Part shown: positions 1-64,000 of the stretch, one piece after another | Position numbering within the stretch: the stretch's first letter is position 1 | Layout: each line of letters begins with the position of its first letter | DNA from: Longimicrobiales bacterium | GTDB lineage: Bacteria > Gemmatimonadota > Gemmatimonadetes > Longimicrobiales > Gaopeijiaceae | Reading direction: 5' to 3' | Length of the DNA stretch: 64,000 nt | Assembly: GCA_028279425.1 (NCBI GenBank) | Contig: JANQNV010000295.1 | Span: 1 to 64,000 of the forward strand | Program-made: the position numbers and the translations under genes | Notes under the pieces: generated by a model | The model's database searches: none | Told to the model about the DNA's origin: nothing | Seen by the model: only the letters and a program-made list of their open reading frames with translations

Positions 1-1
1 C

Positions 2-292
2 AAGGCGCTGTCGAAGGAGCCCCGCGGCGGCGGCAACACCTTCGGCTTTCTGCGCGACCGACCGGACATCGAGGTGGCGGCGCTCTCGGAGGAGCACGGC
101 ATCCTCGACGTCTCCGGCTCCGACTGGCGACCCCAGGTGGGAGACCGCGTACACGTGGTCCCGAATCACGTGTGCGTATCGGTGAACCTCCAGGACCGGC
201 TCCTCATCGATGGTGACGACGGGGTCGAGGCGTGGCCGCTCGAGGCCCGCGGTCGTCTCGGGGGCTCGCGCCCGGCTGGAGTCGCCGACTAG
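2..292 (+). CDS. D-threonine aldolase/D-serine deaminase-like protein, C-terminal part
   Basis: Only the last ~96 codons are inside the window; the start lies upstream. The visible part matches the C-terminal beta-barrel domain of PLP-dependent D-threonine aldolase/D-serine dehydratase-like enzymes: an EEHG segment, then VGDRVHVVPNHVC, in which the His and Cys of HVC are the metal-binding pair of the family, then a nucleotide-directed W-x-L-E-A-R-G-R ending. Such enzymes cleave or deaminate D-hydroxyamino acids in the cytoplasm. The stop at 290-292 is 8 bases before the next gene, so the two are probably co-transcribed. The exact substrate cannot be told from this fragment. Confidence 0.8.
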   Translation, partial: KALSKEPRGGGNTFGFLRDRPDIEVAALSEEHGILDVSGSDWRPQVGDRVHVVPNHVCVSVNLQDRLLIDGDDGVEAWPLEARGRLGGSRPAGVAD

Positions 293-300
293 CCGTGGGA

Positions 301-1302
301 ATGCATCGCCTCGGGCCCACACGAGCGGCCGAGATTCTCGACGCCATGACCGATGTGCGGGTGTTGGTCGTGGGCGACCTGATGCTCGACGAGTACGTGT
401 CGGGGGTGGTCGACCGGATTTCGCCCGAAGCCCCCGTGCCCGTCGTTCGGGTGGAGGCGGAGCGCTGGGCTGTCGGGGGCGCGGCCAACGTGGCGGCCAA
501 CGTCACCGCCCTCGGCGCCGCCTGTGATGTGGTGGGCGTGGTCGGTGACGATGCCGGGGGGCGCCGCCTCACCCATGCTCTCGAGGGCGCCGGGGTGCAG
601 GTGAGCGGCGTGGTGGTGGCTCCAGACCGGCCCACGACCGTGAAGACGCGTGTTCTGGCGCGCAGCCAGCAGGTGGTGCGGTTCGATCGCGAGACCGACC
701 ACGACGTCGATGGTGCCCTGGAGCGCGCCCTGGTCGAATCCATAAAGGGGTGCGCACGGGAAGCCGACGTGCTCTTGATGGAGGACTACAACAAGGGCGT
801 CCTCACCGCCCACGTGATCGGCGGGGCCCTCGCTGCCGCGAAACAACGCTCCATCCCCACGGTGGTCGACCCCAAACGCCTCCGCTTCTTCGAGTACCAG
901 GGAGCGACCGTCTTCAAGCCCAACGCGAAGGAGTTGGCCGACGCGCTCGGCGAGCACCTGGCCCCCGACGACCCGGAGTGGATGGAGACGACCCGGCGGC
1001 GCCTCGCGTGTGATACGCTGCTCCTCACCCTGGGGGAGCAGGGCATGGCCCTCGCCTCCGGGGGGGCACACTTCTTCCGTGTGCCGACGGTGGCCCGCGC
1101 CGTCTATGACGTGTCGGGGGCGGGCGATACCGTCGTCGCGGTGACGGCCGTCGCCCTCGCAGGTGGGGCCGACCCCGTCGAAGCGGCGATCCTCGCCAAC
1201 CACGCCGCGGCTCTCGGCGTCCAGAAGGCCGGGGTGGCGACGGTGTCGCCCCGCGAGATTCTCGAACAAACCCGTTCCTTTCAGCCCTCGCACGACTCAT
1301 GA
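301..1302 (+). CDS. rfaE1: D-glycero-beta-D-manno-heptose-7-phosphate kinase (RfaE1-type, PfkB family)
   Basis: PfkB-fold sugar kinase of about 333 residues, the size of the stand-alone kinase half of HldE. The N-terminal motif GDLMLDEYVSG followed by RISPEAPVPVV and GGAANVAANV is the heptose kinase signature; the GAGDT motif with the catalytic Asp sits near residue 274. It should phosphorylate heptose 7-phosphate at C1 for ADP-heptose, the inner-core LPS sugar. The start chosen is ATG 301; an in-frame ATG at 232 would overlap the preceding gene by 60 bases and adds sequence unlike the family. Its 3' end overlaps the RidA gene (ATGA). The partner nucleotidyltransferase is separate, at 41223. 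Confidence 0.9.
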   Translation: MHRLGPTRAAEILDAMTDVRVLVVGDLMLDEYVSGVVDRISPEAPVPVVRVEAERWAVGGAANVAANVTALGAACDVVGVVGDDAGGRRLTHALEGAGVQVSGVVVAPDRPTTVKTRVLARSQQVVRFDRETDHDVDGALERALVESIKGCAREADVLLMEDYNKGVLTAHVIGGALAAAKQRSIPTVVDPKRLRFFEYQGATVFKPNAKELADALGEHLAPDDPEWMETTRRRLACDTLLLTLGEQGMALASGGAHFFRVPTVARAVYDVSGAGDTVVAVTAVALAGGADPVEAAILANHAAALGVQKAGVATVSPREILEQTRSFQPSHDS

Positions 1303-1682
1303 CTCTCGAACGTATCCACACCGACGAAGCTCCCGCCGCCATCGGTCCCTACAGCCAGGCGATCGTCTCCGACGGCTGGGTGTTCTGCTCCGGCCAGATC
1401 CCGCTCGACGCCGCCACCATGGAGCTCGTCGACGGTGACGTCGCGGCGCAGACCGAAAAGGTGATGGAGAACCTGCGGGTCGTCCTCGCCGCTGCGGGGG
1501 CTTCGCTCGATACCGTGGTCAAGACGACGATCTTTCTGGCCGACATGGCCGACTTCGCCGCGGTGAACGAGGTGTACGGCCGTCACTTCGGCGACCACCG
1601 ACCCGCCCGCGCGACGGTGGCCGTGCGCGAGCTCCCGAAGAGCGTGGACGTCGAAATCGAGTGCATCGCGCGGGTCGGCTGA
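1299..1682 (+). CDS. ridA: RidA family reactive-intermediate deaminase
   Basis: A 127-residue protein, full family length. Family motifs are visible: the N-terminal APAAIGPYSQA, GQIPLD, and near the C-terminus the RATVAVRELPK stretch containing the conserved Arg that binds the substrate carboxylate, followed by VEIE. RidA proteins hydrolyse reactive enamine/imine intermediates made by PLP enzymes. The start ATG overlaps the kinase stop by 4 bases, so translation is probably coupled. Being in one run with a PLP-enzyme gene at the window start fits the role, though that link is an inference. Confidence 0.93.
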   Translation: MTLERIHTDEAPAAIGPYSQAIVSDGWVFCSGQIPLDAATMELVDGDVAAQTEKVMENLRVVLAAAGASLDTVVKTTIFLADMADFAAVNEVYGRHFGDHRPARATVAVRELPKSVDVEIECIARVG

Positions 1683-1812
1683 CACGGGGCGCCGGGGTGG
1701 GCTGAGATCTGCCTCCTCGCGCGCGCGAAGATTTGCTTGCGTTCCCATAACGCGCGGCCTACCGTCGCCGGACGATTCACGACTCCACGTAACGCAATCA
1801 GGTGACACGCCC

Positions 1813-4800
1813 ATGAGTAGTCGGTCCACCTTCCACGGGGCCGCCGTGCTGGCGCTCCTCGCTTTCGTCACCCTCCCACCGGCCGAGGCCGAGGCCCAGC
1901 TGGTCGACGAGGCCATGTACGACGCGCTCCGGTGGAACAACATCGGGCCCGCGCGCGGAGGGCGTGCGACCGGCGTCGCCGGCTCCGACGCACGTCCTTT
2001 CGAGTACTACTTCGGCGCGAGCGGGGGCGGACTCTGGAAGACCGAAGACGGGGGGCTGAACTGGTCGAATGTGACCGACGGCCACATCGGCAGTGGCTCG
2101 GTCAATGCGATCGGCGTCTGCGAGGCCGACCCGGACATCGTCTACATCGGGACGGGTGAGACCCAGATCCGCGGCAACATCATGCAGGGCGACGGGGCGT
2201 ATCGAAGCGACAACGCCGGCCGTACCTGGGACCACGTCGGTCTGACCGAAACGCAGAACATCAGCCGAATCCGGGTGCATCCCACCGACTGCAACACCGC
2301 GTGGGCGGCCACCTTCGGCAAGCACTCCGTCGACAACCCCGAGCGGGGCGTCTACAAGACGACCGATGGGGGGCAGAGCTGGGAGCAGGTGCTGTACCGC
2401 GACGAAAAGACCGGCGCGGTCGACATCTCGGTGCACCCGGGGAACCCCGACATCGTGTACGCCGCGATGTGGGAGGCCTGGCGGAAGTCGTGGGGCATGA
2501 GCTCGGGGGGACCGGGCTCGGGCCTCTTCCGCTCGCTCGACGGGGGTGAGACGTGGACCGAGATCTCGAGGAACCCCGGGCTGCCGCAGGAAGGGGTGAT
2601 CGGCAAGATCGGAGTGGCGGTGTCGCCCGTCGACTCCGACCGGGTCTATGCGATCGTCGAGCACGCCGAGGGCGGTGTGTTCGTCTCGGACGACGGCGGC
2701 GAGACGTGGGAGCACACGAACGACGAGCGTCGCCTGCGCCAGCGCGCCTTCTACTACACCCGGATCTACGCCGATCCGCAGGAGCGCGACGTCGCGTACG
2801 TCCTGAACACCGGGTTCTATCAGTCGCGCGACGGAGGCAAGACCTTTCCCCGTGCCTACCGCGTGCCCCACGGCGACAACCACGACCTGTGGATCGCGCC
2901 GTCGAACAACCAGCGCATGGCCAACTCCAACGACGGGGGCGGCAACGTCTCGGTCAACGGCGGCCAGACCTGGACCGATCAGGACTTTTCGACCGCCCAG
3001 TTCTACCGGGTGATCACGACCAACCACGAGCCCTACCACATCTGCGGCGCGCAGCAGGACAACTCCACGGCCTGCATCCCGTCCGGGGGGTGGAACCACC
3101 TCTCCAACGACGCCGGTGGGCCGAACTACCTGTACTCGGCCGGGGGGTGTGAGTCGGGCTACATCGCCCCGCACCCGGAGGACACCGACATCTTCTACGC
3201 CGGCTGCTACGGCGGAAGCCTGAGCCGCTACGACCATGGCACGGGTCTGAGCCGGTCGATCAACGTCTGGCCCGAGAACCCGATGGGACAGTCGGCCGAA
3301 GACCTGGTGGAGCGGGTGCAGTGGACCTTCCCGATCGTCTTCTCGCCGCACGACCCGAACCTGCTGTTCACGGGCACGCAGAAGGTGTGGAAGACCACGA
3401 ACGAGGGGCAGACCTGGGTGCAGATCAGCCCCGACATCACCCGGGCCGATCCGATGACGATCGGACCCTCGGGTGGTCCCGTCACCCTGGACCAGACGGG
3501 AGTGGAGACCTATGCCACCGTCTTCGCCATCGCGCCCTCACCGCACGATGCCGACGTGATCTGGGCCGGTTCGGACGACGGCTACGTGCACATCACGCGC
3601 AACGCGACCGCCGACCAGCCCAGCTGGACGAACGTGACGCCGCCCGATGCGCCCGACTTCGTGCGCATCAACACGATCGAGGCCTCGCCGCATACGCCCG
3701 GCAAGGCGTACGTCTCGGGGATTCGCTACCTGGTCGAAGACGACCGCGCCCCCTACGTGTGGATCACGGAGGACTACGGGCAGAACTGGACGAAGGCCGT
3801 GAACGGGATCGAGGCCGACCACTTCGTGCGCGCCGTGCGTGAAGATCCGGTCCGGCCCGAGATGCTCTACGCCGCGACCGAGGAGACCGTCTACATCTCG
3901 TGGAACGACGGCGGTGATTGGCAGCCGCTCACCCTCAACCTGCCCAACACGCAGTACTCCGACCTCGTGGTCGAGGACCACGACATCGTGGTGGGGACGC
4001 ACGGTCGCTCGTTCTGGGTGCTGAACGACATGCTCCCGCTGCGGCAGATCACCGCCGAGATGATGGATGCCGACGCGGTGTTGTTCGATCCGGTCGATCC
4101 GGTGCGTCGCTTCGACAACAGCGTTCAGCTCTTCTACTACCTGGCCGACGACGCCGAGAGCGTGCAGTTCGAGTTCATCGCTCCGAATGGGGAGGTCGTC
4201 CAGACCTTCGCGAGCCAGCCCCCGGGCGAGCAGGAGGAGGCACGGGGTGGAGGCGGGTTCGGGGGATTCCGTGGGGCGCGTCCGTCGACGCGCGCGGGGT
4301 CGAACCGGTTCAGCTGGAACATGCGCTACCCGGGCTACACCGACTTCGAGGGACGCATCTTCTGGGCCGCCGGAAACCAGGGGCCCGCGGCCGTGCCGGG
4401 CGTGTACACGGCGCGCATGACGGTCGACGGCGAGACGTACGAGCAGGACTTCGAGATCAAGATGAACCCGCGGGCCGTGGCCGAAGGCGTGACGATGGCC
4501 GACCTGCAGGCGCGGTTCGACTTCGCCATGCAAATCAACGCACGGGTCAGTGAAGCCAACGAGGCGGTGATCCGGATCCGCCGCATCAAGGAGCAGATCG
4601 AGGCCCGCCAGGCCGAGTCCGACAACGCCGAGCTGGCCGAGTTGGGCACGCAGGTCGACGGCAAGCTGGGCGCCGTGGAGGGTGAGATCTACCAGGTTCG
4701 CAATCAGTCGAACCAGGACCCGCTCAACTTCCCGATCAAGCTCAACAACAAGATCGCGGCGCTTCTCGGCGGGGTCGAAGGGGCCGAGTCACGGCCGACC

Positions 4801-4956
4801 GACCAGTCGTTCGACGTGTTCGAGAAGCTCAATGTGGAGCTGGATGCGCAGCTCGAGCTCCTCACGATCATCATCCAGCAGGATGTGCAGCAGCTGAACG
4901 AGTTGCTGCGGTCGCTGGGGTTGAATCCGATCGAGACCGAAAACTTGATTACCTGA
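1813..4956 (+). CDS. Exported BNR/Asp-box (sortilin/VPS10-like) beta-propeller protein
   Basis: 1047 residues with an N-terminal signal peptide (hydrophobic AVLALLAFVTLPPAEA, then AEAQ). The body carries repeated Asp-box motifs such as SxDGGxTW and TTDGGQSW roughly every 50-100 residues to about residue 720, typical of the BNR/VPS10-like propeller proteins called 'glycosyl hydrolase' in many genomes. The C-terminal third has a FlgD-like sheet region with a Gly/Arg-rich linker and a helical, Gln-rich end, possibly a coiled coil. No sialidase catalytic set was recognised, so hydrolase activity is unproven. It stands alone after a 130-base gap and is followed by the first long hairpin element. 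Confidence 0.85.
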   Translation: MSSRSTFHGAAVLALLAFVTLPPAEAEAQLVDEAMYDALRWNNIGPARGGRATGVAGSDARPFEYYFGASGGGLWKTEDGGLNWSNVTDGHIGSGSVNAIGVCEADPDIVYIGTGETQIRGNIMQGDGAYRSDNAGRTWDHVGLTETQNISRIRVHPTDCNTAWAATFGKHSVDNPERGVYKTTDGGQSWEQVLYRDEKTGAVDISVHPGNPDIVYAAMWEAWRKSWGMSSGGPGSGLFRSLDGGETWTEISRNPGLPQEGVIGKIGVAVSPVDSDRVYAIVEHAEGGVFVSDDGGETWEHTNDERRLRQRAFYYTRIYADPQERDVAYVLNTGFYQSRDGGKTFPRAYRVPHGDNHDLWIAPSNNQRMANSNDGGGNVSVNGGQTWTDQDFSTAQFYRVITTNHEPYHICGAQQDNSTACIPSGGWNHLSNDAGGPNYLYSAGGCESGYIAPHPEDTDIFYAGCYGGSLSRYDHGTGLSRSINVWPENPMGQSAEDLVERVQWTFPIVFSPHDPNLLFTGTQKVWKTTNEGQTWVQISPDITRADPMTIGPSGGPVTLDQTGVETYATVFAIAPSPHDADVIWAGSDDGYVHITRNATADQPSWTNVTPPDAPDFVRINTIEASPHTPGKAYVSGIRYLVEDDRAPYVWITEDYGQNWTKAVNGIEADHFVRAVREDPVRPEMLYAATEETVYISWNDGGDWQPLTLNLPNTQYSDLVVEDHDIVVGTHGRSFWVLNDMLPLRQITAEMMDADAVLFDPVDPVRRFDNSVQLFYYLADDAESVQFEFIAPNGEVVQTFASQPPGEQEEARGGGGFGGFRGARPSTRAGSNRFSWNMRYPGYTDFEGRIFWAAGNQGPAAVPGVYTARMTVDGETYEQDFEIKMNPRAVAEGVTMADLQARFDFAMQINARVSEANEAVIRIRRIKEQIEARQAESDNAELAELGTQVDGKLGAVEGEIYQVRNQSNQDPLNFPIKLNNKIAALLGGVEGAESRPTDQSFDVFEKLNVELDAQLELLTIIIQQDVQQLNELLRSLGLNPIETENLIT

Positions 4957-4980
4957 GGACACCCGCTTTTGGCGGGGATC

Positions 4981-5075
4981 GGCGGAAGGCCGGTACCCCT
5001 GCCGTGAGAGCCGCGCTTCGCTTCTGCGCCGGTGGCGCAGACCGTCTCTCACGGCAGGGGTTCCGGCCTTCCGCC
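4981..5075. repeat. Long hairpin element, copy 1 (30-base arms, 35-base core)
   Basis: Left arm 4981-5010 and right arm 5046-5075 are complementary at 29 of 30 positions (one mismatch near the middle). The 35-base core 5011-5045 begins CCGCGCTTCGCTTCTGCG, contains its own perfect 7-bp hairpin CTGCGCC/GGCGCAG, and ends GCAGACCGT. Copies with the same core but different arms occur at 7092-7186 and 31362-31555. It starts 24 bases after the BNR gene stop, so it may end that transcript, but it has no T-tract and is much longer than a usual terminator. Confidence 0.85.
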
Positions 5076-5123
5076 TTCCGTGCCGGCGGGGTCGGCTCAG
5101 GCTGGCCGGCACTGGGGGAAGGA

Positions 5124-5369
5124 GCCTCGCGTTGCTCGGCACGGTCTCCCTCGCTTCGCATCGGGGGTGGGGCGCGGCCTCGCGTTGCTCGGCGCGGCTT
5201 TCCTCGCTTCGCGTCGGGGCGCTTTCCTCGCTTCGCATCGGGGCGCTTTCCTCGCTTCGCGTCGGGGCGCTTTCTCGCTTCGCATCGGGGCGGGCCGTGG
5301 CCTCGCGGTGCTCGGCACGGCCTCCCTCGCTTCGCATCGGGGCCTGTGTGCTCGCTTCGCGTCGGGCGG
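5124..5369. repeat. Degenerate tandem array built on CTCGCTTCGCRTCGGG
   Basis: Seven copies of CTCGCTTCGC(A/G)TCGGG start at 5150, 5203, 5227, 5251, 5274, 5326 and 5351, at spacings of 53, 24, 24, 23, 52 and 25 bases. Three copies are preceded by a second block, CTCGCGTTGCTCGGC or near-identical, at about 5126, 5179 and 5301. The rest of 4957-5457 (about 500 bases without a gene) holds the hairpin upstream and the ribosome binding region of the next gene. All frames through it encode only low-complexity Arg/Ser/Ala repeats, so it is not taken as coding. A single partial copy lies next to hairpin copy 2 near 7210. Confidence 0.8.
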
Positions 5370-5457
5370 TGTGGATCCGATTGGCCTTCTGGACGTACTC
5401 GATGGGGCGTGACGGGTGGGTGGGGGTGGGGATCGTACAGGGAAAGGATGAACCGGT

Positions 5458-6879
5458 ATGTTGGGCGAGGTCTTGATGGGGGACAGTCAGCGGGTTGCGG
5501 GTCCGGACGAGAAGGGGTGGGAGCCGGCGTCGTGGCAGCGCTTCGATGCCGCGCAGCAGGCCACGTATCCGGACCTGGAGCAGCTCGGGCTCGCGCTGGA
5601 CGAGCTCGGAGAACTGCCGCCTCTGGTGACCTCGTGGGAAGTGCTCCAGCTGCGGAAGGAGATCGGCGAGGCGCAGCGGGGGGAGCGGTTTCTGCTGCAG
5701 GGGGGAGACTGTGCCGAGAGCTTCGCGGAGTGCACGGCGCCGGTGATCACCAACCGGCTCAAGGTCCTGCTGCAGATGAGCTTGATTCTGGTGCACGGGC
5801 TGCAGATGCCGGTGGTGAGGGTGGGGCGTTTCGCCGGGCAGTATGCCAAGCCGCGCTCCTCGGACACCGAGACGCGCGACGGGGTGACCCTGCCGAGCTA
5901 CCGGGGCGACATCGTCAACGCGCCGGAGTTCACCGCCGAGGCGCGCATGCCGGACCCGCAGCGTTTGATCCGGGCCTACAGCTGTTCGGCGCAGACCATG
6001 AACTTCACCCGCGCGCTGGTCGACGGCGGTTTTGCCGACCTGCACCACCCGGAGTACTGGGATCTGGGCTGGCTCGAGCACTCACCGTTGTCGGAGGAGT
6101 TTCATCGACTCGCGGAGAGCATCGGGCGCGCCGTGCGATTCATGGAGACCATCTCGGGCAAGCAGGCGGGAAGCCTGAGGCGCGTCGACTTCTTCACTTC
6201 GCACGAGGCCCTGCACCTGCACTACGAGCAGGCTCTCACCCGCCGTGTGCCGCGGCAGGACGGCTTCTTCAACCTTGCGACCCACTTCCCCTGGATCGGG
6301 ATGCGCACCGCGTCGGTCGGCAACGCGCATGTGGAGTACATGCGCGGCATTCGCAACCCGATCGGCCTCAAGGTGGGGCCCACCGCCGAGCCGCAGGACC
6401 TGCTCGACCTCATCGAGGTGCTGAACCCGCGGCGCGAGGAGGGCCGCTTGGTGCTGATCCATCGCATGGGTGCGGAGCGCATCGAGGACCGCCTGCCACC
6501 ACTGATTCGAGCGGTGCGCGATTCGGGAAGCCCCGTGTTGTGGATCTCCGACCCGATGCATGGCAACACGGAGTCGACCGCGGGCGGCATCAAGACCCGG
6601 CGCTTCCGCAACATCATGAAGGAGATGGAGCTCGCCTTCGAGGTGCACCGTGACAACGACTCCTTGCTCGGGGGCGTCCACCTCGAGTTGACCGGAGAGA
6701 ACGTCACGGAGTGCACAGGTGGCGCGCGGGACCTGTTGGACACCGACCTCGGGCGCGCCTACAAGTCGCGGGTCGATCCGCGACTCAACTACGAACAGGC
6801 CCTCGAGCTCGCCATGCTGATCGTGCGCAAGCACGGACAGGTGCGCGACGGAAGTCGAGCCGAGGGGACGCCGACATGA
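5458..6879 (+). CDS. 3-deoxy-7-phosphoheptulonate (DAHP) synthase, class II
   Basis: 473 residues, the usual length of plant-type (class II) DAHP synthases, which condense erythrose 4-phosphate with phosphoenolpyruvate as the first step of the shikimate pathway. Motifs: LLQGGDCAESF with the metal-binding Cys, VVRVGRFAGQYAKPRS, FTRALVDGGFADLHHPEYWD, and near the C-terminus ISDPMHGNT and GGVHLELTGENVTECTGG. ATG 5458 follows GGAAAGGA at a good distance; ATG 5476 is an alternative. No separate regulatory ACT domain is seen. The stop overlaps the next small gene (ATGA). Confidence 0.95.
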   Translation: MLGEVLMGDSQRVAGPDEKGWEPASWQRFDAAQQATYPDLEQLGLALDELGELPPLVTSWEVLQLRKEIGEAQRGERFLLQGGDCAESFAECTAPVITNRLKVLLQMSLILVHGLQMPVVRVGRFAGQYAKPRSSDTETRDGVTLPSYRGDIVNAPEFTAEARMPDPQRLIRAYSCSAQTMNFTRALVDGGFADLHHPEYWDLGWLEHSPLSEEFHRLAESIGRAVRFMETISGKQAGSLRRVDFFTSHEALHLHYEQALTRRVPRQDGFFNLATHFPWIGMRTASVGNAHVEYMRGIRNPIGLKVGPTAEPQDLLDLIEVLNPRREEGRLVLIHRMGAERIEDRLPPLIRAVRDSGSPVLWISDPMHGNTESTAGGIKTRRFRNIMKEMELAFEVHRDNDSLLGGVHLELTGENVTECTGGARDLLDTDLGRAYKSRVDPRLNYEQALELAMLIVRKHGQVRDGSRAEGTPT

Positions 6880-7088
6880 CCGACGAACCGTTGGAGGTTC
6901 AGGGTGAGGCCGCCGGTGAGAAGAGCTCGGGTGGCCGCGGGGGGCTCGGGCTCCTGCTCGGCGTCTTCGTGGGTGGGGTCATCTTCGACAGCGTCACCTT
7001 CTCGATCCTGCTCGGGATGATGGGGTTGATCATCGGGTCGCGGGCGAAGGGCGGGCGAGCGGAGGAGACGAAGGACTCGTCGGGGTGA
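6876..7088 (+). CDS. Small membrane protein of unknown function
   Basis: A 70-residue protein whose ATG overlaps the DAHP synthase stop, so it is almost certainly co-translated. After an acidic N-terminal tail and a Gly/Ser linker there is one or two hydrophobic segments (LGLLLGVFVGGVIFDSVTF and ILLGMMGLIIG), then a basic and charged tail. The Gly-rich helix resembles small glycine-zipper membrane proteins, but no family is recognised. A link to aromatic amino acid synthesis is suggested only by position. Confidence 0.65.
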   Translation: MTDEPLEVQGEAAGEKSSGGRGGLGLLLGVFVGGVIFDSVTFSILLGMMGLIIGSRAKGGRAEETKDSSG

Positions 7089-7091
7089 TTC

Positions 7092-7186
7092 GGCAGGAGG
7101 CCGGTACCCCCGCTGTGCGAGCCGCGCTTCGCTTCTGCCCCGGAGGCGCAGACCGTCTCCCACAGCGGGGGTACCGGCCTCCTGCC
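7092..7186. repeat. Long hairpin element, copy 2
   Basis: Arms 7092-7121 and 7157-7186 are complementary at 29 of 30 bases; the 35-base core 7122-7156 matches copy 1 at nearly all positions (CCGCGCTTCGCTTCTG at its start, GCGCAGACCGT at its end). The arms differ from copy 1 at several positions, yet remain self-complementary, showing compensating changes. It lies between a + strand gene ending at 7088 and a - strand gene ending at 7249, so it could act as a two-way terminator here. Confidence 0.85.
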
Positions 7187-7248
7187 TGCGGGCCGTCGGT
7201 CGTCGTTTCGCAGGCCACGGCCCGCTTCGCGTCGGCCCGGGGGGGCTC

Positions 7249-9189
7249 TCAGCCGCCCTCGAAGGTGCCGCGCAGGACGCCGCCGCGGGTCGACAGCAAC
7301 TCCCACGAGCCCGAGACCGCGTCCATCTCGTAGGTGCGGAAGCGGAACTCGACCTCGCGCTCCTCGCCAGGCTGAAGGTAGCCGAGCTCCACGCTGTTGC
7401 CTCCCCGGTCCAGCTCCACGCCGTCCTCCACGAAGCGCACCTGTCCGCCGGAGCCCCCCACCTGAACGCCTCCGTCGAACGACAGCACCAGGCGGTCGGG
7501 GCGCACGACCTTGATGAGGTCGGCTTGGCGGAGCGCCGTGGGGAGTCGGCCGTCGTTGCGCACGGTGAGGGTCAGGGCCCACTCGGTGTAGCCGTCTTCG
7601 GTGCGCACCTCGTGCAGGTCGGCTTCGCCTGCGCCCAGGTGGGGCAGGCTCTGGGCCATGTAGATGTTGAAGAGCGACTGGTTGCGGATCCAGCGCTCGA
7701 GCACCTCGGGCGGACCGTTCTGGCTGAAGAACTTCGGGTGCCATCCTCCGATCTCGACCTCGCCGTGCTCGGGGTGCGTGAACGGCTCCCAGTCCTTGAA
7801 GGGCATGGCGTAGTCACGCCCCGCCGCGACGCTGTCCGACCAGATGAGGCGGTCGAGGTCGTCGGCCTCTCCGTCGCCATTCACGTCGCCCACCCGACCT
7901 CCGTCCCAGAGTTCGTCGCCGTACCAGATGGCCCCGAGATAGAAGTAGCCGAAGTCGGGGCCGTGCCCGAAGAGCGGGCTCCCCGACGCTTCGGGGTTGT
8001 TGCGCGTCCGGTAGGTGTGGTAGACGTCGCCGGCCCAGGGGTAGTTGGTGATCGTCAGTCCCACGCTGTCGAAGTGCTCGTACAGCGCCAGATCCTCCGG
8101 ATACATCCGCTCTTCGGACTTGGAGGTCGAGGGCGGGCGGAGGTGCATGGGTACCCGGGTGTCCATCGAGTTGGCGACGCCGATGTTCGGGTGCTCGAGT
8201 ACGAAGAGCACGACGGAGCGCGTCTCGGGCTCCGACAGCGGGAAGGCGCCCGCGCCGGTCTGGGTCCACCCTCGGCCGGTGTGGTCGCGACCCGGCATGG
8301 GGCGCCAGTTCTCTGGGTAGTTGCGGTGCAGGTCCAGCCCCCCGACTCCGTCTTCGTCGGTGCGACCGTCGCCGTCGTCGTCGAGCCCTTCGCGGGCCAT
8401 CGACCACTGACCGTCTTCGCCGTCCGCGGCAAGCCGCATCAGGCGGCCGGTCGGGTCGCGCTCGTCGAGCACCCAGGCCCCGTCGTCGTCGCGCCAGCGC
8501 ATTTGCAGGATGATGCCGTCTCCATTCAGATCGTTGGCCGGATCTTCGTCGTAGAGTCCGTCGTCGTCGTTGTCGACCGGCCGAACGCTGGACCGATTCG
8601 TCTGCGCCGAATGCAGATACAGGTTCGAGCCGTCGGGGTTGTTCTGCGGGCGCGCGTAGATCGCGGCGCGATCGAGGAGCGCGGTGATCTCGGGGTCGTT
8701 GCCGTATCCCTCCAGCAGACGTTGGATCATCCAGAGAACCGCCTCCGACGACGTGACCTCGCCGGAGTGGCGTCCCCCCTCGAAGAAGGCCGCGGGCTTG
8801 TCGGTGGCCGGCCCGGTCTCGCGGTTGGTCAGGGTGACCTGGAGGATCGGGCGCCCCTCGAGGCTCGTCCCCACCTGGTAGAGCTCGACGAGGTCGGGAT
8901 ACTGGTCAGCCCAACGACGGAGCCACCCGTCCATCACGTCGACGGTGTGGTAGCGATCGAAGGTGAGGGTCGCTCCGATCTCGTACTCGACCTCGGGAAG
9001 CCGCACGCGCGGGAAGTGGCTGGGCCCGTGTCGACCCAACGATTCGAGCACGTAGATGTTCGGGTCGCGCTCGGCTTCGGCGGGCATCGTCGCCGGGGGG
9101 TGATCGGGCACGATGGTCTGGGCAGCGGTGGGCGCGGCCACGGCCAGCGAAAGCGCGGCGACGACGAACGAAAGAGCGATTCGAGGCAC
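7249..9189 (-). CDS. Exported M14-family zinc carboxypeptidase-like metallopeptidase
   Basis: 646 residues from GTG 9189, which has GGAGG just upstream; an upstream frame to 9264 adds no plausible signal. An N-terminal signal peptide (IALSFVVAALSLAVAAPTAAQ) predicts export. The M14 zinc motif is in GGRHSGEVTSSEA (HSGE), followed by the NPDGSN stretch, an insert rich in Asp-Gly-Asp that could bind calcium, and LDLHRNYPENW. A C-terminal Ig-like/beta domain completes it. M14 enzymes remove C-terminal residues or trim peptidoglycan peptides; the substrate here is not predictable. It is divergently placed to the TPR gene at 9306. Confidence 0.88.
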   Translation of the reverse strand: MPRIALSFVVAALSLAVAAPTAAQTIVPDHPPATMPAEAERDPNIYVLESLGRHGPSHFPRVRLPEVEYEIGATLTFDRYHTVDVMDGWLRRWADQYPDLVELYQVGTSLEGRPILQVTLTNRETGPATDKPAAFFEGGRHSGEVTSSEAVLWMIQRLLEGYGNDPEITALLDRAAIYARPQNNPDGSNLYLHSAQTNRSSVRPVDNDDDGLYDEDPANDLNGDGIILQMRWRDDDGAWVLDERDPTGRLMRLAADGEDGQWSMAREGLDDDGDGRTDEDGVGGLDLHRNYPENWRPMPGRDHTGRGWTQTGAGAFPLSEPETRSVVLFVLEHPNIGVANSMDTRVPMHLRPPSTSKSEERMYPEDLALYEHFDSVGLTITNYPWAGDVYHTYRTRNNPEASGSPLFGHGPDFGYFYLGAIWYGDELWDGGRVGDVNGDGEADDLDRLIWSDSVAAGRDYAMPFKDWEPFTHPEHGEVEIGGWHPKFFSQNGPPEVLERWIRNQSLFNIYMAQSLPHLGAGEADLHEVRTEDGYTEWALTLTVRNDGRLPTALRQADLIKVVRPDRLVLSFDGGVQVGGSGGQVRFVEDGVELDRGGNSVELGYLQPGEEREVEFRFRTYEMDAVSGSWELLSTRGGVLRGTFEGG

Positions 9190-9305
9190 CGGATCCTCCG
9201 GTAGAGCGGGATTCAGGGACGACGCGGCAGCTTGCCCCTCGCTCTGGCCGCATGCAAGGGACATCTCGGCGGAACCACGGGCGAGAGGACCGGTACGCCG
9301 TGGCC

Positions 9306-10073
9306 ATGATCAAAGACGACAGACCCCAACGGGCGAACCGGCCACCTTCAGAACACGACGTACCGGGCCGCGCGCCGTGGATGGCTGCCCTCGCCCTCGC
9401 AGCCGTGATCCTGGGGCTCTTTCCGGGGCGGGCCTCCGCGCAGATCACCGTAGCCGATATCTCGAGCACCCACACCTCATCGCTCCTGGCCCGCATCGAA
9501 CGCCATGTGGACGATGCCGTTCTGGCCGAAGTCGACGACATCCGGGACTCCCACCTCGCTGCCGGTGAACAGCTCGCGCGCTCGCTGGTGAAGCAGGAGC
9601 CCGAGTCGGCTGACGCGCACTACTGGCTGGGTGTCGTCCTGGGGATCCGCACCGAAAACACGGGAGGACTGGGGAAGTTGAACCTCGGACGAGAGGTCTT
9701 CGGGATCTCCGTGCGGGTGTTGGAACTCGACTCTCTGCACGCCGGAGGGCAGGAGCTGATGGGTCGGGTTCACGCCAATATTCAGCGGCTCAATTGGGTG
9801 ACACGCAGGATCGCTCTGAGTGGCGACGTGGGCGACCGGGTCGGGGATTCGTCGTGGGAGTTGGCCATCGCCTACTTCGAACGCGCCTGCCAGTTGGACC
9901 CGGGCGCGCTGGCGCCTCGCATCGAGCTCGCCCGCATCCACCTCGAACGCGACGACCCGGCGAAGGGCCGCGGGCTGCTCGAGGAGGTGCTCGCCCGGGA
10001 GCCGACCACGCTCGTCGAGGAGCGCATGCTGGAGGAGGCGGCGCGCCTCCTGCGGGAGCACGGGCAAGGGTGA
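9306..10073 (+). CDS. Exported tetratricopeptide-repeat protein
   Basis: 255 residues starting at ATG 9306 with a long N-region and a signal peptide or membrane anchor (MAALALAAVILGLFPGRASA). Helical repeats follow: SADAHYWLGVVLGIRT, then AIAYFERACQLDPGALAPRIELARIHLERDDPAKG, which read as TPR units. The layout resembles periplasmic TPR proteins of the RMDN/TRAP-associated kind, probably a protein-protein scaffold. No enzymatic motif is present. An in-frame GTG at 9300 is an alternative start. Confidence 0.75.
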   Translation: MIKDDRPQRANRPPSEHDVPGRAPWMAALALAAVILGLFPGRASAQITVADISSTHTSSLLARIERHVDDAVLAEVDDIRDSHLAAGEQLARSLVKQEPESADAHYWLGVVLGIRTENTGGLGKLNLGREVFGISVRVLELDSLHAGGQELMGRVHANIQRLNWVTRRIALSGDVGDRVGDSSWELAIAYFERACQLDPGALAPRIELARIHLERDDPAKGRGLLEEVLAREPTTLVEERMLEEAARLLREHGQG

Positions 10074-10251
10074 GGTCGGGGCCGGGTGATGGCGCCCACC
10101 GCGACGCGTGGAGTCCCCGCGGCATGCGCCCGACCGTGGGGTAGCTCGGATCCCGCGCCGAGCGGCAGTTGGGAGTCTCGCTGGCTGGCGCGTATGGTGG
10201 GTTGGTCCGTAAGGTCAGGTCCATCCCTCATCCGCAGAACGAGAGGCCGCC

Positions 10252-13020
10252 GTGTTCATGCGCCATCCCTTCGTCCGCGTCGCGCTGTTCGTCTTCGCCG
10301 CCCCCCTCCTCATGGCCGGATGCGGCGGCGACGATGGTGGAACGGAGCCGGATCCGGTGACGATCTCGGTCAACCCGTCGACTCTGACACTCTTCGTGGG
10401 TGACACCGACGCCCTCACGGCCGATGTCTCCGGTGCCAGTGGAGCTTCCGTGGATTGGTCGTCGTCGGCGTCGGCGGTCGCCACGGTGTCGGGGTCGGGA
10501 TTGGTGACGGCGGTGGGCCTCGGTTCTGCCACGATCACCGCCTCGGTCGCCGGTGAGGGCGTGTCGGCCGTCGTCGACGTCACCGTGCGGGCGTCGACGA
10601 TCACAGTGGAGCCTGCCAGCGCTGAGATCGAGGTCGACGAGACCGTACAGCTCGCGGCCACCGTCACGGGCGGCAGCGGGCTCACCGTCTCATGGGTGTC
10701 GGCCGACGACGCCGTCGCCACGGTCGACGGCGCCGGTACGGTGACCGGAGTCGCGTCCGGTACGGTCGACGTCACGGCCTCGGTCGACGGACAGCCCGGC
10801 GTCGAGGCCACCGCGTCGGTCCGGGTCACGGAGCCTCCCAGCATCTCCAACGTCGAGTTCGTCGACGGCCAGGGGCTGCCCTTGGATCTCAACGACATCG
10901 GTGATGTGATCGCCGTGAGCTTCGACGTGGAGGGGGAGGCGGGTACAGCCGTCGAGGTCGACCTGCAGGTGGGCGACGTGGTGCTGGCGTCGGAGACCGT
11001 CACCATTGCCGCGGCGCCCGGACTCCCGGCAGGTTTGGGTGCAGCCCGGGGTCGGACGCGAGTCGACCTCGAGGGCGCCACTCCGGTCGTATCCTTGACG
11101 ACCGATCAGGTCGAGGAACTCGCCGCGGGGGCGCAAGACGTATCGCTGCTCCTCAACGGTATCGCCGGGGTCACGACCGAAGGCACGGTCAATCCGAGCC
11201 CCCACCTCTTCCTGCGTGGCGTGAACGCGAACACACTCGTGCTCGTGAACGGGCGCCGGGTGACCAACACCGACATGGCGCTCACGGCCAACCTGGCCTT
11301 CGCCTCGCAGATCGAGCGGATCGAGGTGCTGGCGGACGGGTCGTCGGCGGTGTATGGGGCCGACGCGGTCGGGGGCGTGGTCAACTTCATCCTGAAGGCC
11401 GAGAATCGGTCGGGATCCGGGCCGACCACGTTTGCATCGGTCACCGGATACGACGCCGACGACAACCCCTACGATATTCGTATCGGCACGGCCGACCTGG
11501 TGCGAGGCGGGACCCTGGAGGAGGCTCCAGACTTCGACGGTGAAGATCCGGTCTACGATGGACCCTTCGAGACCTCCGACCCGTGGTTCGTGGGCTCCGA
11601 GGCGGGCTATGAGGTGCCCCTCTACCAGCGCGCTGCCTGGAGGCTCGACCGGTGGGGCGACTACTCGGGGATCGCGGCGCACGACTTCGACGTTGCGGCC
11701 GCGTCCACGCCCACGGACTGGAGTTACGCCGGGGTCACGACGGGAGCCGACCTGACGGGGCTGGATGGGCTCCCCTTCCTCATCCGGACGCGCGCCACGG
11801 ACCCCTTCGGCCAGTACGCTTCGCGCACGCTTCTGAACAGCGCGAACGGTCAGCCGTTCATGGCCTACGCCGACTTGACGCCCCCGGCGATCCATGTCGC
11901 GCCGGGCGGCATCCAGCCCTACACACTGGGTCTCGGTGCGACGGGGGTCTTCGGGCTGGGCACGACGAACACACCGGGCGCCGACGGACCGGCTCGCTCC
12001 GACCTCGACACCGGCTCGGCGCTGGGCCGAGTGCGCTACGACACCCCCACCGGCTCCGTGTACCTGCGTGGGAGCGCCGAGGAGTTCACGTCGTCGTGGG
12101 ACGTCTTCGGTGGGGGGGTGACCTTCGACTTCGAGTCGCTTGGGCCTGGAGTGGCCCGCGGTGAATTCAGCATCGCCGACGGGGCCGGCAACCGCGCCTC
12201 GATGCAGATCGACGGGGTCTACAACCCGAACCCCACGCGGGTCGAGGATCTGACGGTGAGCGGGACGTACGATCCCACGTTCACCCTCAGCCTCCGGGCT
12301 ACGTTCTTCGACGACCTCGACGTGCTCTTCGGCGCCCCCTTCGTCCGTTACGACGGGGTGGTCGGTGGGACCGCGCCCCTCTACATGATTCCCGGGTTCC
12401 TCATGACCGGCGACGGCTTCGACGACCAGCTCACCCGCGAGGGCACCTTCGACTTCCAGATCGACGCCGCCCCCCACGTGATTCAACTCACCGAGACGTC
12501 GTTCCCTCAGGAGCCCAATGGGCAGCGTTTCCCCGCCAGCGTCATCGGCGTCGGGGCCTTCAACTCCGGGGGCAACTTTTCGTGGGCCGACGAATCGGTC
12601 GACGGGCGGTACAATCTCACGGATCGGGTGTTCGGGACGCAGGGTGACGACCACTACGAAGTCGTGACCGGCCCCTCCATTTTGTACAACGCCTTCGGAA
12701 ACCCCTCCTGCACGCTCCCCCAGAGCCACGACTTCGAGCTCCTTGCGTACACGTCGGGCACGTTCCCTGCCAACCGGGCGCAGCTCCTCTACCGAAAGAG
12801 CCTGCCGGGCGACCTGAATGTGGCATTGCCGGCCGGCGACCCCGTGGATCTCACGGTCATCGACCGCGGAGGGTTTTTCGAAGGTCAGGCCTCGACGACC
12901 CTCGATGCGACGTTGCTGAACCTCCCGCCGGACGTCATCGGGGTTCAGTGGCTGTTGATGTCGATCTTTGGAGAAGCGTTGCTGACGCCCATTTCTCCGT
13001 TCGAAGTCGTCCCGTGTTGA
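10252..13020 (+). CDS. Lipoprotein with two Big_2 Ig-like domains and a TonB-plug-like insert
   Basis: 922 residues. A lipobox (LLMAGCGG) follows the signal sequence. Residues ~35-105 and ~115-195 are two bacterial Ig-like (Big_2) domains, each with the VTVSGSGLVTAVGLG-type turn. Residues ~318-385 (11203-11410) closely resemble the TonB-dependent receptor plug: FLRGVNANTLVLVNGRR, then QIERIEVLADGSSAVYGADA and GGVVNFILK. No outer-membrane beta-barrel follows; the C-terminal ~530 residues are Gly/Asp-rich beta structure with no family recognised. GTG 10252 has GAGAGG 6 bases upstream; ATG 10258 is the alternative. Probably surface or periplasmic; function unknown. Confidence 0.8.
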   Translation: MFMRHPFVRVALFVFAAPLLMAGCGGDDGGTEPDPVTISVNPSTLTLFVGDTDALTADVSGASGASVDWSSSASAVATVSGSGLVTAVGLGSATITASVAGEGVSAVVDVTVRASTITVEPASAEIEVDETVQLAATVTGGSGLTVSWVSADDAVATVDGAGTVTGVASGTVDVTASVDGQPGVEATASVRVTEPPSISNVEFVDGQGLPLDLNDIGDVIAVSFDVEGEAGTAVEVDLQVGDVVLASETVTIAAAPGLPAGLGAARGRTRVDLEGATPVVSLTTDQVEELAAGAQDVSLLLNGIAGVTTEGTVNPSPHLFLRGVNANTLVLVNGRRVTNTDMALTANLAFASQIERIEVLADGSSAVYGADAVGGVVNFILKAENRSGSGPTTFASVTGYDADDNPYDIRIGTADLVRGGTLEEAPDFDGEDPVYDGPFETSDPWFVGSEAGYEVPLYQRAAWRLDRWGDYSGIAAHDFDVAAASTPTDWSYAGVTTGADLTGLDGLPFLIRTRATDPFGQYASRTLLNSANGQPFMAYADLTPPAIHVAPGGIQPYTLGLGATGVFGLGTTNTPGADGPARSDLDTGSALGRVRYDTPTGSVYLRGSAEEFTSSWDVFGGGVTFDFESLGPGVARGEFSIADGAGNRASMQIDGVYNPNPTRVEDLTVSGTYDPTFTLSLRATFFDDLDVLFGAPFVRYDGVVGGTAPLYMIPGFLMTGDGFDDQLTREGTFDFQIDAAPHVIQLTETSFPQEPNGQRFPASVIGVGAFNSGGNFSWADESVDGRYNLTDRVFGTQGDDHYEVVTGPSILYNAFGNPSCTLPQSHDFELLAYTSGTFPANRAQLLYRKSLPGDLNVALPAGDPVDLTVIDRGGFFEGQASTTLDATLLNLPPDVIGVQWLLMSIFGEALLTPISPFEVVPC

Positions 13021-13023
13021 GCC

Positions 13024-13236
13024 TCAGCCCAGAAACTCTAGCCCCGGGACGCGCTCGAGCTCTTCCCAGCGGCCTCGTGCCACCTGGAGTTGTACCCCGC
13101 TGCTGAGAACGACATGCGCCGCCTCCATCCCGGTGCCGTTCAAGGACCTTGATTCGGTCCAGATTCCCTCGCCGTCGAGAGGGAGCCACGTCGGAGGGCC
13201 CGCGGACGGGGCCCTCCGACCGTGGTCCGGTCGCGA
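13024..13236 (-). other. Stop-free segment in frame with the PQQ dehydrogenase, after its stop
   Basis: On the - strand the frame of the dehydrogenase stays open for 70 codons after its TAG (13237-13239) up to a TGA at 13024-13026. An ATG at 13128 would give a 34-residue peptide beginning MEAAHVVLSSG and ending GLEFLG. Codon use looks coding-like, but the first half of the segment is the terminator hairpin. It may be the remnant of a longer C-terminus, a tiny separate gene, or chance in GC-rich DNA. Nothing else is seen in 13021-13236. Confidence 0.25.
13190..13220 (-). terminator. Strong hairpin between convergent genes
   Basis: Perfect 12-bp inverted repeat GTCGGAGGGCCC (13190-13201) / GGGCCCTCCGAC (13209-13220) with a 7-base loop, 16 bases after the PQQ dehydrogenase stop. 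No T-tract, but the position suits transcription termination for the - strand gene, and possibly for the + strand gene ending at 13020. Confidence 0.6.
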
Positions 13237-15339
13237 CTACTCAGGCAAGGCGTAGGCGATCAGGCCGCTGGACTGCTGGACGAGCACGTACTGGCGACCC
13301 TCGTGCACCCAGCCCGACATGCCGTAGCGGCTCGTGGCCGGGATCGACACGGCGCCCACGCGCTCCCCGGTCGCCTTGTCGAGGCCGAAGATGAAGGGAT
13401 CTCCGGCAGAGTCCTGACCGCTCGCGATGACGAGCTCCGGTGTCACGATCATGGCCGAGTGGCCCCCGCGACCGCGATTGACCTCGATGTCGAGGCCCTG
13501 AAGGAGCGGGTGGTTGCGAATCGCCTCCTGTTCTTCGGCCGGTGCGTCACCGTGGGGGATCACCCAGAGGTACTCCCCGGTGTTCATGTCGATCGCGCTG
13601 ATTCGGCCCCGCGGACCGTCGAAGATGAAGTCCGGGGGCAGTCCCTCGAACGGGTTCTCTACCGTGGGCCGCGGCGGGCGCGGGCCCGAACCAGGGGCGG
13701 CGGTGGCGAAGTCGACGACGGTCTTCCCGGTCTGGTTCGGGTTGTCGCGCAGGGATCCCGCATCGAGGTAGGTGCGGGTGCAGCCGGAGTGCGAGGTGAT
13801 GAACATGACGCCCGAGGTGGGGTCGGCGACGGCCGGGCCGGTGATGTTGACTCCGCCGGTGTTGCCCGGACAGATGTTGGCGCCTCCGAGCCCGTTGTCG
13901 TTGCCCTCGTACGTGGGCGGATTGAAGAGCGGCACGAACTGATTCGTGGCCTCCGCGTACTCGAGCGCGAGCGCCCGGATGTCGGGCGTGTAGTCGATCA
14001 GCTGCTCCTCGGTGCGTCCCTGCAGGTCGAAGGGTGCCGGCCAGGTCGGGAAGGGCTGGGTGGGCGAAAGCTGCTCTCCCGGGACGCCCGACTGGGGTAC
14101 TTCCCGGTCTTCGATCGGCCAGATGGGCTCACCCGTCTCCCGGTTCAGCGCGTAGACCCACGCCTGCTTGGTGGCCTGGAAGATTCCCGGGATCTCCTCG
14201 CCGTCGACCGTCACGTCCATCAGGACCGGCGCGGTGGGGGTGTCGTAGTTCCAGATGTCGTGCCGCACCATCTGGAAGTGCCAGGCCCGCTCCCCGGTGC
14301 GCACGTCGAGGGCGATCAGACTGGTCGAGAACAGGTTGTCGCCCGGGCGGAAGCCACCGTACCAGTCCATCGTGGCGCCATTCGTCGGAATGTAGACGAG
14401 CCCACGCTCGGGGTCGGCCGCCAACGGCGCCCACGACGATATGTCGCCCGTCCACTGCCAGGCGTCGTTCTCCCACGTCTCGTGACCCACTTCACCGGGC
14501 CTCGGAATGACGTGGAACTTCCAGAGGAGCTCGCCCGTCCTCGCATCGTAGCCGAGGATATCGCCGGGCACGTTTTCGATGCGGGACTGGTTGTAGCCCT
14601 GCTCGGCGGAGTTGCTGATGACCACGACATCGTTCACGACGATCGGAGGCGACGAAGCCGTGATGTAGCCCAGCTCGAGGGGGAGCCCCCGGTCGGGATC
14701 GTAGGTGCCGCCAGCGGCCACGTGGGCCTCCCACGGCCCCCAATCCTGGATCAGATCCTCGACCATGTCGACGACCCCCGACTCGGGGAATCCGTCGATG
14801 TCGACGCTCCGCCCCCATCCCTCGAGGTGATCGCCGGTTTCGGCGTCGATGGCGTGCAGGAAGAAGCCCGGGGTGGAGATGTAGATCACCTTGCGGCCGT
14901 CGATCTCACCGTAGGCCACGCCCTTGCCGTAGCCCGAGCGCATGGAGTACTCGAAGCGCGCCGTCTCCGGCTCCCGGTAGCTCCACTTCATCTCGCCCGT
15001 GCCGGCGTCGAGTGCGACCACACTTCTGTGGCGCCCGGCCACGGTGTAGAGCGTGCCGTCGACGTAGCTCGGGGTCGAGCGCATGATCGACGCTCCAGTG
15101 CCGAAACTCGCACCATTCCACTCCCACGCGACTTCGAGGTCGTCGAAGTTGGATGCGGTGATCTGACTGGCGGGGAGGTAGCGGGTGTGCCAGGCGTCGC
15201 CGCCCAGATAGTGCCACTGCCCGTCTTCGGTGCCCGGTCCCTGCGCTACTCCGACCGTCGGGGCAGCGAGGAACGCCCCCAACCCTGCGACCAAACTGAG
15301 CCGGCTGAGCCGGCGGGACGCCCTGATCCCGTTGTGCAT
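13237..15339 (-). CDS. Exported PQQ-dependent (quinoprotein) dehydrogenase
   Basis: 700 residues from ATG 15339, preceded by GGAGGCAC; the frame extends further upstream but without signal-like sequence. A basic N-terminus with a signal ([20 protein letters not shown]) predicts periplasmic location. The mature start ([14 protein letters not shown]) and repeated tryptophan-docking stretches ([40 protein letters not shown]) mark an eight-bladed quinoprotein propeller of the glucose/alcohol dehydrogenase kind. No C-terminal cytochrome c (CxxCH) is fused. It would oxidise an alcohol or sugar using PQQ and pass electrons to the respiratory chain; no PQQ synthesis genes are in the window. Confidence 0.85.
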
Positions 15340-15588
15340 CTGCGTGCCTCCAGAGGGTGCCACACTCGTTGGACGAAGCGTCCGATCGCGCGCCTCGTCT
15401 TTCCAGCGGGACATAGTACGCGGTGCCCCGGTTCAGCGCACCGCCCGGCCCACCCCCGGGCGCACCGGGGAGCGGCGGTCCGGTCGCCGAATCGGGCCGG
15501 GAATCGGTTGACACGGGCGCGCGGCGGGGCGCACACTGCGCTCGTTCTCGTCAGGTACAGTCGCCCAGAATTCCCATGCACTCCCACG

Positions 15589-16062
15589 ATGGAGTCCCGC
15601 GTGCGTAGCTCGGTTTTCGTGCTCTTGCTCGGGCTGGGTCTGCTCAGCCCTCAGGTTCTGGTCGCCCAGGCCGACGACGCCGGTGTGGTCTCGTTCTTCT
15701 CGGCGATCGGCGAAGGACTCTCGGAGGGCGAGGTCTTCGCCATCGACGCGGCGTCCTTCGCGGCCCTGCTGCGCGACGATCTGGACCCGGCCCTCACCGC
15801 CGACGCCGTGGAGGATCTGCTCGGCCCGGACTTCCGCTACGGCCCGATTGATCGATGGGTCTCGTGCGGTGGTGACGCCCCCTGCGAGATGGCCCATCGC
15901 GGCGTTCACGTGGCCCTCCTCGGTGTCTCGGCCAACGACGAGAGCGACGAGATCGCGCTGCGCCTGGCCCGCACCGGGGGGGAGGACGGAGGCGTGTGGA
16001 GGAGCTTCGGATCGATGCGGGTGCAGAACAGCGACGGGGTGTGGCGCGTGGTCTCGAGGTAG
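15589..16062 (+). CDS. Exported protein of unknown function
   Basis: 157 residues from ATG 15589 (GTG 15601 possible). It has a clear signal peptide (SSVFVLLLGLGLLSPQVLVAQ). The mature part, with an FFSAIGEGLSEGEVF start, one Cys pair (SCGGDAPCEM) that may form a disulphide and a DGVWRVVSR end, looks like a compact alpha+beta domain resembling DUF4440/NTF2-like exported proteins, but this is only a resemblance. It is convergent with the gene at 16078, 15 bases away. Confidence 0.65.
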   Translation: MESRVRSSVFVLLLGLGLLSPQVLVAQADDAGVVSFFSAIGEGLSEGEVFAIDAASFAALLRDDLDPALTADAVEDLLGPDFRYGPIDRWVSCGGDAPCEMAHRGVHVALLGVSANDESDEIALRLARTGGEDGGVWRSFGSMRVQNSDGVWRVVSR

Positions 16063-16077
16063 GGGCGGCGAGGCGCG

Positions 16078-16950
16078 TCAGGGACGGCCGTCGTCGGGTG
16101 GGGCGGGGGTGTAGCGCGTGATCCGAGCGCGCCCGTCGCCGCCCTCGTCGACGATCGTGAGTACGGCCGGGGCCTCGATCATGACGCCCTCGGCTTGTCG
16201 GTGCCGGGAGGGGAGCCGCTCGTGGTCTACGACGTGCCCGGTGGCCGAGATGTGCACGATGCGTCGCTGACGGGCGGCGACCACCCACCACCCGTCGCCG
16301 TCGGGCGCGGCCGTCAAACCCGAGGGGGAGATCCGGCCGATGTCGGCCTCGTCGAGTTGGTCGGGGGTGACGAGCGCGCGAGGGGCAACCGGTAGCCGCG
16401 GCATCTCGAGGTCGTCGCCCTCGCCCGGGATCGCTACCTCGAGAATCGCGAGGTGCCGGCGCCACGGCCGGTGGATCACCGTCTTGCACGCCATCAGAAG
16501 CCGGTCGGTGTCGGGGTCGAACATCAACCCCTCGACCTCGCAGATGTCGTCTGCCGCGGTTCTGCGGACCGCGTAGCCCGCCACGGATTCGGTCGTGCCG
16601 GGCTCGAACGAGACGAGCGTACCGGTACTCGTGGTCAGGTGGAAGCGACGCCCGTCCCACGCCAGACCCTCGAAGTCGCCGCGCAGCGGCTCGGGTCCGA
16701 GCACCCGCCTCTCGAGAATCGCGTCGCCGGAGTCTTCGAGCCGGTAGATGATCCCGCGCTCGTCGTCGTGGGCCCAGAGTCGTCCGGAGGCGTCGAGCGC
16801 GAGACCCGACACCTCCTGGAGTTCGGAGGGCAGTCGGGCCCGCTCGTCATCACCTTCCAACCACCCTTCGAGGGAGTCGCTCGTCAGCCATCCGGCGGCC
16901 AGGAGCGAGGGGGCGAACAGGACCGAGAGGACGGCGCGGAGGTGGATCAC
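16078..16950 (-). CDS. SdiA-regulated / phytase-esterase-like beta-propeller protein
   Basis: About 290 residues from GTG 16950; ATG codons at 17034 and 17022 in frame are possible starts. The N-terminus is hydrophobic (AVLSVLFAPSLLAAGW), so it is exported or anchored. The body has the SdiA-regulated/esterase-like-phytase signature: EVSGLALDASGRLWAHDDERG, GDFEGLAWDGRRFHL, CEVEGLMFDPDTDRLLMACK, then SGLTAAPDGDGWWVVAARQRRI. Such propellers are periplasmic, with unknown ligand. Convergent with 15589-16062. Confidence 0.75.
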   Translation of the reverse strand: MIHLRAVLSVLFAPSLLAAGWLTSDSLEGWLEGDDERARLPSELQEVSGLALDASGRLWAHDDERGIIYRLEDSGDAILERRVLGPEPLRGDFEGLAWDGRRFHLTTSTGTLVSFEPGTTESVAGYAVRRTAADDICEVEGLMFDPDTDRLLMACKTVIHRPWRRHLAILEVAIPGEGDDLEMPRLPVAPRALVTPDQLDEADIGRISPSGLTAAPDGDGWWVVAARQRRIVHISATGHVVDHERLPSRHRQAEGVMIEAPAVLTIVDEGGDGRARITRYTPAPPDDGRP

Positions 16951-17269
16951 GGGGGAGTGCGGATCACGAGCGAGGGGCGAAGGACGGGAGGCGCGCGGGT
17001 TTGGGGGCCGGAAGCTCATGAAGAGCCGCATGCCCCCGGGTACGCAAGGGTGATCCCTCCGTGCCAGGCCGGGCAGCGAGGGTCGGAACGCTCGGGCCGG
17101 CGAGGGCGAAGCGCGCGAGGCGGCGAGGGGTCGCACCGCGCGGGGCGCTCGATCGCGGGCGATGGAATGGCTGAATGGGGTTTTGGACCGCATGTTGGTG
17201 CCACGCCCGCGCGAACCGGGTCGAGCCGGCCTCTCGCGCCCCGCTCTCGCCGACCCCCTGGAGCCGACC
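16951..17269. other. Intergenic region between divergent genes
   Basis: About 320 bases between the SdiA-regulated-type gene and the aminotransferase. It must hold both promoters. In-frame start codons for both neighbours occur here (ATG 17034/17022 on -, ATG 17162/17192 on +), so the true gap may be shorter. No repeat, hairpin or separate gene was found. Confidence 0.5.
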
Positions 17270-18580
17270 ATGGTCGATCGTCGCCGCTTTCTCGGTGCTC
17301 TCGGACTCCCCGCGTTGGGGGGCGCCCTCGGCGTCCCCTTCCGCCCGACCGAACTCTCCGCGACCGCCCTCGACCTCGTGCCCATGCTCCGGTCCCACGA
17401 GGGAGAGGCGCGTGACGTCGCTCGCGACGAGGACTTCTGGATGGAGGTGGCGCGGGCCTTCACCGTCGATCGCACCCTGGTCAACCTGAACAACGGCGGG
17501 GTCAGCCCGGCGCCCGAGTTCGTCCAGGCGGCGATGAAGCGACACCTCGACTTCAGCAACGAGCTGCCGGCGTACACGATGTGGGAGATCCAGGAGCCCC
17601 GGCGCGAGGGTGTGCGCCTGCGTATGGCGCGGGCGTGGGATGTGGACCCGGAGGAGATCGCCTTCACGAGGAACGCATCGGAGTCGCTCCAGACCTGTCA
17701 GCTGGGCATGGACCTCGAGCCCGGAGACGAAGTCCTGACGACGACGCAGGACTACGGGCGGATGATCACCACCTTCAAGCAGCGGGAGCGGCGTGAGGGG
17801 ATCGTGCTGCGGCAGATCCAGATTCCGACGCCGGCCGAAGACGACGCGCAGGTGGTGCGGCTCTTCGAAGAGGCGATCACGCCGCGCACGAAGGCGATCC
17901 TCGCCTGTCACATGATCAACCTCACCGGCCAGATCCTGCCCATCCGCGATCTGGTCGCGATGGCGCGGCAACGCGACGTGCCCGTCATCGTCGACGGTGC
18001 GCACGCGCTGGCCCACTTCGACTTCACGATCTCCGAACTCGACTGCGACTACTACTCGACGTCGCTGCACAAGTGGTTGTTCGCCCCGATCGGTACCGGG
18101 CTCCTCTACGTGCGCAAGGACAAGATCCCGGGGCTTTGGCCGTTGATGGCGGCGCCCGAGGGGATGGATGCGAACATCCGGAAGTACGAGGAGATCGGGA
18201 CGCACCCGGCCGCGAACACACTGGCCATCGGAGAGGCGCTGACCTTTCACGAGTCTCTCCAGCCCAAGCGGAAGGAGGAGCGACTGGTCTACCTCCGGAA
18301 CCACTGGGCCGAGCGGTTGCTCGAGCACGATCGGATTCGACTGAACACGTCGCTCTTGCCCGGTCGGGCCTGCGGGATCGCGAACGTGCAGATGGTGGGC
18401 GTCGAGACCGGCGCGCTGCAGCGGCACCTGTGGGGCGTGCACCGCATCTTCACCACGCCGATCAAGCACGCCGAGTTCGAGGGGCTGCGCATCTCACCCT
18501 CGGTCTACACCACGATGGAAGAGCTCGACCGCTTCGTGGTGGCGATGGAAGACGTGCTGAAGAACGGACTGCCGGCCTGA
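17270..18580 (+). CDS. Tat-exported class V aminotransferase (isopenicillin-N-epimerase-like)
   Basis: 436 residues from ATG 17270. The N-terminus MVDRRRFLGALGLPALGG is a twin-arginine signal. The fold-type-I PLP domain follows: NLNNGGVSPAP near residue 75, FTRNASESLQT, VIVDGAHALAHFDF with the PLP-pyridine Asp, and YYSTSLHKWLFAPIGTG with the Schiff-base Lys near residue 267. Family members act as isopenicillin N epimerases, cysteine desulphurases or aminotransferases; with no sulphur-transfer partners near, an aminotransferase/epimerase acting in the periplasm is most likely. Earlier in-frame ATGs at 17162 and 17192 are rejected because they bury the Tat signal. Confidence 0.85.
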   Translation: MVDRRRFLGALGLPALGGALGVPFRPTELSATALDLVPMLRSHEGEARDVARDEDFWMEVARAFTVDRTLVNLNNGGVSPAPEFVQAAMKRHLDFSNELPAYTMWEIQEPRREGVRLRMARAWDVDPEEIAFTRNASESLQTCQLGMDLEPGDEVLTTTQDYGRMITTFKQRERREGIVLRQIQIPTPAEDDAQVVRLFEEAITPRTKAILACHMINLTGQILPIRDLVAMARQRDVPVIVDGAHALAHFDFTISELDCDYYSTSLHKWLFAPIGTGLLYVRKDKIPGLWPLMAAPEGMDANIRKYEEIGTHPAANTLAIGEALTFHESLQPKRKEERLVYLRNHWAERLLEHDRIRLNTSLLPGRACGIANVQMVGVETGALQRHLWGVHRIFTTPIKHAEFEGLRISPSVYTTMEELDRFVVAMEDVLKNGLPA

Positions 18581-18582
18581 CG

Positions 18583-18604
18583 AGGGCGTTCGGGAGAGCG
18601 CCCT
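18583..18604. terminator. Short hairpin between convergent genes
   Basis: AGGGCG (18583-18588) and CGCCCT (18599-18604) form a 6-bp GC stem with a 10-base loop between the aminotransferase stop and the stop of the TolB-like gene. Weak but well placed. Confidence 0.4.
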
Positions 18605-19766
18605 ACTGCCGTAACGGACCCCATCCCTGCAGCCACACCTGGTTGAACTCGGGGCGGGTGGTGAGCCGCACGGCTGCGCCCCCGCTCGAGGGCACCCGGT
18701 AGAGCTCGAAGTTGCCGTCCCGGTCCGACATGAAGACCACCGACGACCCGTCGGGCGACCAGACCGGAGACCGGTCGAGCCCCGCATCCGCGACCAGCGG
18801 CTGGACGTTGCCCCCGTCGATGTTCATGGTGAACAGGTCGAAGGTGCCGTTGCGATTCGATGCGAAGGCGATGGCGGTGCCGTCCCACGACCATGCGGCC
18901 TGTGCGTCGACGGCGGGGTCGTCGGTGAGGGCCACCACGTCGGTGCCGTCGGTGGCCATCGTGTAGACCTCCGTGTCACCGTCCCGGTCGCTGACGAAGG
19001 CGATCCGGGTCCCGGCCGGTGACCACGAGGGCTGACTGTCGAAGCCGGGGGCGTTGGTGAGCCGGCGGACGTCCGTGCCATCGGCCGCCATGGTGTAGAC
19101 CTCCTGGTTGCCATCCCGGGTGCTGACGAAGGCGATGCGGGCGCCGTCGGGCGACCAGCTGGGTTCGCGGTCCTGCGCAGCGTCGGTGGTGAGGCGGGTG
19201 AGGCCCGTGCCGTCGGCGCCGACGACGTAGATGTCTTCATTGCCCGACAGGAGTGCGGTGAAGACGATCCGCGTCCCGTCGCGGCTCACCGCGGCGAACG
19301 AGTCGGTCCCGTCGGTCGAAGGGATCCGCTCGATGCCCGATCCATCGGGATTCATCCGGTGCAGGTCGTTGCCTGTGCCCAGCCCCGCATCGGCCGTGAA
19401 CACGATCTGATCGAAGAGGGCGAGGGGGCAGGTCACGTCGAAGCGGGTCTCGGCGGCTGCTCCGGCGCTCACCGCAACCGAGAGGGACTCCTCGTCCACA
19501 GCACAGTTCACCTGCAACCCGCGGATCTCCACGATGTAGGTGCCCGGGGCTACGGCGTCGAAGACCACCGCGCCGTCGGTGGCGACAGCGCGGCCGGGGC
19601 CCCCGTCGAGCGACAGGGTGTAGCCGTCTGCGTCGGGGGTCGCGCCCGCGGTGGCGACGACGACACGGATCGAGCCCGGCTCGTCGGGGGAGGGTTCGGC
19701 GGGGTCGTCGCCGCAGGCGAGGAGGGTGGCGGCAGACAACGTGAGCGTGAGGCGGGTGCGGAGCAT
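18603..19766 (-). CDS. TolB-like WD40 (PD40) beta-propeller lipoprotein
   Basis: 387 residues. Lipobox LSAATLLACGD sets it as a lipoprotein. Residues ~30-110 form a small beta-sandwich with a carboxypeptidase-regulatory-like look. From ~115 on there are six repeats of the PD40 type (SWSPDGARIAFVSTRDGNQEVY, SWSPAGTRIAFVSDRDGDTEVY and so on), as in TolB propellers. Unlike TolB it is a lipoprotein and is not next to Pal. Probably a periplasmic binding or scaffold protein. Confidence 0.85.
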   Translation of the reverse strand: MLRTRLTLTLSAATLLACGDDPAEPSPDEPGSIRVVVATAGATPDADGYTLSLDGGPGRAVATDGAVVFDAVAPGTYIVEIRGLQVNCAVDEESLSVAVSAGAAAETRFDVTCPLALFDQIVFTADAGLGTGNDLHRMNPDGSGIERIPSTDGTDSFAAVSRDGTRIVFTALLSGNEDIYVVGADGTGLTRLTTDAAQDREPSWSPDGARIAFVSTRDGNQEVYTMAADGTDVRRLTNAPGFDSQPSWSPAGTRIAFVSDRDGDTEVYTMATDGTDVVALTDDPAVDAQAAWSWDGTAIAFASNRNGTFDLFTMNIDGGNVQPLVADAGLDRSPVWSPDGSSVVFMSDRDGNFELYRVPSSGGAAVRLTTRPEFNQVWLQGWGPLRQ

Positions 19767-19817
19767 GAGTCTGGGGCGCGATGGGGGTGAAGAGGGCAGG
19801 CGCAGGGTGGGCGTGGC

Positions 19818-21014
19818 TCAGCCCGGCCACCCCTCCTGCGGCATCCCCGGCATGAGTCGCACGGCGTTCTCGAAGTACACCTTGCGCAGCACCTCGTCGG
19901 GGAGGTCGATGCCGTAGAGCTTCCAGTAGGCGTGGTAGTCGCGGTAGTAGTCGAAGTACTCGTCGGCCGTCTCGAGCACACGCCAGTAGTAGGGGTACTC
20001 GCCGGGCTGGAAGGCATCCTTGCCGAAGAGTATCCGGTCCTGGTAGCGCACGAAGAAGTCGTGCGCCCCGCGCGGCTGGCGTCCGATGTCGTAGAGCACC
20101 GCACCGATCTCGGTGTACACGTTGGGGTTCTCGTCGAGAAGGCGTCCCAGCGCCCCCAGGTCGTTGGCCTGCCATCCCAGATGGGCCGTGACGAAGGTGG
20201 TGTTGGGGTGCCGACGGAAGAGGTTGTCGCGCTCCTCGATGAGCTGCTCGAACGAGGGGAATCGGTCGGAGGGGTAGCGGCGGTTCGGGAAGAGCCCCAG
20301 CTCGAGCCAGCGCTCGTTGGTGTTGTCGAAGGGCTGGAAGAACTCGGCGGGATCGCCCGTGTGGATGAATACGGGCAGCCCCAGTCGACCCGCCGCCTCC
20401 CAGATCGGGTCGAGGTCCGGATCGTCGATCGCCAGGCGGGATCCGTCGGCCTTTCGAATCCCCAGTCCCAGTCCCTTGCTGATTTCCCCGATCGCCACGG
20501 CGCCGGCGGCGGCGTCGGCTTCCAGCTGCGCGACGGCGCGCTCGGCCCACCCCGGCCCGACGTTGCTGAAGTTGATCCCCGTCATGACCCGCACGCGGTC
20601 GGGCCAGGGGGAGGCCGCGATGGCCTCGACCGCCTGCACCAGTGCCTCACCCGAGACGTTGTTGGCCGCGATCATCACCCCGACGTTGAGCTCGTCCATC
20701 ACCGCGACCAGCTGCTCCAGCGCCTCGGGGCTCGTGAAGCCGCGCGGATGGCCGTGGAAATCCACCGCCGGATACTTCGCCCGCGGCACGAGGTTCTCGT
20801 CGGTCACGAGGGTCGATTCGGGGCGGTAGTCCACGATGCTCGGGGGCGACACCTGCGGCGTCTGACACCGACCGGGGCGCACCAGGGTCATCCCCTCGGG
20901 GCAGGGCTCCCCGGGCTGTACGGTGGTCGACGCCCCACCGCCGGGCTGCGCGGCGAGCGGGGCCGCGAGGGCGGCGATGATCAGGACAGAGGCGGCGGCG
21001 TGCATCCCGTTCAT
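19818..21014 (-). CDS. Exported amidohydrolase (amidohydrolase-2 family)
   Basis: 398 residues from ATG 21014, preceded by GAGGAA; ATG 21005 is alternative. A signal (ASVLIIAALAAPLAAQ) precedes a TIM-barrel metal-dependent hydrolase: AVDFHGHPRGF carries the metal His pair, then LPVFIHTGDPAEFFQP, TFVTAHLGWQANDLG and the late Asp region RILFGKDAF. Relatives are often annotated TIM-barrel hydrolases or amidohydrolase 2, acting on cyclic amides or as decarboxylases. Substrate unknown; an extracytoplasmic location is unusual but common in this phylum's annotations. Confidence 0.85.
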   Translation of the reverse strand: MNGMHAAASVLIIAALAAPLAAQPGGGASTTVQPGEPCPEGMTLVRPGRCQTPQVSPPSIVDYRPESTLVTDENLVPRAKYPAVDFHGHPRGFTSPEALEQLVAVMDELNVGVMIAANNVSGEALVQAVEAIAASPWPDRVRVMTGINFSNVGPGWAERAVAQLEADAAAGAVAIGEISKGLGLGIRKADGSRLAIDDPDLDPIWEAAGRLGLPVFIHTGDPAEFFQPFDNTNERWLELGLFPNRRYPSDRFPSFEQLIEERDNLFRRHPNTTFVTAHLGWQANDLGALGRLLDENPNVYTEIGAVLYDIGRQPRGAHDFFVRYQDRILFGKDAFQPGEYPYYWRVLETADEYFDYYRDYHAYWKLYGIDLPDEVLRKVYFENAVRLMPGMPQEGWPG

Positions 21015-21322
21015 GGGGTTCCTCGCGGCGTCGTGGTTCGAGATCGGCGGGCGCATGTCGAAGTGCGCACCTACATGATGGCCGGACCCACCGGGTGCGG
21101 GGAAGGACCCGGTGGGGGCCCAGGTGCCGTCGGCACGCGCGGTCGCCGCCCCAGCCGGTGCGGCTAGGCTCGCAACGAGCGTCGCGTGTATGTCAGGCAG
21201 GGAAGGATGCGTGGACTACCCCACTCGTGGAGGACGGATGCGCGGACGCTCGACGTGGGCAGCCGGGCCGGACTGCCCGGGGTTGTGTTTCCTCGCGGAG
21301 GCACGGCTGGAGGTGGCGTGAC
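21015..21322. other. Intergenic region between divergent genes
   Basis: About 310 bases between the amidohydrolase start and the next + strand lipoprotein start. Contains the promoters of both. No gene, hairpin or repeat was recognised. Confidence 0.5.
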
Positions 21323-21817
21323 GTGAGGACACCCATCGGCCGAGCGGTTCTCCTCGGGGCGGCACTCGCCGCCGTTGTGTCGTGCGGTGACAGCCCCACC
21401 GAGCCCACCGAGCAGCGCGTGCTCGGGCTGGTCGCCACCCCCGCCGGCGGGCTCTGGTTCCCGGGGATCGAGGCGAACCCGAGGGCCTGGATCGTGGAGG
21501 AGCGACACATCCGCATCGAGATCACGACCGAGGGGGCCTGCGAGGTCGTGCGACCGGACTGGGAGGTGACGATTTCCGATGGGTTCATCGGAACTCCAGC
21601 CTTCATCTTCATTCTGCCGTATGAGGTTCGGGCCACTGGTTGTCACGGACCGCCGACGGCCCAGCGGCCTCGACACCCGGTCACCATCTTCACGGATACC
21701 CTCGACGTCGTGCTCGATGCTGCGTTGGAGGCCACGGTGCGGGTCGTGAGTCGGGACGGGCAGGTGTTCGATCGCGAGCTGGACCTTCACCCGGGTTGGC
21801 CGCTCGGAGGAGGGTGA
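21323..21817 (+). CDS. Lipoprotein of unknown function
   Basis: 164 residues from GTG 21323, with GGAGG 9-10 bases upstream. Signal and lipobox (LGAALAAVVSCGDS) are clear, followed by a Thr/Glu-rich linker. The mature domain is predicted beta-rich, with a Cys pair (EGACEVV and ATGCHGPP) that could form a disulphide and a WIVEERHIRIEI strand. No family is recognised. Confidence 0.65.
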   Translation: MRTPIGRAVLLGAALAAVVSCGDSPTEPTEQRVLGLVATPAGGLWFPGIEANPRAWIVEERHIRIEITTEGACEVVRPDWEVTISDGFIGTPAFIFILPYEVRATGCHGPPTAQRPRHPVTIFTDTLDVVLDAALEATVRVVSRDGQVFDRELDLHPGWPLGGG

Positions 21818-22013
21818 GGCGTAGCCGCGCACCGGCAGGCGCGCCGGGCCAACGATGGCTGGCGAGGCCGAACAGGCGGCTCTGGCGGGAAGGCTGTGCT
21901 CGGCCTAGTGTGCCGTTGTGATCTTCGGGCGAGCGCGGAGTCTCCGCCCACGGACGGGGCGGCGAGGATCGATGAGCAGCCATCGAGGGGAGGATGGAAG
22001 GATGGGTGGACGG

Positions 22014-23168
22014 ATGAGGTACTCCCTACATGTGACCCTGGTCGCAGCGGCCGTTTGCGCCGGTTGCGACGGCGAGCCCCAGCCCGTGACGCAGTCCCCG
22101 AGCGACAGCGCAGGCGTCCGCATCGTCGTCGCCGAGGATCCGGGTGTCAGGCTCACGCTCGGCGCCGTGGAGCTCGAGGTCGGGGGGCGGGAGGCGGACG
22201 GCCATGACCTCTACCGCGTCGGAGCGGGGCTCCTCGACCCCGGGGATGGAGTGGTGGTGCTCGATCGCGGGTCGAACGAAGTGCGCTACTTCTCCGAGTC
22301 GGGCGACCTGACGCACACGCTGGGCGGCGAAGGCGATGGCCCGGGCGAGTTTCGGGCTCCCTACCTCATGCAGTGGATTGCCGATGGGCGGCTCGTGGTC
22401 GGCGATCTCCGGCATCGACGCGCGACCGTCTTCGGTTCGGATCGCGACGTGGTCGAGTCGGTGTCGATCGACCTGCCTCTACAGGTCCCGGACCGACAAC
22501 CCGACGTGCGGATGCCGCCTGCCGTGGTCGGCTTCACGGCCGACGGTGGGATGGTTGGACTACCCAGCCCGCAAATCGAGCTGACGGGTCGCCCCGGCCC
22601 CCTGCCCATTCGGGCGCCACTCCGGGTCTACGGACCCGATCAAGCGGTGCGATCCGAGGTCGCTGACGTGCGACTCATGGAGTACTTCGAGACTCCGGGC
22701 GAGGGGATGGGGATGGAATGGGTCCCTGGCTCGCCCGTCTTTCGCTACGCCGCGTCGGGGGCGCGCGTGGCCCTGTCGGACGGGGGCGCGCACGACATCG
22801 CCGTGGTCGACGACGGGGTGATGACCCTGCGCATTCGGGAATCCCGCTCGCGCCTCGTCTTCGAGCCGGATTCGGTCGTTGGGGCGATCCCGCCGGCCGA
22901 CTCCCTCCCCAGCTATGACGAGCTCGCCGTCGACGCGGACCAGCGTGTGTGGGCGAGGGCCGGCGCGCGAGTGGACGCGCAGACCCGGATCTGGCGACTC
23001 TTTTCGGCCGAAGGCGACTTCGTTGGCTCGCTCGAACTGGGTGAGCGCGATCGGGTGCTCGATGCCGCGGGCGAGCGCGTGTTGCTGCTTCGCTTCGACA
23101 GCCTGGACGTGGAGACCGTGGAGCTCCGCCGCTTCGACGTGACGAACGCGGGTGGGCCGTCGCCGTGA
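22014..23168 (+). CDS. 6-bladed beta-propeller lipoprotein (GPGEF family), member 1
   Basis: 384 residues from ATG 22014 (ATG 22002 and earlier ones are possible). Lipobox VAAAVCAGCDG, then the DSAGVRIVV motif shared with two other members, then propeller blades: VVVLDRGSNEVRYF, the signature GEGDGPGEFRAPYL, RLVVGDLRHRRATVF, and a C-terminal LGERDRVLDAAGERVLL. This is one of six paralogues in the window. Role unknown; such proteins are surface or periplasmic and often replicated within a genome. Confidence 0.8.
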   Translation: MRYSLHVTLVAAAVCAGCDGEPQPVTQSPSDSAGVRIVVAEDPGVRLTLGAVELEVGGREADGHDLYRVGAGLLDPGDGVVVLDRGSNEVRYFSESGDLTHTLGGEGDGPGEFRAPYLMQWIADGRLVVGDLRHRRATVFGSDRDVVESVSIDLPLQVPDRQPDVRMPPAVVGFTADGGMVGLPSPQIELTGRPGPLPIRAPLRVYGPDQAVRSEVADVRLMEYFETPGEGMGMEWVPGSPVFRYAASGARVALSDGGAHDIAVVDDGVMTLRIRESRSRLVFEPDSVVGAIPPADSLPSYDELAVDADQRVWARAGARVDAQTRIWRLFSAEGDFVGSLELGERDRVLDAAGERVLLLRFDSLDVETVELRRFDVTNAGGPSP

Positions 23169-23189
23169 CCGTGGGGTGGTTGCGGGGTC

Positions 23190-23786
23190 TCAGCTCCCGC
23201 CGTTGCACGTCCGGATGAAGGTCTCATCTCGTTCGTCCTCGGACAGCCAGCGCAGGCTGTAGCCGTTCCCGAAGTGGGTCCACCCACGGACGCCCGCGTC
23301 ACCATACCCGAAGACCCACCACTCTTCCTGATGCGGAGCGTCGAGCACGCCCCAACAGGACGTGTCGCTCGCACACTGGAGTCCGCGGCCATCGGGGCCC
23401 GGCTGGAGGTCCAGTTGCTCGTTGAAAACGCGATCCCCATCCCCGAGCAGGTAGTGCCCTTCGCTGAGGTAGTGTAGCACGGTGAGGGTCTCGCCGACCT
23501 CGTATCCAGGGCGCGGTTTCGTCACGGTGAAGGTTCGAAGCGTTGCCCTCAGGAACGAGTCTTCGACGCAGAGCCACTCCGAGGCGGGCACCGTGTCGAG
23601 GGCCGGGGCGGACGCGCTCGCCGCAGTTCGCAACACATGGGTGCTGAACATCAGGTGGGGCCCATGGCTGCAGATCCCGTGGCGGCACGGCTCCGGGTAC
23701 ATGACCCAGGTGTCTTGCGCGGCCGCAGACGACGCCACGCTGAACAGGGCGACGAGCAGGCCGACCCGTGCGCGCGCATGGCTCAA
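23190..23786 (-). CDS. Exported protein of unknown function
   Basis: 198 residues with signal GLLVALFSVASSAAAQ. Six Cys residues in the mature part (CRHGICSHG, WLCVED, LQCASDTSCWG, RTCNGG) suggest a disulphide-stabilised periplasmic or secreted domain. It ends only 22 bases from the convergent propeller gene. No family recognised. Confidence 0.65.
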   Translation of the reverse strand: MSHARARVGLLVALFSVASSAAAQDTWVMYPEPCRHGICSHGPHLMFSTHVLRTAASASAPALDTVPASEWLCVEDSFLRATLRTFTVTKPRPGYEVGETLTVLHYLSEGHYLLGDGDRVFNEQLDLQPGPDGRGLQCASDTSCWGVLDAPHQEEWWVFGYGDAGVRGWTHFGNGYSLRWLSEDERDETFIRTCNGGS

Positions 23787-23824
23787 GTTCGATCCTCCTG
23801 GTTCGTCGCTCGCGGACTGAAAAG

Positions 23825-24160
23825 CTACTCGCTGGCGAGCAGCCGCGCGACGGCGTCGGCGTGCCTGCGCCAGCGCGCCGCCTCCGCTTCAAGCCGGGCG
23901 TGGCCTTTACGGGTCAGCCGGTAGAAGCGGGCGCGTCGGTTGTTGCTCGAGGTGCCCCACTCGGCCTCGATCAGGTCGTCGGCCTCGAGGCGATGAAGGG
24001 CCGGATACAAAGCGCCCTCCTCCACCCGGAGCACGTCGTCGCTTTCGGCGGCGATGTGGCGGGCGATCGCGAGGCCGTGCAGCGGGCCGTCGGCAACCGC
24101 CCGCAGGACGAGGAGGTTCAAGGTGCCGTACAGCGACGAGGCGTCGACGCGAGGGCTCAT
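23825..24160 (-). CDS. PadR family transcriptional regulator
   Basis: 111 residues from ATG 24160 (GAGAGG 11 bases upstream). The PadR winged helix is clear: LYGTLNLLVLRAVADGPLHGLAIARHI, VEEGALYPALHRLEADDLIEAEW, and the wing NNRRARFYRLTRKGHARLE. PadR proteins are small dimeric repressors. It lies 14 bases downstream of the ADOP permease on the same strand, so the order is permease then regulator, the reverse of the two other PadR-ADOP pairs in the window. Its likely target is the promoter region at 26815-26865. Confidence 0.92.
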   Translation of the reverse strand: MSPRVDASSLYGTLNLLVLRAVADGPLHGLAIARHIAAESDDVLRVEEGALYPALHRLEADDLIEAEWGTSSNNRRARFYRLTRKGHARLEAEAARWRRHADAVARLLASE

Positions 24161-24174
24161 GGCTCTCAGTCCTC

Positions 24175-26796
24175 TCAAAGGAAGGCGGCGGGTTCGATCG
24201 TGGCGGCACGGCGCGCCGGCGAGAGCGCCGAGATCAGGGAAGCGGCGATCAGAACGCCCGACGCGACGAGGTAGGGTGTGACCATCCCCGGATCAACGCC
24301 GAACAGGAGTCCGCCGAGGACGCCTGCGGTGAGGCGAGCCCCGACGAGTCCCAACGCGAGGCCGATCAGGGCGGGCGCCAGCCCCTGACGCACCACCATC
24401 CATCCGAGGCGCCGTCGATCCGCGCCGAGTGCGAGGCGCACGCCCATCTCCCGTCGACGTCGCGCGACGGAGTGACTGAGGACCCCGTAGAGGCCGAGGG
24501 CCGCCAGGATGGCCGCCATCGCGGAGAACGTCTGGAGGCCCAGTGCAGCGAAGCGTTCCCGTCGGAGCTGGGCCGCTCGCGTGGCGTCCATCGTCGAGAC
24601 ATCGCGAATCGCCAATGCGGGATCGACCTCCCAGATCGCCCGACGCACCGGCCCGGCGAGCTCGAGGGGCTCCCCTCGCGTACGAACCATGATCCGGACC
24701 GGTCCGTTGACCGGCGGCATCTGCAGGAGATTCACGTAGAAGGCGGGGGGTGCAGCATTCCGCGCACCGGCCACCCGCTCGTCGTCGACGATCCCGACGA
24801 TCTCGTGGAAGCCCTGACCCCAGAACCCGATGCGGGAGCCGATCGCACCCCCGTTGGGGAAGTAGGCCCGAGCGGCGGTGCGGTTCAATAGAACGGCCGT
24901 GGGGTCGTCGACACCCTCGCCGGGCCGAAACAGCCGCCCATCGAGGAGTCTCAGACCCGCGACCTCCGCGTACCCGGGGCTGATCATTCGGGTCGTGGGC
25001 TCTCCGCGTTCCGGATCGGGAGGGTGTCCCTCGATCGAGATCGAGTTGGTGAAGCCGGGATCGAGGGAGTGGTTCGTCGTGAGCGCCACGGCCTCGACAC
25101 CGGGCAACTCTTCGATGCGGCGCAGCGTTTCATCCATGAATGACAGCTGGGCGGGCAACTGCGGGTAGACCGAGAAGTCCACCGGGTAGCGCGACGCGGG
25201 CAGGGCGAAGGTCATATGGAGGATGCGGTCGGTCCGGAACCCGAGGTCGACGCGCGACAGATTGCGCACCGTGCTGGTGAGCAGCATGGCGGCCACGAGG
25301 AGCGCCGCCGCGAGCGAGGCCTGTGCGACGACGAGGGCCTGCCGAAGGGCCACCCCGCGGCGAGTACCCTCGGCACTCCCATGCACGAGCGCTCGTTGCA
25401 GATCCAGCCGCCGCGCGCCGAGTACGGGCACGGCCCCGAATGCGACCGCCAGGAGGCCACTCACCCCGAGGGCGAACCCCAGGACTCCCAGGTCGAGCTG
25501 CGGGCCTCCCAGTACGTAAAGGGACGGGGGGGCGAGCGATTCCATCACCCGGAGCGAGGCGACGGCGACGGCCCCGGCCACCAGCGTGGCGCCGGTCATC
25601 AGAAGCGCCGTGCCTGCCAGGCTACGTCGTGCGGCGCGGGCGGCTCCCGCACCGAGGGCGGAGTGGATCGCCGTCTCGCGGACCCGTCGGATCGAGCGCG
25701 CCACGAGGAGGTTGGCGACGTTGAGGCAGGCGATCAGCAGCAGGAGCCCCACGGCGCCGGAGAGGGCCATGAGGACCGCGCGCGAATCGCCTCGCAGGTA
25801 GTCTTCGATCGGCTCGACGAAGGCCCCTCGGTTGGCGTTGGCGGGAACCTCCTCCTCGAGCCGAGCCGCCACCTCCGTCATCTCCGTCTGGGCCCGCTCG
25901 ACCTCGACGTCGGAAGCGAGTCGGCCCGCCACGACGAAGGAATGGGGACTCCGGGTCGCTGCAGCCGGGGTCATGGCGAGGGGCGTGAGCGCGTCGACAG
26001 GGGCGCTCAGCCCGGCTTCCCAGCCCTCGGGCATGACGCCGACGATCTCCGTGCCGACGTCATCGAGGACCACCACCTGCCCCACCACGGTCGGGTCGGA
26101 ATCGAAAGCCGCCTGCCAGAATCGCCAGGTCAGCACGAGGGCCGGCGCGCCGTCGCCGACCGTCTCGTCGGACGAGATGAAGCGACCGAGGGCGGGTGCC
26201 ACACCGAAGACGTCGTCGACGTCGGAGCGGACCCGAGCCAGCCGTACGTGCAGGGGTTCGGCCCCGGCCCGGAGGAGGGCGCCCTGCCCGAACGTCCACA
26301 TGGTCAGATCGGCGAAGCTTCGCGACCGCTCACGGAAGTCGTAGAAGTCGGCACTCCCGGCGGGTTCGCGTTCGGTGCCTGTCGCGCGGTCGTTCTGCCA
26401 CACGTAGACGAGCCGATCGGCGTCGGTGTAGGGCAGGGGGCGCAGCAAGGCTCCGTCGACCGCACTGAACAACGCGGTCGCGAACCCCACGCCGAGGCCC
26501 AACACGAGCACCACGAGCACGGCCAGGCCGCGGTCCCGCACGAGCTCCTTCACACCGATCTTCAGGTCCACCGTCCACGTCCTCATCCCCACCCTCCTCT
26601 TCATGCGGCGTGCGGCGCGATTGCGCTCGACCCGGCAGGCGTCCCGGAGGCGGTCCAGATCTCCGAAGCGTCGCCGTGCCTCGGCCGCGGCGGCCTCGGG
26701 ATCCCAACCGGCTGCGACGAGTTCATCGATCCGGCCCTGCACGTGGAAGCGCAGCTCCATTTCGATTTCGTCGTGGATGCGATCTGGGCCTGCCAT
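24175..26796 (-). CDS. ADOP-type ABC transporter permease (MacB/FtsX-like)
   Basis: 873 residues, typical of the 'acidobacterial duplicated orphan permease' family. An N-terminal permease-prefix segment (EIEMELRFHVQGRIDEL, then ARRRFGD) precedes the first membrane helix (LAVLVVLVLGLGVGFATALFSAV), a MacB-like periplasmic domain, a 3-helix FtsX block, a second MacB-like domain and a final FtsX block ending ARRAATIEPAAFL. No ATPase or MacA partner is adjacent, which is normal for ADOP. Substrate unknown; probably lipoprotein, peptide or drug related. Confidence 0.9.
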   Translation of the reverse strand: MAGPDRIHDEIEMELRFHVQGRIDELVAAGWDPEAAAAEARRRFGDLDRLRDACRVERNRAARRMKRRVGMRTWTVDLKIGVKELVRDRGLAVLVVLVLGLGVGFATALFSAVDGALLRPLPYTDADRLVYVWQNDRATGTEREPAGSADFYDFRERSRSFADLTMWTFGQGALLRAGAEPLHVRLARVRSDVDDVFGVAPALGRFISSDETVGDGAPALVLTWRFWQAAFDSDPTVVGQVVVLDDVGTEIVGVMPEGWEAGLSAPVDALTPLAMTPAAATRSPHSFVVAGRLASDVEVERAQTEMTEVAARLEEEVPANANRGAFVEPIEDYLRGDSRAVLMALSGAVGLLLLIACLNVANLLVARSIRRVRETAIHSALGAGAARAARRSLAGTALLMTGATLVAGAVAVASLRVMESLAPPSLYVLGGPQLDLGVLGFALGVSGLLAVAFGAVPVLGARRLDLQRALVHGSAEGTRRGVALRQALVVAQASLAAALLVAAMLLTSTVRNLSRVDLGFRTDRILHMTFALPASRYPVDFSVYPQLPAQLSFMDETLRRIEELPGVEAVALTTNHSLDPGFTNSISIEGHPPDPERGEPTTRMISPGYAEVAGLRLLDGRLFRPGEGVDDPTAVLLNRTAARAYFPNGGAIGSRIGFWGQGFHEIVGIVDDERVAGARNAAPPAFYVNLLQMPPVNGPVRIMVRTRGEPLELAGPVRRAIWEVDPALAIRDVSTMDATRAAQLRRERFAALGLQTFSAMAAILAALGLYGVLSHSVARRRREMGVRLALGADRRRLGWMVVRQGLAPALIGLALGLVGARLTAGVLGGLLFGVDPGMVTPYLVASGVLIAASLISALSPARRAATIEPAAFL

Positions 26797-26814
26797 CGCC
26801 TCTCCTCCTCCCGT

Positions 26815-26865
26815 TCACCCAAGCTGTTGAGGGGAAGGTGTGAGCGCTCACCTAAGCTGTCAAGG
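26815..26865 (-). promoter_or_regulatory. Direct repeats upstream of the ADOP-PadR operon
   Basis: Two 18-base direct repeats, TCACCCAAGCTGTTGAGG (26815-26832) and TCACCTAAGCTGTCAAGG (26848-26865), differ at three positions and lie 33 bases apart. Between them is a perfect palindrome TGAGCGCTCA (26841-26850). Read on the - strand, the distal copy contains TTGACA, a good -35 element. This is the natural operator for the PadR protein encoded at the end of the operon; that assignment is inferred. Confidence 0.55.
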
Positions 26866-26984
26866 TGAGGGGTGGGGGCGCCTCCTTGCGTGGCCGTGGA
26901 ATGAGATCGCCCCGTGCGTTGTCCAACTCGGTGTCGACAGACGAAGGAACGTCGCCCGGCACCCATGAGACCGGAGTACGCACC

Positions 26985-28205
26985 ATGTCCATAGAGCGCC
27001 CCTCTCCGCATCGATCCGACGCACGCCCGAGCGCGATCGTCGTGTTCACCCTTACGCTGCTGCTCACCTCGGCAACCGCCTGCTCGGATGCCGAGTCACC
27101 GCTGGAGCCGAACGACGACGACGCGGTCACGCCTCCGACCAACCTCCCGAACCTGATCCTTCGGCTCGATCTCAACAGCGTGACCGACTACACGGCGGTC
27201 GCGTGGCCGGCGCACTATGACCAGAACGTCCGAGCTCGCGACAACGCGCCCAACGACAACCCGGTCACGAACGCCGGCGCAGAGCTCGGTCGGGTGCTGT
27301 TCTACGACCCGCGGCTGAGCGTGAACTCGACGATCTCGTGCGCGTCGTGCCACGCGCAGTCGGTGGGGTTCGGAGACGACCGACGATTCAGCGTCGGATT
27401 CGAGGGGGGCGAGACCGGGGCGCATTCGATGCGGCTCGGGAACGCGAACTTCTACGAGGGCGACGAGATGTTCTGGGATCGTCGCGCCGACGACCTCGAA
27501 GAGCAGGTCGTACTCCCCATTCAGGACGGCGTCGAGATGGGCTTCACCCCAGCCGCGGGCGGCCTCGGCGCGGTGGTGGCACGATTGGAGACCATCGACT
27601 ACTACCCGGTGCTCTTCCAACGCGCCTTCGGCTCGAGCCAGGTCACCGAGCAGGGCCTGTCGCGGGCCCTCGCCCAGTTCGTGCGCGCCATGGTCTCCAC
27701 GGACTCACGCTTCGACCGGGCCTTCGCCCAGGTGCCGATGCAGGGAGGGGGACCCCCGACGGGTCTGCCCGGCTTCACCGCCGAAGAGAACCTCGGCTTC
27801 CGTCTCTTCACCCGGCCGCCGAATCAGGGCGGGGCCGGCTGCGATGCCTGCCACCGACTGCCGACCTTCGCGCTCGACCCCAATAGCCGCAGCAACGGGC
27901 TCGACGAAGGCGAGACGCGTATCTTCAAGTCGCCGTCGCTGAAGAATGTGGCGGTCGGCAGCGCCTTCATGCACGACGGCCGCTTCCGCACGCTGCGCGA
28001 GGTGGTCGACTTCTACGACGGCGGCATCCAGCCGGGGCCGGCCCTCGACCGGCGACTGACGGAGCCGGGCGGACAGCCGATGCGGCTGGGGTTGAGCGCG
28101 GCTGAACGCGACGCGCTGGTCGCGTTCCTGGAGACGCTCACCGACGAGTCGCTCGCCGCCGACGACCGCTTCTCCGACCCCTTCGTGCCACAGCCGGGCG
28201 GGTGA
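26985..28205 (+). CDS. Di-heme cytochrome c peroxidase (MauG/CcpA family) lipoprotein
   Basis: 406 residues from ATG 26985. Signal with LTSATACSD lipobox-like end. Two heme-binding motifs are present: CASCHAQ near residue 120 and CDACHRL near residue 288. Other family landmarks are GRVLFYDPRLS, RRADDLEEQVVLPIQDGVEMGF and FKSPSLKNVAVGSAFMHDGRF. These periplasmic enzymes reduce hydrogen peroxide or carry out MauG-like oxidations using electrons from c-type cytochromes. Length is normal. Confidence 0.93.
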   Translation: MSIERPSPHRSDARPSAIVVFTLTLLLTSATACSDAESPLEPNDDDAVTPPTNLPNLILRLDLNSVTDYTAVAWPAHYDQNVRARDNAPNDNPVTNAGAELGRVLFYDPRLSVNSTISCASCHAQSVGFGDDRRFSVGFEGGETGAHSMRLGNANFYEGDEMFWDRRADDLEEQVVLPIQDGVEMGFTPAAGGLGAVVARLETIDYYPVLFQRAFGSSQVTEQGLSRALAQFVRAMVSTDSRFDRAFAQVPMQGGGPPTGLPGFTAEENLGFRLFTRPPNQGGAGCDACHRLPTFALDPNSRSNGLDEGETRIFKSPSLKNVAVGSAFMHDGRFRTLREVVDFYDGGIQPGPALDRRLTEPGGQPMRLGLSAAERDALVAFLETLTDESLAADDRFSDPFVPQPGG

Positions 28206-28220
28206 GTGACGGTAACCGAG

Positions 28221-28267
28221 CCGACGTCCCCGCGACCGCTCCGGCCGAGCGGTAACGGGGACGTCGG
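28221..28267. terminator. Nested hairpin terminator between convergent genes
   Basis: Outer arms CCGACGTCCCCG (28221-28232) and CGGGGACGTCGG (28256-28267) pair perfectly over 12 bp; an inner perfect 7-bp stem ACCGCTC/GAGCGGT lies inside. It fills the 65-base gap between the peroxidase and the convergent propeller gene, so it likely serves both. Confidence 0.75.
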
Positions 28268-28270
28268 TCT

Positions 28271-29488
28271 TCAGTCGTCGGCCAGCCGGTAGACGCGGAC
28301 GTAGCCCACGTCGAGGTCGTCCAACCACCGGCCGGCGAGTCGTCCGTCCCGCACGTCCATGAGGGTGAAGCCCTCCGGCAGAGTGAGGCGACCGAGGGGC
28401 GACAGGTCGTCGACCGAGAAGACGAACCACTCCTCGACTCGGTCGCGAAGGGAGTGACGCATCCAGAGACGATCTTCGTCGTCCTCCCAGATGCGGTCCC
28501 ACGCCGGTGTGAACTCGGGTGCGGTCCCAACGAGCGTTTCGAGTTCGACGCGCATCCGCTCACTCGGCTCGTCGAACCGGTCCATGATCCTCTGGCGCGC
28601 CCGCTCGATGTCGGCGTCGGTCACGGGGTCATCGAGTCCGGGGAAGCGATGCACGGCGGAGAGCTGGCCGTCGGCCGTCCATTCGTGAACCACGTAGCGG
28701 TCGTTCGGGCCGCCGAGGAGTCGGTCGGTGCTGTCGGTGGGGAGGGCCGTGAAGAAGGCACCGCGCGCGAACGCTGTCTGGAAGACGGCGATCGAAACGA
28801 TGCTTCCGCCGCTGGTTTCGATGTCGAGGTAGCGCTCGTGCCCCGAGGTGTCGAGCAGAATCTCGTGGGAGCCGTCGGCTTGCACCCGCCCGAACTGCGC
28901 ATTGGGCCGGTTCATCCCGCTCTCCGGGATGCCCGTGAGGTTGAGGGTGGTCTCGCCGTACAGCTGGTCGCCCACCATCGTCGGGTTGGTCACCGCCGCC
29001 CCGTTCACGGGCGTCCAACCCTCGACGAAGGTGTCGCCGACGAAAAGCGAGAGGCGTCGTGTACGTCCGTCCCACGCATAGACGGAGTCCCCCGCAACAC
29101 GGGTCAGACGGATCGAGTTGCTGAACTCCCCAGGGCCCTCGCCGCTGCCCCCGACGGTGCGCAGATGTGATCCGTCCGGTCCGAAGGTGCGGATCTCGCC
29201 CACGAGCTCGTCGGCGACGATGACTCCCGCGTCGGCGGTCAGCGCCACCGACCCGACCCGGGCGAAGGCCGTCGGACCCTCTCCGCTGATGGAGCCGATG
29301 TCCAGCACCGGGGTGGGCTCGATCGCCCAGCTCGGCAGGTCGCCGGGCGTGTGGGCGAAGGTCCGTACGGGGATGCCGGCGGAGTCGCTGACCTCCACGT
29401 CGAGGGCGGCGGAGGTGGCCTCGTCCGAGCAGGCGCCGACGGTGAGGATGCAGGCGAGGAGGACGAAGTGGGGGAGTCGGGGTCGCAC
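28271..29488 (-). CDS. 6-bladed beta-propeller lipoprotein (GPGEF family), member 2
   Basis: 405 residues with lipobox ILTVGACSD. Shares DSAGIPVRTF after the lipobox and the blade signature GSGEGPGEFSNSIRL with its paralogues. Blades include GVIVADELVGEIRTF and VYAWDGRTRRLSLF; the C-terminus reads GRLTLPEGFTLMDVRDGRLAG. Its promoter region contains the palindrome at 29533-29552. Confidence 0.8.
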   Translation of the reverse strand: MRPRLPHFVLLACILTVGACSDEATSAALDVEVSDSAGIPVRTFAHTPGDLPSWAIEPTPVLDIGSISGEGPTAFARVGSVALTADAGVIVADELVGEIRTFGPDGSHLRTVGGSGEGPGEFSNSIRLTRVAGDSVYAWDGRTRRLSLFVGDTFVEGWTPVNGAAVTNPTMVGDQLYGETTLNLTGIPESGMNRPNAQFGRVQADGSHEILLDTSGHERYLDIETSGGSIVSIAVFQTAFARGAFFTALPTDSTDRLLGGPNDRYVVHEWTADGQLSAVHRFPGLDDPVTDADIERARQRIMDRFDEPSERMRVELETLVGTAPEFTPAWDRIWEDDEDRLWMRHSLRDRVEEWFVFSVDDLSPLGRLTLPEGFTLMDVRDGRLAGRWLDDLDVGYVRVYRLADD

Positions 29489-29532
29489 GCGCGGAGTCCT
29501 GGGCGAGGTCTGAAGAGGAGTCAGGAAACGAT

Positions 29533-29552
29533 ACTACGAATGCTTTCGTAGT
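29533..29552. promoter_or_regulatory. Perfect palindrome, BlaI/MecI-operator-like
   Basis: ACTACGAA (29533-29540) and TTCGTAGT (29545-29552) with a 4-base centre, 45 bases upstream of the propeller lipoprotein start. The shape resembles operators of the BlaI/MecI family (TACTAC...GTAGTA). No BlaI-like gene is in the window, so the binding protein is unknown. Confidence 0.5.
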
Positions 29553-29555
29553 TTC

Positions 29556-29915
29556 GTGTCGACGCGGGTCGGCGACAAGGGTAGGGGGCCGGGTTGGATG
29601 CGACACGGGTGTCTCGAGTCAGCATGGACCAATTTGGTCAACTGCGACATCGTAGGTCATGAGCAGGAGATCGCCATCAAGCTCTCGATGGGCCGTCTCC
29701 GTACGACCCGCCGGGTGGAGGATGCTGCAGCAGACTCCGGCTTCGAGGAGCTTCCGGTGCGGCTTCGGCACACCCGCCGGCTTCTCGATCTACCGCTGCA
29801 CCACCGCGACCCCTTCGACCGCATACTCGTGGCTCAGGCGATGGAGGAGGGGCTCACTCTGGTCACCAAGGACGCGGCAATCGCGGCCTACGACGTCCGG
29901 TTGATGGCGTGGTGA
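29556..29915 (+). pseudogene. Remnant of a VapC-type PIN-domain toxin
   Basis: From about residue 33 the frame matches a PIN-domain ribonuclease: EIAIKLSMGRLR, LPVRL, LDLPLHHRDPFDRILVAQAMEEGLTLVTKDAAIAAYDV. The N-terminal ~35 residues that should hold the first catalytic Asp are missing and replaced by unrelated sequence, and no antitoxin gene precedes it. A 13-base inverted repeat GACCAATTTGGTC (29627-29639) lies just before the matching part and could be an old antitoxin operator. It is read as a broken toxin of a type II toxin-antitoxin pair. Confidence 0.7.
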
Positions 29916-29964
29916 GAACGACGACGCGGCCGAACCTCGATCGTCGCGAGAACCGCCGGCAGGG

Positions 29965-30387
29965 TCAGCCGCCGACGAGGGTCTCGGCGAATTCCACCAG
30001 GAGTGCCGTCGCCTGCCGCGACGAAAGCGTGAGGGGGTTGAGCGCGGCGTGCTCGGCGTGGCGGAGCACCACACCCGGGTTCACCCGGCTCACCTCGACC
30101 CGCCCCATGCGCCAGTTGGCGAAGCTGCGCTCGTGAATCTCGTCGTACGCGAGGAGCGTCACCTGCTCGTGGCGCGGATCACATACGATGTGTCCGTACA
30201 ACGCGTTGACCTGCGCGCGGCCGCCCTCGATGGCCTGAAGAAACGTATTCGTGTCCTCGCAGGCGCATAGCATCCCCGTGATCCCCGCGTCTGCGTTGGA
30301 GGCGCGGGACTGATCCATGATGGTGTCGAGCAACTTCTGGTCGATCGGCTCGACCGACCGGCTGGCATACACGAGTCGGACGAGCAT
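29965..30387 (-). CDS. BLUF-domain blue-light photoreceptor
   Basis: 140 residues, a short stand-alone BLUF protein. The flavin site is intact: Tyr7 (LVYASR), Asn31 (NADAGITGML), Gln51 (FLQAIEGGR), Trp92 and Met94 (NWRMGRVEV), with spacings close to AppA. BLUF proteins bind FAD and signal blue light through hydrogen-bond changes around the Gln. There is no fused output domain; the ~40-residue tail is helical. Its ATG shares one base with the folE stop (TGATG), so it is translated together with GTP cyclohydrolase I. Confidence 0.93.
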   Translation of the reverse strand: MLVRLVYASRSVEPIDQKLLDTIMDQSRASNADAGITGMLCACEDTNTFLQAIEGGRAQVNALYGHIVCDPRHEQVTLLAYDEIHERSFANWRMGRVEVSRVNPGVVLRHAEHAALNPLTLSSRQATALLVEFAETLVGG

Positions 30388-31100
30388 CAGCGACCCCCTT
30401 CCTGTTGGTTGGCGAGGAGCGCGAGGAATTCCCTACGCAGCGCCTCGTTCTTCAGGAACGAACCGCGCATGACGCTGTTCGTCATCTTCGAGTCCATGTC
30501 GCGCACCCCACGCCACTGCATGCAGAAGTGGTCGGCCTTCATGACGATCGCGAGCCCGTCGGGCCGCATCTTGTCCTGCAGGGTGTCGGCCAGCTGGGCG
30601 ATGGCCTCTTCCTGGATCTGAGGGCGCGACACGATCCACTCGACGAGGCGGGCGTACTTCGAAAGCCCGATGAGGTCGGAACTCTCATTGGGCAGCACTC
30701 CGACCCACACCTTTCCGATGATGGGGCAGAGGTGGTGGGAGCAGGCGCTGCGGACCGTGAGCGGCCCCACGACCATCAATTCGCTCAGCCCCGATACGTT
30801 CGGGAAGGCCGTGATCGGAGGCGGGGCCACGTAGCGACCCGCGAACACCTCGCGCACGAACATCTTCGCGACCCGCTTGGCGGTGTCCCGGGTGTTGTGG
30901 TCGTTGTCGGTATCGATCACCAGCGCCCGCAGTACGTCTTGCAGCGCGGTCTGCACTTCGCCCTGGATCGCATCGAGCTCACCCTCCTCGAGGATGTCGG
31001 CGATGTTGTCGTTGGCGAAGAAGCGTCGCCCCTGCGCCACGAGGCGCGCCCGGACGCGGTCGGCGACCGGAGAAGGGCTTTGCTGGGGGGCGTCGGCCAT
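30387..31100 (-). CDS. folE: GTP cyclohydrolase I
   Basis: 237 residues from ATG 31100; a longer frame to 31187 is rejected as Arg-rich leader. It converts GTP to 7,8-dihydroneopterin triphosphate for folate and pterin synthesis. Zinc ligands are visible: Cys120 and His123 (RSACSHHLCPIIGK) and Cys193 (ADHFCMQWRGV). The N-terminal ~30 residues are low-complexity, then RDTAKRVAKMFVREVFAGRY is the usual helix. It overlaps the BLUF gene by one base. The upstream side is the duplicated hairpin element at 31337-31555. Confidence 0.95.
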   Translation of the reverse strand: MADAPQQSPSPVADRVRARLVAQGRRFFANDNIADILEEGELDAIQGEVQTALQDVLRALVIDTDNDHNTRDTAKRVAKMFVREVFAGRYVAPPPITAFPNVSGLSELMVVGPLTVRSACSHHLCPIIGKVWVGVLPNESSDLIGLSKYARLVEWIVSRPQIQEEAIAQLADTLQDKMRPDGLAIVMKADHFCMQWRGVRDMDSKMTNSVMRGSFLKNEALRREFLALLANQQEGGR

Positions 31101-31336
31101 GGGAGCGGGGGATTGGTGGGGACGGGTCGCCCAGTGGGCGCACGTGCGACGTGCTCTGCGTCCCAGAGGACCCGCGTGTCGGCGCATAGGTCCATCGGAG
31201 CTCGACCGGTGCTGCGTCGGTTGGGGTCGGGAGGGAGGATGGGGAGGCGGCCTGACCTACCGGCTAGGTGGCCCGACCGCCGCGACACCGCCGCCCCGCC
31301 AAGGTGCGCGCAATCAGCACGCAAACCGGCCCCACC

Positions 31337-31555
31337 CCGAAGCCGGGAGCCCGAGCCAGAAGCGGAGGAGAGAGAGGGGCCCCCTCCGGAGACGGTCTGC
31401 GCCAACGGCGCGGAAGCGAAGCGCGGCTCCGGCCTCAACCCGAAGCCGGGAGCCCGAGCCAGAAGCGGAGGAGAGAGGGGCCCCCTCCGGAGACGGTCTG
31501 CGCGCAGCGCAGAAGCGAAGCGCGGCTCCGGAGGGGGCCCCTCTCTCTCCTCCGC
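31337..31555. repeat. Tandemly duplicated long hairpin element, copies 3A and 3B
   Basis: Unit A starts at 31337 and unit B at 31438, 101 bases apart and nearly identical. Each has the core seen at 4981 and 7092 in the opposite orientation: ACGGTCTGCGC at 31392 (A, 35 bases) and 31493 (B, 33 bases), both ending GAAGCGAAGCGCGG. B is flanked by complementary arms (about 31465-31492 and 31526-31555), differing by one GA unit. A has a left arm (31362-31391) but only 6 bases of a right arm; that left arm is a perfect 30-base complement of the right arm of B. The arm sequence is unrelated to copies 1 and 2. The remainder of 31101-31560 shows no gene. Confidence 0.85.
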
Positions 31556-31560
31556 GTTGC

Positions 31561-33972
31561 TCACTCCCCGTAGGGCACCCAGATATTCTTCACCTGCGTC
31601 GCCTCCCTCAGAAACGCGGGCCCCTCGCCCTGCTCGCCCGAATGCCAGTCCCGCACGCGCCCGTGCGAGCACCACAGCCGCTTCATGTTGCCGATCGAGA
31701 GCCGCTCCGCCTCGGCGCACACGCCCGGCGAGGCGAAGACCCACAGGCCGTCGACCCCGTCGTGAGCGGCCAGCGTCGGCATCACCTCGTCGCGGGTGCC
31801 GGTCACCAGATTCACCACGCCGCCGGGCACATCGCTGGTTTCGAGAATCTGGATGAGATCGATGGAGGGAAGCGCAAATGCCGGAGAGGGTAGCGCCACG
31901 ACGGCGTTGCCCATCGCGATGAGCGGAGCGACGCACGACACCAGACCGAGTAGCGGCGCCTCGACGGGGGCCACCACTCCCATGATCCCGATCGGCTCCG
32001 GCATCGCGAGCGTCACGTTGCGGAACGGCGTGTGGTGCACGCGGCCATCCCATTTGTCGGCCCACGCTCCGTAGCTGAACAGGCGGTCGATCGTGGCCTC
32101 CACCTCGGCCCGTGCCTGCGCCTCGTCGTCGTGCCATCCCAACAGGCGCGAAACGAGTTCGTCGGCACGGAGCGCGAGGTTTTCGGCCAGGAAGTAGAGG
32201 ATCTGTGCCCGGTTGTGGGCCGTGCGTCGCGCCCACGCGGCCTGGGCCTTTCGCGCCGCCTCGACGCCGTTGCGCACGTCCTTGCGGTTGCCGCGCGCGA
32301 CCTCGGCCAGCAGGTGGCCGTGTCGGTCGCGTACCGGCAGCGTGTACTCGGCGTCGGGTCGGACCTGCTTGCCCCCGATGTAGTGCTTGGGCGTGCGGTC
32401 GACGATCGAGGCGAGAGAGGGTACCGGCGTCGCCGTCGCTTCGGGCGGTGCCGTCAGAGCGGCCTCTTCGTCGTCGGAGCGGACCTCGGCGAGCAACTCC
32501 CACTCTGGGCGCAGGTACTCGTGGAGCCCCTCGATGCCCCCCTCGCGCCCATACCCACTCTCGCGGTAGCCGCCGAAACCGGCCGCGGCGTCGAAGAGGT
32601 TGGTGCAATTGATCCAGACGGTGCCCGCCTTGATCTGCGGAGCGATGTCGAGCGCCAGATTGACGCTTTCGGTCCAGACGCTCGCCGCGAGCCCGTAGCG
32701 CGTGTCGTTCGACAGGAGCACGGCCTCGGCCGGGGTCCGGAATGTCATGAGCGCCACGACGGGGCCGAACACCTCTTCCTGCGCCAGCGTCGAGGCCGGG
32801 GCGACATCGGTGCACAGGGTGGGTGGGTAGTACCATCCCTCCTTCGGTGCGGCCCACGACGGCTGCCAGATCGTGGCGCCCTCTTCTTCGCCCCGCGCGA
32901 CGAGCGTACGAATGCGCTCGAGCTGCGCCGGCGCTACGATCGCCCCCATGTCGACGCCCTTGTCGAGCGGATCGCCCATACGCAGCCGTTCCATTCGTGC
33001 CCTCAGCTTGTCGACGAGCCGATCGGCCACCCCTTCATGCACAAGAATCCGCGAGCCCGCGCAGCAGACCTCTCCCTGGTTGAACCAGATCGCGTCGACC
33101 ACACCTTCGACGACCGAATCGAGGTCGGCATCGTCGAAGACCACGAAGGGACTCTTGCCGCCGAGTTCGAGCGACAGCCGCTTGCCGGAGCCCGCGATGG
33201 CTTCCCGGATGATCCGTCCCACCTCGGTCGAGCCGGTAAACGCGACCTTGTCGATCCCGTCGTGCGCGACCAGCGCGGCTCCGGTCTCGCCGTCGCCCGT
33301 AACGACGTTGAGCACCCCGGCCGGCAGCTCGAGTGCGCCGGACAGCTCGGCGAAGCGAAGGGCGGTGAGCGGGGTGTACTCGGCCGGCTTGAGCACCACG
33401 GTGCACCCCGCGGCCAGGGCCGGAGCCACCTTCCATGCGAGCATCAGCAGCGGGAAGTTCCAGGGGATCACCTGGCCGACGACACCGACCCCTTCGTGGC
33501 CCTTCAGCTCCGGTTCGGACTCGAGCAGCTGGGCCCAACCCGCGTGGTGGAGGAAGTGCCGCGCCACGAGGGGAACGTCGAGGTCGCGGGACTCCCGCAC
33601 CGGCTTTCCGTTGTCGAGCGACTCGAGCACGGCAAACATGCGCGCGTTGCGCTGTAGACCCCGGGCGAGGGCGTAGAGGTGTCGTGCTCGACCTGCCGGG
33701 CCGAGCGCTCGCCAGGCCGGGAGGGCGGCGCGGGCCGCCTGCACGGCTCGATCCACATCCGATTCCGATCCTTGCGCGACCTCGGCGAGCACCTCGTCGT
33801 CACGGGGGCTCCGCGTCTCGAAGGTGCCGCGCTCCGACGGCTCGACCCAGCGTCCCCCGATCCAGTGTCGGAACCGACGGCCGTGGCCTTCGATCCACTC
33901 CAGCGCCGGCGTGGCGGCCTCCGGTGCAGGTCCGTATTCCATGGTTTCGAAGATCTCGGACACCTTGGTCAT
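31561..33972 (-). CDS. Two-domain aldehyde dehydrogenase (ALDH16-like)
   Basis: 803 residues. Residues 1-490 form a complete NAD(P)-dependent aldehyde dehydrogenase: GQVIPWNFPLLML, the base Glu269 in LELGGKSP and catalytic Cys303 in NQGEVCCAGSR. Residues ~515-803 are a second, shorter ALDH-like domain (HYIGGKQVRPDA to KNIWVPYGE) that keeps the cofactor-fold part but lacks the Cys loop. This two-domain layout is that of ALDH16. It is followed after 46 bases upstream by deoC, whose product makes acetaldehyde, the probable substrate. Confidence 0.9.
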   Translation of the reverse strand: MTKVSEIFETMEYGPAPEAATPALEWIEGHGRRFRHWIGGRWVEPSERGTFETRSPRDDEVLAEVAQGSESDVDRAVQAARAALPAWRALGPAGRARHLYALARGLQRNARMFAVLESLDNGKPVRESRDLDVPLVARHFLHHAGWAQLLESEPELKGHEGVGVVGQVIPWNFPLLMLAWKVAPALAAGCTVVLKPAEYTPLTALRFAELSGALELPAGVLNVVTGDGETGAALVAHDGIDKVAFTGSTEVGRIIREAIAGSGKRLSLELGGKSPFVVFDDADLDSVVEGVVDAIWFNQGEVCCAGSRILVHEGVADRLVDKLRARMERLRMGDPLDKGVDMGAIVAPAQLERIRTLVARGEEEGATIWQPSWAAPKEGWYYPPTLCTDVAPASTLAQEEVFGPVVALMTFRTPAEAVLLSNDTRYGLAASVWTESVNLALDIAPQIKAGTVWINCTNLFDAAAGFGGYRESGYGREGGIEGLHEYLRPEWELLAEVRSDDEEAALTAPPEATATPVPSLASIVDRTPKHYIGGKQVRPDAEYTLPVRDRHGHLLAEVARGNRKDVRNGVEAARKAQAAWARRTAHNRAQILYFLAENLALRADELVSRLLGWHDDEAQARAEVEATIDRLFSYGAWADKWDGRVHHTPFRNVTLAMPEPIGIMGVVAPVEAPLLGLVSCVAPLIAMGNAVVALPSPAFALPSIDLIQILETSDVPGGVVNLVTGTRDEVMPTLAAHDGVDGLWVFASPGVCAEAERLSIGNMKRLWCSHGRVRDWHSGEQGEGPAFLREATQVKNIWVPYGE

Positions 33973-34018
33973 GTCGGTACGCCGGGGATGCGGGTAGAGC
34001 GGGTGCGGGGGAGGGGTG

Positions 34019-35062
34019 TCACGCGAGGGGATGGCGGTGGAACGCCGAATAGCGTCCGGTCACGTGATGCTCCAGCTGGCGTTCGATATCGGCCAGCAGC
34101 GAGCTGGCGCCGAAGCGGAACAGGTGGGGGTCGAGCCAGGCGTCACCCGCCTCCTCCTTCATGAGGATGAGCCAAACCAGCGCGTCCTTGGCGGTGCGAA
34201 TCCCCCCGGCCGGTTTGAAGCCGACCCGTGCGCCCGTGCGCCCTCCGTACTCGCGCAGTGCGCGCACCATCGTAAGCCCGACGGGGAGGGTCGCGTTGAT
34301 GCCTTCCTTACCCGTACTGGTCTTGATGAAGTCGGCTCCCGCCATCATGGCGACGAGCGATGCCCGATAGACGTTGCGCAAGGTCCCGAGTTCGCCCGTG
34401 GCCAGGATCGTCTTGAGATGTGCGTCTCCGCAGGCGTCGCGGAACGCTCGGACCTCGTCGTAGAGGGCCGCCCAATCCCCGGTCAGTACGTGGGACCGCG
34501 TCACGACGACATCGATCTCTTTCGCTCCGGCCTCGACGGAGGCGCGGATTTCGCCCAGGCGGGTGTCGAGTGGGGCCAACCCGTGCGGAAAGGCGGTCGA
34601 GACGGCCGCCACCGGGATCCCGCTTCCAGCGAGGGCGTCGACCGCGGCCGCCACGTAGCGGTGGTAGACGCACACCGCCGCCACGCGCACCTCGTGATCG
34701 CCCATACCGAGCGCATCGAGCAGGTCGGCGCGCACGGGCTGACGGGCCTTGGCGCAGAGTCGGCGCACGCGCCCTTCGGTGTCGTCCCCCGCCAGCGTAG
34801 TCAAATCCATGCACGTGATCGCGCGGAGCAGCCAGGCCGCCTGCCACTCTTTCTTCACGCTCCGCCGCGTGCCGAGCGTGGCGGCCCGTCGCTCGACCGC
34901 CGAGCGGTTGACCCGCACCTGCTCGACCCAGTCGAGCTCGAGAGGCAGCCCGGGGTTGCGCATACGCTCGGGGTCGTGTGAGGCGCGAAGTCGCTCCGCC
35001 GAGGTGCCGGGGGGGGCACCGCGTGTGGCGAAGGGGTGTGAGGGGGCGCCGGTGTGGGCCAT
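34019..35062 (-). CDS. deoC: Deoxyribose-phosphate aldolase
   Basis: 347 residues, of the longer type with an N-terminal extension (first ~70 residues). It splits 2-deoxyribose 5-phosphate into acetaldehyde and glyceraldehyde 3-phosphate. The Schiff-base Lys is in GADFIKTSTGKEG and the second Lys in RVGFKPAGGIRT; EIDVVVTRSHVLTGDW carries the conserved Asp. It is 46 bases upstream of the ALDH gene and on the same strand, giving a deoxyribose-to-acetyl route: DeoC makes acetaldehyde, ALDH oxidises it. Confidence 0.95.
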   Translation of the reverse strand: MAHTGAPSHPFATRGAPPGTSAERLRASHDPERMRNPGLPLELDWVEQVRVNRSAVERRAATLGTRRSVKKEWQAAWLLRAITCMDLTTLAGDDTEGRVRRLCAKARQPVRADLLDALGMGDHEVRVAAVCVYHRYVAAAVDALAGSGIPVAAVSTAFPHGLAPLDTRLGEIRASVEAGAKEIDVVVTRSHVLTGDWAALYDEVRAFRDACGDAHLKTILATGELGTLRNVYRASLVAMMAGADFIKTSTGKEGINATLPVGLTMVRALREYGGRTGARVGFKPAGGIRTAKDALVWLILMKEEAGDAWLDPHLFRFGASSLLADIERQLEHHVTGRYSAFHRHPLA

Positions 35063-35239
35063 AGGTGCGTCCGTGATCCAGTGGTTCGATGTGCGGAAGC
35101 TAGCCGGGCGTTGCGTGGGCGACTACCCGCCGAGCGCCGAGGTGTGCGAGGCCGTGTGCGGGGCCGTGAGCATCGCCCCTTGAGATCCGTTCCCGGTCGT
35201 TCGAGTATCATCGCACTATACGGGTGCGCACCGTTTCAC
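35063..35239 (+). promoter_or_regulatory. Promoter region of the tRNA-Sec gene
   Basis: A possible promoter is TTGAGA (35180-35185) with a 17-base spacer to GAGTAT, or a later TATACG just before 35225. The rest of this stretch is the divergent leader of deoC. The assignment is weak and rests on spacing only. Confidence 0.3.
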
Positions 35240-35336
35240 GGGGGCGGAGGGGGCCTGGTGGCCCCACCGGTCTTCAAAACCGGCTGGCCCGGCTAAAACC
35301 CGGGTTGGTGGGTTCGATTCCCACACGTTCCCGCCA
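35240..35336 (+). tRNA. selC: tRNA-Sec (anticodon TCA)
   Basis: 97 bases with encoded CCA (35334-35336). The D arm has a 6-bp stem GGGGCC/GGCCCC with a TGGT loop, a hallmark of bacterial tRNA-Sec. The anticodon stem CCGGT/ACCGG closes the loop CTTCAAA, anticodon TCA at 35274-35276. A long variable arm (CCCGG/CCGGG around CTAAAA) and a T arm GTGGG-TTCGATT-CCCAC follow. The acceptor stem GGGGGCGG pairs with ACGTTCCC using two G-U pairs and one mismatch at the inner end; discriminator G. It reads UGA as selenocysteine. No selA, selB or selD gene is in this window. Confidence 0.88.
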
Positions 35337-35421
35337 CGGTGGGGGCCGGCGAGGCGAGGAGGCTTCGTCGGTCCCTCGTCGCGTTCGGGGCCCGCCGCGA
35401 TCCAATGCGGAAGGCGCGTGT

Positions 35422-36084
35422 ATGCCTCACGAGACGTCGAGCACCCCTCATCGGAGCGAGCCCTTCGTGCCACTCAGCCGCTGTCTTCCTCTGGCCCTGG
35501 CCCTTCTGTGGGCCGGGGTGGGTTCGCTCGCGGCGCAGGAGCCTCCCCCGCCGCCGGACCCGGAAGATCCGCCCGAGGCCCAGGCCCCCGAAGAAGACCC
35601 GGACCCGTTTCTGCCGGGGCAAGTGACCCCGGTGGGCGCCTTCCTGCGGGCGCTCGCCGTGCCCGGGTGGGGCCACGCCGTGGTGGGTGCGCACGGTCGA
35701 GGCGGCTTCTACGTCGCGACGCAGTCGGTCACGGGCTACATGTTGATGCGAACCCGCTCCCGTCGCTCGGCCGCGGAAGAGCTGCGCGCCCTCCGGGAGG
35801 CCGACCTGAGGGCCGAGCTCGCCGCCGACGGCGTCACCGATGAGCTGCAGATCCAGGCGGCGCTCGAGTCCGACGAGGCGTGGGCGGGCGCCGACCGGCT
35901 GGTCGGGGCTCGGCAGCAGCAGTTCGAAGACTGGTTGGCGCTCGGCATCTTCACCGTTCTCCTCGGCGGGGCCGACGCGCTCGTCTCGGCGCATCTCCAG
36001 AACTTCCCGGACGTCACCCTGACCCCCGTGAACGACGAGGGTCGGATGGAGCTGCGCGTCGAGGTCGCGGTCGGGGGCGGGTAG
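35422..36084 (+). CDS. Exported or membrane protein, DUF5683-like
   Basis: 220 residues from ATG 35422 (GTG 35467 possible). A signal (CLPLALALLWAGVGSLAAQ) is followed by a Pro/Glu/Asp-rich linker and the segment GAFLRALAVPGWGHAVVGAHGRGGFYVATQ, resembling the DUF5683 core (small membrane proteins with a PGxGQ-like turn). A helical middle and a hydrophobic LGIFTVLLGGADALVSAHL segment follow. The next gene starts 2 bases after its stop. Function unknown. Confidence 0.65.
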   Translation: MPHETSSTPHRSEPFVPLSRCLPLALALLWAGVGSLAAQEPPPPPDPEDPPEAQAPEEDPDPFLPGQVTPVGAFLRALAVPGWGHAVVGAHGRGGFYVATQSVTGYMLMRTRSRRSAAEELRALREADLRAELAADGVTDELQIQAALESDEAWAGADRLVGARQQQFEDWLALGIFTVLLGGADALVSAHLQNFPDVTLTPVNDEGRMELRVEVAVGGG

Positions 36085-36086
36085 GC

Positions 36087-37400
36087 GTGCGCCGGCTCGC
36101 GGGGGCCGCGGCTTTGGTCGCCGTGGGGGCGGCATCGGGCGCGGCCGTAGTGCCGCCTGCGCCGGCTGCACTATGCTCCGAATTCGGGTTCGACCTCCCC
36201 AAGCCCGACGCGGTGGGCTACATCATCGGTCGAGCCACCGACCACACCCAGTATGCGGGCCCAGGCACGATCCGGTACCAGGCCCGACCGGTCCACGACG
36301 AGGGAGTCTTCTTCCGGGGCTTGTGGATCGAGGTGGAGCAGGCTCATGCGCGGGTCGATGGCTTTCCTGCGCGCGGCGACTCGATCCTGGTCGTGCCGTG
36401 GGGACGCGGCGCGGCCTGCGAGCCGACGCCGCGTGGCGGGCGCGGACAGTTCGTTCCCGTGGGCCATCGGGCGTTCTACCGTTTGGCGCTGCGGGATCGA
36501 GCCTACTGGGTCGACGGGCGCCCGACGGCCGACCTGCAGGTAGGGGGCGGCGGGCGGTTGTACGCCGCCGACCCCAGCCGGCGTTCGCCGCGAGACTCCC
36601 TCTTCTCCGCCGAGGACGCCCTGGATCTCCACCGCGCGGCTCCGTGGCGAAGCGAGGTCGAGGCAGAGGGCTTCGCCTCGCTCGACCAGTTTCGCCAGTG
36701 GCTCAAGCCGAGGGAGTCGCGCCTGGGTGAGGTGTGGTGGGTGCGGTACGCGACGGTGGACCTGGCGAGAAGCGCCGAACAGGCCGTCGTCGAGCGGCTG
36801 CGACCCGAGATGGCAGGCACGTGGCGACTCACGTTCGAGCTCCCGGCCGGAGGTCGTCTGGAGCACTACGTACGGAGTGGGGATCGGCCCCGGCGAGCCG
36901 CGCGTGTTTCCCACCTCCCGCCACCCGACGCCGCGTCACCGCTCGAGCGAGCGCGGATCTGGGCGCCGCAGTGGAAGCGCCTGCCGCGAGAGACTCGTTT
37001 CAACGGCTTCGATCTGCCGTTCTGGGATGCTCCCACGGAAGATAAGCTACCCATCGACGGCGGGTGGGCGAGCCGAGACCGCGACACCCCATGGGGAATG
37101 GCGATCGTGCGAGAGCCCGAGTTCATCCGGGGTGAAGCCGTCTGGATCGCGCGGCGCGATCCGAACGAGTGGTGGCGGATGACCGACAACGCAGAGCTCT
37201 CGCGCTTCGCGGAAGCGCACCGGAAGGCTTCGCGCGATCCAGCCGGCGCCGAGACGGAACTCGGCGCGGAGGTGCGCTTCACGAAGGCGCCGTCGGGCGA
37301 GTGGCGTCTCGTCGGTGCCTGGCGCGTGGGCGATCAGGTTCTGCGCCTTCGCGGCGAGCGCGTTTCGGACGCAACGATCTCGCCGCTACCGCAGCGATAG
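36087..37400 (+). CDS. Exported protein of unknown function
   Basis: 437 residues from GTG 36087, two bases after the previous stop, so likely one operon. N-terminal signal (LAGAAALVAVGAASGAAVV). The mature part starts CSEFGFDLPKPDAVGYIIGR and is mixed alpha/beta with many Trp and Arg residues (GEVWWVRYATVD, LPFWDAPTEDKLPIDGGW). No recognised domain. It converges with lpxH 28 bases away. Confidence 0.65.
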   Translation: MRRLAGAAALVAVGAASGAAVVPPAPAALCSEFGFDLPKPDAVGYIIGRATDHTQYAGPGTIRYQARPVHDEGVFFRGLWIEVEQAHARVDGFPARGDSILVVPWGRGAACEPTPRGGRGQFVPVGHRAFYRLALRDRAYWVDGRPTADLQVGGGGRLYAADPSRRSPRDSLFSAEDALDLHRAAPWRSEVEAEGFASLDQFRQWLKPRESRLGEVWWVRYATVDLARSAEQAVVERLRPEMAGTWRLTFELPAGGRLEHYVRSGDRPRRAARVSHLPPPDAASPLERARIWAPQWKRLPRETRFNGFDLPFWDAPTEDKLPIDGGWASRDRDTPWGMAIVREPEFIRGEAVWIARRDPNEWWRMTDNAELSRFAEAHRKASRDPAGAETELGAEVRFTKAPSGEWRLVGAWRVGDQVLRLRGERVSDATISPLPQR

Positions 37401-37428
37401 CTTCGCCGTCTCCCGAGTCCCCCTCGCC

Positions 37429-38205
37429 TCAGCTGCCGGCCCGTGGATCGACGTAGGGTCCGGGGGCACCGTCTCGCCACTGCAGCAGTTCCGGTGCGCC
37501 GCCTTCGTCGATGCGCGTGTACGTGCAGTGGTAGACCCAGTCGCCCGTGTTGAGATACCAGCGGCGCTCGCCCACCTCGACCAGGCGGGGCACGTGGGTG
37601 TGGCCCATGGTCAGCAGATTCAGCTCGGGCCGGGCCTCGAGCTGTTCGATCGCCCACTGCTCCAACACGGCGGCGCGCCGAAGGACTTTGGCCGTCGGTC
37701 CGTCGGCCCGGCCTTCGGTCAGCGATACGCGACCGGCCACCAGCGCACCCACGTCGGGGTGCAGCCAGCGGAACGCCCACACGAAAAGTCGACTACGAAG
37801 AACGCGCTTGAGCACCTTGTAGCCGCTGTCCCCCGGGCCGAGGCCATCGCCATGACCGATCCAACTCCGCAGTCCCCCGAGATCGAGCTCGACGGGCTCC
37901 CGATGAAAGTGGAGTCCCACCTCGTCTTCGAGGAACGAGCCGCCCCACCAGTCGTGGTTGCCACCCGTCAGGTGGACGTCGATCCCGGCATCGACCAGGG
38001 CGGCGAGGGCACCGAGCACCCGGGTATGCCCTCGGGGAACCGCGTGGCGGTATTCGAACCAGTAGTCGAAGAGATCGCCGTTGAGGATCAGCGTACCGGC
38101 TTCGGAACCGACGTGGTCGAGCCACCTGCGAAACTGCGCTTCGCGGTCGGGGGGCACGGCGCCCAAATGGACGTCGCTCGCGAGATAGACCGGTGAGGAG
38201 GGCAT
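37429..38205 (-). CDS. lpxH: UDP-2,3-diacylglucosamine diphosphatase
   Basis: 258 residues with the full calcineurin-like phosphoesterase metal set: SDVHLG, NGDLFDYW, GGNHDWWGG, GHGDGLG and MGHTHVPR. The DYW after the metal Asp and the overall length fit LpxH, the Mn-dependent lipid A enzyme that makes lipid X. It supports an LPS-producing envelope, along with rfaE1, rfaE2 and lptE. It reads divergently from the lipoprotein-lptE pair. Confidence 0.88.
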   Translation of the reverse strand: MPSSPVYLASDVHLGAVPPDREAQFRRWLDHVGSEAGTLILNGDLFDYWFEYRHAVPRGHTRVLGALAALVDAGIDVHLTGGNHDWWGGSFLEDEVGLHFHREPVELDLGGLRSWIGHGDGLGPGDSGYKVLKRVLRSRLFVWAFRWLHPDVGALVAGRVSLTEGRADGPTAKVLRRAAVLEQWAIEQLEARPELNLLTMGHTHVPRLVEVGERRWYLNTGDWVYHCTYTRIDEGGAPELLQWRDGAPGPYVDPRAGS

Positions 38206-38387
38206 GGAGGCGGAAACTAGAGGGGGCGTTCAGGGCGAACAACGGCCCCGCGCCCGCACGCGAGGGCTTCGCCCACTTCGCTCGACGGGGCGCGATCCTT
38301 ACTTTGCACGTCTTGCGTCTGCGGCGGCTCGACCTTCTCATGCGCACGCCCCCTCGAGACCACGGCTGGAACCGTAGGAGACCGATC

Positions 38388-39143
38388 GTGAATCGCCACG
38401 TCCCACGCGACTCCGCACGCTCGATCGCGCAGTCCGATCTCGGGTCGACCTCGGGCCTCGGGTCGCCGTTGCGAGCGCTGTGCGCCCTCGCGGGTGCCGG
38501 GCTCCTGCTGGGGTGCGGGGGCGGGAACCGCGTCGTGGTCATCGAGCCGCCCGTGAATGTGCAGGAGGTGGTGCTCCGTGCGGAATCCAACGAGCGGCTT
38601 CAGGTGCCCCAGCAGGTGGTCTTCGACTGGGCCATGAACGAGCGCGGGGGCGCGCGGGTCGATGGGCAGGGTGTCGCGCGGATGGAACCGCCGTTCCGCG
38701 CACGCCTCGACCTGTTCCTCGGCAATGGAGAGCCCGCCGGCGCGGCCGCCATGGTCGACGACGACTTGAGGCTACCCACCAACATGCCGCCGAGCGTGCT
38801 CCCGCCGCCGAACCTGCTCTGGGGGGCGCTGGGCGTCTTCCGCCCCGGACTCGGCACGGCTCTGCTCGGCGCCGAGCGGGATGGCGACCGGATGCTCGTG
38901 CGCTACGGTCTGCCGGGCGACGCCCAGGCGGTCTATCGCCTCTTCCAGGGGCGGATCGAGCAGGTGGAGGTGCTTCGTGGGGGATCGGTCGTGCAGCGGC
39001 TCACGGTCGAGCGCGATGAACTCGGTGTTCCGACCGAGGCGTTGTATCGGGACCTGGTCGAGGTGACCGAACTCAAGATGACGCGCACGTCGGTTGCCCA
39101 GACGGAGCCGTTCCCCGCCGACATCTGGATGCCCTTCTTTTGA
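38388..39143 (+). CDS. Lipoprotein of unknown function, LolB-like position
   Basis: 251 residues from GTG 38388 with AGGAG 8 bases upstream. Lipobox LAGAGLLLGCGG. The mature part begins with beta strands (QVVFDWAMNERGGARVDGQGVARMEPPFRARLDLFL) that recall the LolB/LppX-type half-barrel, but similarity is too faint to name it. Its stop overlaps the lptE start (TTGA), and lptE supplies LPS transport, so an envelope-assembly role is plausible. Confidence 0.65.
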   Translation: MNRHVPRDSARSIAQSDLGSTSGLGSPLRALCALAGAGLLLGCGGGNRVVVIEPPVNVQEVVLRAESNERLQVPQQVVFDWAMNERGGARVDGQGVARMEPPFRARLDLFLGNGEPAGAAAMVDDDLRLPTNMPPSVLPPPNLLWGALGVFRPGLGTALLGAERDGDRMLVRYGLPGDAQAVYRLFQGRIEQVEVLRGGSVVQRLTVERDELGVPTEALYRDLVEVTELKMTRTSVAQTEPFPADIWMPFF

Positions 39144-39652
39144 TCCGGGCGGGTGCGGGTCGGCTCGCGGCGGTACTATTGCTCGCCGCCATTCCCTCGG
39201 GGTGCTACAGCTTTCAGGCCGGCACCGGTCTCACCGGAGTGCAGACCATCGCCATCCAGCCCTTCGAGAACAACACGTCGCGGCTGGAACTCACCCAGGA
39301 CGTCCAGGATATCCTGCTCCGGCAGCTCCCGGGGTCTCTGGGACTCCGCATCGCCGGTGAAGAAATCGCCGATGTGGTGGTGCGCGGAACGATCACGTCC
39401 TACGATCTCGTCTCGCCGAACTACCGACCCGGACAGCAGGGTCAGGCGGCGCAGGTGCTTCAGCGGCAGGTCGTGCTGACGGTCGGCGTCGAGATCCTCA
39501 ACATGCAGGAGCGCACCGTACTCTGGCAGAGCAGCTCGATCCGAGCCCAGGGCGAATACCTCGAGTCGACCGAGACCGAAGACGTCGGCAAGCAGGAAGC
39601 CCTCGAGGTGCTCATCCAGCAGATCGTCGACGGGGCCCAGTCGAACTGGTAG
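39140..39652 (+). CDS. lptE: LPS assembly lipoprotein LptE-like
   Basis: 170 residues from TTG 39140, overlapping the previous stop. Lipobox LLAAIPSGCYSF; the CYSF start, then TIAIQPFENNTSRLELTQDVQDIL is the typical LptE/DUF4136 pattern, followed by ADVVVRGTITSYD and a C-terminal EALEVLIQQIVDG helix. LptE is the lipoprotein plug of the LptD outer-membrane LPS translocon. lptD itself is not in the window. Confidence 0.85.
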   Translation: MIRAGAGRLAAVLLLAAIPSGCYSFQAGTGLTGVQTIAIQPFENNTSRLELTQDVQDILLRQLPGSLGLRIAGEEIADVVVRGTITSYDLVSPNYRPGQQGQAAQVLQRQVVLTVGVEILNMQERTVLWQSSSIRAQGEYLESTETEDVGKQEALEVLIQQIVDGAQSNW

Positions 39653-39729
39653 GTCGACCGGGTACCGCTGGAACCCTCCCCGTGAACCGGCCGACGACGG
39701 CCATACCAGTCTAAGGAGAACGAACCGTC

Positions 39730-41226
39730 ATGCCGACGAAGACGTCTGGAGGACTTCTCGGGTGGAGTATGCCCATGAAGCTCGTCGCTCTGGTGGCGTT
39801 GGCCGGGATGTTGTGGATGTCCGGTCCCCAGGCCCGCCAGGCGCAGGCGTCGGCCCCCGAGACGGTGGCGGTCGAGACGGCCGCGGGTGTGACCGCAGCG
39901 GCGGCTCCGGTCGTGGCGGGCGAGGCGGCCGGAGAGGGGGAGGCCGACCACGCCGAAGACGAGCACCACGGCCCCGATCCGGCCTCGTTCTTTCTGGTCA
40001 TCATCGGGATCCTCGTCTTCGCCAAGGTCTTCGGTGAGGCGGCCGAGCGGGTCGGGCAGCCGGCGGTGCTCGGTGAACTGGTTGCCGGACTCGTTCTGGG
40101 CGCGAGCGTATTGGGCGTCGTGCCCGCCACGGGCCCGATCGCCGAGGTGATCCACCTGTTGGCCGAGGTGGGAGTGGCGATTCTGCTCTTCGAGATCGGG
40201 CTCGAGACCGACCTGAAGGAGATGTTCCAGGTCGGAGCGTCTTCGGCCGCGGTGGCTATCGTGGGTGTCGTGCTGCCGTTCGCGGCGGGCTTCGCCTACT
40301 GGTTCTACGCCGATCCCTCGATCGGCGCCCAGCCTGACGGGATCACCCACGGGATCGTGTCGGTGTTCGTCGGGGCCACCCTCACCGCGACGTCGGTCGG
40401 GATCACGGCCCGAGTACTGACCGACCTCAAGCTGATGCACCGGGCCGAGTCGAAGATCATCATCGGCGCCGCGGTGATCGACGACGTGCTCGGGTTGGTG
40501 ATCCTGGCGGTGGTGAGTGGGCTCGCCGGCGGCGCGACGCTGTCGGCGTTCGGGGTGGCGCGCACCTTCACGATCGCCGTGGGCTTCCTGATCGTGGCGG
40601 TCATCCTGGGCAACATGGTCGCCCCGAAGCTCTTCCGCCTGATCGACCGGATGCGCGTACGCGGCGTGCTACTGGTGAGCGCCTTCTGCTTCGCGCTCCT
40701 CTTCGCCGCGCTCGCCGCCAAGGCCGGCTCGGCCATGATCATCGGAGCCTTTGCGGCGGGGATCGTGCTCAGCTCGGTCAACCAGTTCGACCTCATCGTC
40801 GAGCGGATCGAGCCGGTGGCCGACATCTTCACCCCGATCTTCTTCGTGTCGGTCGGGGCCGCGGTGAATGTGGGACTGTTCATTCCCGGCGGCCCCGACT
40901 TCAACGCCGCGGTGCTCGTGGTCGGCGCGATCCTCGTGGTCGTGGCCTTCTTCGGGAAGCTGCTCGCCGGGTACGTCGTCGGGTGGGGCAAGGAGAAGCT
41001 CAACCGCAACGCGATCGGTGTCGGGATGGTGCCCCGGGGTGAGGTAGGACTGATCTTCGCCGACATCGGACGGCGGGCGGGTATCCTCTCGGATGAGACC
41101 TTCTCGGCGATCCTCATCATGGTCATCGTGACGACGTTCATCGCACCCCCGCTCCTGAAGGTCGTCTTCAAGCCGACGGCCGACGACATCGGAGCGCCGC
41201 AACCGAGCGGGGGGCACGGCCACTGA
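39730..41226 (+). CDS. Cation:proton antiporter (CPA2 family)
   Basis: 498 residues, AAGGAG at 39714. An unusual ~75-residue N-terminal segment with one helix and an Ala/Glu/His-rich stretch (ADHAEDEHHGPDPA) precedes the membrane domain. About 12 helices follow; GELVAGLVLGASVLG, LFEIGLETDLKEMF and the double-Asp-like site AAVIDDVLGLVILAVV are CPA2 signatures (Kef/NapA type). It exchanges Na+ or K+ for H+ at the inner membrane. No RCK domain is attached. It starts the NTGA-overlap chain that runs to 45201. Confidence 0.92.
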   Translation: MPTKTSGGLLGWSMPMKLVALVALAGMLWMSGPQARQAQASAPETVAVETAAGVTAAAAPVVAGEAAGEGEADHAEDEHHGPDPASFFLVIIGILVFAKVFGEAAERVGQPAVLGELVAGLVLGASVLGVVPATGPIAEVIHLLAEVGVAILLFEIGLETDLKEMFQVGASSAAVAIVGVVLPFAAGFAYWFYADPSIGAQPDGITHGIVSVFVGATLTATSVGITARVLTDLKLMHRAESKIIIGAAVIDDVLGLVILAVVSGLAGGATLSAFGVARTFTIAVGFLIVAVILGNMVAPKLFRLIDRMRVRGVLLVSAFCFALLFAALAAKAGSAMIIGAFAAGIVLSSVNQFDLIVERIEPVADIFTPIFFVSVGAAVNVGLFIPGGPDFNAAVLVVGAILVVVAFFGKLLAGYVVGWGKEKLNRNAIGVGMVPRGEVGLIFADIGRRAGILSDETFSAILIMVIVTTFIAPPLLKVVFKPTADDIGAPQPSGGHGH

Positions 41227-41711
41227 TCCGCCCCGCCGACAAGCTGCTCTCGCGTGCGGAGGCGGTCGCGCGCTTGGGCCGCCCGCGCGACCACCGCCTC
41301 GTGTTCACCAACGGGTGCTTCGACCTGATGCACCCGGGCCACGTGGCCTACCTCGATGCGGCGCGCCGGCTCGGCGACCGACTGGTCGTCGGCGTCAACA
41401 CCGACGCCTCGGTGCAGCGGCTGAAGGGGCCCAACCGGCCGCTGGTCGCCGAGGGTGCGCGCGCGGCGGTGTTGGCAGGCCTGGCGTCGGTCGATGCCGT
41501 GGTCCTCTTCGCCGAAGACACCCCGGCCGAGCTGATCGCCGCCCTTCGTCCGGACGTGTTGGTGAAGGGGGGCGACTACGAGCCCGCGCAGATCGTCGGC
41601 CGCGATACGGTGGAGGCCGACGGGGGTGAGGTACGGGTGCTCCCGTTTCTCGAGGGGTACTCCACCACGGAACTCGTTCGGCGTATCCGAACGTTGCCCT
41701 CACAGGAGTGA
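41223..41711 (+). CDS. rfaE2: D-glycero-beta-D-manno-heptose 1-phosphate adenylyltransferase (RfaE2)
   Basis: About 162 residues. The cytidylyltransferase-like fold is clear: [42 protein letters not shown], and [11 protein letters not shown], ending [14 protein letters not shown]. It makes ADP-heptose from ATP and heptose 1-phosphate. The family start ([16 protein letters not shown]) lies upstream of the first standard start TTG 41274, so CTG 41223, overlapping the antiporter stop as CTGA, is taken as the start; all following genes in the chain also use NTGA overlaps. Partner kinase at 301-1302. Confidence 0.85.
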
Positions 41712-42445
41712 GTCCTTCAGTCGATGGAGACGACGTGACCGAACGTGCTGTCGATCAGCTGCGAGCGCTGAACCTCGAGCCGAACTGGGCTCCCTATGCC
41801 GAGGGATCCTGCCTGATTTCCACCGGCCGTACGCGCGTTCTGTGCACGGCCTCGGTCGAGGAGTCGCTCCCACCCTGGCGCGAGCGCTCGGGCAAGGGGT
41901 GGGTCACCGCCGAATACGCAATGCTCCCGCGGGCCACCCACACCCGGTCGGGCCGAGAGCGGAAGGGGCCCAAGGGGCGCACGCAGGAGATCCAGCGGCT
42001 CATCGGGCGATCATTGCGCAGCGTCGTGGATCTGGCGGCGTTGGGAGCGCGCACCATCACACTCGACTGCGATGTGCTCCAGGCCGATGGCGGTACCCGA
42101 ACGGCGTCCGTGACCGGCGCATTCGTGGCCCTCGAATTGGCGTGCCGCCACCTGGTGGCCGAGGGGCTGCTCGAGCGCTCGCCCGTGATGGAGGGGGTGG
42201 CCGCCGTGAGTGTGGGCATCGTCGACGGTGTGGCTCGCCTCGACCTGGACTACGCCCTCGACAGCTCGGCGCAGGTCGACATGAATGTCGTGGCCACCGC
42301 ATCGGGTCGGCTGGTCGAGGTGCAGGGCACGGCCGAGGGCGATCCGTTCACGCGCGCGGAACACGACCGACTGCTCGATCTGGCGCTGATGGGAACGGAG
42401 CGACTGATCGCGGCGCAGGCTGCGCTGCTGGGCGGCGGCGCGTGA
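41708..42445 (+). CDS. rph: Ribonuclease PH
   Basis: 245 residues from GTG 41708 (GTGA overlap with rfaE2); GTG 41735, with GGAG before it, is the alternative. It shows the full RNase PH pattern: [50 protein letters not shown] and [20 protein letters not shown]. It trims tRNA 3' ends by phosphorolysis. Being next to rdgB is the standard neighbourhood. Confidence 0.96.
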
Positions 42446-43077
42446 AGCTCCTCGTGGCGACCCGGAGCCGCCACAAGCTCGACGAGATTCGCGAGATCCT
42501 CGCTGTGGTGCCCGACCTCGAACTCCTCGGCCTCGACGACGCGGGCGTGGAGCCGCGTCCCGAAGAAGAAGATCTGGAGCCCTACGAGACCTTCGAGGAG
42601 AACGCCGAATCGAAGGCGCGCTACTTCTTCGGCCGGACCGGGCTGACGACGGTGGCCGACGATTCGGGTCTCGAAGTCGACGCTCTCGACGGGCGTCCCG
42701 GCGTGCGTTCGAAGCGCTTCGCACCGGGCCCCGCCGAGGGGCTCCAGCGGGACCGCGCCAACAACCGCCATCTGGTCGAGCTCTTGTCGGGCGTGCCCGC
42801 CGACGAGCGGACCGGGCGCTACGTCTGCGCGATCGCGCTGGTCGATGGACCGGGCCCTGCCTGGACGGTGCGCGGTACGTCCCCGGGCCGGCTACTCGAC
42901 AAGGAGCGGGGCCAGGGCGGATTCGGCTACGATCCGCTCTTTTTCCTGCCCGAGCTCGACCGCACCTTCGCCGAGGTCTCGGCTGCCGAGAAGCACGCCC
43001 TCAGCCATCGCGGACGCGCTTTTCGCCTGCTCGCCGAGCGGTTGGCGGAGACCGTAGGGCGGGGCACCACCCCATGA
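42442..43077 (+). CDS. rdgB: XTP/dITP diphosphatase (RdgB/HAM1)
   Basis: 211 residues from GTG 42442 overlapping the rph stop (GTGA). Motifs: [56 protein letters not shown] and [12 protein letters not shown], then SHRGRAF near the end. It removes deaminated purine nucleotides (ITP, XTP) from the pool. Confidence 0.96.
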
Positions 43078-43391
43078 ACGCTTCCATCGACCCGGTCGAC
43101 ATCGCCCCGAATGCAGACGGCACGCGGCTCCTGATCGCCTGGGGGGACGATGAGATCTCGACCTACACGCCGCTGGCCTTGCGGCTGGCCTGCCCCTGCG
43201 CGACCTGCATCGAAGAGATGACGGGGCGACCCTTGCTCGATCCTGCCTCCGTCCCGGCCGATGTGCACCCCACACGGATCGACTACGTGGGTCGCTACGC
43301 CCTGCGTTTCGTCTGGAGCGACGGGCACAGCACGGGAATCTACCCCTTCGAGTACCTGCGTTCGCTGTGGGACACGGATCGGGCCGGATGA
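43074..43391 (+). CDS. DUF971 (gamma-butyrobetaine hydroxylase N-domain-like) protein
   Basis: 105 residues, ATGA overlap with rdgB. Shows the DUF971 layout: LLIAWGDDEISTYTPLALRLACPCATC with a zinc-binding-like Cys pair, then VPADVHPTRIDYVGRYALRFVWSDGHSTGIYPFEYLRSL. In many bacteria this small domain is linked to Fe-S assembly (ApbC/Mrp) or electron transfer. Role here unknown. Confidence 0.9.
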   Translation: MNASIDPVDIAPNADGTRLLIAWGDDEISTYTPLALRLACPCATCIEEMTGRPLLDPASVPADVHPTRIDYVGRYALRFVWSDGHSTGIYPFEYLRSLWDTDRAG

Positions 43392-44752
43392 GAGCGCGAG
43401 GGGGGTGGGCGGTTGCGGCCATCGCGGTTCTCGGAGCGTGCGGAGACGGCGTCGAGCCGACCGGCGTGACCAACAGCGGCACCCTGATCCTTCGCGCCGA
43501 AGTCGACGGCTGGGCGCTGCCCGGCACCGTCTTCGACGTGGTGGGTCCGTCGGGTGCGCTCTCCCTCACCGCCTCGAGCGAGGGCGTGGCGACGCGCGAA
43601 GCGGTGGTGCCGGGAGACTACACGATCACGATCCAGCGGACCGATGCCGATGCGCGCTTCGAAGGCGGACCGGCGCAGGCCCGAGTCCGCGCGGATGTGG
43701 TCGACGACACGATCGTCATCGAAGGGGTGTTCGACCCCGGCGAGTTCCGACAGGTGGTGGTGGGCAATGCGGTGATCTGCGCCCTGAACGAGCGCAAGAA
43801 CCCCTACTGCTGGGGGCTCGGCGAGGCTGGGGAGCTGGGCACGGGCCAGATCCGGCGCTCGGGAGTGCCAGTGCGCGCACGGGCACCGGAGCCTCTCCGC
43901 CAGCTGGCGGCCGGCTCGCTGCACATGTGCGGGCTGGGCGAATCGGGGGCGACCTACTGCTGGGGCTTGAATGCCAACGGCCGACTCGGGGTGGGGGTCG
44001 ACGGGACGGAGCAGCCGATCATCGCGCTTCCGACGCCCGTGGTGGGAGGACTCGTGTTCACGCAGATCGTCGCGGGGGGCGGCTTCGCGTGTGGGTTGCA
44101 GGTGGGCTCCGGCAGGCCGTGGTGCTGGGGCGTGGGCGTCGATGGTCAGCTCGGCGACGGGTCTCAGATCGGGGTGGCTTCTTCGCCGGTGGCGGTCGAC
44201 ACCAATGAGCGGTTCGTCGAGCTGAGCATCGCCGAGACGTGGGCTGGACCGAGAGCCGTGGCCGCTCGCACCGACGACGGGCGCGTGTTCATCTGGGGGG
44301 CGAGTCCCGCCGAAAACGCGAGCTGGCTCGCCTTTTCGGGCCTGACCCCGGTCGAGGTGCCGCTCCCTTCACCCGCGCTCGCCGCGACCTCCCTCTGTGC
44401 GCTCCTCGATGCGTCCGTCGTGTGTTGGCCCGACCTGATGGGGGACATACCGGCCGAGGTGCTCGACGTGTTGTTGCCCACCGCCCAGTCGGGGATTCGG
44501 GAGTACGATACCGCGCCCCTCGACCGCGCCTTCTTCGAGGGGGGACTCCACTGCCGTCCCATGCCTCCGGGGTACGACTGCACCGAGTCGTGGGCGTTCC
44601 CGCTCCCGTATCTCGACTTCGACGGCGAAACTGTCGTGCAGGCCGCCGGGTTCGGGCGGGGCGGTTGCGTCGTGACCGACCTCGGACGCGTCTGGTGCTG
44701 GAGCGGCGACTTCTTCATTCCGCGTCTCTCGGCAGGGCCCGGCTTCGGATGA
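43388..44752 (+). CDS. RCC1-repeat lipoprotein
   Basis: 454 residues from ATG 43388, overlapping the DUF971 stop. Lipobox AAIAVLGACGD. Residues ~20-110 form an Ig-like/prealbumin-like domain. From ~125 there are RCC1 propeller repeats: NPYCWGLGEAGELGTGQ, TYCWGLNANGRLGVG, PWCWGVGVDGQLGDG and VFIWGAS, with Cys pairs typical of the bacterial exported RCC1 proteins. Its stop overlaps the TIR-like gene (ATGA), giving an odd pairing of a surface lipoprotein with a cytoplasmic-type domain. Confidence 0.85.
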   Translation: MRARGGWAVAAIAVLGACGDGVEPTGVTNSGTLILRAEVDGWALPGTVFDVVGPSGALSLTASSEGVATREAVVPGDYTITIQRTDADARFEGGPAQARVRADVVDDTIVIEGVFDPGEFRQVVVGNAVICALNERKNPYCWGLGEAGELGTGQIRRSGVPVRARAPEPLRQLAAGSLHMCGLGESGATYCWGLNANGRLGVGVDGTEQPIIALPTPVVGGLVFTQIVAGGGFACGLQVGSGRPWCWGVGVDGQLGDGSQIGVASSPVAVDTNERFVELSIAETWAGPRAVAARTDDGRVFIWGASPAENASWLAFSGLTPVEVPLPSPALAATSLCALLDASVVCWPDLMGDIPAEVLDVLLPTAQSGIREYDTAPLDRAFFEGGLHCRPMPPGYDCTESWAFPLPYLDFDGETVVQAAGFGRGGCVVTDLGRVWCWSGDFFIPRLSAGPGFG

Positions 44753-45201
44753 AGGCCTTCTTCGCCTTCGATCGCGCTCTCGACGCGTCGCGGGCCGAGC
44801 AGCTACGGGGCCGGTGGGACGGGGCCGATCGCACGTCGAGTGGGTTCTGCGACGACGCCACGTGGGCCGCGCTTCAGATGCGGGGTCCCGAGGGCATCGT
44901 GGCGTGGGTGCACAGCGAGATGGAGGGAGCCGACGCCGTGGTCGTCCTCGTGGGCGCCGAAACCTCGTTCTACGGTCACGTGAAGGCGGCCATCGAGCGC
45001 GGGGTCGACGAGGGCCTCGGCCTCGTGGGCGTGCGGATCCACCAGATCCCCGACGCCGCCGGAATGCGCGGCGTGCCCGGTCCCGACCCCCTCTTCGGGC
45101 TCCACGATCGCGTCACCACCCACGACTGGATGCCGGGATTCAGCGACCGGTTCCTGACCGACTGGATCTATCTGGCGGCCCGGCAGGCGGGGCGCTTGTA
45201 G
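44749..45201 (+). CDS. TIR-like (MTH538/DUF1863, ThsB-like) domain protein
   Basis: 150 residues, a stand-alone domain. The start KAFFAFDRALDASRAEQLRGRW, the W-containing central segment DDATWAALQ, GIVAWVHSEMEGADAVVVLVGAETSFYGHVKAAIERG (possible catalytic Glu) and GLGLVGVRIHQIP follow the MTH538 TIR-like fold. Relatives include the Thoeris ThsB cyclase; others are uncharacterised. No ThsA-type partner (SIR2/SLOG) is present nearby. It ends the NTGA chain that starts with the antiporter; the cotranscribed lipoprotein is RCC1. Defence or signalling is an inference. Confidence 0.8.
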   Translation: MKAFFAFDRALDASRAEQLRGRWDGADRTSSGFCDDATWAALQMRGPEGIVAWVHSEMEGADAVVVLVGAETSFYGHVKAAIERGVDEGLGLVGVRIHQIPDAAGMRGVPGPDPLFGLHDRVTTHDWMPGFSDRFLTDWIYLAARQAGRL

Positions 45202-45216
45202 TCCGTAGGTGGGTCG

Positions 45217-46329
45217 CTACTCGCCGTGCAGCAGGAACTCCGCGCCCGGGTGGGTGACCCCGTTGATCAGTACCTCCACGCGGTGCAGCCCGGGATAGTG
45301 CGTGCGCGTGGTGCGCTGCTTGAGGGAAATCGTCTTGCGCACCGCGCGACGCTCCCCGGGACCCAGCTCCAGGACGGCGCCCTTGAACACTTTGGGTCGC
45401 GTGTCGCCGGCGTGCTTCATGAAGTGCACCCGTAGATCAACGAGGAGCGCACTCTCGCCGTCTCCCGGGTTCTGCAGCTCGACCTCGATCCGCACTGCGT
45501 CGCCGATCCGGAGTTCTGTGGGTTCGCACCGCACGGCGTCGATCTGCACCTGGGCGGCGGCGGTGAATCCCAGAATCCCGAGGGCGTGTTCGTCGCCCTG
45601 CTTGACCAGCGTGCGCAGTGCGTGCCGGATCAGGCGGCGCCGCGTGGCATCGCCGTCGGCCCACCAGCGGCGCGCCACCTCGATCACCGTCTGCGGGTGG
45701 TCCTTCGCGATGTCGTTGAGGTTGTTGGCGACCGAGCGCCGGACGTACTCCTCGGGATCGTCCTTGAGGAGCTCGAGAAGCTCGAGCACCGGGGCCGGGT
45801 CCTTCTGGAACGCCGGGAGGCGCGCGGCCCAGGGTAGGCGGGGTCGGGTGCCCTCCGACACCAGGCGTCGAACGTGATGGCTGGGGTCGGTCGCCCAAAC
45901 GCGCAGGCGCCCGAGTGTTTGGTCGGGGTGCCGCTCGAGAAAGGCGCGAATGCAGAATTCGGCCGTGAACCGCTGCGTGAGTTCGTACTGCAGCGTCATC
46001 GACGGCTCGAAGTGGTCGAGGCCGTACTCCGAGGCGAGGTAGCCGAAGGGCATGTAGAGAAAGGACGCCAGGCCCTCGGGCGCGTCATCGAAGGGGTAGG
46101 CGATCGCCCGCGTGGCGATCTCGAGGGCAGCACCGCGGTCGTCGGGGAGGACCGCAGCCAGCGCCTCGCACACGTGCTTCGCCCGGGCGGTGAACTCCAG
46201 CTCGTCGAAGCCGGCCAGTGCGAGGGCCAGGTAGCGGTCCCGATCAAACTCGGGCCACGTCCAGGCCATCATGTCGCCGATCGTCTCGACGACGGCGGGT
46301 GTGAACGAGTTCTTGAGGGGCTCGGCCAT
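45217..46329 (-). CDS. DNA alkylation repair-like HEAT-repeat protein (COG4335)
   Basis: 370 residues from ATG 46329; the longer frame to 46461 is rejected. HEAT-like helical repeats of the AlkD type: LKNSFTPAVVETIGDMMAWTWPEFDRDRYL, WATDPSHHVRRLVSEGTRPRLPWAARLPAF, and DDPEEYVRRSVANNLNDIAKDHPQTVIEVARRW. The C-terminal ~110 residues add a beta domain (VEVLINGVTHPGAEFLLHGE). Likely binds or excises alkylated bases. Convergent with the TIR-like gene, 15 bases apart. Confidence 0.88.
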   Translation of the reverse strand: MAEPLKNSFTPAVVETIGDMMAWTWPEFDRDRYLALALAGFDELEFTARAKHVCEALAAVLPDDRGAALEIATRAIAYPFDDAPEGLASFLYMPFGYLASEYGLDHFEPSMTLQYELTQRFTAEFCIRAFLERHPDQTLGRLRVWATDPSHHVRRLVSEGTRPRLPWAARLPAFQKDPAPVLELLELLKDDPEEYVRRSVANNLNDIAKDHPQTVIEVARRWWADGDATRRRLIRHALRTLVKQGDEHALGILGFTAAAQVQIDAVRCEPTELRIGDAVRIEVELQNPGDGESALLVDLRVHFMKHAGDTRPKVFKGAVLELGPGERRAVRKTISLKQRTTRTHYPGLHRVEVLINGVTHPGAEFLLHGE

Positions 46330-46758
46330 GGGGTGTGCGATGGGGCTGGGAGAGGGTGCGGGGCTACAGTATCGCCCGACCTGCCCGCACTCCCAATAGA
46401 GGCGTACCCCGACCCGCGCACAGAGTAGGCGCACTCCGTTTGGCGCGAGTTGACAAGGCACCCCGCGATCGGAGAAGCTGAGGCACGGAAGGCCTCATCT
46501 CCCCGAGGTGTCGAGGGGTCCGCGGTGCAATGTGTCGGGCAGGTTTGGCGTCTCGGGTGCACCACCCGTCAACGGGTTCGCCGGCTCGACGAAGACCGAA
46601 TCGGGTGGCCGGTATTCTCTCGGGGCTTGGCTATCGTCATTGGCGATGAGGGAAGGCATGGACTCGCTGACGTTGGACGTCACGGTCTACGGTCCCCCGA
46701 GAGCGCCGCCGGTGCTCCGGGTCGATCTCACCGCAGCGAACTCCGTCTGGAGCTCACC
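46330..46758. other. Intergenic region, about 430 bases, no gene seen
   Basis: Holds the divergent promoters of the AlkD-like gene and the next + strand gene. Short frames here (for example 46495-46683 on -) have no family likeness or ribosome binding site. A GTTGACA-like element occurs near 46450. Confidence 0.5.
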
Positions 46759-47520
46759 ATGACCCGGCTCGTCGCCCTGCTCCTTCTCTTCGTCCCGGTG
46801 GCGGTCTCGGCGCAGCGAGGTCCAGAAGGGCAGAAGCCTCCAGCCGAGTTCGTTGCGGAGTACGAGCGCTCCGGGAATCTCGGGGCTTGGTGGGCCGCCT
46901 TCTTGAGATGTCCTGACGCCCACCCGTGGCATCAGGAAGCTCAACTCAGGATGCTGGCCACCGAACTGCCGGCTGATCCGGGGGGGACGCAGGCGATTGC
47001 GAGGACCCTGACACGCTTCGCTAAGCGCTGCGAAGGGGCAGGGCTCACCGACTGGCTCTTCGACAACCTGCGCCGATTCGGAGAGACGGATCGCTACGTC
47101 GTCGCGCGGGTGGGCTCGATGGGCGATGGGGCCGACCAGGAGCGAGCCCTCGCCTGGGTTCGCGGACGCGAGGTCAGCGAGCGAGCGGAGGTGATACAGC
47201 TCATGACCGCGCTCGGGCTCCCGAGCAGAACCGCGTCGCTTTTGCGCCGAATGCTGGAGGCCCGCGACGAGATCCCGCGCACCACTCTGATGACGCAGGG
47301 GAGGCGTGTACTCGGTGACCCGGATGCGGCTCCGGCGTTCGCACGGTATCTGGTGGATCACATCGGAGCGCAGCGCGTTGGCGCTTCCTCGAGCGACGCG
47401 CTTGTCCAGCTTTCGCGAACCCACCCGAGTTGGCTGCAGCGGGGCAACGTGCCGGCGGAACTGGTCTCAGAACTCCGAGCCGCGGGCGACGCTCTACAAC
47501 GTCGGCTCGAAGGTGGCTGA
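46759..47520 (+). CDS. Exported protein of unknown function
   Basis: 253 residues from ATG 46759. Signal LVALLLLFVPVAVSAQ. The mature part is strongly helical with repeat-like units (GAWWAAFLRCPDAHPWHQEAQLRML, DWLFDNLRRFGETDRYVVARVG), suggesting an alpha-solenoid. Two Cys residues. No family recognised. Base composition is slightly less GC-rich than earlier genes. Confidence 0.6.
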   Translation: MTRLVALLLLFVPVAVSAQRGPEGQKPPAEFVAEYERSGNLGAWWAAFLRCPDAHPWHQEAQLRMLATELPADPGGTQAIARTLTRFAKRCEGAGLTDWLFDNLRRFGETDRYVVARVGSMGDGADQERALAWVRGREVSERAEVIQLMTALGLPSRTASLLRRMLEARDEIPRTTLMTQGRRVLGDPDAAPAFARYLVDHIGAQRVGASSSDALVQLSRTHPSWLQRGNVPAELVSELRAAGDALQRRLEGG

Positions 47521-47602
47521 ACTGCTGCTGTACGTGACCGTCGATTGCGGAGCTCGGAGCGTGGGGTGTAGGAGCCGCGGCTCGTTGGCGTGTGCCGCGG
47601 CG

Positions 47603-48025
47603 ATGGGGCTCCGACTGTGTGGCCGCCTTGCTGGCCCCTTGCTCGCTGCTTGTCTGGTGGCGTGCGGCGAGCCTACCAACCCCGACAGTTTTGGCGGGCC
47701 CACGGGCTTCTCTCGAGTTGTGGGTACGGTCACGAGGGCCAACGGGGCCCCGGCGGAACCGGGGATGTCGGTATGGCTGGCTCGTTGCGAGTCGCCGATC
47801 GGTGGCCTCGCCGGCCAGTCCGAGACCCGGGGAGGCGGAAGCTACGAGATCATCGGCGCGCTCCCGCCTATCACCGAGCCTCCGATCCAGGACTCAATGG
47901 TGTTGCCTCGCGAGGTGATCGCCGGAACGGACGTCGCGTTCAGCGGCCCCGTCGATGTGACGTTCTACCCGACTGGCCGCCCCGATACCCTCGAGGCACT
48001 TGTTGTGAATCTGCGGGAGAACTAG
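47603..48025 (+). CDS. Lipoprotein of unknown function
   Basis: 140 residues from ATG 47603; lipobox LLAACLVACGE. The mature part RVVGTVTRANGAPAEPGMSVWLARC resembles a carboxypeptidase-regulatory-like beta-sandwich, and ends in TGRPDTLEALVVNLREN. It is probably anchored to a membrane; function unknown. Confidence 0.6.
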   Translation: MGLRLCGRLAGPLLAACLVACGEPTNPDSFGGPTGFSRVVGTVTRANGAPAEPGMSVWLARCESPIGGLAGQSETRGGGSYEIIGALPPITEPPIQDSMVLPREVIAGTDVAFSGPVDVTFYPTGRPDTLEALVVNLREN

Positions 48026-48181
48026 GGCGGCTTGACTTCTGACGACCGCCCGGAGGCGCTCGAGGCTTCCTACCAGCAGGCTGATCAAGCGACTATCTTG
48101 CAGGTCGTTCTTTGCGCCGTGACCGAGGGAGGACGTGCCAGGTGAGGGATTCGGCTCATGCACGGCGCGAGGTGGTACAAA

Positions 48182-48255
48182 CGGGGCGTGGCGCAGTCCG
48201 GTAGCGCACCTGCTTTGGGAGCAGGGGGTCCCCGGTTCGAATCCGGGCGCCCCGA
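48182..48255 (+). tRNA. tRNA-Pro (anticodon TGG)
   Basis: 74 bases. Acceptor CGGGGCG/CGCCCCG, D arm GCGC...GCGC, anticodon stem CCTGC/GCAGG around TTTGGGA (anticodon TGG), T arm CCCGG-TTCGAAT-CCGGG, discriminator A. CCA is not encoded. It sits at the start of the accessory-looking 46-64 kb region; tRNA genes are common integration sites, but no integrase or att repeat was seen. Confidence 0.95.
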
Positions 48256-48355
48256 CTTGGTGGAGCGTAGGCCCCGCAACGATTTCGGTCGCTGCGGGGC
48301 TACGAGAACTACACTTGGTTCTCGGCGTGGTCTACTGCTATGGGAGGGCCTACCT

Positions 48356-48721
48356 ATGCGGTCGAGACTCGTCTTGGCTGCGGTGATGCTGGCCGCCGGC
48401 TGCGAGGATCAGACGTTGAGTCCAACGCCCGAGGACCTCAACGTCCTCACGCCGACGAGTGACGTCACCATCGTCGAGGTCCTACCGGATACGAGCTTCT
48501 CCGTGTTGCGGATGAGGGTTCAGCCAGGCCCGTGCAGGGGCCTCCCCGCCGCCACGCCCAATCCCGCTGTCCAAGTGTCAGAAGATCGGCTTTTCACGCT
48601 ACTGCCCAATGGGCGGCTGGCGTTCGCTACGAGTAGGGATTTCCAGAGCGGTCTTGACGTTCGGATCTGGGCGCATCCGGACGGTTGCAGCATCCTCGCG
48701 GCGGCGGCGTTGCTTCCGTGA
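48356..48721 (+). CDS. Small lipoprotein, IVEVLPDTSFSVLR family, member 1
   Basis: 121 residues from ATG 48356; lipobox VMLAAGCED. It shares the block VTIVEVLPDTSFSVLR, a QVSEDRLFTL stretch, VRIW and a C-terminal DGCSILAAAALL with the protein at 63526-63921, about 40% alike by eye across its length. Two conserved Cys residues outside the lipobox probably form a disulphide. No known family. Its gene is 70-100 bases after tRNA-Pro. Confidence 0.65.
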   Translation: MRSRLVLAAVMLAAGCEDQTLSPTPEDLNVLTPTSDVTIVEVLPDTSFSVLRMRVQPGPCRGLPAATPNPAVQVSEDRLFTLLPNGRLAFATSRDFQSGLDVRIWAHPDGCSILAAAALLP

Positions 48722-48742
48722 GGCGGCGTGGGGAGCGGCGAG

Positions 48743-49888
48743 ATGGGCTCTGAGCGAGAACGGAGCGCCTGTGCGATCGGGCTCGTCGGTCTGATGCTGA
48801 TCGCGCCCCCACTGGAGCTTTCGGCACAAGCCCCGGAAGGTCGCAGGCATCCCATATCGTCACTCGTGCGAGATCCTGCGCCGGTGACCGTCACTCTTGC
48901 CCCCGGCGCTTCGCCACCTGCCTCCGTTCTAGGTTCGATCGAGGCGCTCTCCGACGGGGTCGAAATGTTCCGGGTCGGTAGTCTTGATGGGGCCGCAGAC
49001 GCCCTCTTCGGAGAGATCGCTGACGTGGGCGTGGGGCTCGACGGTTCGATGGTCGTATTGGATGCGATGGCTTCGACCGTCCGGGTGTACTCGCCGGATG
49101 GAGACTTGGTGGAGTCGGTCGGGCAGCCGGGCGAAGGCCCGGGCGAGTTCGCGGCACCGGTTGCCGCGGCGCTGGAATCGGGCTCGGGCCGCCTCGTCGT
49201 GGTCGACATGCGCCGAATCGTGTCGGAGTTCGAACCGACCGAGGAAGGATATCAGTATGTCCGGCAATGGCGTGTGGACGCCGCTCCTGGGGACATCTGT
49301 GTGCTCGGCGACCTCACGTTCGTAAGTGTCCTTCCCGCTGATGACACGCCGAGCCTGGTTGCCTTCGACCGTGATGGCGAGGTCGAGTGGTCGGCGGCGT
49401 CGACGTATGCCGCCGGAAGCGCTTCGGTGACCCGAGCCGCAAACGAGGGCGTCCTCGCCTGCGTGGGTGGTGCGGAACCGAAGGTTCTGTTCGGCTCCCT
49501 CCTCTTGGGACGGGTGTTCGCCTTTCGAGCGTCGGATGGGCGGGCACTATGGAGTGCGCAGATCGGGGAATACACTCCGACGGAGGTTTGGGAAGTCGAC
49601 GGCGGCATGATCGTGCGAACGACGGCCGAGGGGACGCATCGGATCCGCGGTGTCGCCCCGTTCCCGAATGGGCGCGGGGCCCTGGTTCAGGTATCCCTTC
49701 ACACCGGCGAGAGCCATGAGCAACAGCTGCCGTACGTGTCGCTGGATGCCTTAGGCATCGAGGCCGATGGGGGCACCGGGGGAGGCGTCCCTGCTCCGCT
49801 CGGCGAAGTGGCTGCCATCGGAGTCGATCGTTGGGTGGAGGTGCAACGCGTGCCGTTCCCCAGATTGATCGTCAGAAGTCGGCGCTGA
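48743..49888 (+). CDS. 6-bladed beta-propeller exported protein (GPGEF family), member 3
   Basis: 381 residues from ATG 48743 (GGGAG before it; GTG 48728 possible). Signal CAIGLVGLMLIAPPLELSAQ instead of a lipobox. Blades: SMVVLDAMASTVRVYSPDG, signature GQPGEGPGEFAAPVAA, RLVVVDMRRIVSEF, and GRVFAFRASDGRALW. Lies 21 bases after the small lipoprotein gene, so likely one unit. Confidence 0.8.
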   Translation: MGSERERSACAIGLVGLMLIAPPLELSAQAPEGRRHPISSLVRDPAPVTVTLAPGASPPASVLGSIEALSDGVEMFRVGSLDGAADALFGEIADVGVGLDGSMVVLDAMASTVRVYSPDGDLVESVGQPGEGPGEFAAPVAAALESGSGRLVVVDMRRIVSEFEPTEEGYQYVRQWRVDAAPGDICVLGDLTFVSVLPADDTPSLVAFDRDGEVEWSAASTYAAGSASVTRAANEGVLACVGGAEPKVLFGSLLLGRVFAFRASDGRALWSAQIGEYTPTEVWEVDGGMIVRTTAEGTHRIRGVAPFPNGRGALVQVSLHTGESHEQQLPYVSLDALGIEADGGTGGGVPAPLGEVAAIGVDRWVEVQRVPFPRLIVRSRR

Positions 49889-50216
49889 CGCCCGAGCTGG
49901 ATTACGGGTTGAACCCGCGCCGCGTCGTCGGCCGCCGGCCGGTTGTCGCCTCGCCCAACACCCCCCCGCCCGGTACGTCGGCCTCCAGATCACGTCGGCC
50001 GCCTCAATTCTTGGGAGCCACGATCAGAGCGATCGCAGCGCTCGGCTCGCCCCGGCCCGCACCGGTGCTGCTGTGAGTGGAGTTCGAGCGGCTCCAAGAC
50101 GCCGGGGTCTACCGGCCGCAGGCCCAGGTGCAGAGGTGGCGTCGATTCAACCTGGCGACCGCGATGCTATGTTTGTAGAGTTAAGTATGTAGAGTCACTT
50201 TTGTAAGGAGCCGACG
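49889..50216. other. Intergenic region, about 330 bases
   Basis: No gene seen. The final ~45 bases are AT-richer and contain the PadR promoter repeats at 50174-50195; the remainder is GC-rich with no clear structure. Confidence 0.5.
50174..50195 (+). promoter_or_regulatory. Direct repeat upstream of the PadR-ADOP-hydrolase operon
   Basis: TGTAGAGT occurs at 50174-50181 and 50188-50195, 14 bases apart, in an AT-rich patch unlike its surroundings, followed by the ribosome site AAGGAG (50205-50210) and ATG 50217. Probably the operator/promoter bound by the PadR protein encoded next. Confidence 0.55.
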
Positions 50217-50543
50217 ATGGGTCGCCACTCGCTTGGCGAGTTTGAGCATCTCGTCATGGTCGCGGTGATGCGGCTTAGGCCCAACGCCTACGGAGCCTCG
50301 ATCATCGAGGAGATCGAGGGCCGAACCGGGCGTGACGTCTCGCAGGCTGCTGCCTATCTCACCCTGAAGCGGCTCGAGGGGAAGGGCTGGATCCAGGGCC
50401 GCCAGGAACCTGGCGATGAGACGCGTGGATACCGAGAGCGTCGGTGCTTCGAGCTTACCACCGAGGGCCGGACTCGCTTGGGCCGCTCGCGTACCGAGAT
50501 CGCGAGCATGTGGGAAGGCATGGCGGGGGAGTTCGGGGCATGA
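50217..50543 (+). CDS. PadR family transcriptional regulator
   Basis: 108 residues. Starts GRHSLGEFEHLVMVAVMRLRPNAYGASIIEEIEGR and continues SQAAAYLTLKRLEGKGWIQ, then a wing with RRCFELTTEGRTRLG: the short ADOP-associated PadR type. Its stop overlaps the permease start (ATGA). Likely autorepressor of the three-gene operon. Confidence 0.93.
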   Translation: MGRHSLGEFEHLVMVAVMRLRPNAYGASIIEEIEGRTGRDVSQAAAYLTLKRLEGKGWIQGRQEPGDETRGYRERRCFELTTEGRTRLGRSRTEIASMWEGMAGEFGA

Positions 50544-53140
50544 GCGGGAGCTCGAGTCCCCCGCGCCTCGCTCGATGGATCGCAGAGGTTTCGACTCCGC
50601 GGGAGGACCATGCGCAAGTGCTGGGTGACCTGCACGAGCGGTTTGTCCGTCGCGTCGCGTCGCGCGGGAGACCTGCCGCTGCGAGGTGGTATTGGCTTCA
50701 GGCTTGCGGACTGGGCGTGAGTCTGATTCCACGACGCGTCCTGAACTCGATTCCGAGGCTGATCGCTCCAGGCACACTGCGGGCGGCTTTCCGTGCACTG
50801 CTTCGCTCCCCGCAAGAATCGGGGTTGGCAGTGGTCACCCTAGGGATCGGGATTGCCGCGCCTACAGGCATGTTCGCCCTGGCCGACGGGACCACGACGA
50901 GCCTCCCCGGCGATCCTGATGATCGGGTCGTGAGCGTACACCTTGTCGACCGGGCGGGACGGACCAACACCACGATCCCCTGGCAGTTGTTCCGGGTGTG
51001 GAACGCAAACGCCTCGACCTCCAACGGGGCCCATTCTTCGTTCGGTGCCTACCGCCTGTCGGATCGAGTAGCGGTTGGCGGCGGAGACTCATCGGCCTCT
51101 CGCTACCGGGGGGCATACGCCACCGCGGGCGTCTTCGACCTTCTCCAGGTAAGGCCGTTAGTGGGGCGCATCTACCCTGACGGGCAGCACCACGGTGGTC
51201 TTCCAGCGGTCCTTATTCGGGAAGACGTCTGGGAAGAGCGATTCGACCGGGACCCGGCCGCGATCGGCACAGTTCTACGAGTGGACGGCGCCGACCACGT
51301 CGTTTTCGGTGTACTTCCCCTGGGCTTCGGCTTCCCATCGGACGAACGCATCTGGATCGAACCCGTCCGCGCTGAGACGGAGTCGTGGCGGGTGGTCGGA
51401 CGGCTGGAAGAAGGCATGGGATCCGCTGCCGCGCGGGAGAACCTCGCGGCCCTTCTTGAGAGGATTGCGGAAGATGAGCAGCCGGTCCCACAGCGCGTAG
51501 AGCTGGAAGGCTACACGGAGGCCTACTTCGGCCGAGAGGACGACACGGCCCGGCGCGTGGGGGTGGTTTCGTTGCTTCTCGTGCTCATCACGGCCGCGAA
51601 CGTAGCCAGCATCATGCTCGCGCGTGGGATGGCGCGCTCGCGCGAGACATCGACACGACTAGCGATGGGGGCGAGCCGAGGGCAGGTGGTGGCGCTGGTC
51701 CTAACCGAGGTGTTGCTCTTGGCGGTAGCGGGGACCGTCCTCGGGCTCCTGGCTGGGCGACTCGCTCTGAAGGGCATGGTCGACTATCTGACGAGGCAAG
51801 CTACGGTGATTCCCTACTGGATAGAGTTCGGGCTGGGGGCTCGATCGATCGGGATCGCGGCATCGCTCACCCTTCTCGCTCTCCTCGTAGCAGGCGGCGT
51901 CCCTGCTGCCCATTTCTCGAAGGTGCACGCGGGGGACGGATTGCGCCCGCGAGGTCATCTGCGCAGGGAGCGGGGAGGCCGTGTGATGGCCACAGTGGTA
52001 GGATTGGAAATCGCACTGTCGTGCTTTCTGCTCAGCCTTTCGGGGTTCATTGTCGGGGAGTCGACGACCACACTCCGCAGGGGGGCGTCCTTTGCCACAG
52101 ACGGGGTCCTCACCGGCCAGTTCGTCCTCGAGAGGGCCGACTACCCCGACCCCGCCGCGAGGCGTGTCTTCTTCAAACGCCTCTCGGAAAAGATGCGCTC
52201 CGACCCCGACGTGCGAGAAGTCTCCCTCGCAAGTGCGTTGCCTGGGAAAGAGGGGATGGTTGACCGGGTTCGAGTTGCCAATATCGACGTCGAGTCCGAT
52301 CGGCCGCCTCTCGCCCAGGTCAGGATGGTGGACCGGGCCTTCTTCAGGACGCTGGGCCTGACCGTGGCCGAAGGGCGGAGTTTCTCTTCCGAGGATCGCG
52401 CAGACGCGCCGCCCGTCAGCGTGGTCAATCGCGCGTTCGCAAGAGAACGAGGGATCGACGGGGAGGCACTCGGCCGCGAAATCACCGTCGGGCCTGCAAA
52501 CAATGGAGAGGCCCTCGAGGCCACGATCGTGGGTGTGGTCGACGATGGCGGCGTCACGCCGTACCGGCGGAGCGGGCCGTCTCCGGGCGTCTACCTGTCG
52601 ATCGCTCAAGTCTCCCCCCGGGCGGCCTACCTGATGGTGAAGGCAGAGGGCGGGGTGCCGCTGCTTCAACTCTGGCGGGAGAACGCGGCGAGCATCGATC
52701 CCTACCTTCCGCTGGGTCCCGTGATGACACTCGAGGAGTCCCTGCGCAGGGGTCGCGGGGCCGCGACCCTGTACCTGGCCGTGTTCATGGGCCTCGGGGC
52801 GGCAAGCCTCTTGGTCGCATTGGTCGGCCTATACGGCTCCCAGTCGTCCATGTTGGCACGCCGCGTTCGAGAGATCGGCGTGCGGCGCGCGGTCGGCGCC
52901 GGGACGGCGCAGGTGGTGGGCCAGAGCATGCTCATCGGCCTTCGGCCGGCCTGGGTCGGTCTTGCGGTCGGGGTCCCGGCGGGTATCCTCGCTGCACGCG
53001 GGGTCATCACGGCGACGCCCCATCCGATCACGTACCTCTTACCGCCTTTTCTCCTGGTCGGCGCGTCGGTCGTTGCGCTCTGGAGGCCCGCTCGGCGAGC
53101 CGCCATGACCGACCCGATGGAGGTGCTACGAAACGGATGA
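50540..53140 (+). CDS. ADOP-type ABC transporter permease
   Basis: 866 residues from ATG 50540. Begins with the ADOP prefix (PPRLARWIAEVSTP, QVLGDLHERFVRR, ARWYWLQA), then helix, MacB-like periplasmic domain (SRYRGAYATAGVFDLLQV, FGVLPLGFGFPSDERIW), FtsX helices (VGVVSLLLVLITAANVASIMLARGMARSRE), second periplasmic domain and last FtsX block ending RRAAMTDPMEVLRNG. No ATPase is encoded near. Overlaps both neighbours by 4 bases, so PadR, permease and hydrolase form one operon. Confidence 0.92.
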   Translation: MSGSSSPPRLARWIAEVSTPREDHAQVLGDLHERFVRRVASRGRPAAARWYWLQACGLGVSLIPRRVLNSIPRLIAPGTLRAAFRALLRSPQESGLAVVTLGIGIAAPTGMFALADGTTTSLPGDPDDRVVSVHLVDRAGRTNTTIPWQLFRVWNANASTSNGAHSSFGAYRLSDRVAVGGGDSSASRYRGAYATAGVFDLLQVRPLVGRIYPDGQHHGGLPAVLIREDVWEERFDRDPAAIGTVLRVDGADHVVFGVLPLGFGFPSDERIWIEPVRAETESWRVVGRLEEGMGSAAARENLAALLERIAEDEQPVPQRVELEGYTEAYFGREDDTARRVGVVSLLLVLITAANVASIMLARGMARSRETSTRLAMGASRGQVVALVLTEVLLLAVAGTVLGLLAGRLALKGMVDYLTRQATVIPYWIEFGLGARSIGIAASLTLLALLVAGGVPAAHFSKVHAGDGLRPRGHLRRERGGRVMATVVGLEIALSCFLLSLSGFIVGESTTTLRRGASFATDGVLTGQFVLERADYPDPAARRVFFKRLSEKMRSDPDVREVSLASALPGKEGMVDRVRVANIDVESDRPPLAQVRMVDRAFFRTLGLTVAEGRSFSSEDRADAPPVSVVNRAFARERGIDGEALGREITVGPANNGEALEATIVGVVDDGGVTPYRRSGPSPGVYLSIAQVSPRAAYLMVKAEGGVPLLQLWRENAASIDPYLPLGPVMTLEESLRRGRGAATLYLAVFMGLGAASLLVALVGLYGSQSSMLARRVREIGVRRAVGAGTAQVVGQSMLIGLRPAWVGLAVGVPAGILAARGVITATPHPITYLLPPFLLVGASVVALWRPARRAAMTDPMEVLRNG

Positions 53141-54465
53141 GACTCCCCGCCCGGGAAGGTAGCACCTGGCTGTCTGCACTGACCGGCCTCGCCCTCCTTC
53201 TACCCTCGGTGCTTCAGGCACAGTCATCGGAAGCAGTCGTCGAGCGCCGTCGCGCCGTCGAGGCGAGCCTTCTGCCCCAGATCATGAGACCGGGCGAGGA
53301 GGGATACTCGGTCGTAGAACGAATGGTCGAGCATCGGGTGCCCGGCTTGAGCATCGCCGTCATCCGCCGCGGCGAAGTGGAATGGGCAGCGGGATACGGG
53401 GTGAAGAGACTCGGCACCGCGGACTCGGTGGATGTGACGACCCTGTTCCAAGCCGCTTCGATAAGCAAGCCCCTCGCAGCCACGGCCGTGCTCCGCCTCG
53501 TTGATTCGGGGCACCTGGGTTTGGACGACGACGTGATGCACTATCTGACTTCGTGGGTGCTTCCCGTCGGGTCGCAGACGGCTGGGAACCCCGTCACGCT
53601 CCGTCGCCTCCTCAGCCACACGGCCGGCGTGAACGTACACGGTTTCGGCGGGGTGCCGAGAGGCTCTCGCCTGCCCACTACGACCGAAGTGCTGGAAGGG
53701 GGCGCGGGCTCCTCACCGATCCGGGTCGAGGAGGCTCCGGGCGACAGCTTCAACTACTCTGGAGGCGGATACCAGATCGTGCAGCTCGTGCTGGAGGAGG
53801 TGACTGAAGAGCCCTTCGCCGGTCTCATGCGTAACGCCATCCTCGGGCCACTCGGGATGGCGCGTAGCACCTTTGCCCAACCGCTTCCGGCAGAGCTCGG
53901 GCCCGCGGCCGCGGTCGGTCACCAGAGATCGAGAGACAGACTCTTGGACACGGTGCCGGGCGGGTGGTACGACCATCCTGCACAGGCAGCCGCGGGCCTC
54001 TGGACGACGCCAACGGACCTCGCACGATTCGCTCTCGGGATTCGAGCCGCTTGGTTGGGAGAACCCGGGGCTATTCTCAGTCGAGAATCGACTCAGACCA
54101 TGCTCGCGGCACAGAACGGTCCTTGGGGGCTCGGAGTGCCCGTCTCCGGAAGCGGCGAGTCACTCAGCTTCGGGCATGGAGGCAACAGCCCTGGCTACGC
54201 GTCATTCTTCGTTCTCTATCCCGTGAGCGGTGATGGGGTTGTCGTAATGGGAAACGGAAGGACAAGCGGCGCCCTTCTCATGGAGGTGGTTCGCGCCGTG
54301 GCGCGCGTGTACGAATGGCCCGGAGGCGACTACGCGCCAAGGGTGAGCCTGAGCGCAGAGGGTCTAATGCTGAGACTGTTGCTCGCGGTGGGCGGGGGCG
54401 CCCTCGCGGTCTACATTGGCACGAGGTGGTATCGACGCAGTCTGACCGCCCACAGGACTGCCTGA
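53137..54465 (+). CDS. Exported serine hydrolase (class C beta-lactamase/CubicO family)
   Basis: 442 residues, ATGA overlap with the permease. Signal LSALTGLALLLPSVLQAQ. Catalytic SxxK is Ser108-Ile-Ser-Lys111 (FQAASISKPLAA); the Tyr motif is DSFNYSGGGYQ; the third is FGHGGNSPGYASFF. A C-terminal membrane helix (LLLAVGGGALAVYI) anchors it, with a basic tail. Family members are esterases, peptidases or beta-lactamases; true resistance activity is not implied. Its coupling to an ADOP permease suggests it processes the transported compound. Confidence 0.9.
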   Translation: MRLPAREGSTWLSALTGLALLLPSVLQAQSSEAVVERRRAVEASLLPQIMRPGEEGYSVVERMVEHRVPGLSIAVIRRGEVEWAAGYGVKRLGTADSVDVTTLFQAASISKPLAATAVLRLVDSGHLGLDDDVMHYLTSWVLPVGSQTAGNPVTLRRLLSHTAGVNVHGFGGVPRGSRLPTTTEVLEGGAGSSPIRVEEAPGDSFNYSGGGYQIVQLVLEEVTEEPFAGLMRNAILGPLGMARSTFAQPLPAELGPAAAVGHQRSRDRLLDTVPGGWYDHPAQAAAGLWTTPTDLARFALGIRAAWLGEPGAILSRESTQTMLAAQNGPWGLGVPVSGSGESLSFGHGGNSPGYASFFVLYPVSGDGVVVMGNGRTSGALLMEVVRAVARVYEWPGGDYAPRVSLSAEGLMLRLLLAVGGGALAVYIGTRWYRRSLTAHRTA

Positions 54466-54523
54466 AGCACTGGAGCAACCATCTGTGCGCACAGGGGGGG
54501 TCTTGGAGGGAGTGCCGTTGGGC

Positions 54524-54549
54524 CGGAGCCGGAAGCCCGGTGTTATCTG
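54524..54549 (+). repeat. 26-base motif, copy 1 (CGGAGCCGGAAGCC-n4-GTTAT-n-TG)
   Basis: CGGAGCCGGAAGCC (54524-54537), four bases, then GTTATCTG. The same 14-mer and GTTATnTG at identical spacing occur at 56281-56306. The copies flank one gene unit (54550-56280). GTTAT recalls the end of integron attC sites, but the matching left half is not convincing. Confidence 0.6.
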
Positions 54550-54594
54550 ACGAAGGACCCTGGCCGCCAAGTTGCTGTGGTCAGCTGTGCCAAG

Positions 54595-54960
54595 TCATAC
54601 TCGTCGCTTAGAGCGCCCAGTCGACGACCTGTAGCCGCAGCAGTACCAGAAGCCCGAGGCGGCAATCGATCGGGGCCCCAGTAGGGTCAACACATATGAG
54701 CGCTCGTTCACCGTCCCTAGAAAAGGCGACGGGGAAGAGCTGAATGAACGCAAGTTGCTTACCCTTGCAATGCAAGAGAGTGAAGGGCCTCGGGCCAAGG
54801 GGGGAGACGGGTGCCGTCCCATTTCGCGGAGCCGGTCGTCGTCGCTGGAAGTCTGAACGCTGAGGCGGGGGCCGAGCATCGCCTGAGCGAGTTTGTAAGC
54901 GAGGTCCTCGTCGATGTCCACGCCGGCGCGACGCTGATTGTCGATCTCGGCGTCGTCCAT
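54595..54960 (-). CDS. Questionable small or degenerate gene
   Basis: A 121-residue frame. The first ~50 residues (EIDNQRRAGVDIDEDLAYKLAQAM, then SVQTSSDDDRLREMG) have protein-like composition and coding-like codons; the rest is Ser/Arg/Phe-rich and looks non-coding. No ribosome site is clear. It may be the front part of a broken gene inside the unit bounded by the 26-base motifs. No family recognised. Confidence 0.25.
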   Translation of the reverse strand: MDDAEIDNQRRAGVDIDEDLAYKLAQAMLGPRLSVQTSSDDDRLREMGRHPSPPLARGPSLSCIARVSNLRSFSSSPSPFLGTVNERSYVLTLLGPRSIAASGFWYCCGYRSSTGRSKRRV

Positions 54961-55024
54961 GGGTGTGGCTGAAAACACCTCCAGGGTACGTGCGATGTCG
55001 GTTTCGCGGCGGGAAGGGGAAGGG

Positions 55025-56113
55025 ATGGGCAAGAAGAAAAGGGTGAGGCCCTCGACGCTGGCGAAGCTCCTGGCCGTGGTCGCTCCATGGGTGTTCGTGA
55101 CTTCGTGCGCCGTGGAGGAGCCACCTGGCGTCGCAGAGGGTCTCGGATACGTCGAGTCTGTTGGTTTCGGTTCGCTCGACGGGCAGGATGCCCTTCCCGA
55201 GGCACCCATGGACCTGCTCGTCACGGACTCCGGCGACTTCATCGTTCTCACGGCGAGCCGCGGCGCGGATAGCCGGCCCTTCGTCTTCGACGCCCAGGGG
55301 AGCTTCTCCGGTCGAATTGGAGGGGCAGGGGAGGGACCGGGCGAATTTGCCTTTGCGATGGTGGGTACGCCTCTGCCGGGGGACAGTCTGCTCATCCACG
55401 ACATGATGCAGTCCCGCGCGACGGTGTTCACCCCTGAGGGCCAGGTGGGCCGCATCATCCAATTCGGTGGACAGGTAACCGAACTAATTCCCATCGCATG
55501 GCCCGACACGGTGATCGCGGTCGTATGGCCCAGTGGGCAGCCCGGCCGGTGGTACCGGGTCTTCGGCCTGGGCGGCACCTCGGCCGAGACGATCGGGGAG
55601 TTCGGCCCGGCCTTCCCAACCGACTTCCAGGCCATGGTCGGCGCGCGCCGATTCGCCTCCCCTGGCACGTCTGGGCGGCTATGGACCATCGACAACCTGA
55701 GCTACGAGTTGCGCGGGTGGACGACCCACGGAGACTCCGTGTCGGTGGTTCGGCCCGAGTCGAACTGGTTCGGGATCCCCAACCAGGGCTTCGGCCCCGA
55801 CTCGGTCCCGGAGACACACATCGTCGAGGTCCAGCACGTCGGCGGTGACACCGTCGCCATAGGCCTCAGCGTGGCCCGGGAGGTGTGGCAGGAAGCCTGG
55901 TCGGGCATCGACCTCACGGGCAGCGAAGTGATTCCGCCGGCGGCCGCCCAATTGTACGAGGGGGTGATCGAGTTCCGCGACGCCACCGATGGACGGCTGC
56001 TCGGCTCCCAGCGGTTTCCCGGTATCGTCTTCGCGATCCTGCCCGACTCCCGAATCGCCACATATCGCCTGGTGGAGCCGGGCTACCCGCGCATCACGGT
56101 GTACGAGCGGTAG
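55025..56113 (+). CDS. 6-bladed beta-propeller lipoprotein (GPGEF family), member 4
   Basis: 362 residues from ATG 55025 (purine-rich ribosome site; upstream ATGs at 54938 and later are less likely). A basic start GKKKRVRPS and lipobox-like FVTSCAVE. Blades include DFIVLTASRGADSRPFVF, the signature GGAGEGPGEFAFAMV, and DSLLIHDMMQSRATVF. It is the only firm gene between the two 26-base motifs. Confidence 0.78.
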   Translation: MGKKKRVRPSTLAKLLAVVAPWVFVTSCAVEEPPGVAEGLGYVESVGFGSLDGQDALPEAPMDLLVTDSGDFIVLTASRGADSRPFVFDAQGSFSGRIGGAGEGPGEFAFAMVGTPLPGDSLLIHDMMQSRATVFTPEGQVGRIIQFGGQVTELIPIAWPDTVIAVVWPSGQPGRWYRVFGLGGTSAETIGEFGPAFPTDFQAMVGARRFASPGTSGRLWTIDNLSYELRGWTTHGDSVSVVRPESNWFGIPNQGFGPDSVPETHIVEVQHVGGDTVAIGLSVAREVWQEAWSGIDLTGSEVIPPAAAQLYEGVIEFRDATDGRLLGSQRFPGIVFAILPDSRIATYRLVEPGYPRITVYER

Positions 56114-56280
56114 CCGCCGCCCTCAGGCCAGTCCCGCGGTGTCACATTGCGTGGAGGGGCTTCCGAAACGGCCCCGGCTTCACTGCTGAGTCGATCAGAC
56201 CATAGTGGGCCGAAGCTTCACTCCCAGCCCAACCTGGGCAGAGGAAGGCCGGTTGGAACGGAGCGCCGCGAGCAGCGGCG

Positions 56281-56306
56281 CGGAGCCGGAAGCCTCGAGT
56301 TATGTG
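56281..56306 (+). repeat. 26-base motif, copy 2
   Basis: CGGAGCCGGAAGCC (56281-56294), four bases, GTTATGTG (56299-56306). Just upstream is a perfect 7-bp hairpin GCGCCGC/GCGGCGC around 56264-56282, and CCCAAC (56228-56233) could pair with GTTGG (56306-56310), which together give a loosely attC-like outline. Region 56114-56328 has no gene. Confidence 0.55.
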
Positions 56307-56328
56307 TTGGCTGATGGCAGGCCCGGTA

Positions 56329-56538
56329 TCAGTCGCCGGTCGTTGCCACTACGACTTTCCCCAAGGCAAGCGCCGCCAAAGCCAGATCATAGACGATGAC
56401 GGCCAAAACAGGAGAGCCGAAGGCCGCCAGCTTCCCATACCAGTCAAGCTCGACCCGAGTGAAGTCGTCGTAGTGCGCTGCTCCCATCGACGAGGCCACA
56501 CCGTGCACGAGTCTGTTCAGGCTCAGCGAGGTATCCAC
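56329..56538 (-). CDS. Questionable small membrane protein
   Basis: 69-residue frame starting MDTSLSLNRLVHG, with a hydrophobic segment FGSPVLAVIVYDLALAALALG near the C-terminus. It overlaps the end of the IS481 fragment, so it may exist only by chance or as a fusion product of the insertion scar. No family recognised. Confidence 0.3.
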   Translation of the reverse strand: MDTSLSLNRLVHGVASSMGAAHYDDFTRVELDWYGKLAAFGSPVLAVIVYDLALAALALGKVVVATTGD

Positions 56539-56804
56539 TCCTCCGAATCGCTCCGCCTCGACGTCGTCGAAGTTCTCGCCGTGGCGCCCTTCTCGTCCGG
56601 CAGCACTTCGGCGTACGCCAGCCGGGTCGCGTCGTCCACGCAGACGTGCAGGTACTCCCAGCCGAGTCCGTGTCCGCTACCGCGCCGGTTCCCGGTGATG
56701 CGGTGACCGATGCCCCGGATCTTGCCGAACTTCTTGATGTCGATGCGCATCAGTTGGCCCGGTCGCCGTTTCTCGTAGCGAACGATCGTCGGCTTTGCTT
56801 CGTG
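56523..56804 (-). mobile_element. IS481-family transposase fragment
   Basis: About 93 codons match the start of the DDE catalytic domain of IS481 transposases: KPTIVRYEKRRPGQL, RIDIKKFGKI with the first Asp, GWEYLHVCVDDATRLAYAEVLPDEKGATA with the second. A TGA (56805-56807) interrupts the frame upstream, and after KGATA the sequence diverges (RTSTTSRRSD) to a stop at 56523. The N-terminal helix-turn-helix and the distal Glu are missing, so this is a decayed remnant. No terminal inverted repeats were found. Confidence 0.85.
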
Positions 56805-56853
56805 TCACGAATCGCGCGCGCGTACCGACGCGGCGCGGCGGAGGGGTCTTTGG

Positions 56854-58089
56854 CTAATCGCCCTCGTCGGGCAAAGCAGAGCTTCTGGCGGTCAGTCGCA
56901 GTAGCTGAACGTGCTCGACGTCCAGGTCGTCCAACCGGACTCCGAGGATGTAGTCCGGCCCAACCTCATGGACGGTGAAGCGCTCCGGTGTGGTCAGCGC
57001 CCCTACCCACACGCCCTCGGGTGAAAACACCTCCCAACGCGTGGCATCGTAGTACCCGGCTCGCCCCTTGGTGGACGCGAGCCAGACGTGACCGTCCCGA
57101 GTGACACGTAGCGACTCGAACGCAGGTCGCGTCGTCGGAGTCGGCTCTATTGCAGCTCGCTCCTCGACTCGACGTAGCACCTCTGGTGGGGCATCGTCGG
57201 GTACGAACGCATACGTTTCGGCCTCGATCATCTCCGGTGTGACGGACTGGTCCCAGTTGGGAACAACCACCGCCTGGATCATCGTGCCCGACGGAGAACG
57301 CACGTCGAACGACATTTCGTCAGAGTTCGCGAGGACGACGGCATCGTCGCTTGTTCCGACAAAGCTCCTCTTGCCGAAGGTGAGCCTCATTGACCCCCAT
57401 CCCTCGCCGGTCCTGTCAGGAATCATGAGTTCCTCGTAGCCCGGTAGCACATCGACCGTGTCGACCGCCTCCCCGGTCGACGAATACCGAACGACCGGCA
57501 CCGGAGTGCGGTTCACACCGCCCGTACCTTCATACTCGAGAAGAGATGGGAAGCTGAAGAGGACGACGAACGTCGCGTCGCGGAGCACGAACAACTCGGT
57601 GGCGTAAGGTGCCGGGAACTGGATCGTCCTGCCCAGCTCGAGGTCGCCACTGAGGACCGTGGCTCTTCCAAGCCAACGGTCGAACGCAACCAGCGAATCA
57701 CCCCTGAATGAATGCACTGCATTCAACTGGCGGTACTCGCCAGGACCGTCACCGACGGCCCCCGCCTGCGCCATCAAGATCCCTTCCGGCGAAAAGGTGC
57801 GCACCGCTCCCGTGCCCAACTCTGCGACGACAATGGAGCCGTCGGACAAGCGAGTTGCACCGGAGACCATGAAGAATTCGTGGGAAGCGCCGGACGGCGT
57901 AGACGTGAGGTCTAGCACCGGACTCTCATCGAGGTACCACGCAACGGAGTCGGCGACTGCAGGTCTGTGGGACTCGACCACCCGGATCCCAGCGCTATCG
58001 CGAACGACGCTCGCCGGCGGGTCCGCGGACGAGCCACCGCACGCCGCAAACGCGCAGACAAGCGAGACGGGGAGCCGTCGGGCCATCAT
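56854..58089 (-). CDS. 6-bladed beta-propeller lipoprotein (GPGEF family), member 5
   Basis: 411 residues. Lipobox LVCAFAACGG; then the DSAGIRVVESHRP motif seen in members 1 and 2, blade signature GAVGDGPGEYRQLNAV, IVVAELGTGAVRTFSPEG and the end FTVHEVGPDYILGVRLDDLDVEHVQLLRL, close to the end of member 2. Lower GC than the left half of the window. Confidence 0.8.
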   Translation of the reverse strand: MMARRLPVSLVCAFAACGGSSADPPASVVRDSAGIRVVESHRPAVADSVAWYLDESPVLDLTSTPSGASHEFFMVSGATRLSDGSIVVAELGTGAVRTFSPEGILMAQAGAVGDGPGEYRQLNAVHSFRGDSLVAFDRWLGRATVLSGDLELGRTIQFPAPYATELFVLRDATFVVLFSFPSLLEYEGTGGVNRTPVPVVRYSSTGEAVDTVDVLPGYEELMIPDRTGEGWGSMRLTFGKRSFVGTSDDAVVLANSDEMSFDVRSPSGTMIQAVVVPNWDQSVTPEMIEAETYAFVPDDAPPEVLRRVEERAAIEPTPTTRPAFESLRVTRDGHVWLASTKGRAGYYDATRWEVFSPEGVWVGALTTPERFTVHEVGPDYILGVRLDDLDVEHVQLLRLTARSSALPDEGD

Positions 58090-58371
58090 CGTCGGTCCTT
58101 CAAGTCGGTGTTGCGAAAACTAGCGAGACGAGGCCCGTGACTCCGAAGAACCCGTCAGTCGTCTCGGATCTAACCTGTTCGTACCTGATCGGCCAAGACC
58201 CGACTCGCCGACCGCGCTTCGCTTGGGGTCTGAAAACGTGCCGGTTCTTCCCAGACGGCGACGCCGCCCGTAGGGTGCTGCCTCACTGGACGCTGCGCCT
58301 TGCTTGCGTTGTCGGCAGGGTCGGCACGATCCTCAGGCGGATGGCACCGCCGACTCTCGCAGAGGCCTCGG

Positions 58372-58581
58372 ATGAAGCGTGGTATCTGGATATGGCTCGT
58401 GGTGTGTTGTCTCGGAGCCGCTGCGTTTGGTCGACCTATCGCTGGCCAGGTGGAGCTGGCGCCGCGTATCGCCCTCATGGCCGATGGCTACGACTGCGCC
58501 CTGATGGCCGGCCTTCGGGGCATCGTGGGGGGCGCAGCCGCCGAACCCTATGGCAGGTCGGGGGATGAACCGCGGCAATAG
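58372..58581 (+). CDS. Short exported protein, probably a truncated gene
   Basis: 69 residues from ATG 58372. A signal peptide (WIWLVVCCLGAAAFGRPIAG) followed by QVELAPRIALMADGYDCALMAGL, which looks like the first strand of an outer-membrane beta-barrel protein, then an early stop. It is likely the 5' piece of a longer gene that lost its remainder. Confidence 0.45.
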   Translation: MKRGIWIWLVVCCLGAAAFGRPIAGQVELAPRIALMADGYDCALMAGLRGIVGGAAAEPYGRSGDEPRQ

Positions 58582-58631
58582 TGCGCAGCCACAGTGGCCA
58601 TAGCCGCCGCCCCTCGACGAGGTGGGTCGCG

Positions 58632-59864
58632 ATGAAGCGCGTGGTCGCCACCGCAGTCCTTCTGCCGATCGTCGCGTCGGCGTGCGAAGGCACGGAGCCA
58701 GCCAGCCGACGGACATCGGGTGATACCACATTCGTCTACTCCGCCGCTCCCCAGAGCGACACCGCAGAACTGCGGGAGGTGCTTCGCATTGGTGCTGCCG
58801 ACGGCCCTCCCGACGACCTGTTCAGCGAGATCCAGAACTTCGCCGTGGCGCCGAACGGGGATGTCTTCGTGGCAGAGTTCGGTGGGGGAGTACGCCAGTT
58901 CTCCGCCGATGGGCGGTTCGTGCGCCGAGTGGCGCCCCGGGGGCGTGGGCCCGGTGAGGTCGAGCACGTGAAGACGATGAACGTCTCCCGCGACGGGCGA
59001 CTCGTGCTCGTCGATCTCGGCAATCAGAGGGTGTCCGTGTATTCGCCAGACGGGTCGTTTCAGCACCAGTTCCTTCGCCCGCCTGGGCGGCCGAGAGAAG
59101 GACGGGACGGAGTGCAGTTCGACGATTCGGGAGGACTCTGGGTTGGCTTGCACCCTCCCCGTGTGATCGATCAGACATCCGTGGATCCAAGCCGACGTCC
59201 CATCTACGGCCGCCTCGTGGACCACAGGACTGTGGTCGATACGGTGTTCCTCGAGCCTTCGAACGAGGATTGCCTGCGTCGAGACCCGGCCGAGGCCCGA
59301 GGGTTCTGGGAAGACTACCGATTGCCGCGATTTCCCTTCTATCACTGGGCAAGAGGCCGAGACGGTACGATCGCCGTGGGGTGCTCTGCCGAGTATTCGA
59401 TCGATGTCTTGCGGCCGGGGGGAGGCGTACTACGAATACGACGCGACTGGACTCCCGTTGTCGTGCCCGACGAACAGATCGAGTTCTTCGAAGACTACGA
59501 CGCCGAACTCTCGCGCACCCGGCCGGCCTTCCTGCGTATGTGGCTTGCGGACGACGGGCGCCTGTGGGTCCGTCCCGGAACGGTGAGTGAGCCGCGGGCC
59601 CCCTCGGATGAGGAGCGAGCCCGGGGGTTCCCCGACCGAGTCTGGTTGCTCTGGTCGAGCACCGACGGAATGGATGTGTTCGAGCCGGATGGCACCTGGA
59701 TCGGTCATGTTCGCACACCGACGAACTGGGTAGCCCCCCCGTTTCCCGGCGGCCAGGACCCGTACTTTCGCGGTGACACGGTGTGGGCGGTGACCAGTGA
59801 CGACTTCGACGTGGAGTACGTGTCGAGATTCGTCGTTCAATGGCCCGAGGGTTCCCGGCGGTGA
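58632..59864 (+). CDS. 6-bladed beta-propeller lipoprotein (GPGEF family), member 6
   Basis: 410 residues from ATG 58632. Lipobox LLPIVASACEG. Blades: GDVFVAEFGGGVRQFSADG, variant signature RGRGPGEVEHVKTM, RLVLVDLGNQRVSVYSPDG and LWVGLHPPRVIDQ, ending DFDVEYVSRFVVQWPEG. Most distant member, with GPGEV in place of GPGEF. Confidence 0.8.
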   Translation: MKRVVATAVLLPIVASACEGTEPASRRTSGDTTFVYSAAPQSDTAELREVLRIGAADGPPDDLFSEIQNFAVAPNGDVFVAEFGGGVRQFSADGRFVRRVAPRGRGPGEVEHVKTMNVSRDGRLVLVDLGNQRVSVYSPDGSFQHQFLRPPGRPREGRDGVQFDDSGGLWVGLHPPRVIDQTSVDPSRRPIYGRLVDHRTVVDTVFLEPSNEDCLRRDPAEARGFWEDYRLPRFPFYHWARGRDGTIAVGCSAEYSIDVLRPGGGVLRIRRDWTPVVVPDEQIEFFEDYDAELSRTRPAFLRMWLADDGRLWVRPGTVSEPRAPSDEERARGFPDRVWLLWSSTDGMDVFEPDGTWIGHVRTPTNWVAPPFPGGQDPYFRGDTVWAVTSDDFDVEYVSRFVVQWPEGSRR

Positions 59865-59945
59865 CCCGCTTCGTGAGAGCATCGAGTCCGGGTCGAAGTG
59901 CAGCTTCGGGATGCCGAACCAGCACGAGCGGTAGCCGCCGCCCGT

Positions 59946-60248
59946 TCACTCGAACCCGGACTCCCGGTCCGGTCCCAAACGCGCGACGGCGTGTCGAACC
60001 AGCACGACGGCCAGCACCAGAGAGCCGAGGATCAGACTGAAGTTCCCCGCGGCGCGAACCAGCCCGGGGTCTTGCCACACGCCGCTCGCGTCGGGGGGGC
60101 CGTACTGTCGGGCGCTCACGACGGAGGTGATCCCGAAGGCGAGAAAGATCAACGCGGTGCGGAAGCGCAGGAGCACGTGCAACGCCCGTTCAAAGTGCAA
60201 GGCAGTCTGGAGTGCCGGGAAACGAAGGTCGGCGGCCGCCGCGCGCAA
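59946..60248 (-). CDS. Small membrane protein of unknown function
   Basis: 100 residues from TTG 60248 (a GTG inside is possible). Two hydrophobic helices, TALIFLAFGITSVVS and NFSLILGSLVLAVVLVRHAVA, separated by a polar stretch ARQYGPPDASGVWQDPG. Its start faces the PadR promoter region at 60250-60291, so the two transcripts would diverge. No family recognised. Confidence 0.45.
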   Translation of the reverse strand: MRAAAADLRFPALQTALHFERALHVLLRFRTALIFLAFGITSVVSARQYGPPDASGVWQDPGLVRAAGNFSLILGSLVLAVVLVRHAVARLGPDRESGFE

Positions 60249-60249
60249 T

Positions 60250-60291
60250 CCGTAGAAATCCCTACCAAAAACGACCCGTAGAAACCCTTAC
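60250..60291 (+). promoter_or_regulatory. Direct repeats upstream of the second PadR-ADOP operon
   Basis: CCGTAGAAATCCCTAC (60250-60265) and CCGTAGAAACCCTTAC (60276-60291) differ at two positions and are spaced 26 bases start to start. A further TGTAGTTAAAGTG lies near 60322. They sit in an AT-rich patch 80-120 bases before the PadR start and share the GTAG element with the 50174 operator. Likely PadR-controlled. Confidence 0.5.
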
Positions 60292-60370
60292 GGAGCCGTA
60301 TGGTTTGCAGTTGCACGACAATGTAGTTAAAGTGCCCCTGCACGAGGTGCGACCGGAGCGAGGAGGCAGG

Positions 60371-60703
60371 GTGGGACGTTTGGGGGAGTTCGAGCAGGCC
60401 GTGCTGTTTTCCGTGCTTCGGCTCGGCGACGAAGCGAGCGGTGTGGGGATCCACGACGTACTGCTCGAGCAGACGGGTCGTCGGGTTTCGCCGGGATCCA
60501 TCTACACGACGCTGGGTCGTTTGGAGAAGCGCGGCCTGGTGCGGTCTCGGGAGAGGGCACCGATTCCGGGGAGGATGGGGCGGCCCCCGAAGTACTACGA
60601 GTTGCGACCGGCGGGCGCGACGGCCCTGATGGAGGCCTACGAGGAGACCCAGCGGCTGGCGGATGGGCTCCTGGACACGCTCTCCGGGCTGGCGGGGCGC
60701 TGA
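60371..60703 (+). CDS. PadR family transcriptional regulator
   Basis: 110 residues from GTG 60371 (GAGGAGG upstream). GRLGEFEQAVLFSVLRLGDEASGVGIHDVLL, RVSPGSIYTTLGRLEKRGLVRSRE and GRPPKYYELRPAGATAL give a complete PadR winged helix. It ends 1 base before the permease start. Confidence 0.93.
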   Translation: MGRLGEFEQAVLFSVLRLGDEASGVGIHDVLLEQTGRRVSPGSIYTTLGRLEKRGLVRSRERAPIPGRMGRPPKYYELRPAGATALMEAYEETQRLADGLLDTLSGLAGR

Positions 60704-60704
60704 G

Positions 60705-63437
60705 GTGAGTGTCCATAGGCGCCGCCCTCCCACCTGGCTCCGTCGGCTCGCCTGGCTTCTGATCCGAGGTCCACACGCACTCCAGATCCTCGCCGATCTG
60801 GAACAGCTGGCCCTCCGCGAAGTGATGCAGGGAGGGCCCCGCTGGAGGGCCTCCCTCCGCTACTTCCGGAATACGCTCGCCTCTGCCATCGCCGTGTGGC
60901 GGGCAGAGCTGTCGGCGGCGCAGTGGTTCCAGACGTCGCTCATCGACTGGAAGCTGGCGATGCGGATGCTGCTCCGGTATCCGGGCCTGACTGTCGTCGC
61001 GGGAACCGCCATCGCCTTCGCGGTCCTGGCGGGGGCGACGAATCTGGAGGTCTTCATGGACACGGCCTTCCCTCGCATCCCCCTCGACGAGGGACACCGT
61101 CTCGTCGAAGTCCGCGTGGATGATCGCGCACAGGCCCGCACCGTCGCCCCCACCTTCCACGACTTCGTCGCGTGGCGAGACGAGGTCGGATCGCTCGACG
61201 ATCTCGGGGCTTACCAGAGCACGCGGCGCAACCTGATTCTCGAAGACGGACGGTCGCGGGCGCTGCTGGGTGCCGCGATGACGGCGACCGCATTCCGCAC
61301 GGCGCGCGTCCCCCCGCTTCTCGGACGACCGCTGAACGAGACCGACGAGATACCCGAAGCCGCGGGGGTCGTCGTACTCGGCCATGAGGTGTGGCTCACC
61401 CTCTTCGAGGGGGATCCCGAGGTGGTGGGACGCACGGTACGAATCGGAAGGGACGACGCCACGGTGATCGGGGTCATGCCGGAGGGCTTCGGCTGGCCGC
61501 GGGCGCACGACGTGTGGGTGCCCCTTCGCCTCGACCCCGTGCGACTCGAGCCGTCGTCGAGCCCGCCTGTATCCGTGGTGGCCCGTCTCGCGCCCGGGGT
61601 CTCGTTCCGCGAAGCGCAGGCCGAACTCGCGGCTCTGGGTGAGCGCGCCGCCAGCCAGGCACCCGATGCGGAGGGGCATCGGCGGCCGACGCTGATGCGG
61701 TTCGGAGAGATCCCGATCTCCATCCCGAAGATTCAGCTGGTGGGCGCGATGGTGTTGGGTGGGGTCGGCACCTTCGCCGTGGTGATGATGGTGGCCTGGG
61801 GGAACGTCGGGCTGCTCCTCTTCGCGAGGACGGCCGCTCGGCGCCGCGAGTTGGTCGTGCGCACCGCCCTCGGGGCCAGCCGCGCCCGCATCGTCGGGCA
61901 GCTGTTTGCCGAGGCGTTGGTGCTGGGTCTCGTCGCCACCGCCGTCGGACTCTGGGCGGCCCGCAGGGCGACGGACTGGTATGCCCGCGTGGGCTCGGAG
62001 GCGATGCAAGACATGGCGGGTGTGCACGAGCCCTATTGGGGATTCTGGTTCGCCGGGGGGCTCTCGTGGGTGACGATCGGCTCCGCGGTGCTCCTGACCG
62101 TGATTGCCGCGTCGTTTGCAGCGGTGCTGCCGTCGTTGGGGACCACGGGCCGCGACATCCTGTCGAGGCTTCAGAAGGTGCACGGGGGCGACATGTCGAA
62201 CGGGTGGTCCGTCGTCATCGTGCTCCAGGTTGCCGTCACCGTCGCGGTGGCGCCGCTCGCGGTTGCGGCCGCCATCGGAGCCGCCCGCACGGCCGAGCTG
62301 GACTACGGATTCCCGGCGGCCGAATACGTGACGGCCGAACTCGCGATGGAGGGCGAGTTCTATTCTCTGGAAGAAGACGCCCGTCGCGCTTCGAGGGGAG
62401 CCCCGGAAGCGGACTACCTCGGATCCGTCGACGAAATCGAACGCCGCTTGAGGCGAGAACCGGTCGTTCGCTCGGTGTCGCGGGCATGGAAGATCCCCGG
62501 CGACGTGCATCCGCAGTGGTGGTTGGAGGTCGACGGACCCGCCGCCCTGCCGCCATCCTCGCGGGGTCACCGAGCACAGATCAACGAGGTGGATGCGTCG
62601 TTCTTCGAGACCCTCGGCGTGGGCCTCGTGGAGGGGCGTGGCTTCGACGCCGTGGACGTGGACGTCGCAACCAGGGCGAATGTGGTGGTCGTGAATCCGG
62701 AGTTCGTGCGGCGGGTGCTAGGGGACCGCAATCCGCTCGGTCGTCGCATCGCGTTTCCCTTCCGGGGAGAGCGGGGTCCCTGGTACGAGATCGTCGGCGT
62801 CGTCGAACAGGTCGGAATGACGCCTCCCACGCTCGAGCTTCCGGGGGGCGAAGCCGGGGTCTACATGCCGCTCCGTCGAGCGGAGACCTATCCGGTCCAA
62901 CTCGTCGTCCACGTCGGACCCGACGCGGAGGTCTTCGCGGGGCGCCTCCCGGCGCTCGTTCGGAGCGTCGATCCGGGGCTGCAGGTGAATCGGCTCCGGA
63001 CGCTCGACGACTCCACGGCGACGATCGCGCGGGTCTTCCGTTTGACCAGTGGGTTCATTGGGGTGGCGGGTGCGGTCGCCCTCCTGCTCGCGCTAGCGGG
63101 GGTCTTCTCGGTGATGTCGCTCGTCGTGACACGCCGCACGCGGGAGATCGGCGTGCGCGTCGCCCTCGGTGCCGGACGGTGGCGAATCACCCGGACGATC
63201 TTCGGCCGGGCGGCCAAGCAGGTCGTCTGGGGCGTCGGTGCGGGTACCGTGCTCGTCGGCATCCTCCTCATCACCCTCCTGAACTCCGACGTCCAGGTGC
63301 GGCCGGATGCCGGCCACGCGCTGGGGCTCGCCCTCTACCTGCTGGTCATGCCGGGCGTGTGCCTCCTCGCGTGCGCCGTGCCGCTGCGGCGGGCCCTGCG
63401 CGTTCAGCCCACGGAGGCGCTGCGCGAGGACGGCTGA
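60705..63437 (+). CDS. ADOP-type ABC transporter permease
   Basis: 910 residues from GTG 60705. Begins with a diverged ADOP prefix (PTWLRRLAWLLIRGPHALQILADLEQLA). Then helix (LTVVAGTAIAFAVLAGAT), periplasmic domain (GVVVLGHEVWLTLFEGDPEVVGRTV), FtsX helices, second domain and C-terminal FtsX block (MSLVVTRRTREIGVRVALGAGRWR) ending LRVQPTEALREDG. No ATPase is adjacent. Confidence 0.92.
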   Translation: MSVHRRRPPTWLRRLAWLLIRGPHALQILADLEQLALREVMQGGPRWRASLRYFRNTLASAIAVWRAELSAAQWFQTSLIDWKLAMRMLLRYPGLTVVAGTAIAFAVLAGATNLEVFMDTAFPRIPLDEGHRLVEVRVDDRAQARTVAPTFHDFVAWRDEVGSLDDLGAYQSTRRNLILEDGRSRALLGAAMTATAFRTARVPPLLGRPLNETDEIPEAAGVVVLGHEVWLTLFEGDPEVVGRTVRIGRDDATVIGVMPEGFGWPRAHDVWVPLRLDPVRLEPSSSPPVSVVARLAPGVSFREAQAELAALGERAASQAPDAEGHRRPTLMRFGEIPISIPKIQLVGAMVLGGVGTFAVVMMVAWGNVGLLLFARTAARRRELVVRTALGASRARIVGQLFAEALVLGLVATAVGLWAARRATDWYARVGSEAMQDMAGVHEPYWGFWFAGGLSWVTIGSAVLLTVIAASFAAVLPSLGTTGRDILSRLQKVHGGDMSNGWSVVIVLQVAVTVAVAPLAVAAAIGAARTAELDYGFPAAEYVTAELAMEGEFYSLEEDARRASRGAPEADYLGSVDEIERRLRREPVVRSVSRAWKIPGDVHPQWWLEVDGPAALPPSSRGHRAQINEVDASFFETLGVGLVEGRGFDAVDVDVATRANVVVVNPEFVRRVLGDRNPLGRRIAFPFRGERGPWYEIVGVVEQVGMTPPTLELPGGEAGVYMPLRRAETYPVQLVVHVGPDAEVFAGRLPALVRSVDPGLQVNRLRTLDDSTATIARVFRLTSGFIGVAGAVALLLALAGVFSVMSLVVTRRTREIGVRVALGAGRWRITRTIFGRAAKQVVWGVGAGTVLVGILLITLLNSDVQVRPDAGHALGLALYLLVMPGVCLLACAVPLRRALRVQPTEALREDG

Positions 63438-63525
63438 GCTGGGGGCATGGGCATCGGCAGCCGCTGGCGGGTATACTGGTAGGGTCCTGCCTCCAAGGGT
63501 CTGACTCCCCTCGAATGGTCCGCCC

Positions 63526-63921
63526 GTGAACAAGACGAGAAAGCTCGCCGCCGTCCCGACGGCCGTCGCTGCAACGTGCCTGTTGGGCTGCGCCGACCAA
63601 CTGCTTCTAGCAACACCCGAGCAGCTGAACCTCATCGGACCCCGCGAGGACGTACGGATCGTGGAGGTTCTCCCCGACACGTCGTTTTCGGTGCTGCGAT
63701 TCGGCGTCGACGCGCCCCAATGCGTCGTGAACTTCGACACGCTGGAGAGGAGCCAGCGGATGCAGGTATCCGACGACCGCATCTTCCAGCTTCGCTCCGA
63801 CGGTCGACTGCAGGCCGTTCGGAGGACGGCCTTCCGGGAGGGCCGGGCCGTGCGGATCTGGTTCGGCGCGGACGGGTGCGGCACCCTCCTCGCGGCTGCC
63901 TTGCTGGACGGGCGGCCATGA
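63526..63921 (+). CDS. Small lipoprotein, IVEVLPDTSFSVLR family, member 2
   Basis: 131 residues from GTG 63526. Lipobox AATCLLGCAD. Shares DVRIVEVLPDTSFSVLR, QVSDDRIFQL, VRIW and DGCGTLLAAALL with the protein at 48356-48721. Two further Cys residues in the same places. A good -10 (TATACT near 63472) lies upstream. The stop overlaps the next gene (ATGA). Confidence 0.65.
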   Translation: MNKTRKLAAVPTAVAATCLLGCADQLLLATPEQLNLIGPREDVRIVEVLPDTSFSVLRFGVDAPQCVVNFDTLERSQRMQVSDDRIFQLRSDGRLQAVRRTAFREGRAVRIWFGADGCGTLLAAALLDGRP

Positions 63922-64000
63922 CCGGCCGGCTCGCGGAGACGTTGAACAGCTTCGTGCGTCCCGCGGTCGCGCTTGCTGCGGCGTGCCTGATGGGCTGCGG
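63918..64000 (+). CDS. Lipoprotein, N-terminal part only
   Basis: Starts at ATG 63918, overlapping the previous stop, and runs off the window. The visible 27 residues are a signal peptide with lipobox (ALAAACLMGCG). It is probably a co-translated lipoprotein, perhaps a third member of the same family, but the mature part is outside the window. Confidence 0.6.
   Translation, partial: MTGRLAETLNSFVRPAVALAAACLMGC

Follow-up and report, generated by a model that had tools for sequence, protein, structure and literature searches.

Gene-end hairpins with a constrained tip and changing yet complementary arms in a family of Gemmatimonadota

Introduction

Intrinsic (Rho-independent) terminators, REP sequences and the hairpins of RNA genes are the closest described counterparts of the elements reported here. 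Passages of PMC3733652 describe REP sequences as extragenic palindromes located mainly on the 3' side of genes, frequently where two genes converge and in some cases as inverted pairs, with stems of 5–13 bp (GTAG type) or 8–9 bp (CGTC type) and an unpaired GTAG or CGTC end tag. For RNA genes, parts of PMC8794818 reconstruct rRNA histories in which multi-base compensatory changes keep stems paired, and set out two proposed answers to how long stems retain their pairing despite sequence change, namely selection via mismatched intermediates or copying by template switching.

The hairpins described below combine features of all three. Like intrinsic terminators they are GC-rich and can lie a few bases past a stop codon, and at one orthologous site two relatives have coreless hairpins; unlike them they have no T-tract, a long stem and a constrained, branched tip. 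They resemble the REP sequences of those passages in being extragenic palindromes mainly downstream of genes, often at convergent sites and with some inverted pairs, but differ in their mostly locus-specific arms of 20–39 nt, the constrained tip and the lack of a consistent tag, and in that no RAYT gene was found in the genus. With the template-switch-maintained RNA hairpins, as presented in those parts of PMC8794818, they have in common multi-base compensatory changes that preserve stem pairing; those hairpins reside in RNA genes, whereas the present ones are found at extragenic gene ends and have long arms and a constrained tip. Here we report their structure, position, distribution and turnover, starting from a stretch of 64 kb (hereafter the window).

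Core-tipped hairpins in the window

The window contains three full hairpins and one partial tandem copy (Table 1). The original prediction of a core common to three loci was borne out: the start of the core, allowing three mismatches, matches four times against 0.09 expected, while the core end alone, again with three mismatches allowed, is not above chance (14 matches against 9.1 expected), its three exact matches and one match with a single mismatch being the four cores. The pairing of the first two copies around a 35-nt core was likewise confirmed. At 31 kb, where a single hairpin had been proposed, the 30/30 pairing between 31362-31391 and 31526-31555 holds (90% over an extended 41-nt pair), but the two arms belong to different units, the full hairpin and the partial tandem copy. 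The arms at 5 and 7 kb are related to each other (24/30 pairs identical), and those at 31 kb, as predicted, are unrelated to either.

Table 1. Hairpins and the genes that bear them in the window
Feature	Position	Strand	5' arm	Core	3' arm	Remarks
Hairpin 1	4981-5075	+	4981-5010	5011-5045 (35 nt)	5046-5075	29/30 paired
Hairpin 2	7092-7186	+	7092-7121	7122-7156 (35 nt)	7157-7186	29/30 paired
Hairpin 3	31465-31555	-	31526-31555	31493-31525 (33 nt)	31465-31492 (28 nt)	
Partial tandem copy of hairpin 3	31362-31432	-	6-nt remnant	31392-31426	31362-31391	
Gene with Sortilin-Vps10 domain	1813-4956	+				3' end bears hairpin 1; orthologues in G001 and G004 also have a core-tipped hairpin there
70-aa ORF	6876-7088	+				No Pfam match; 3' end bears hairpin 2
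Aldehyde dehydrogenase (ALDH) gene	31561-33972	-				3' end bears hairpin 3; G001 orthologue also has a core-tipped hairpin

The gaps between stop codon and hairpin are 24 nt for hairpin 1 (stop at 4954-4956), 3 nt for hairpin 2 (7086-7088) and 5 nt for hairpin 3 (31561-31563). When the 64 kb were scanned for long hairpins without reference to the motif, four emerged, three of which are the core-tipped hairpins; the only long stem without a core is 19/21 paired. The RNA folding of six hairpins of the window's genome gave z scores of -6.7 to -11.6, and none of 200 shuffles folded equally well. At gathering score the Rfam 15 models match the window twice, both times at tRNAs and not at the hairpin sites.

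Predicted structure and covariation

The tip is predicted to form a three-way junction of the long stem P1, a tiny hairpin GCTTCGC and a covarying stem P3. Among six copies in the window's genome both sides have changed at 19 of the 23 P1 pairs and one-sided departures are seen at no standard pair, with 8 unpaired cells among 204. In an alignment of 21 sequences 94.1% of cells are paired and double changes occur in 21/23 P1 pairs and 8/8 P3 pairs. The covariation that the original prediction had proposed to look for is thus present, its score being reached by 0/500 shuffles; one of the five covariation measures, further pair types, was not clearly above shuffles (55/500).

Arm mismatches comprise 8 G-U, 14 A-C and 20 others among 1030 pairs (40 hairpins, including the spurious L040:1708, which enters the 40-hairpin counts and is absent from the 39-hairpin counts), and show no excess of G-U, which a constraint acting purely on RNA would be expected to produce. 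The P3 loop reads TNC in 26 of the 39 called loops of these 40 hairpins, where L040:1708 is spurious, L089 has no call, and L114 and the copy at 7092 in the window are called on the wrong stem; a preference for TNC, if real, would correspond to G-N-A on the antisense strand or to UNCG in RNA. A corresponding count for the P2 loop is circular because the hairpins were picked by GCT[TGA]CGC. On the antisense strand the tip reads GCGAAGC, and d(GCGAAGC) is an unusually stable DNA mini-hairpin. Arm length in 39 scanned hairpins is 20–39 nt with a median of 23, in a scan that requires long stems, and a copy at the secA gene of G010 has 12 ungapped pairs. Mismatched copies are under-counted because the hairpins were found through their pairing.

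Position at gene 3' ends

The 39 hairpins were taken from the fetched loci for their long ungapped stem and form a subset of the 55 model matches described below. Their upstream gene is known in 34 cases, on the same strand in 24 and on the opposite strand in 10. A sense stop codon lies at most 80 nt upstream in 21 of the 34, and a 22nd case is hairpin 2 of the window, which follows a 70-aa gene that had been filtered out. At convergent sites the hairpin is nearer to the sense stop in 13/14 cases. Some hairpins of opposite orientation belong to inverted pairs in which they come after a first hairpin (C219, L042); several inverted pairs were seen, and these are in part accounted for by two convergent genes having one hairpin apiece.

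A large terminator had been among the original candidates, and the location after stop codons agrees with it, as do the coreless hairpins that two relatives have at a single orthologous site; the missing T-tract does not, with no TTTT in the 12 nt after the hairpin in any of the 39. A consensus terminator scan of positions 1-20000 of the window found terminator-like sites no commoner than in shuffles, and the terminator signals of this genome are therefore poorly known. For a structured RNA, another of the candidates, the covariation of P3 and an orientation that follows the gene speak in favour, the want of an Rfam match at the window sites and of a G-U excess against.

Distribution across genomes

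Searching the source genome and its relatives, as originally suggested, revealed further copies in both: the core recurs elsewhere in the window's genome, and of 96 genomes from its Gemmatimonadota family 13 have matches to a covariance model, at least 55 in total. A phylum-wide covariance search gave matches in 7 of 298 genomes (E <= 1e-4), all within that same family. Both searches used stricter filters than the first model search, and since 15–150 first-look candidates were scored per genome the per-genome counts are lower bounds. Weak matches of the first model outside the family at E <= 1 (G035, G036, G041, G044 and G045) have E values of 0.25–0.97 and, examined by the hairpin scan, were taken as chance.

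The exact core pattern occurs at 23 places in genome_contigs. Two of these, in Gemmatimonadota, have paired arms (25/25 and 23/25); at the remaining 21, two of them cut by a contig end, 4–15 of 25 arm positions pair. A phage origin was considered and rejected, the exact core pattern having 0 matches in viral_contigs. Our searches of an open-access library turned up no description of a gene-end signal of this kind, and neither PMC3733652 nor PMC12306157 contains 'Gemmatimon' in its main text.

Orthologous gene ends and turnover of the arms

The same gene ends are occupied in different species. Core-tipped hairpins are located at the end of the sortilin-like gene in G000, G001 and G004 and of the ALDH gene in G000 and G001; orthologous pairs also exist at the ends of dcd, ompA and marR, and secA bears core-tipped hairpins in two genera, with the core in 3 of the 23 secA ends read. 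For marR a comparison of the cores gave 8/15, in a register that is one base out. At the orthologous sortilin-like site G002 and G003 have coreless hairpins. The hairpin is dispensable, as the sortilin-like gene of G005 has nothing comparable (z -0.4) and the core is absent from the ALDH gene end of G002 and G005 and from most of the secA ends.

Arms at orthologous sites within the window's genus are 0.48–0.61 identical (six pairs), and all hairpin pairs of this genus (g1) have a mean arm identity of 0.54 with a 95th percentile of 0.66. Orthologous-site arms are no more alike than arms from different sites, while pairing and core persist. The original observation of a conserved core with changing yet complementary arms thus extends to other species. 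Turnover is incomplete at ALDH, where the G000 and G001 5' arms agree at 19/30 bases in a crude alignment. Related arms are also found at 5 and 7 kb and within genus g4, whose dispersed copies have arms in common, and some mobility therefore exists.

Because the arms are locus-specific, we considered a foldback duplication of one flank at insertion. It was rejected for the sortilin-like site: there the G000, G001 and G004 5' arms show no likeness above background and are therefore not simply ancestral flank. At ALDH, where 19/30 bases of the 5' arms agree, such a duplication may have occurred.

Discussion

The reading we favour, at roughly even probability, is that these hairpins belong to the 3' ends of genes, occupy terminator-like positions and have for the most part been inherited where they stand; the tip is constrained, and selection, template-switch copying or both keep the arms complementary. 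We infer a 3'-end function. The hairpins would most likely be transcript 3'-end structures, at sites occupied by coreless hairpins in two relatives, and could stop or pause the polymerase without a U-tract and/or shield the mRNA 3' end; termination may be regarded as a candidate role that the position fits. The tip is the constrained part and would act as a specific recognition or folding element, the stem sequence being free provided that the arms pair. Complementarity is probably kept by selection on pairing, aided by template switches between the arms during DNA synthesis.

Copying might also account for the arms by itself. The foldback tip would fold the nascent or template strand and template switching would copy one arm onto the other, spreading or erasing any mutation, and complementarity would therefore be a by-product of mutation and not of selection on RNA. 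We regard this as a lesser possibility, and as equally tentative a version in which the conserved foldback tip is the inherited unit, has colonised terminator positions and makes a self-correcting palindrome whose arms are rewritten by hairpin-primed template switching with near-neutral turnover. Across the 352 pairs of a spanning tree of similar hairpins there are 13 single changes and 25 doubles, the latter against a permutation mean of 6.8 and a maximum of 14 in 2000 permutations, as copying would predict, but finding hairpins by their pairing biases towards doubles. The first hairpin of the close orthologues L042 and L092 (flanks 91–94% identical) has three double transversions and no singles; their second, read from the alignment, has one double and four singles. 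On the 12 closest edges of the tree (identity >=0.85) 9 singles stand beside 10 doubles and intermediates therefore persist; a stricter cut, just outside which L042/L092 falls, leaves 11 edges with 7 doubles and 9 singles. The ratio of 10 to 9 tilts slightly to copying, and the detection bias pulls the opposite way. Further points in favour of copying are that A-C mismatches are at least as frequent as G-U, that tandem (31 kb) and nested copies exist, that the antisense tip matches the stable DNA mini-hairpin, and that parts of PMC8794818 provide a precedent for template-switch-maintained hairpins. Against it, transition-type doubles (14/25) are similar to the 61% reported for instantaneous changes in rRNA, and palindrome copying alone leaves the constrained tip and the gene-3'-end orientation unexplained. 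The original expectation that selection or a copying mechanism acts on the stem stands as a pair of supported alternatives.

A REP-like mobile element, in which core and arms form a small palindrome moved by a transposase and landing 3' of genes, is rather unlikely. Extragenic location 3' of genes, inverted pairs in some cases and the shared arms of the dispersed g4 copies speak for it, but the linked RAYT that the original prediction had suggested seeking did not emerge: no Y1 transposase (PF01797) was found in the six genus genomes (G000-G005), and it has matches in 2 of 23 genomes examined, one a fragment, some of these genomes being incomplete. GTAG lies near the foot of 6/39 hairpins and CGTC of 1/39, identical gene ends are occupied across species and the stems mostly differ between copies. 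An IS end or MITE differs likewise, for outside genus g4 and the 5 and 7 kb pair the copies share no terminal inverted repeat (mean arm identity 0.54 in genus g1). More improbable still is that the core is a small insertion which entered the apex of pre-existing terminator hairpins, the arms being old host stems. The coreless hairpins of G002 and G003 at the sortilin-like site and a hairpin nested within the apex of an older copy (C190) would fit, but the window, save for the 19/21 case, has no such long stems without a core, and the arms that three species have at the sortilin-like site resemble one another no more than background. Coincidence or an assembly artefact, for which one might cite that contigs C32, C219 and C56 of the fragmented source assembly start at or near matches, is refuted: independent assemblies, including the single-contig G002, also hold the hairpin, and paired arms accompany the exact core pattern only at the two Gemmatimonadota places.

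With gene-3'-end hairpins as the preferred reading, the family marks a gene-end signal in a GC-rich phylum. Since at several genes the hairpins of different species occupy one and the same end but have unrelated yet complementary arms, selection via mismatched intermediates and template-switch copying are separable by strain-level sequencing, and the family offers a natural system in which to ask how hairpins stay paired.

Hairpins of the window and of its genome

The hairpins of the original prediction are present at all three sites in the window (see table), which lies on contig C71 of a 5.4 Mb genome in 339 contigs. A motif-free scan of the 64 kb returned four long hairpins, three of which carry the conserved core as their tip. 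The 30/30 match between 31362-31391 and 31526-31555 is genuine; the two arms, previously taken as one hairpin, belong to two different units. Genome-wide, a 15-base pattern from the start of the core occurs nine times, on C71 (four), C219 (two), C32, C190 and C324 (one each); judging from the overlap of their ends, contigs C32 and C219 apparently both terminate within a single copy. On C190 (locus L006, 1405-1590) a core-tipped hairpin occupies the apex of another copy, older and diverged, whose own outer arms are still paired when folded as DNA.

Features of the window
Feature	Position	Strand	Description
Hairpin 1	4981-5075	+	30-nt arms, 29/30 paired, 35-nt core
Hairpin 2	7092-7186	+	30-nt arms, 29/30 paired, 35-nt core
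Hairpin 3, full unit	31465-31555	-	33-nt core
Partial tandem copy of hairpin 3	core 31392-31426	-	second unit at the third site
Tandem duplication	31362-31555		hairpin unit of ~100 bp, partially duplicated
Coreless long hairpin	28221-28267		19/21 pairs, loop of 5
Short repeat	5150-5366	+	CTCGCTTCGCRTCGGG, seven exact copies, a short way 3' of hairpin 1
Eighth repeat copy	7221		CTCGCTTCGCRTCGGG with 2 mismatches (chance expectation 0.44 with 2 mismatches allowed)
Selenocysteine tRNA gene	35240-35332

The short repeat is a second sequence with GCTTCGC inside, and similar repeats lie 3' of the hairpins at two further loci (L105 and L108).

Structure of tip and arms

Across genera the tip remains near CGCTTCGCT, beside a second, variable hairpin (P3), and in the genus of the window it mostly ends in CGTCTC. 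Six folded hairpins of the window's genome gave z-scores of -6.7 to -11.6. RNA folding placed a three-way junction in three of six copies (5 kb, C324 and C190); the minimum-energy DNA fold contained it in all six strands examined (four hairpins), and the DNA centroid fold lacked the small hairpin in three of these. Among 39 hairpins chosen for long ungapped stems, the arms measure 20-39 nt (median 23) and 14 are free of mismatches.

When six copies from the window's genome are aligned, 19 of the 23 pairs of the long arm stem (P1) have changed on both sides and no standard pair shows a one-sided departure; 96.1% of cells are paired (8 of 204 are not) versus 73.4% in shuffles. An alignment of 21 sequences, fitted to the structure and biased in its favour, contains double changes in 8/8 P3 and 21/23 P1 pairs, with 94.1% of cells paired, falling to 41-51% when the partner is shifted by 1-3 columns. 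Of five covariation measures on this alignment, four are reached by none of the 500 shuffles; the remaining one, further pair types, is reached by 55 of 500.

Distribution

The core pattern was found at 23 places in a collection of contigs from 84,980 species (genome_contigs) and is absent from viral contigs. Complementary arms flank it at two of them (25/25 and 23/25 pairs), in records JAUIEJ01 and JAHHMJ01, named Gemmatimonadota or Gemmatimonadetes; at the remaining 21, between 4 and 15 of 25 positions pair, and two of these are truncated by a contig end. A covariance model built from 21 matches detected at least 55 matches in at least 13 of the 96 family genomes scanned (E <= 0.01) and, at phylum scale (E <= 1e-4), matches in at least 7 of 298 genomes, every one in the same family; these genome counts are minimum numbers, as the best candidates per genome were scored under strict filters. 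The hairpin family is real and confined to one lineage.

Position relative to genes

A simple gene finder applied around 39 hairpins identified an upstream gene for 34; in 24 cases this gene shares the hairpin's strand, and in 21 of these it ends no more than 80 nt away. A 22nd is the 7 kb copy, whose 70-aa gene (stop at 7086-7088) is shorter than the gene-finder cut-off. At convergent sites the sense stop is the closer one in 13 of 14, the 7 kb copy being the sole exception by script. The remaining ten of the 34 have an opposite-strand upstream gene, some of these hairpins being second members of inverted pairs. Such pairs, ~0.4-1.1 kb apart, occur at three loci of another genus, g4 (L061, L065 and L041), where the arms are shared between loci and the spacer sequence is similar, resembling a dispersed composite repeat.

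Orthologous gene ends carry hairpins in several relatives. Downstream of the sortilin-like gene (window 1813-4956) a core-tipped hairpin is found in the window's genome (G000), G001 and G004, a coreless one in G002 and G003 (RNA-fold loops of 6 and 3; z of -2.7 and -3.6), and no comparable hairpin in G005 (z of -0.4). A core-tipped hairpin also stands after the aldehyde dehydrogenase gene in G000 and G001; in G002 and G005 the core is missing there. Hairpins are likewise shared at the ends of dcd (G000 and G002) and of an ompA-family and a marR-family gene (both in G001 and G002). Beyond the genus, the model matches downstream of secA in G067 and G098, with a partial match in G086 (genus g4), and in G010 and G069 (genus g6). 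The C-terminus was recognisable in 23 of 30 fetched secA loci; the core follows in three (G069, G010 and G067), is absent from 18, G008 included, and the flank is too small in two. In G008 the secA 3' end (L142) has a coreless, apparently rearranged hairpin, which resembles a fusion of arms from two hairpin types. It is mainly because relatives carry hairpins at the same place that we propose a role at gene ends for the core-tipped hairpins.

Within the window's genus, six orthologous pairs have arm identities of 0.48-0.61, compared with a baseline over all hairpin pairs in the genus of 0.54 on average (95th percentile 0.66); two secA pairs in other genera reach 0.66 and 0.70, and the 5' arms at the aldehyde dehydrogenase gene match at 19 of 30 bases. 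These identities indicate that arm sequence has largely been lost at orthologous sites while core and pairing were retained.

Maintenance of complementarity

Along a spanning tree that joins similar hairpins, 352 pairs include 25 double and 13 single changes, the latter under-counted because hairpins are detected through their pairing; permuting the 3' changes 2000 times yields 6.8 doubles on average and 14 at most. The two arms clearly change in concert, and two processes, alone or together, could account for it. Complementarity could be maintained by stepwise selection, in favour of which the 12 closest tree edges hold 10 doubles and nine singles, L112 and L115 differ by single changes only, and transition-type doubles (14 of 25) come close to the rRNA figure, reported as 61% in PMC8794818. 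Template-switch copying of one arm onto the other would also preserve pairing; as the sole cause it seems to us improbable, if far from negligible. In its favour, the first hairpin of loci L042 and L092, whose flanks are 91-94% identical, differs by three double transversions and zero single changes, and mismatches of the A-C kind equal or outnumber G-U in the arms (14 and 8 among 1030 arm pairs of 40 hairpins, one of them spurious, with 988 Watson-Crick and 20 other). The second hairpin of the same two loci has, on our reading, one double and four singles, which favours stepwise selection.

Identity and significance

The hairpins share with REPs, a class proposed earlier as one candidate, an extragenic position 3' of genes; they do not have the stem length, a consistent end tag or, in the six genomes of the window's genus searched, the link to a RAYT transposase that define REPs. 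Nor are they canonical intrinsic terminators, the T-tract being absent: none of 39 hairpins has TTTT within the next 12 nt. The interest of the family lies in the turnover of its arms with pairing preserved, which can be traced at orthologous sites.
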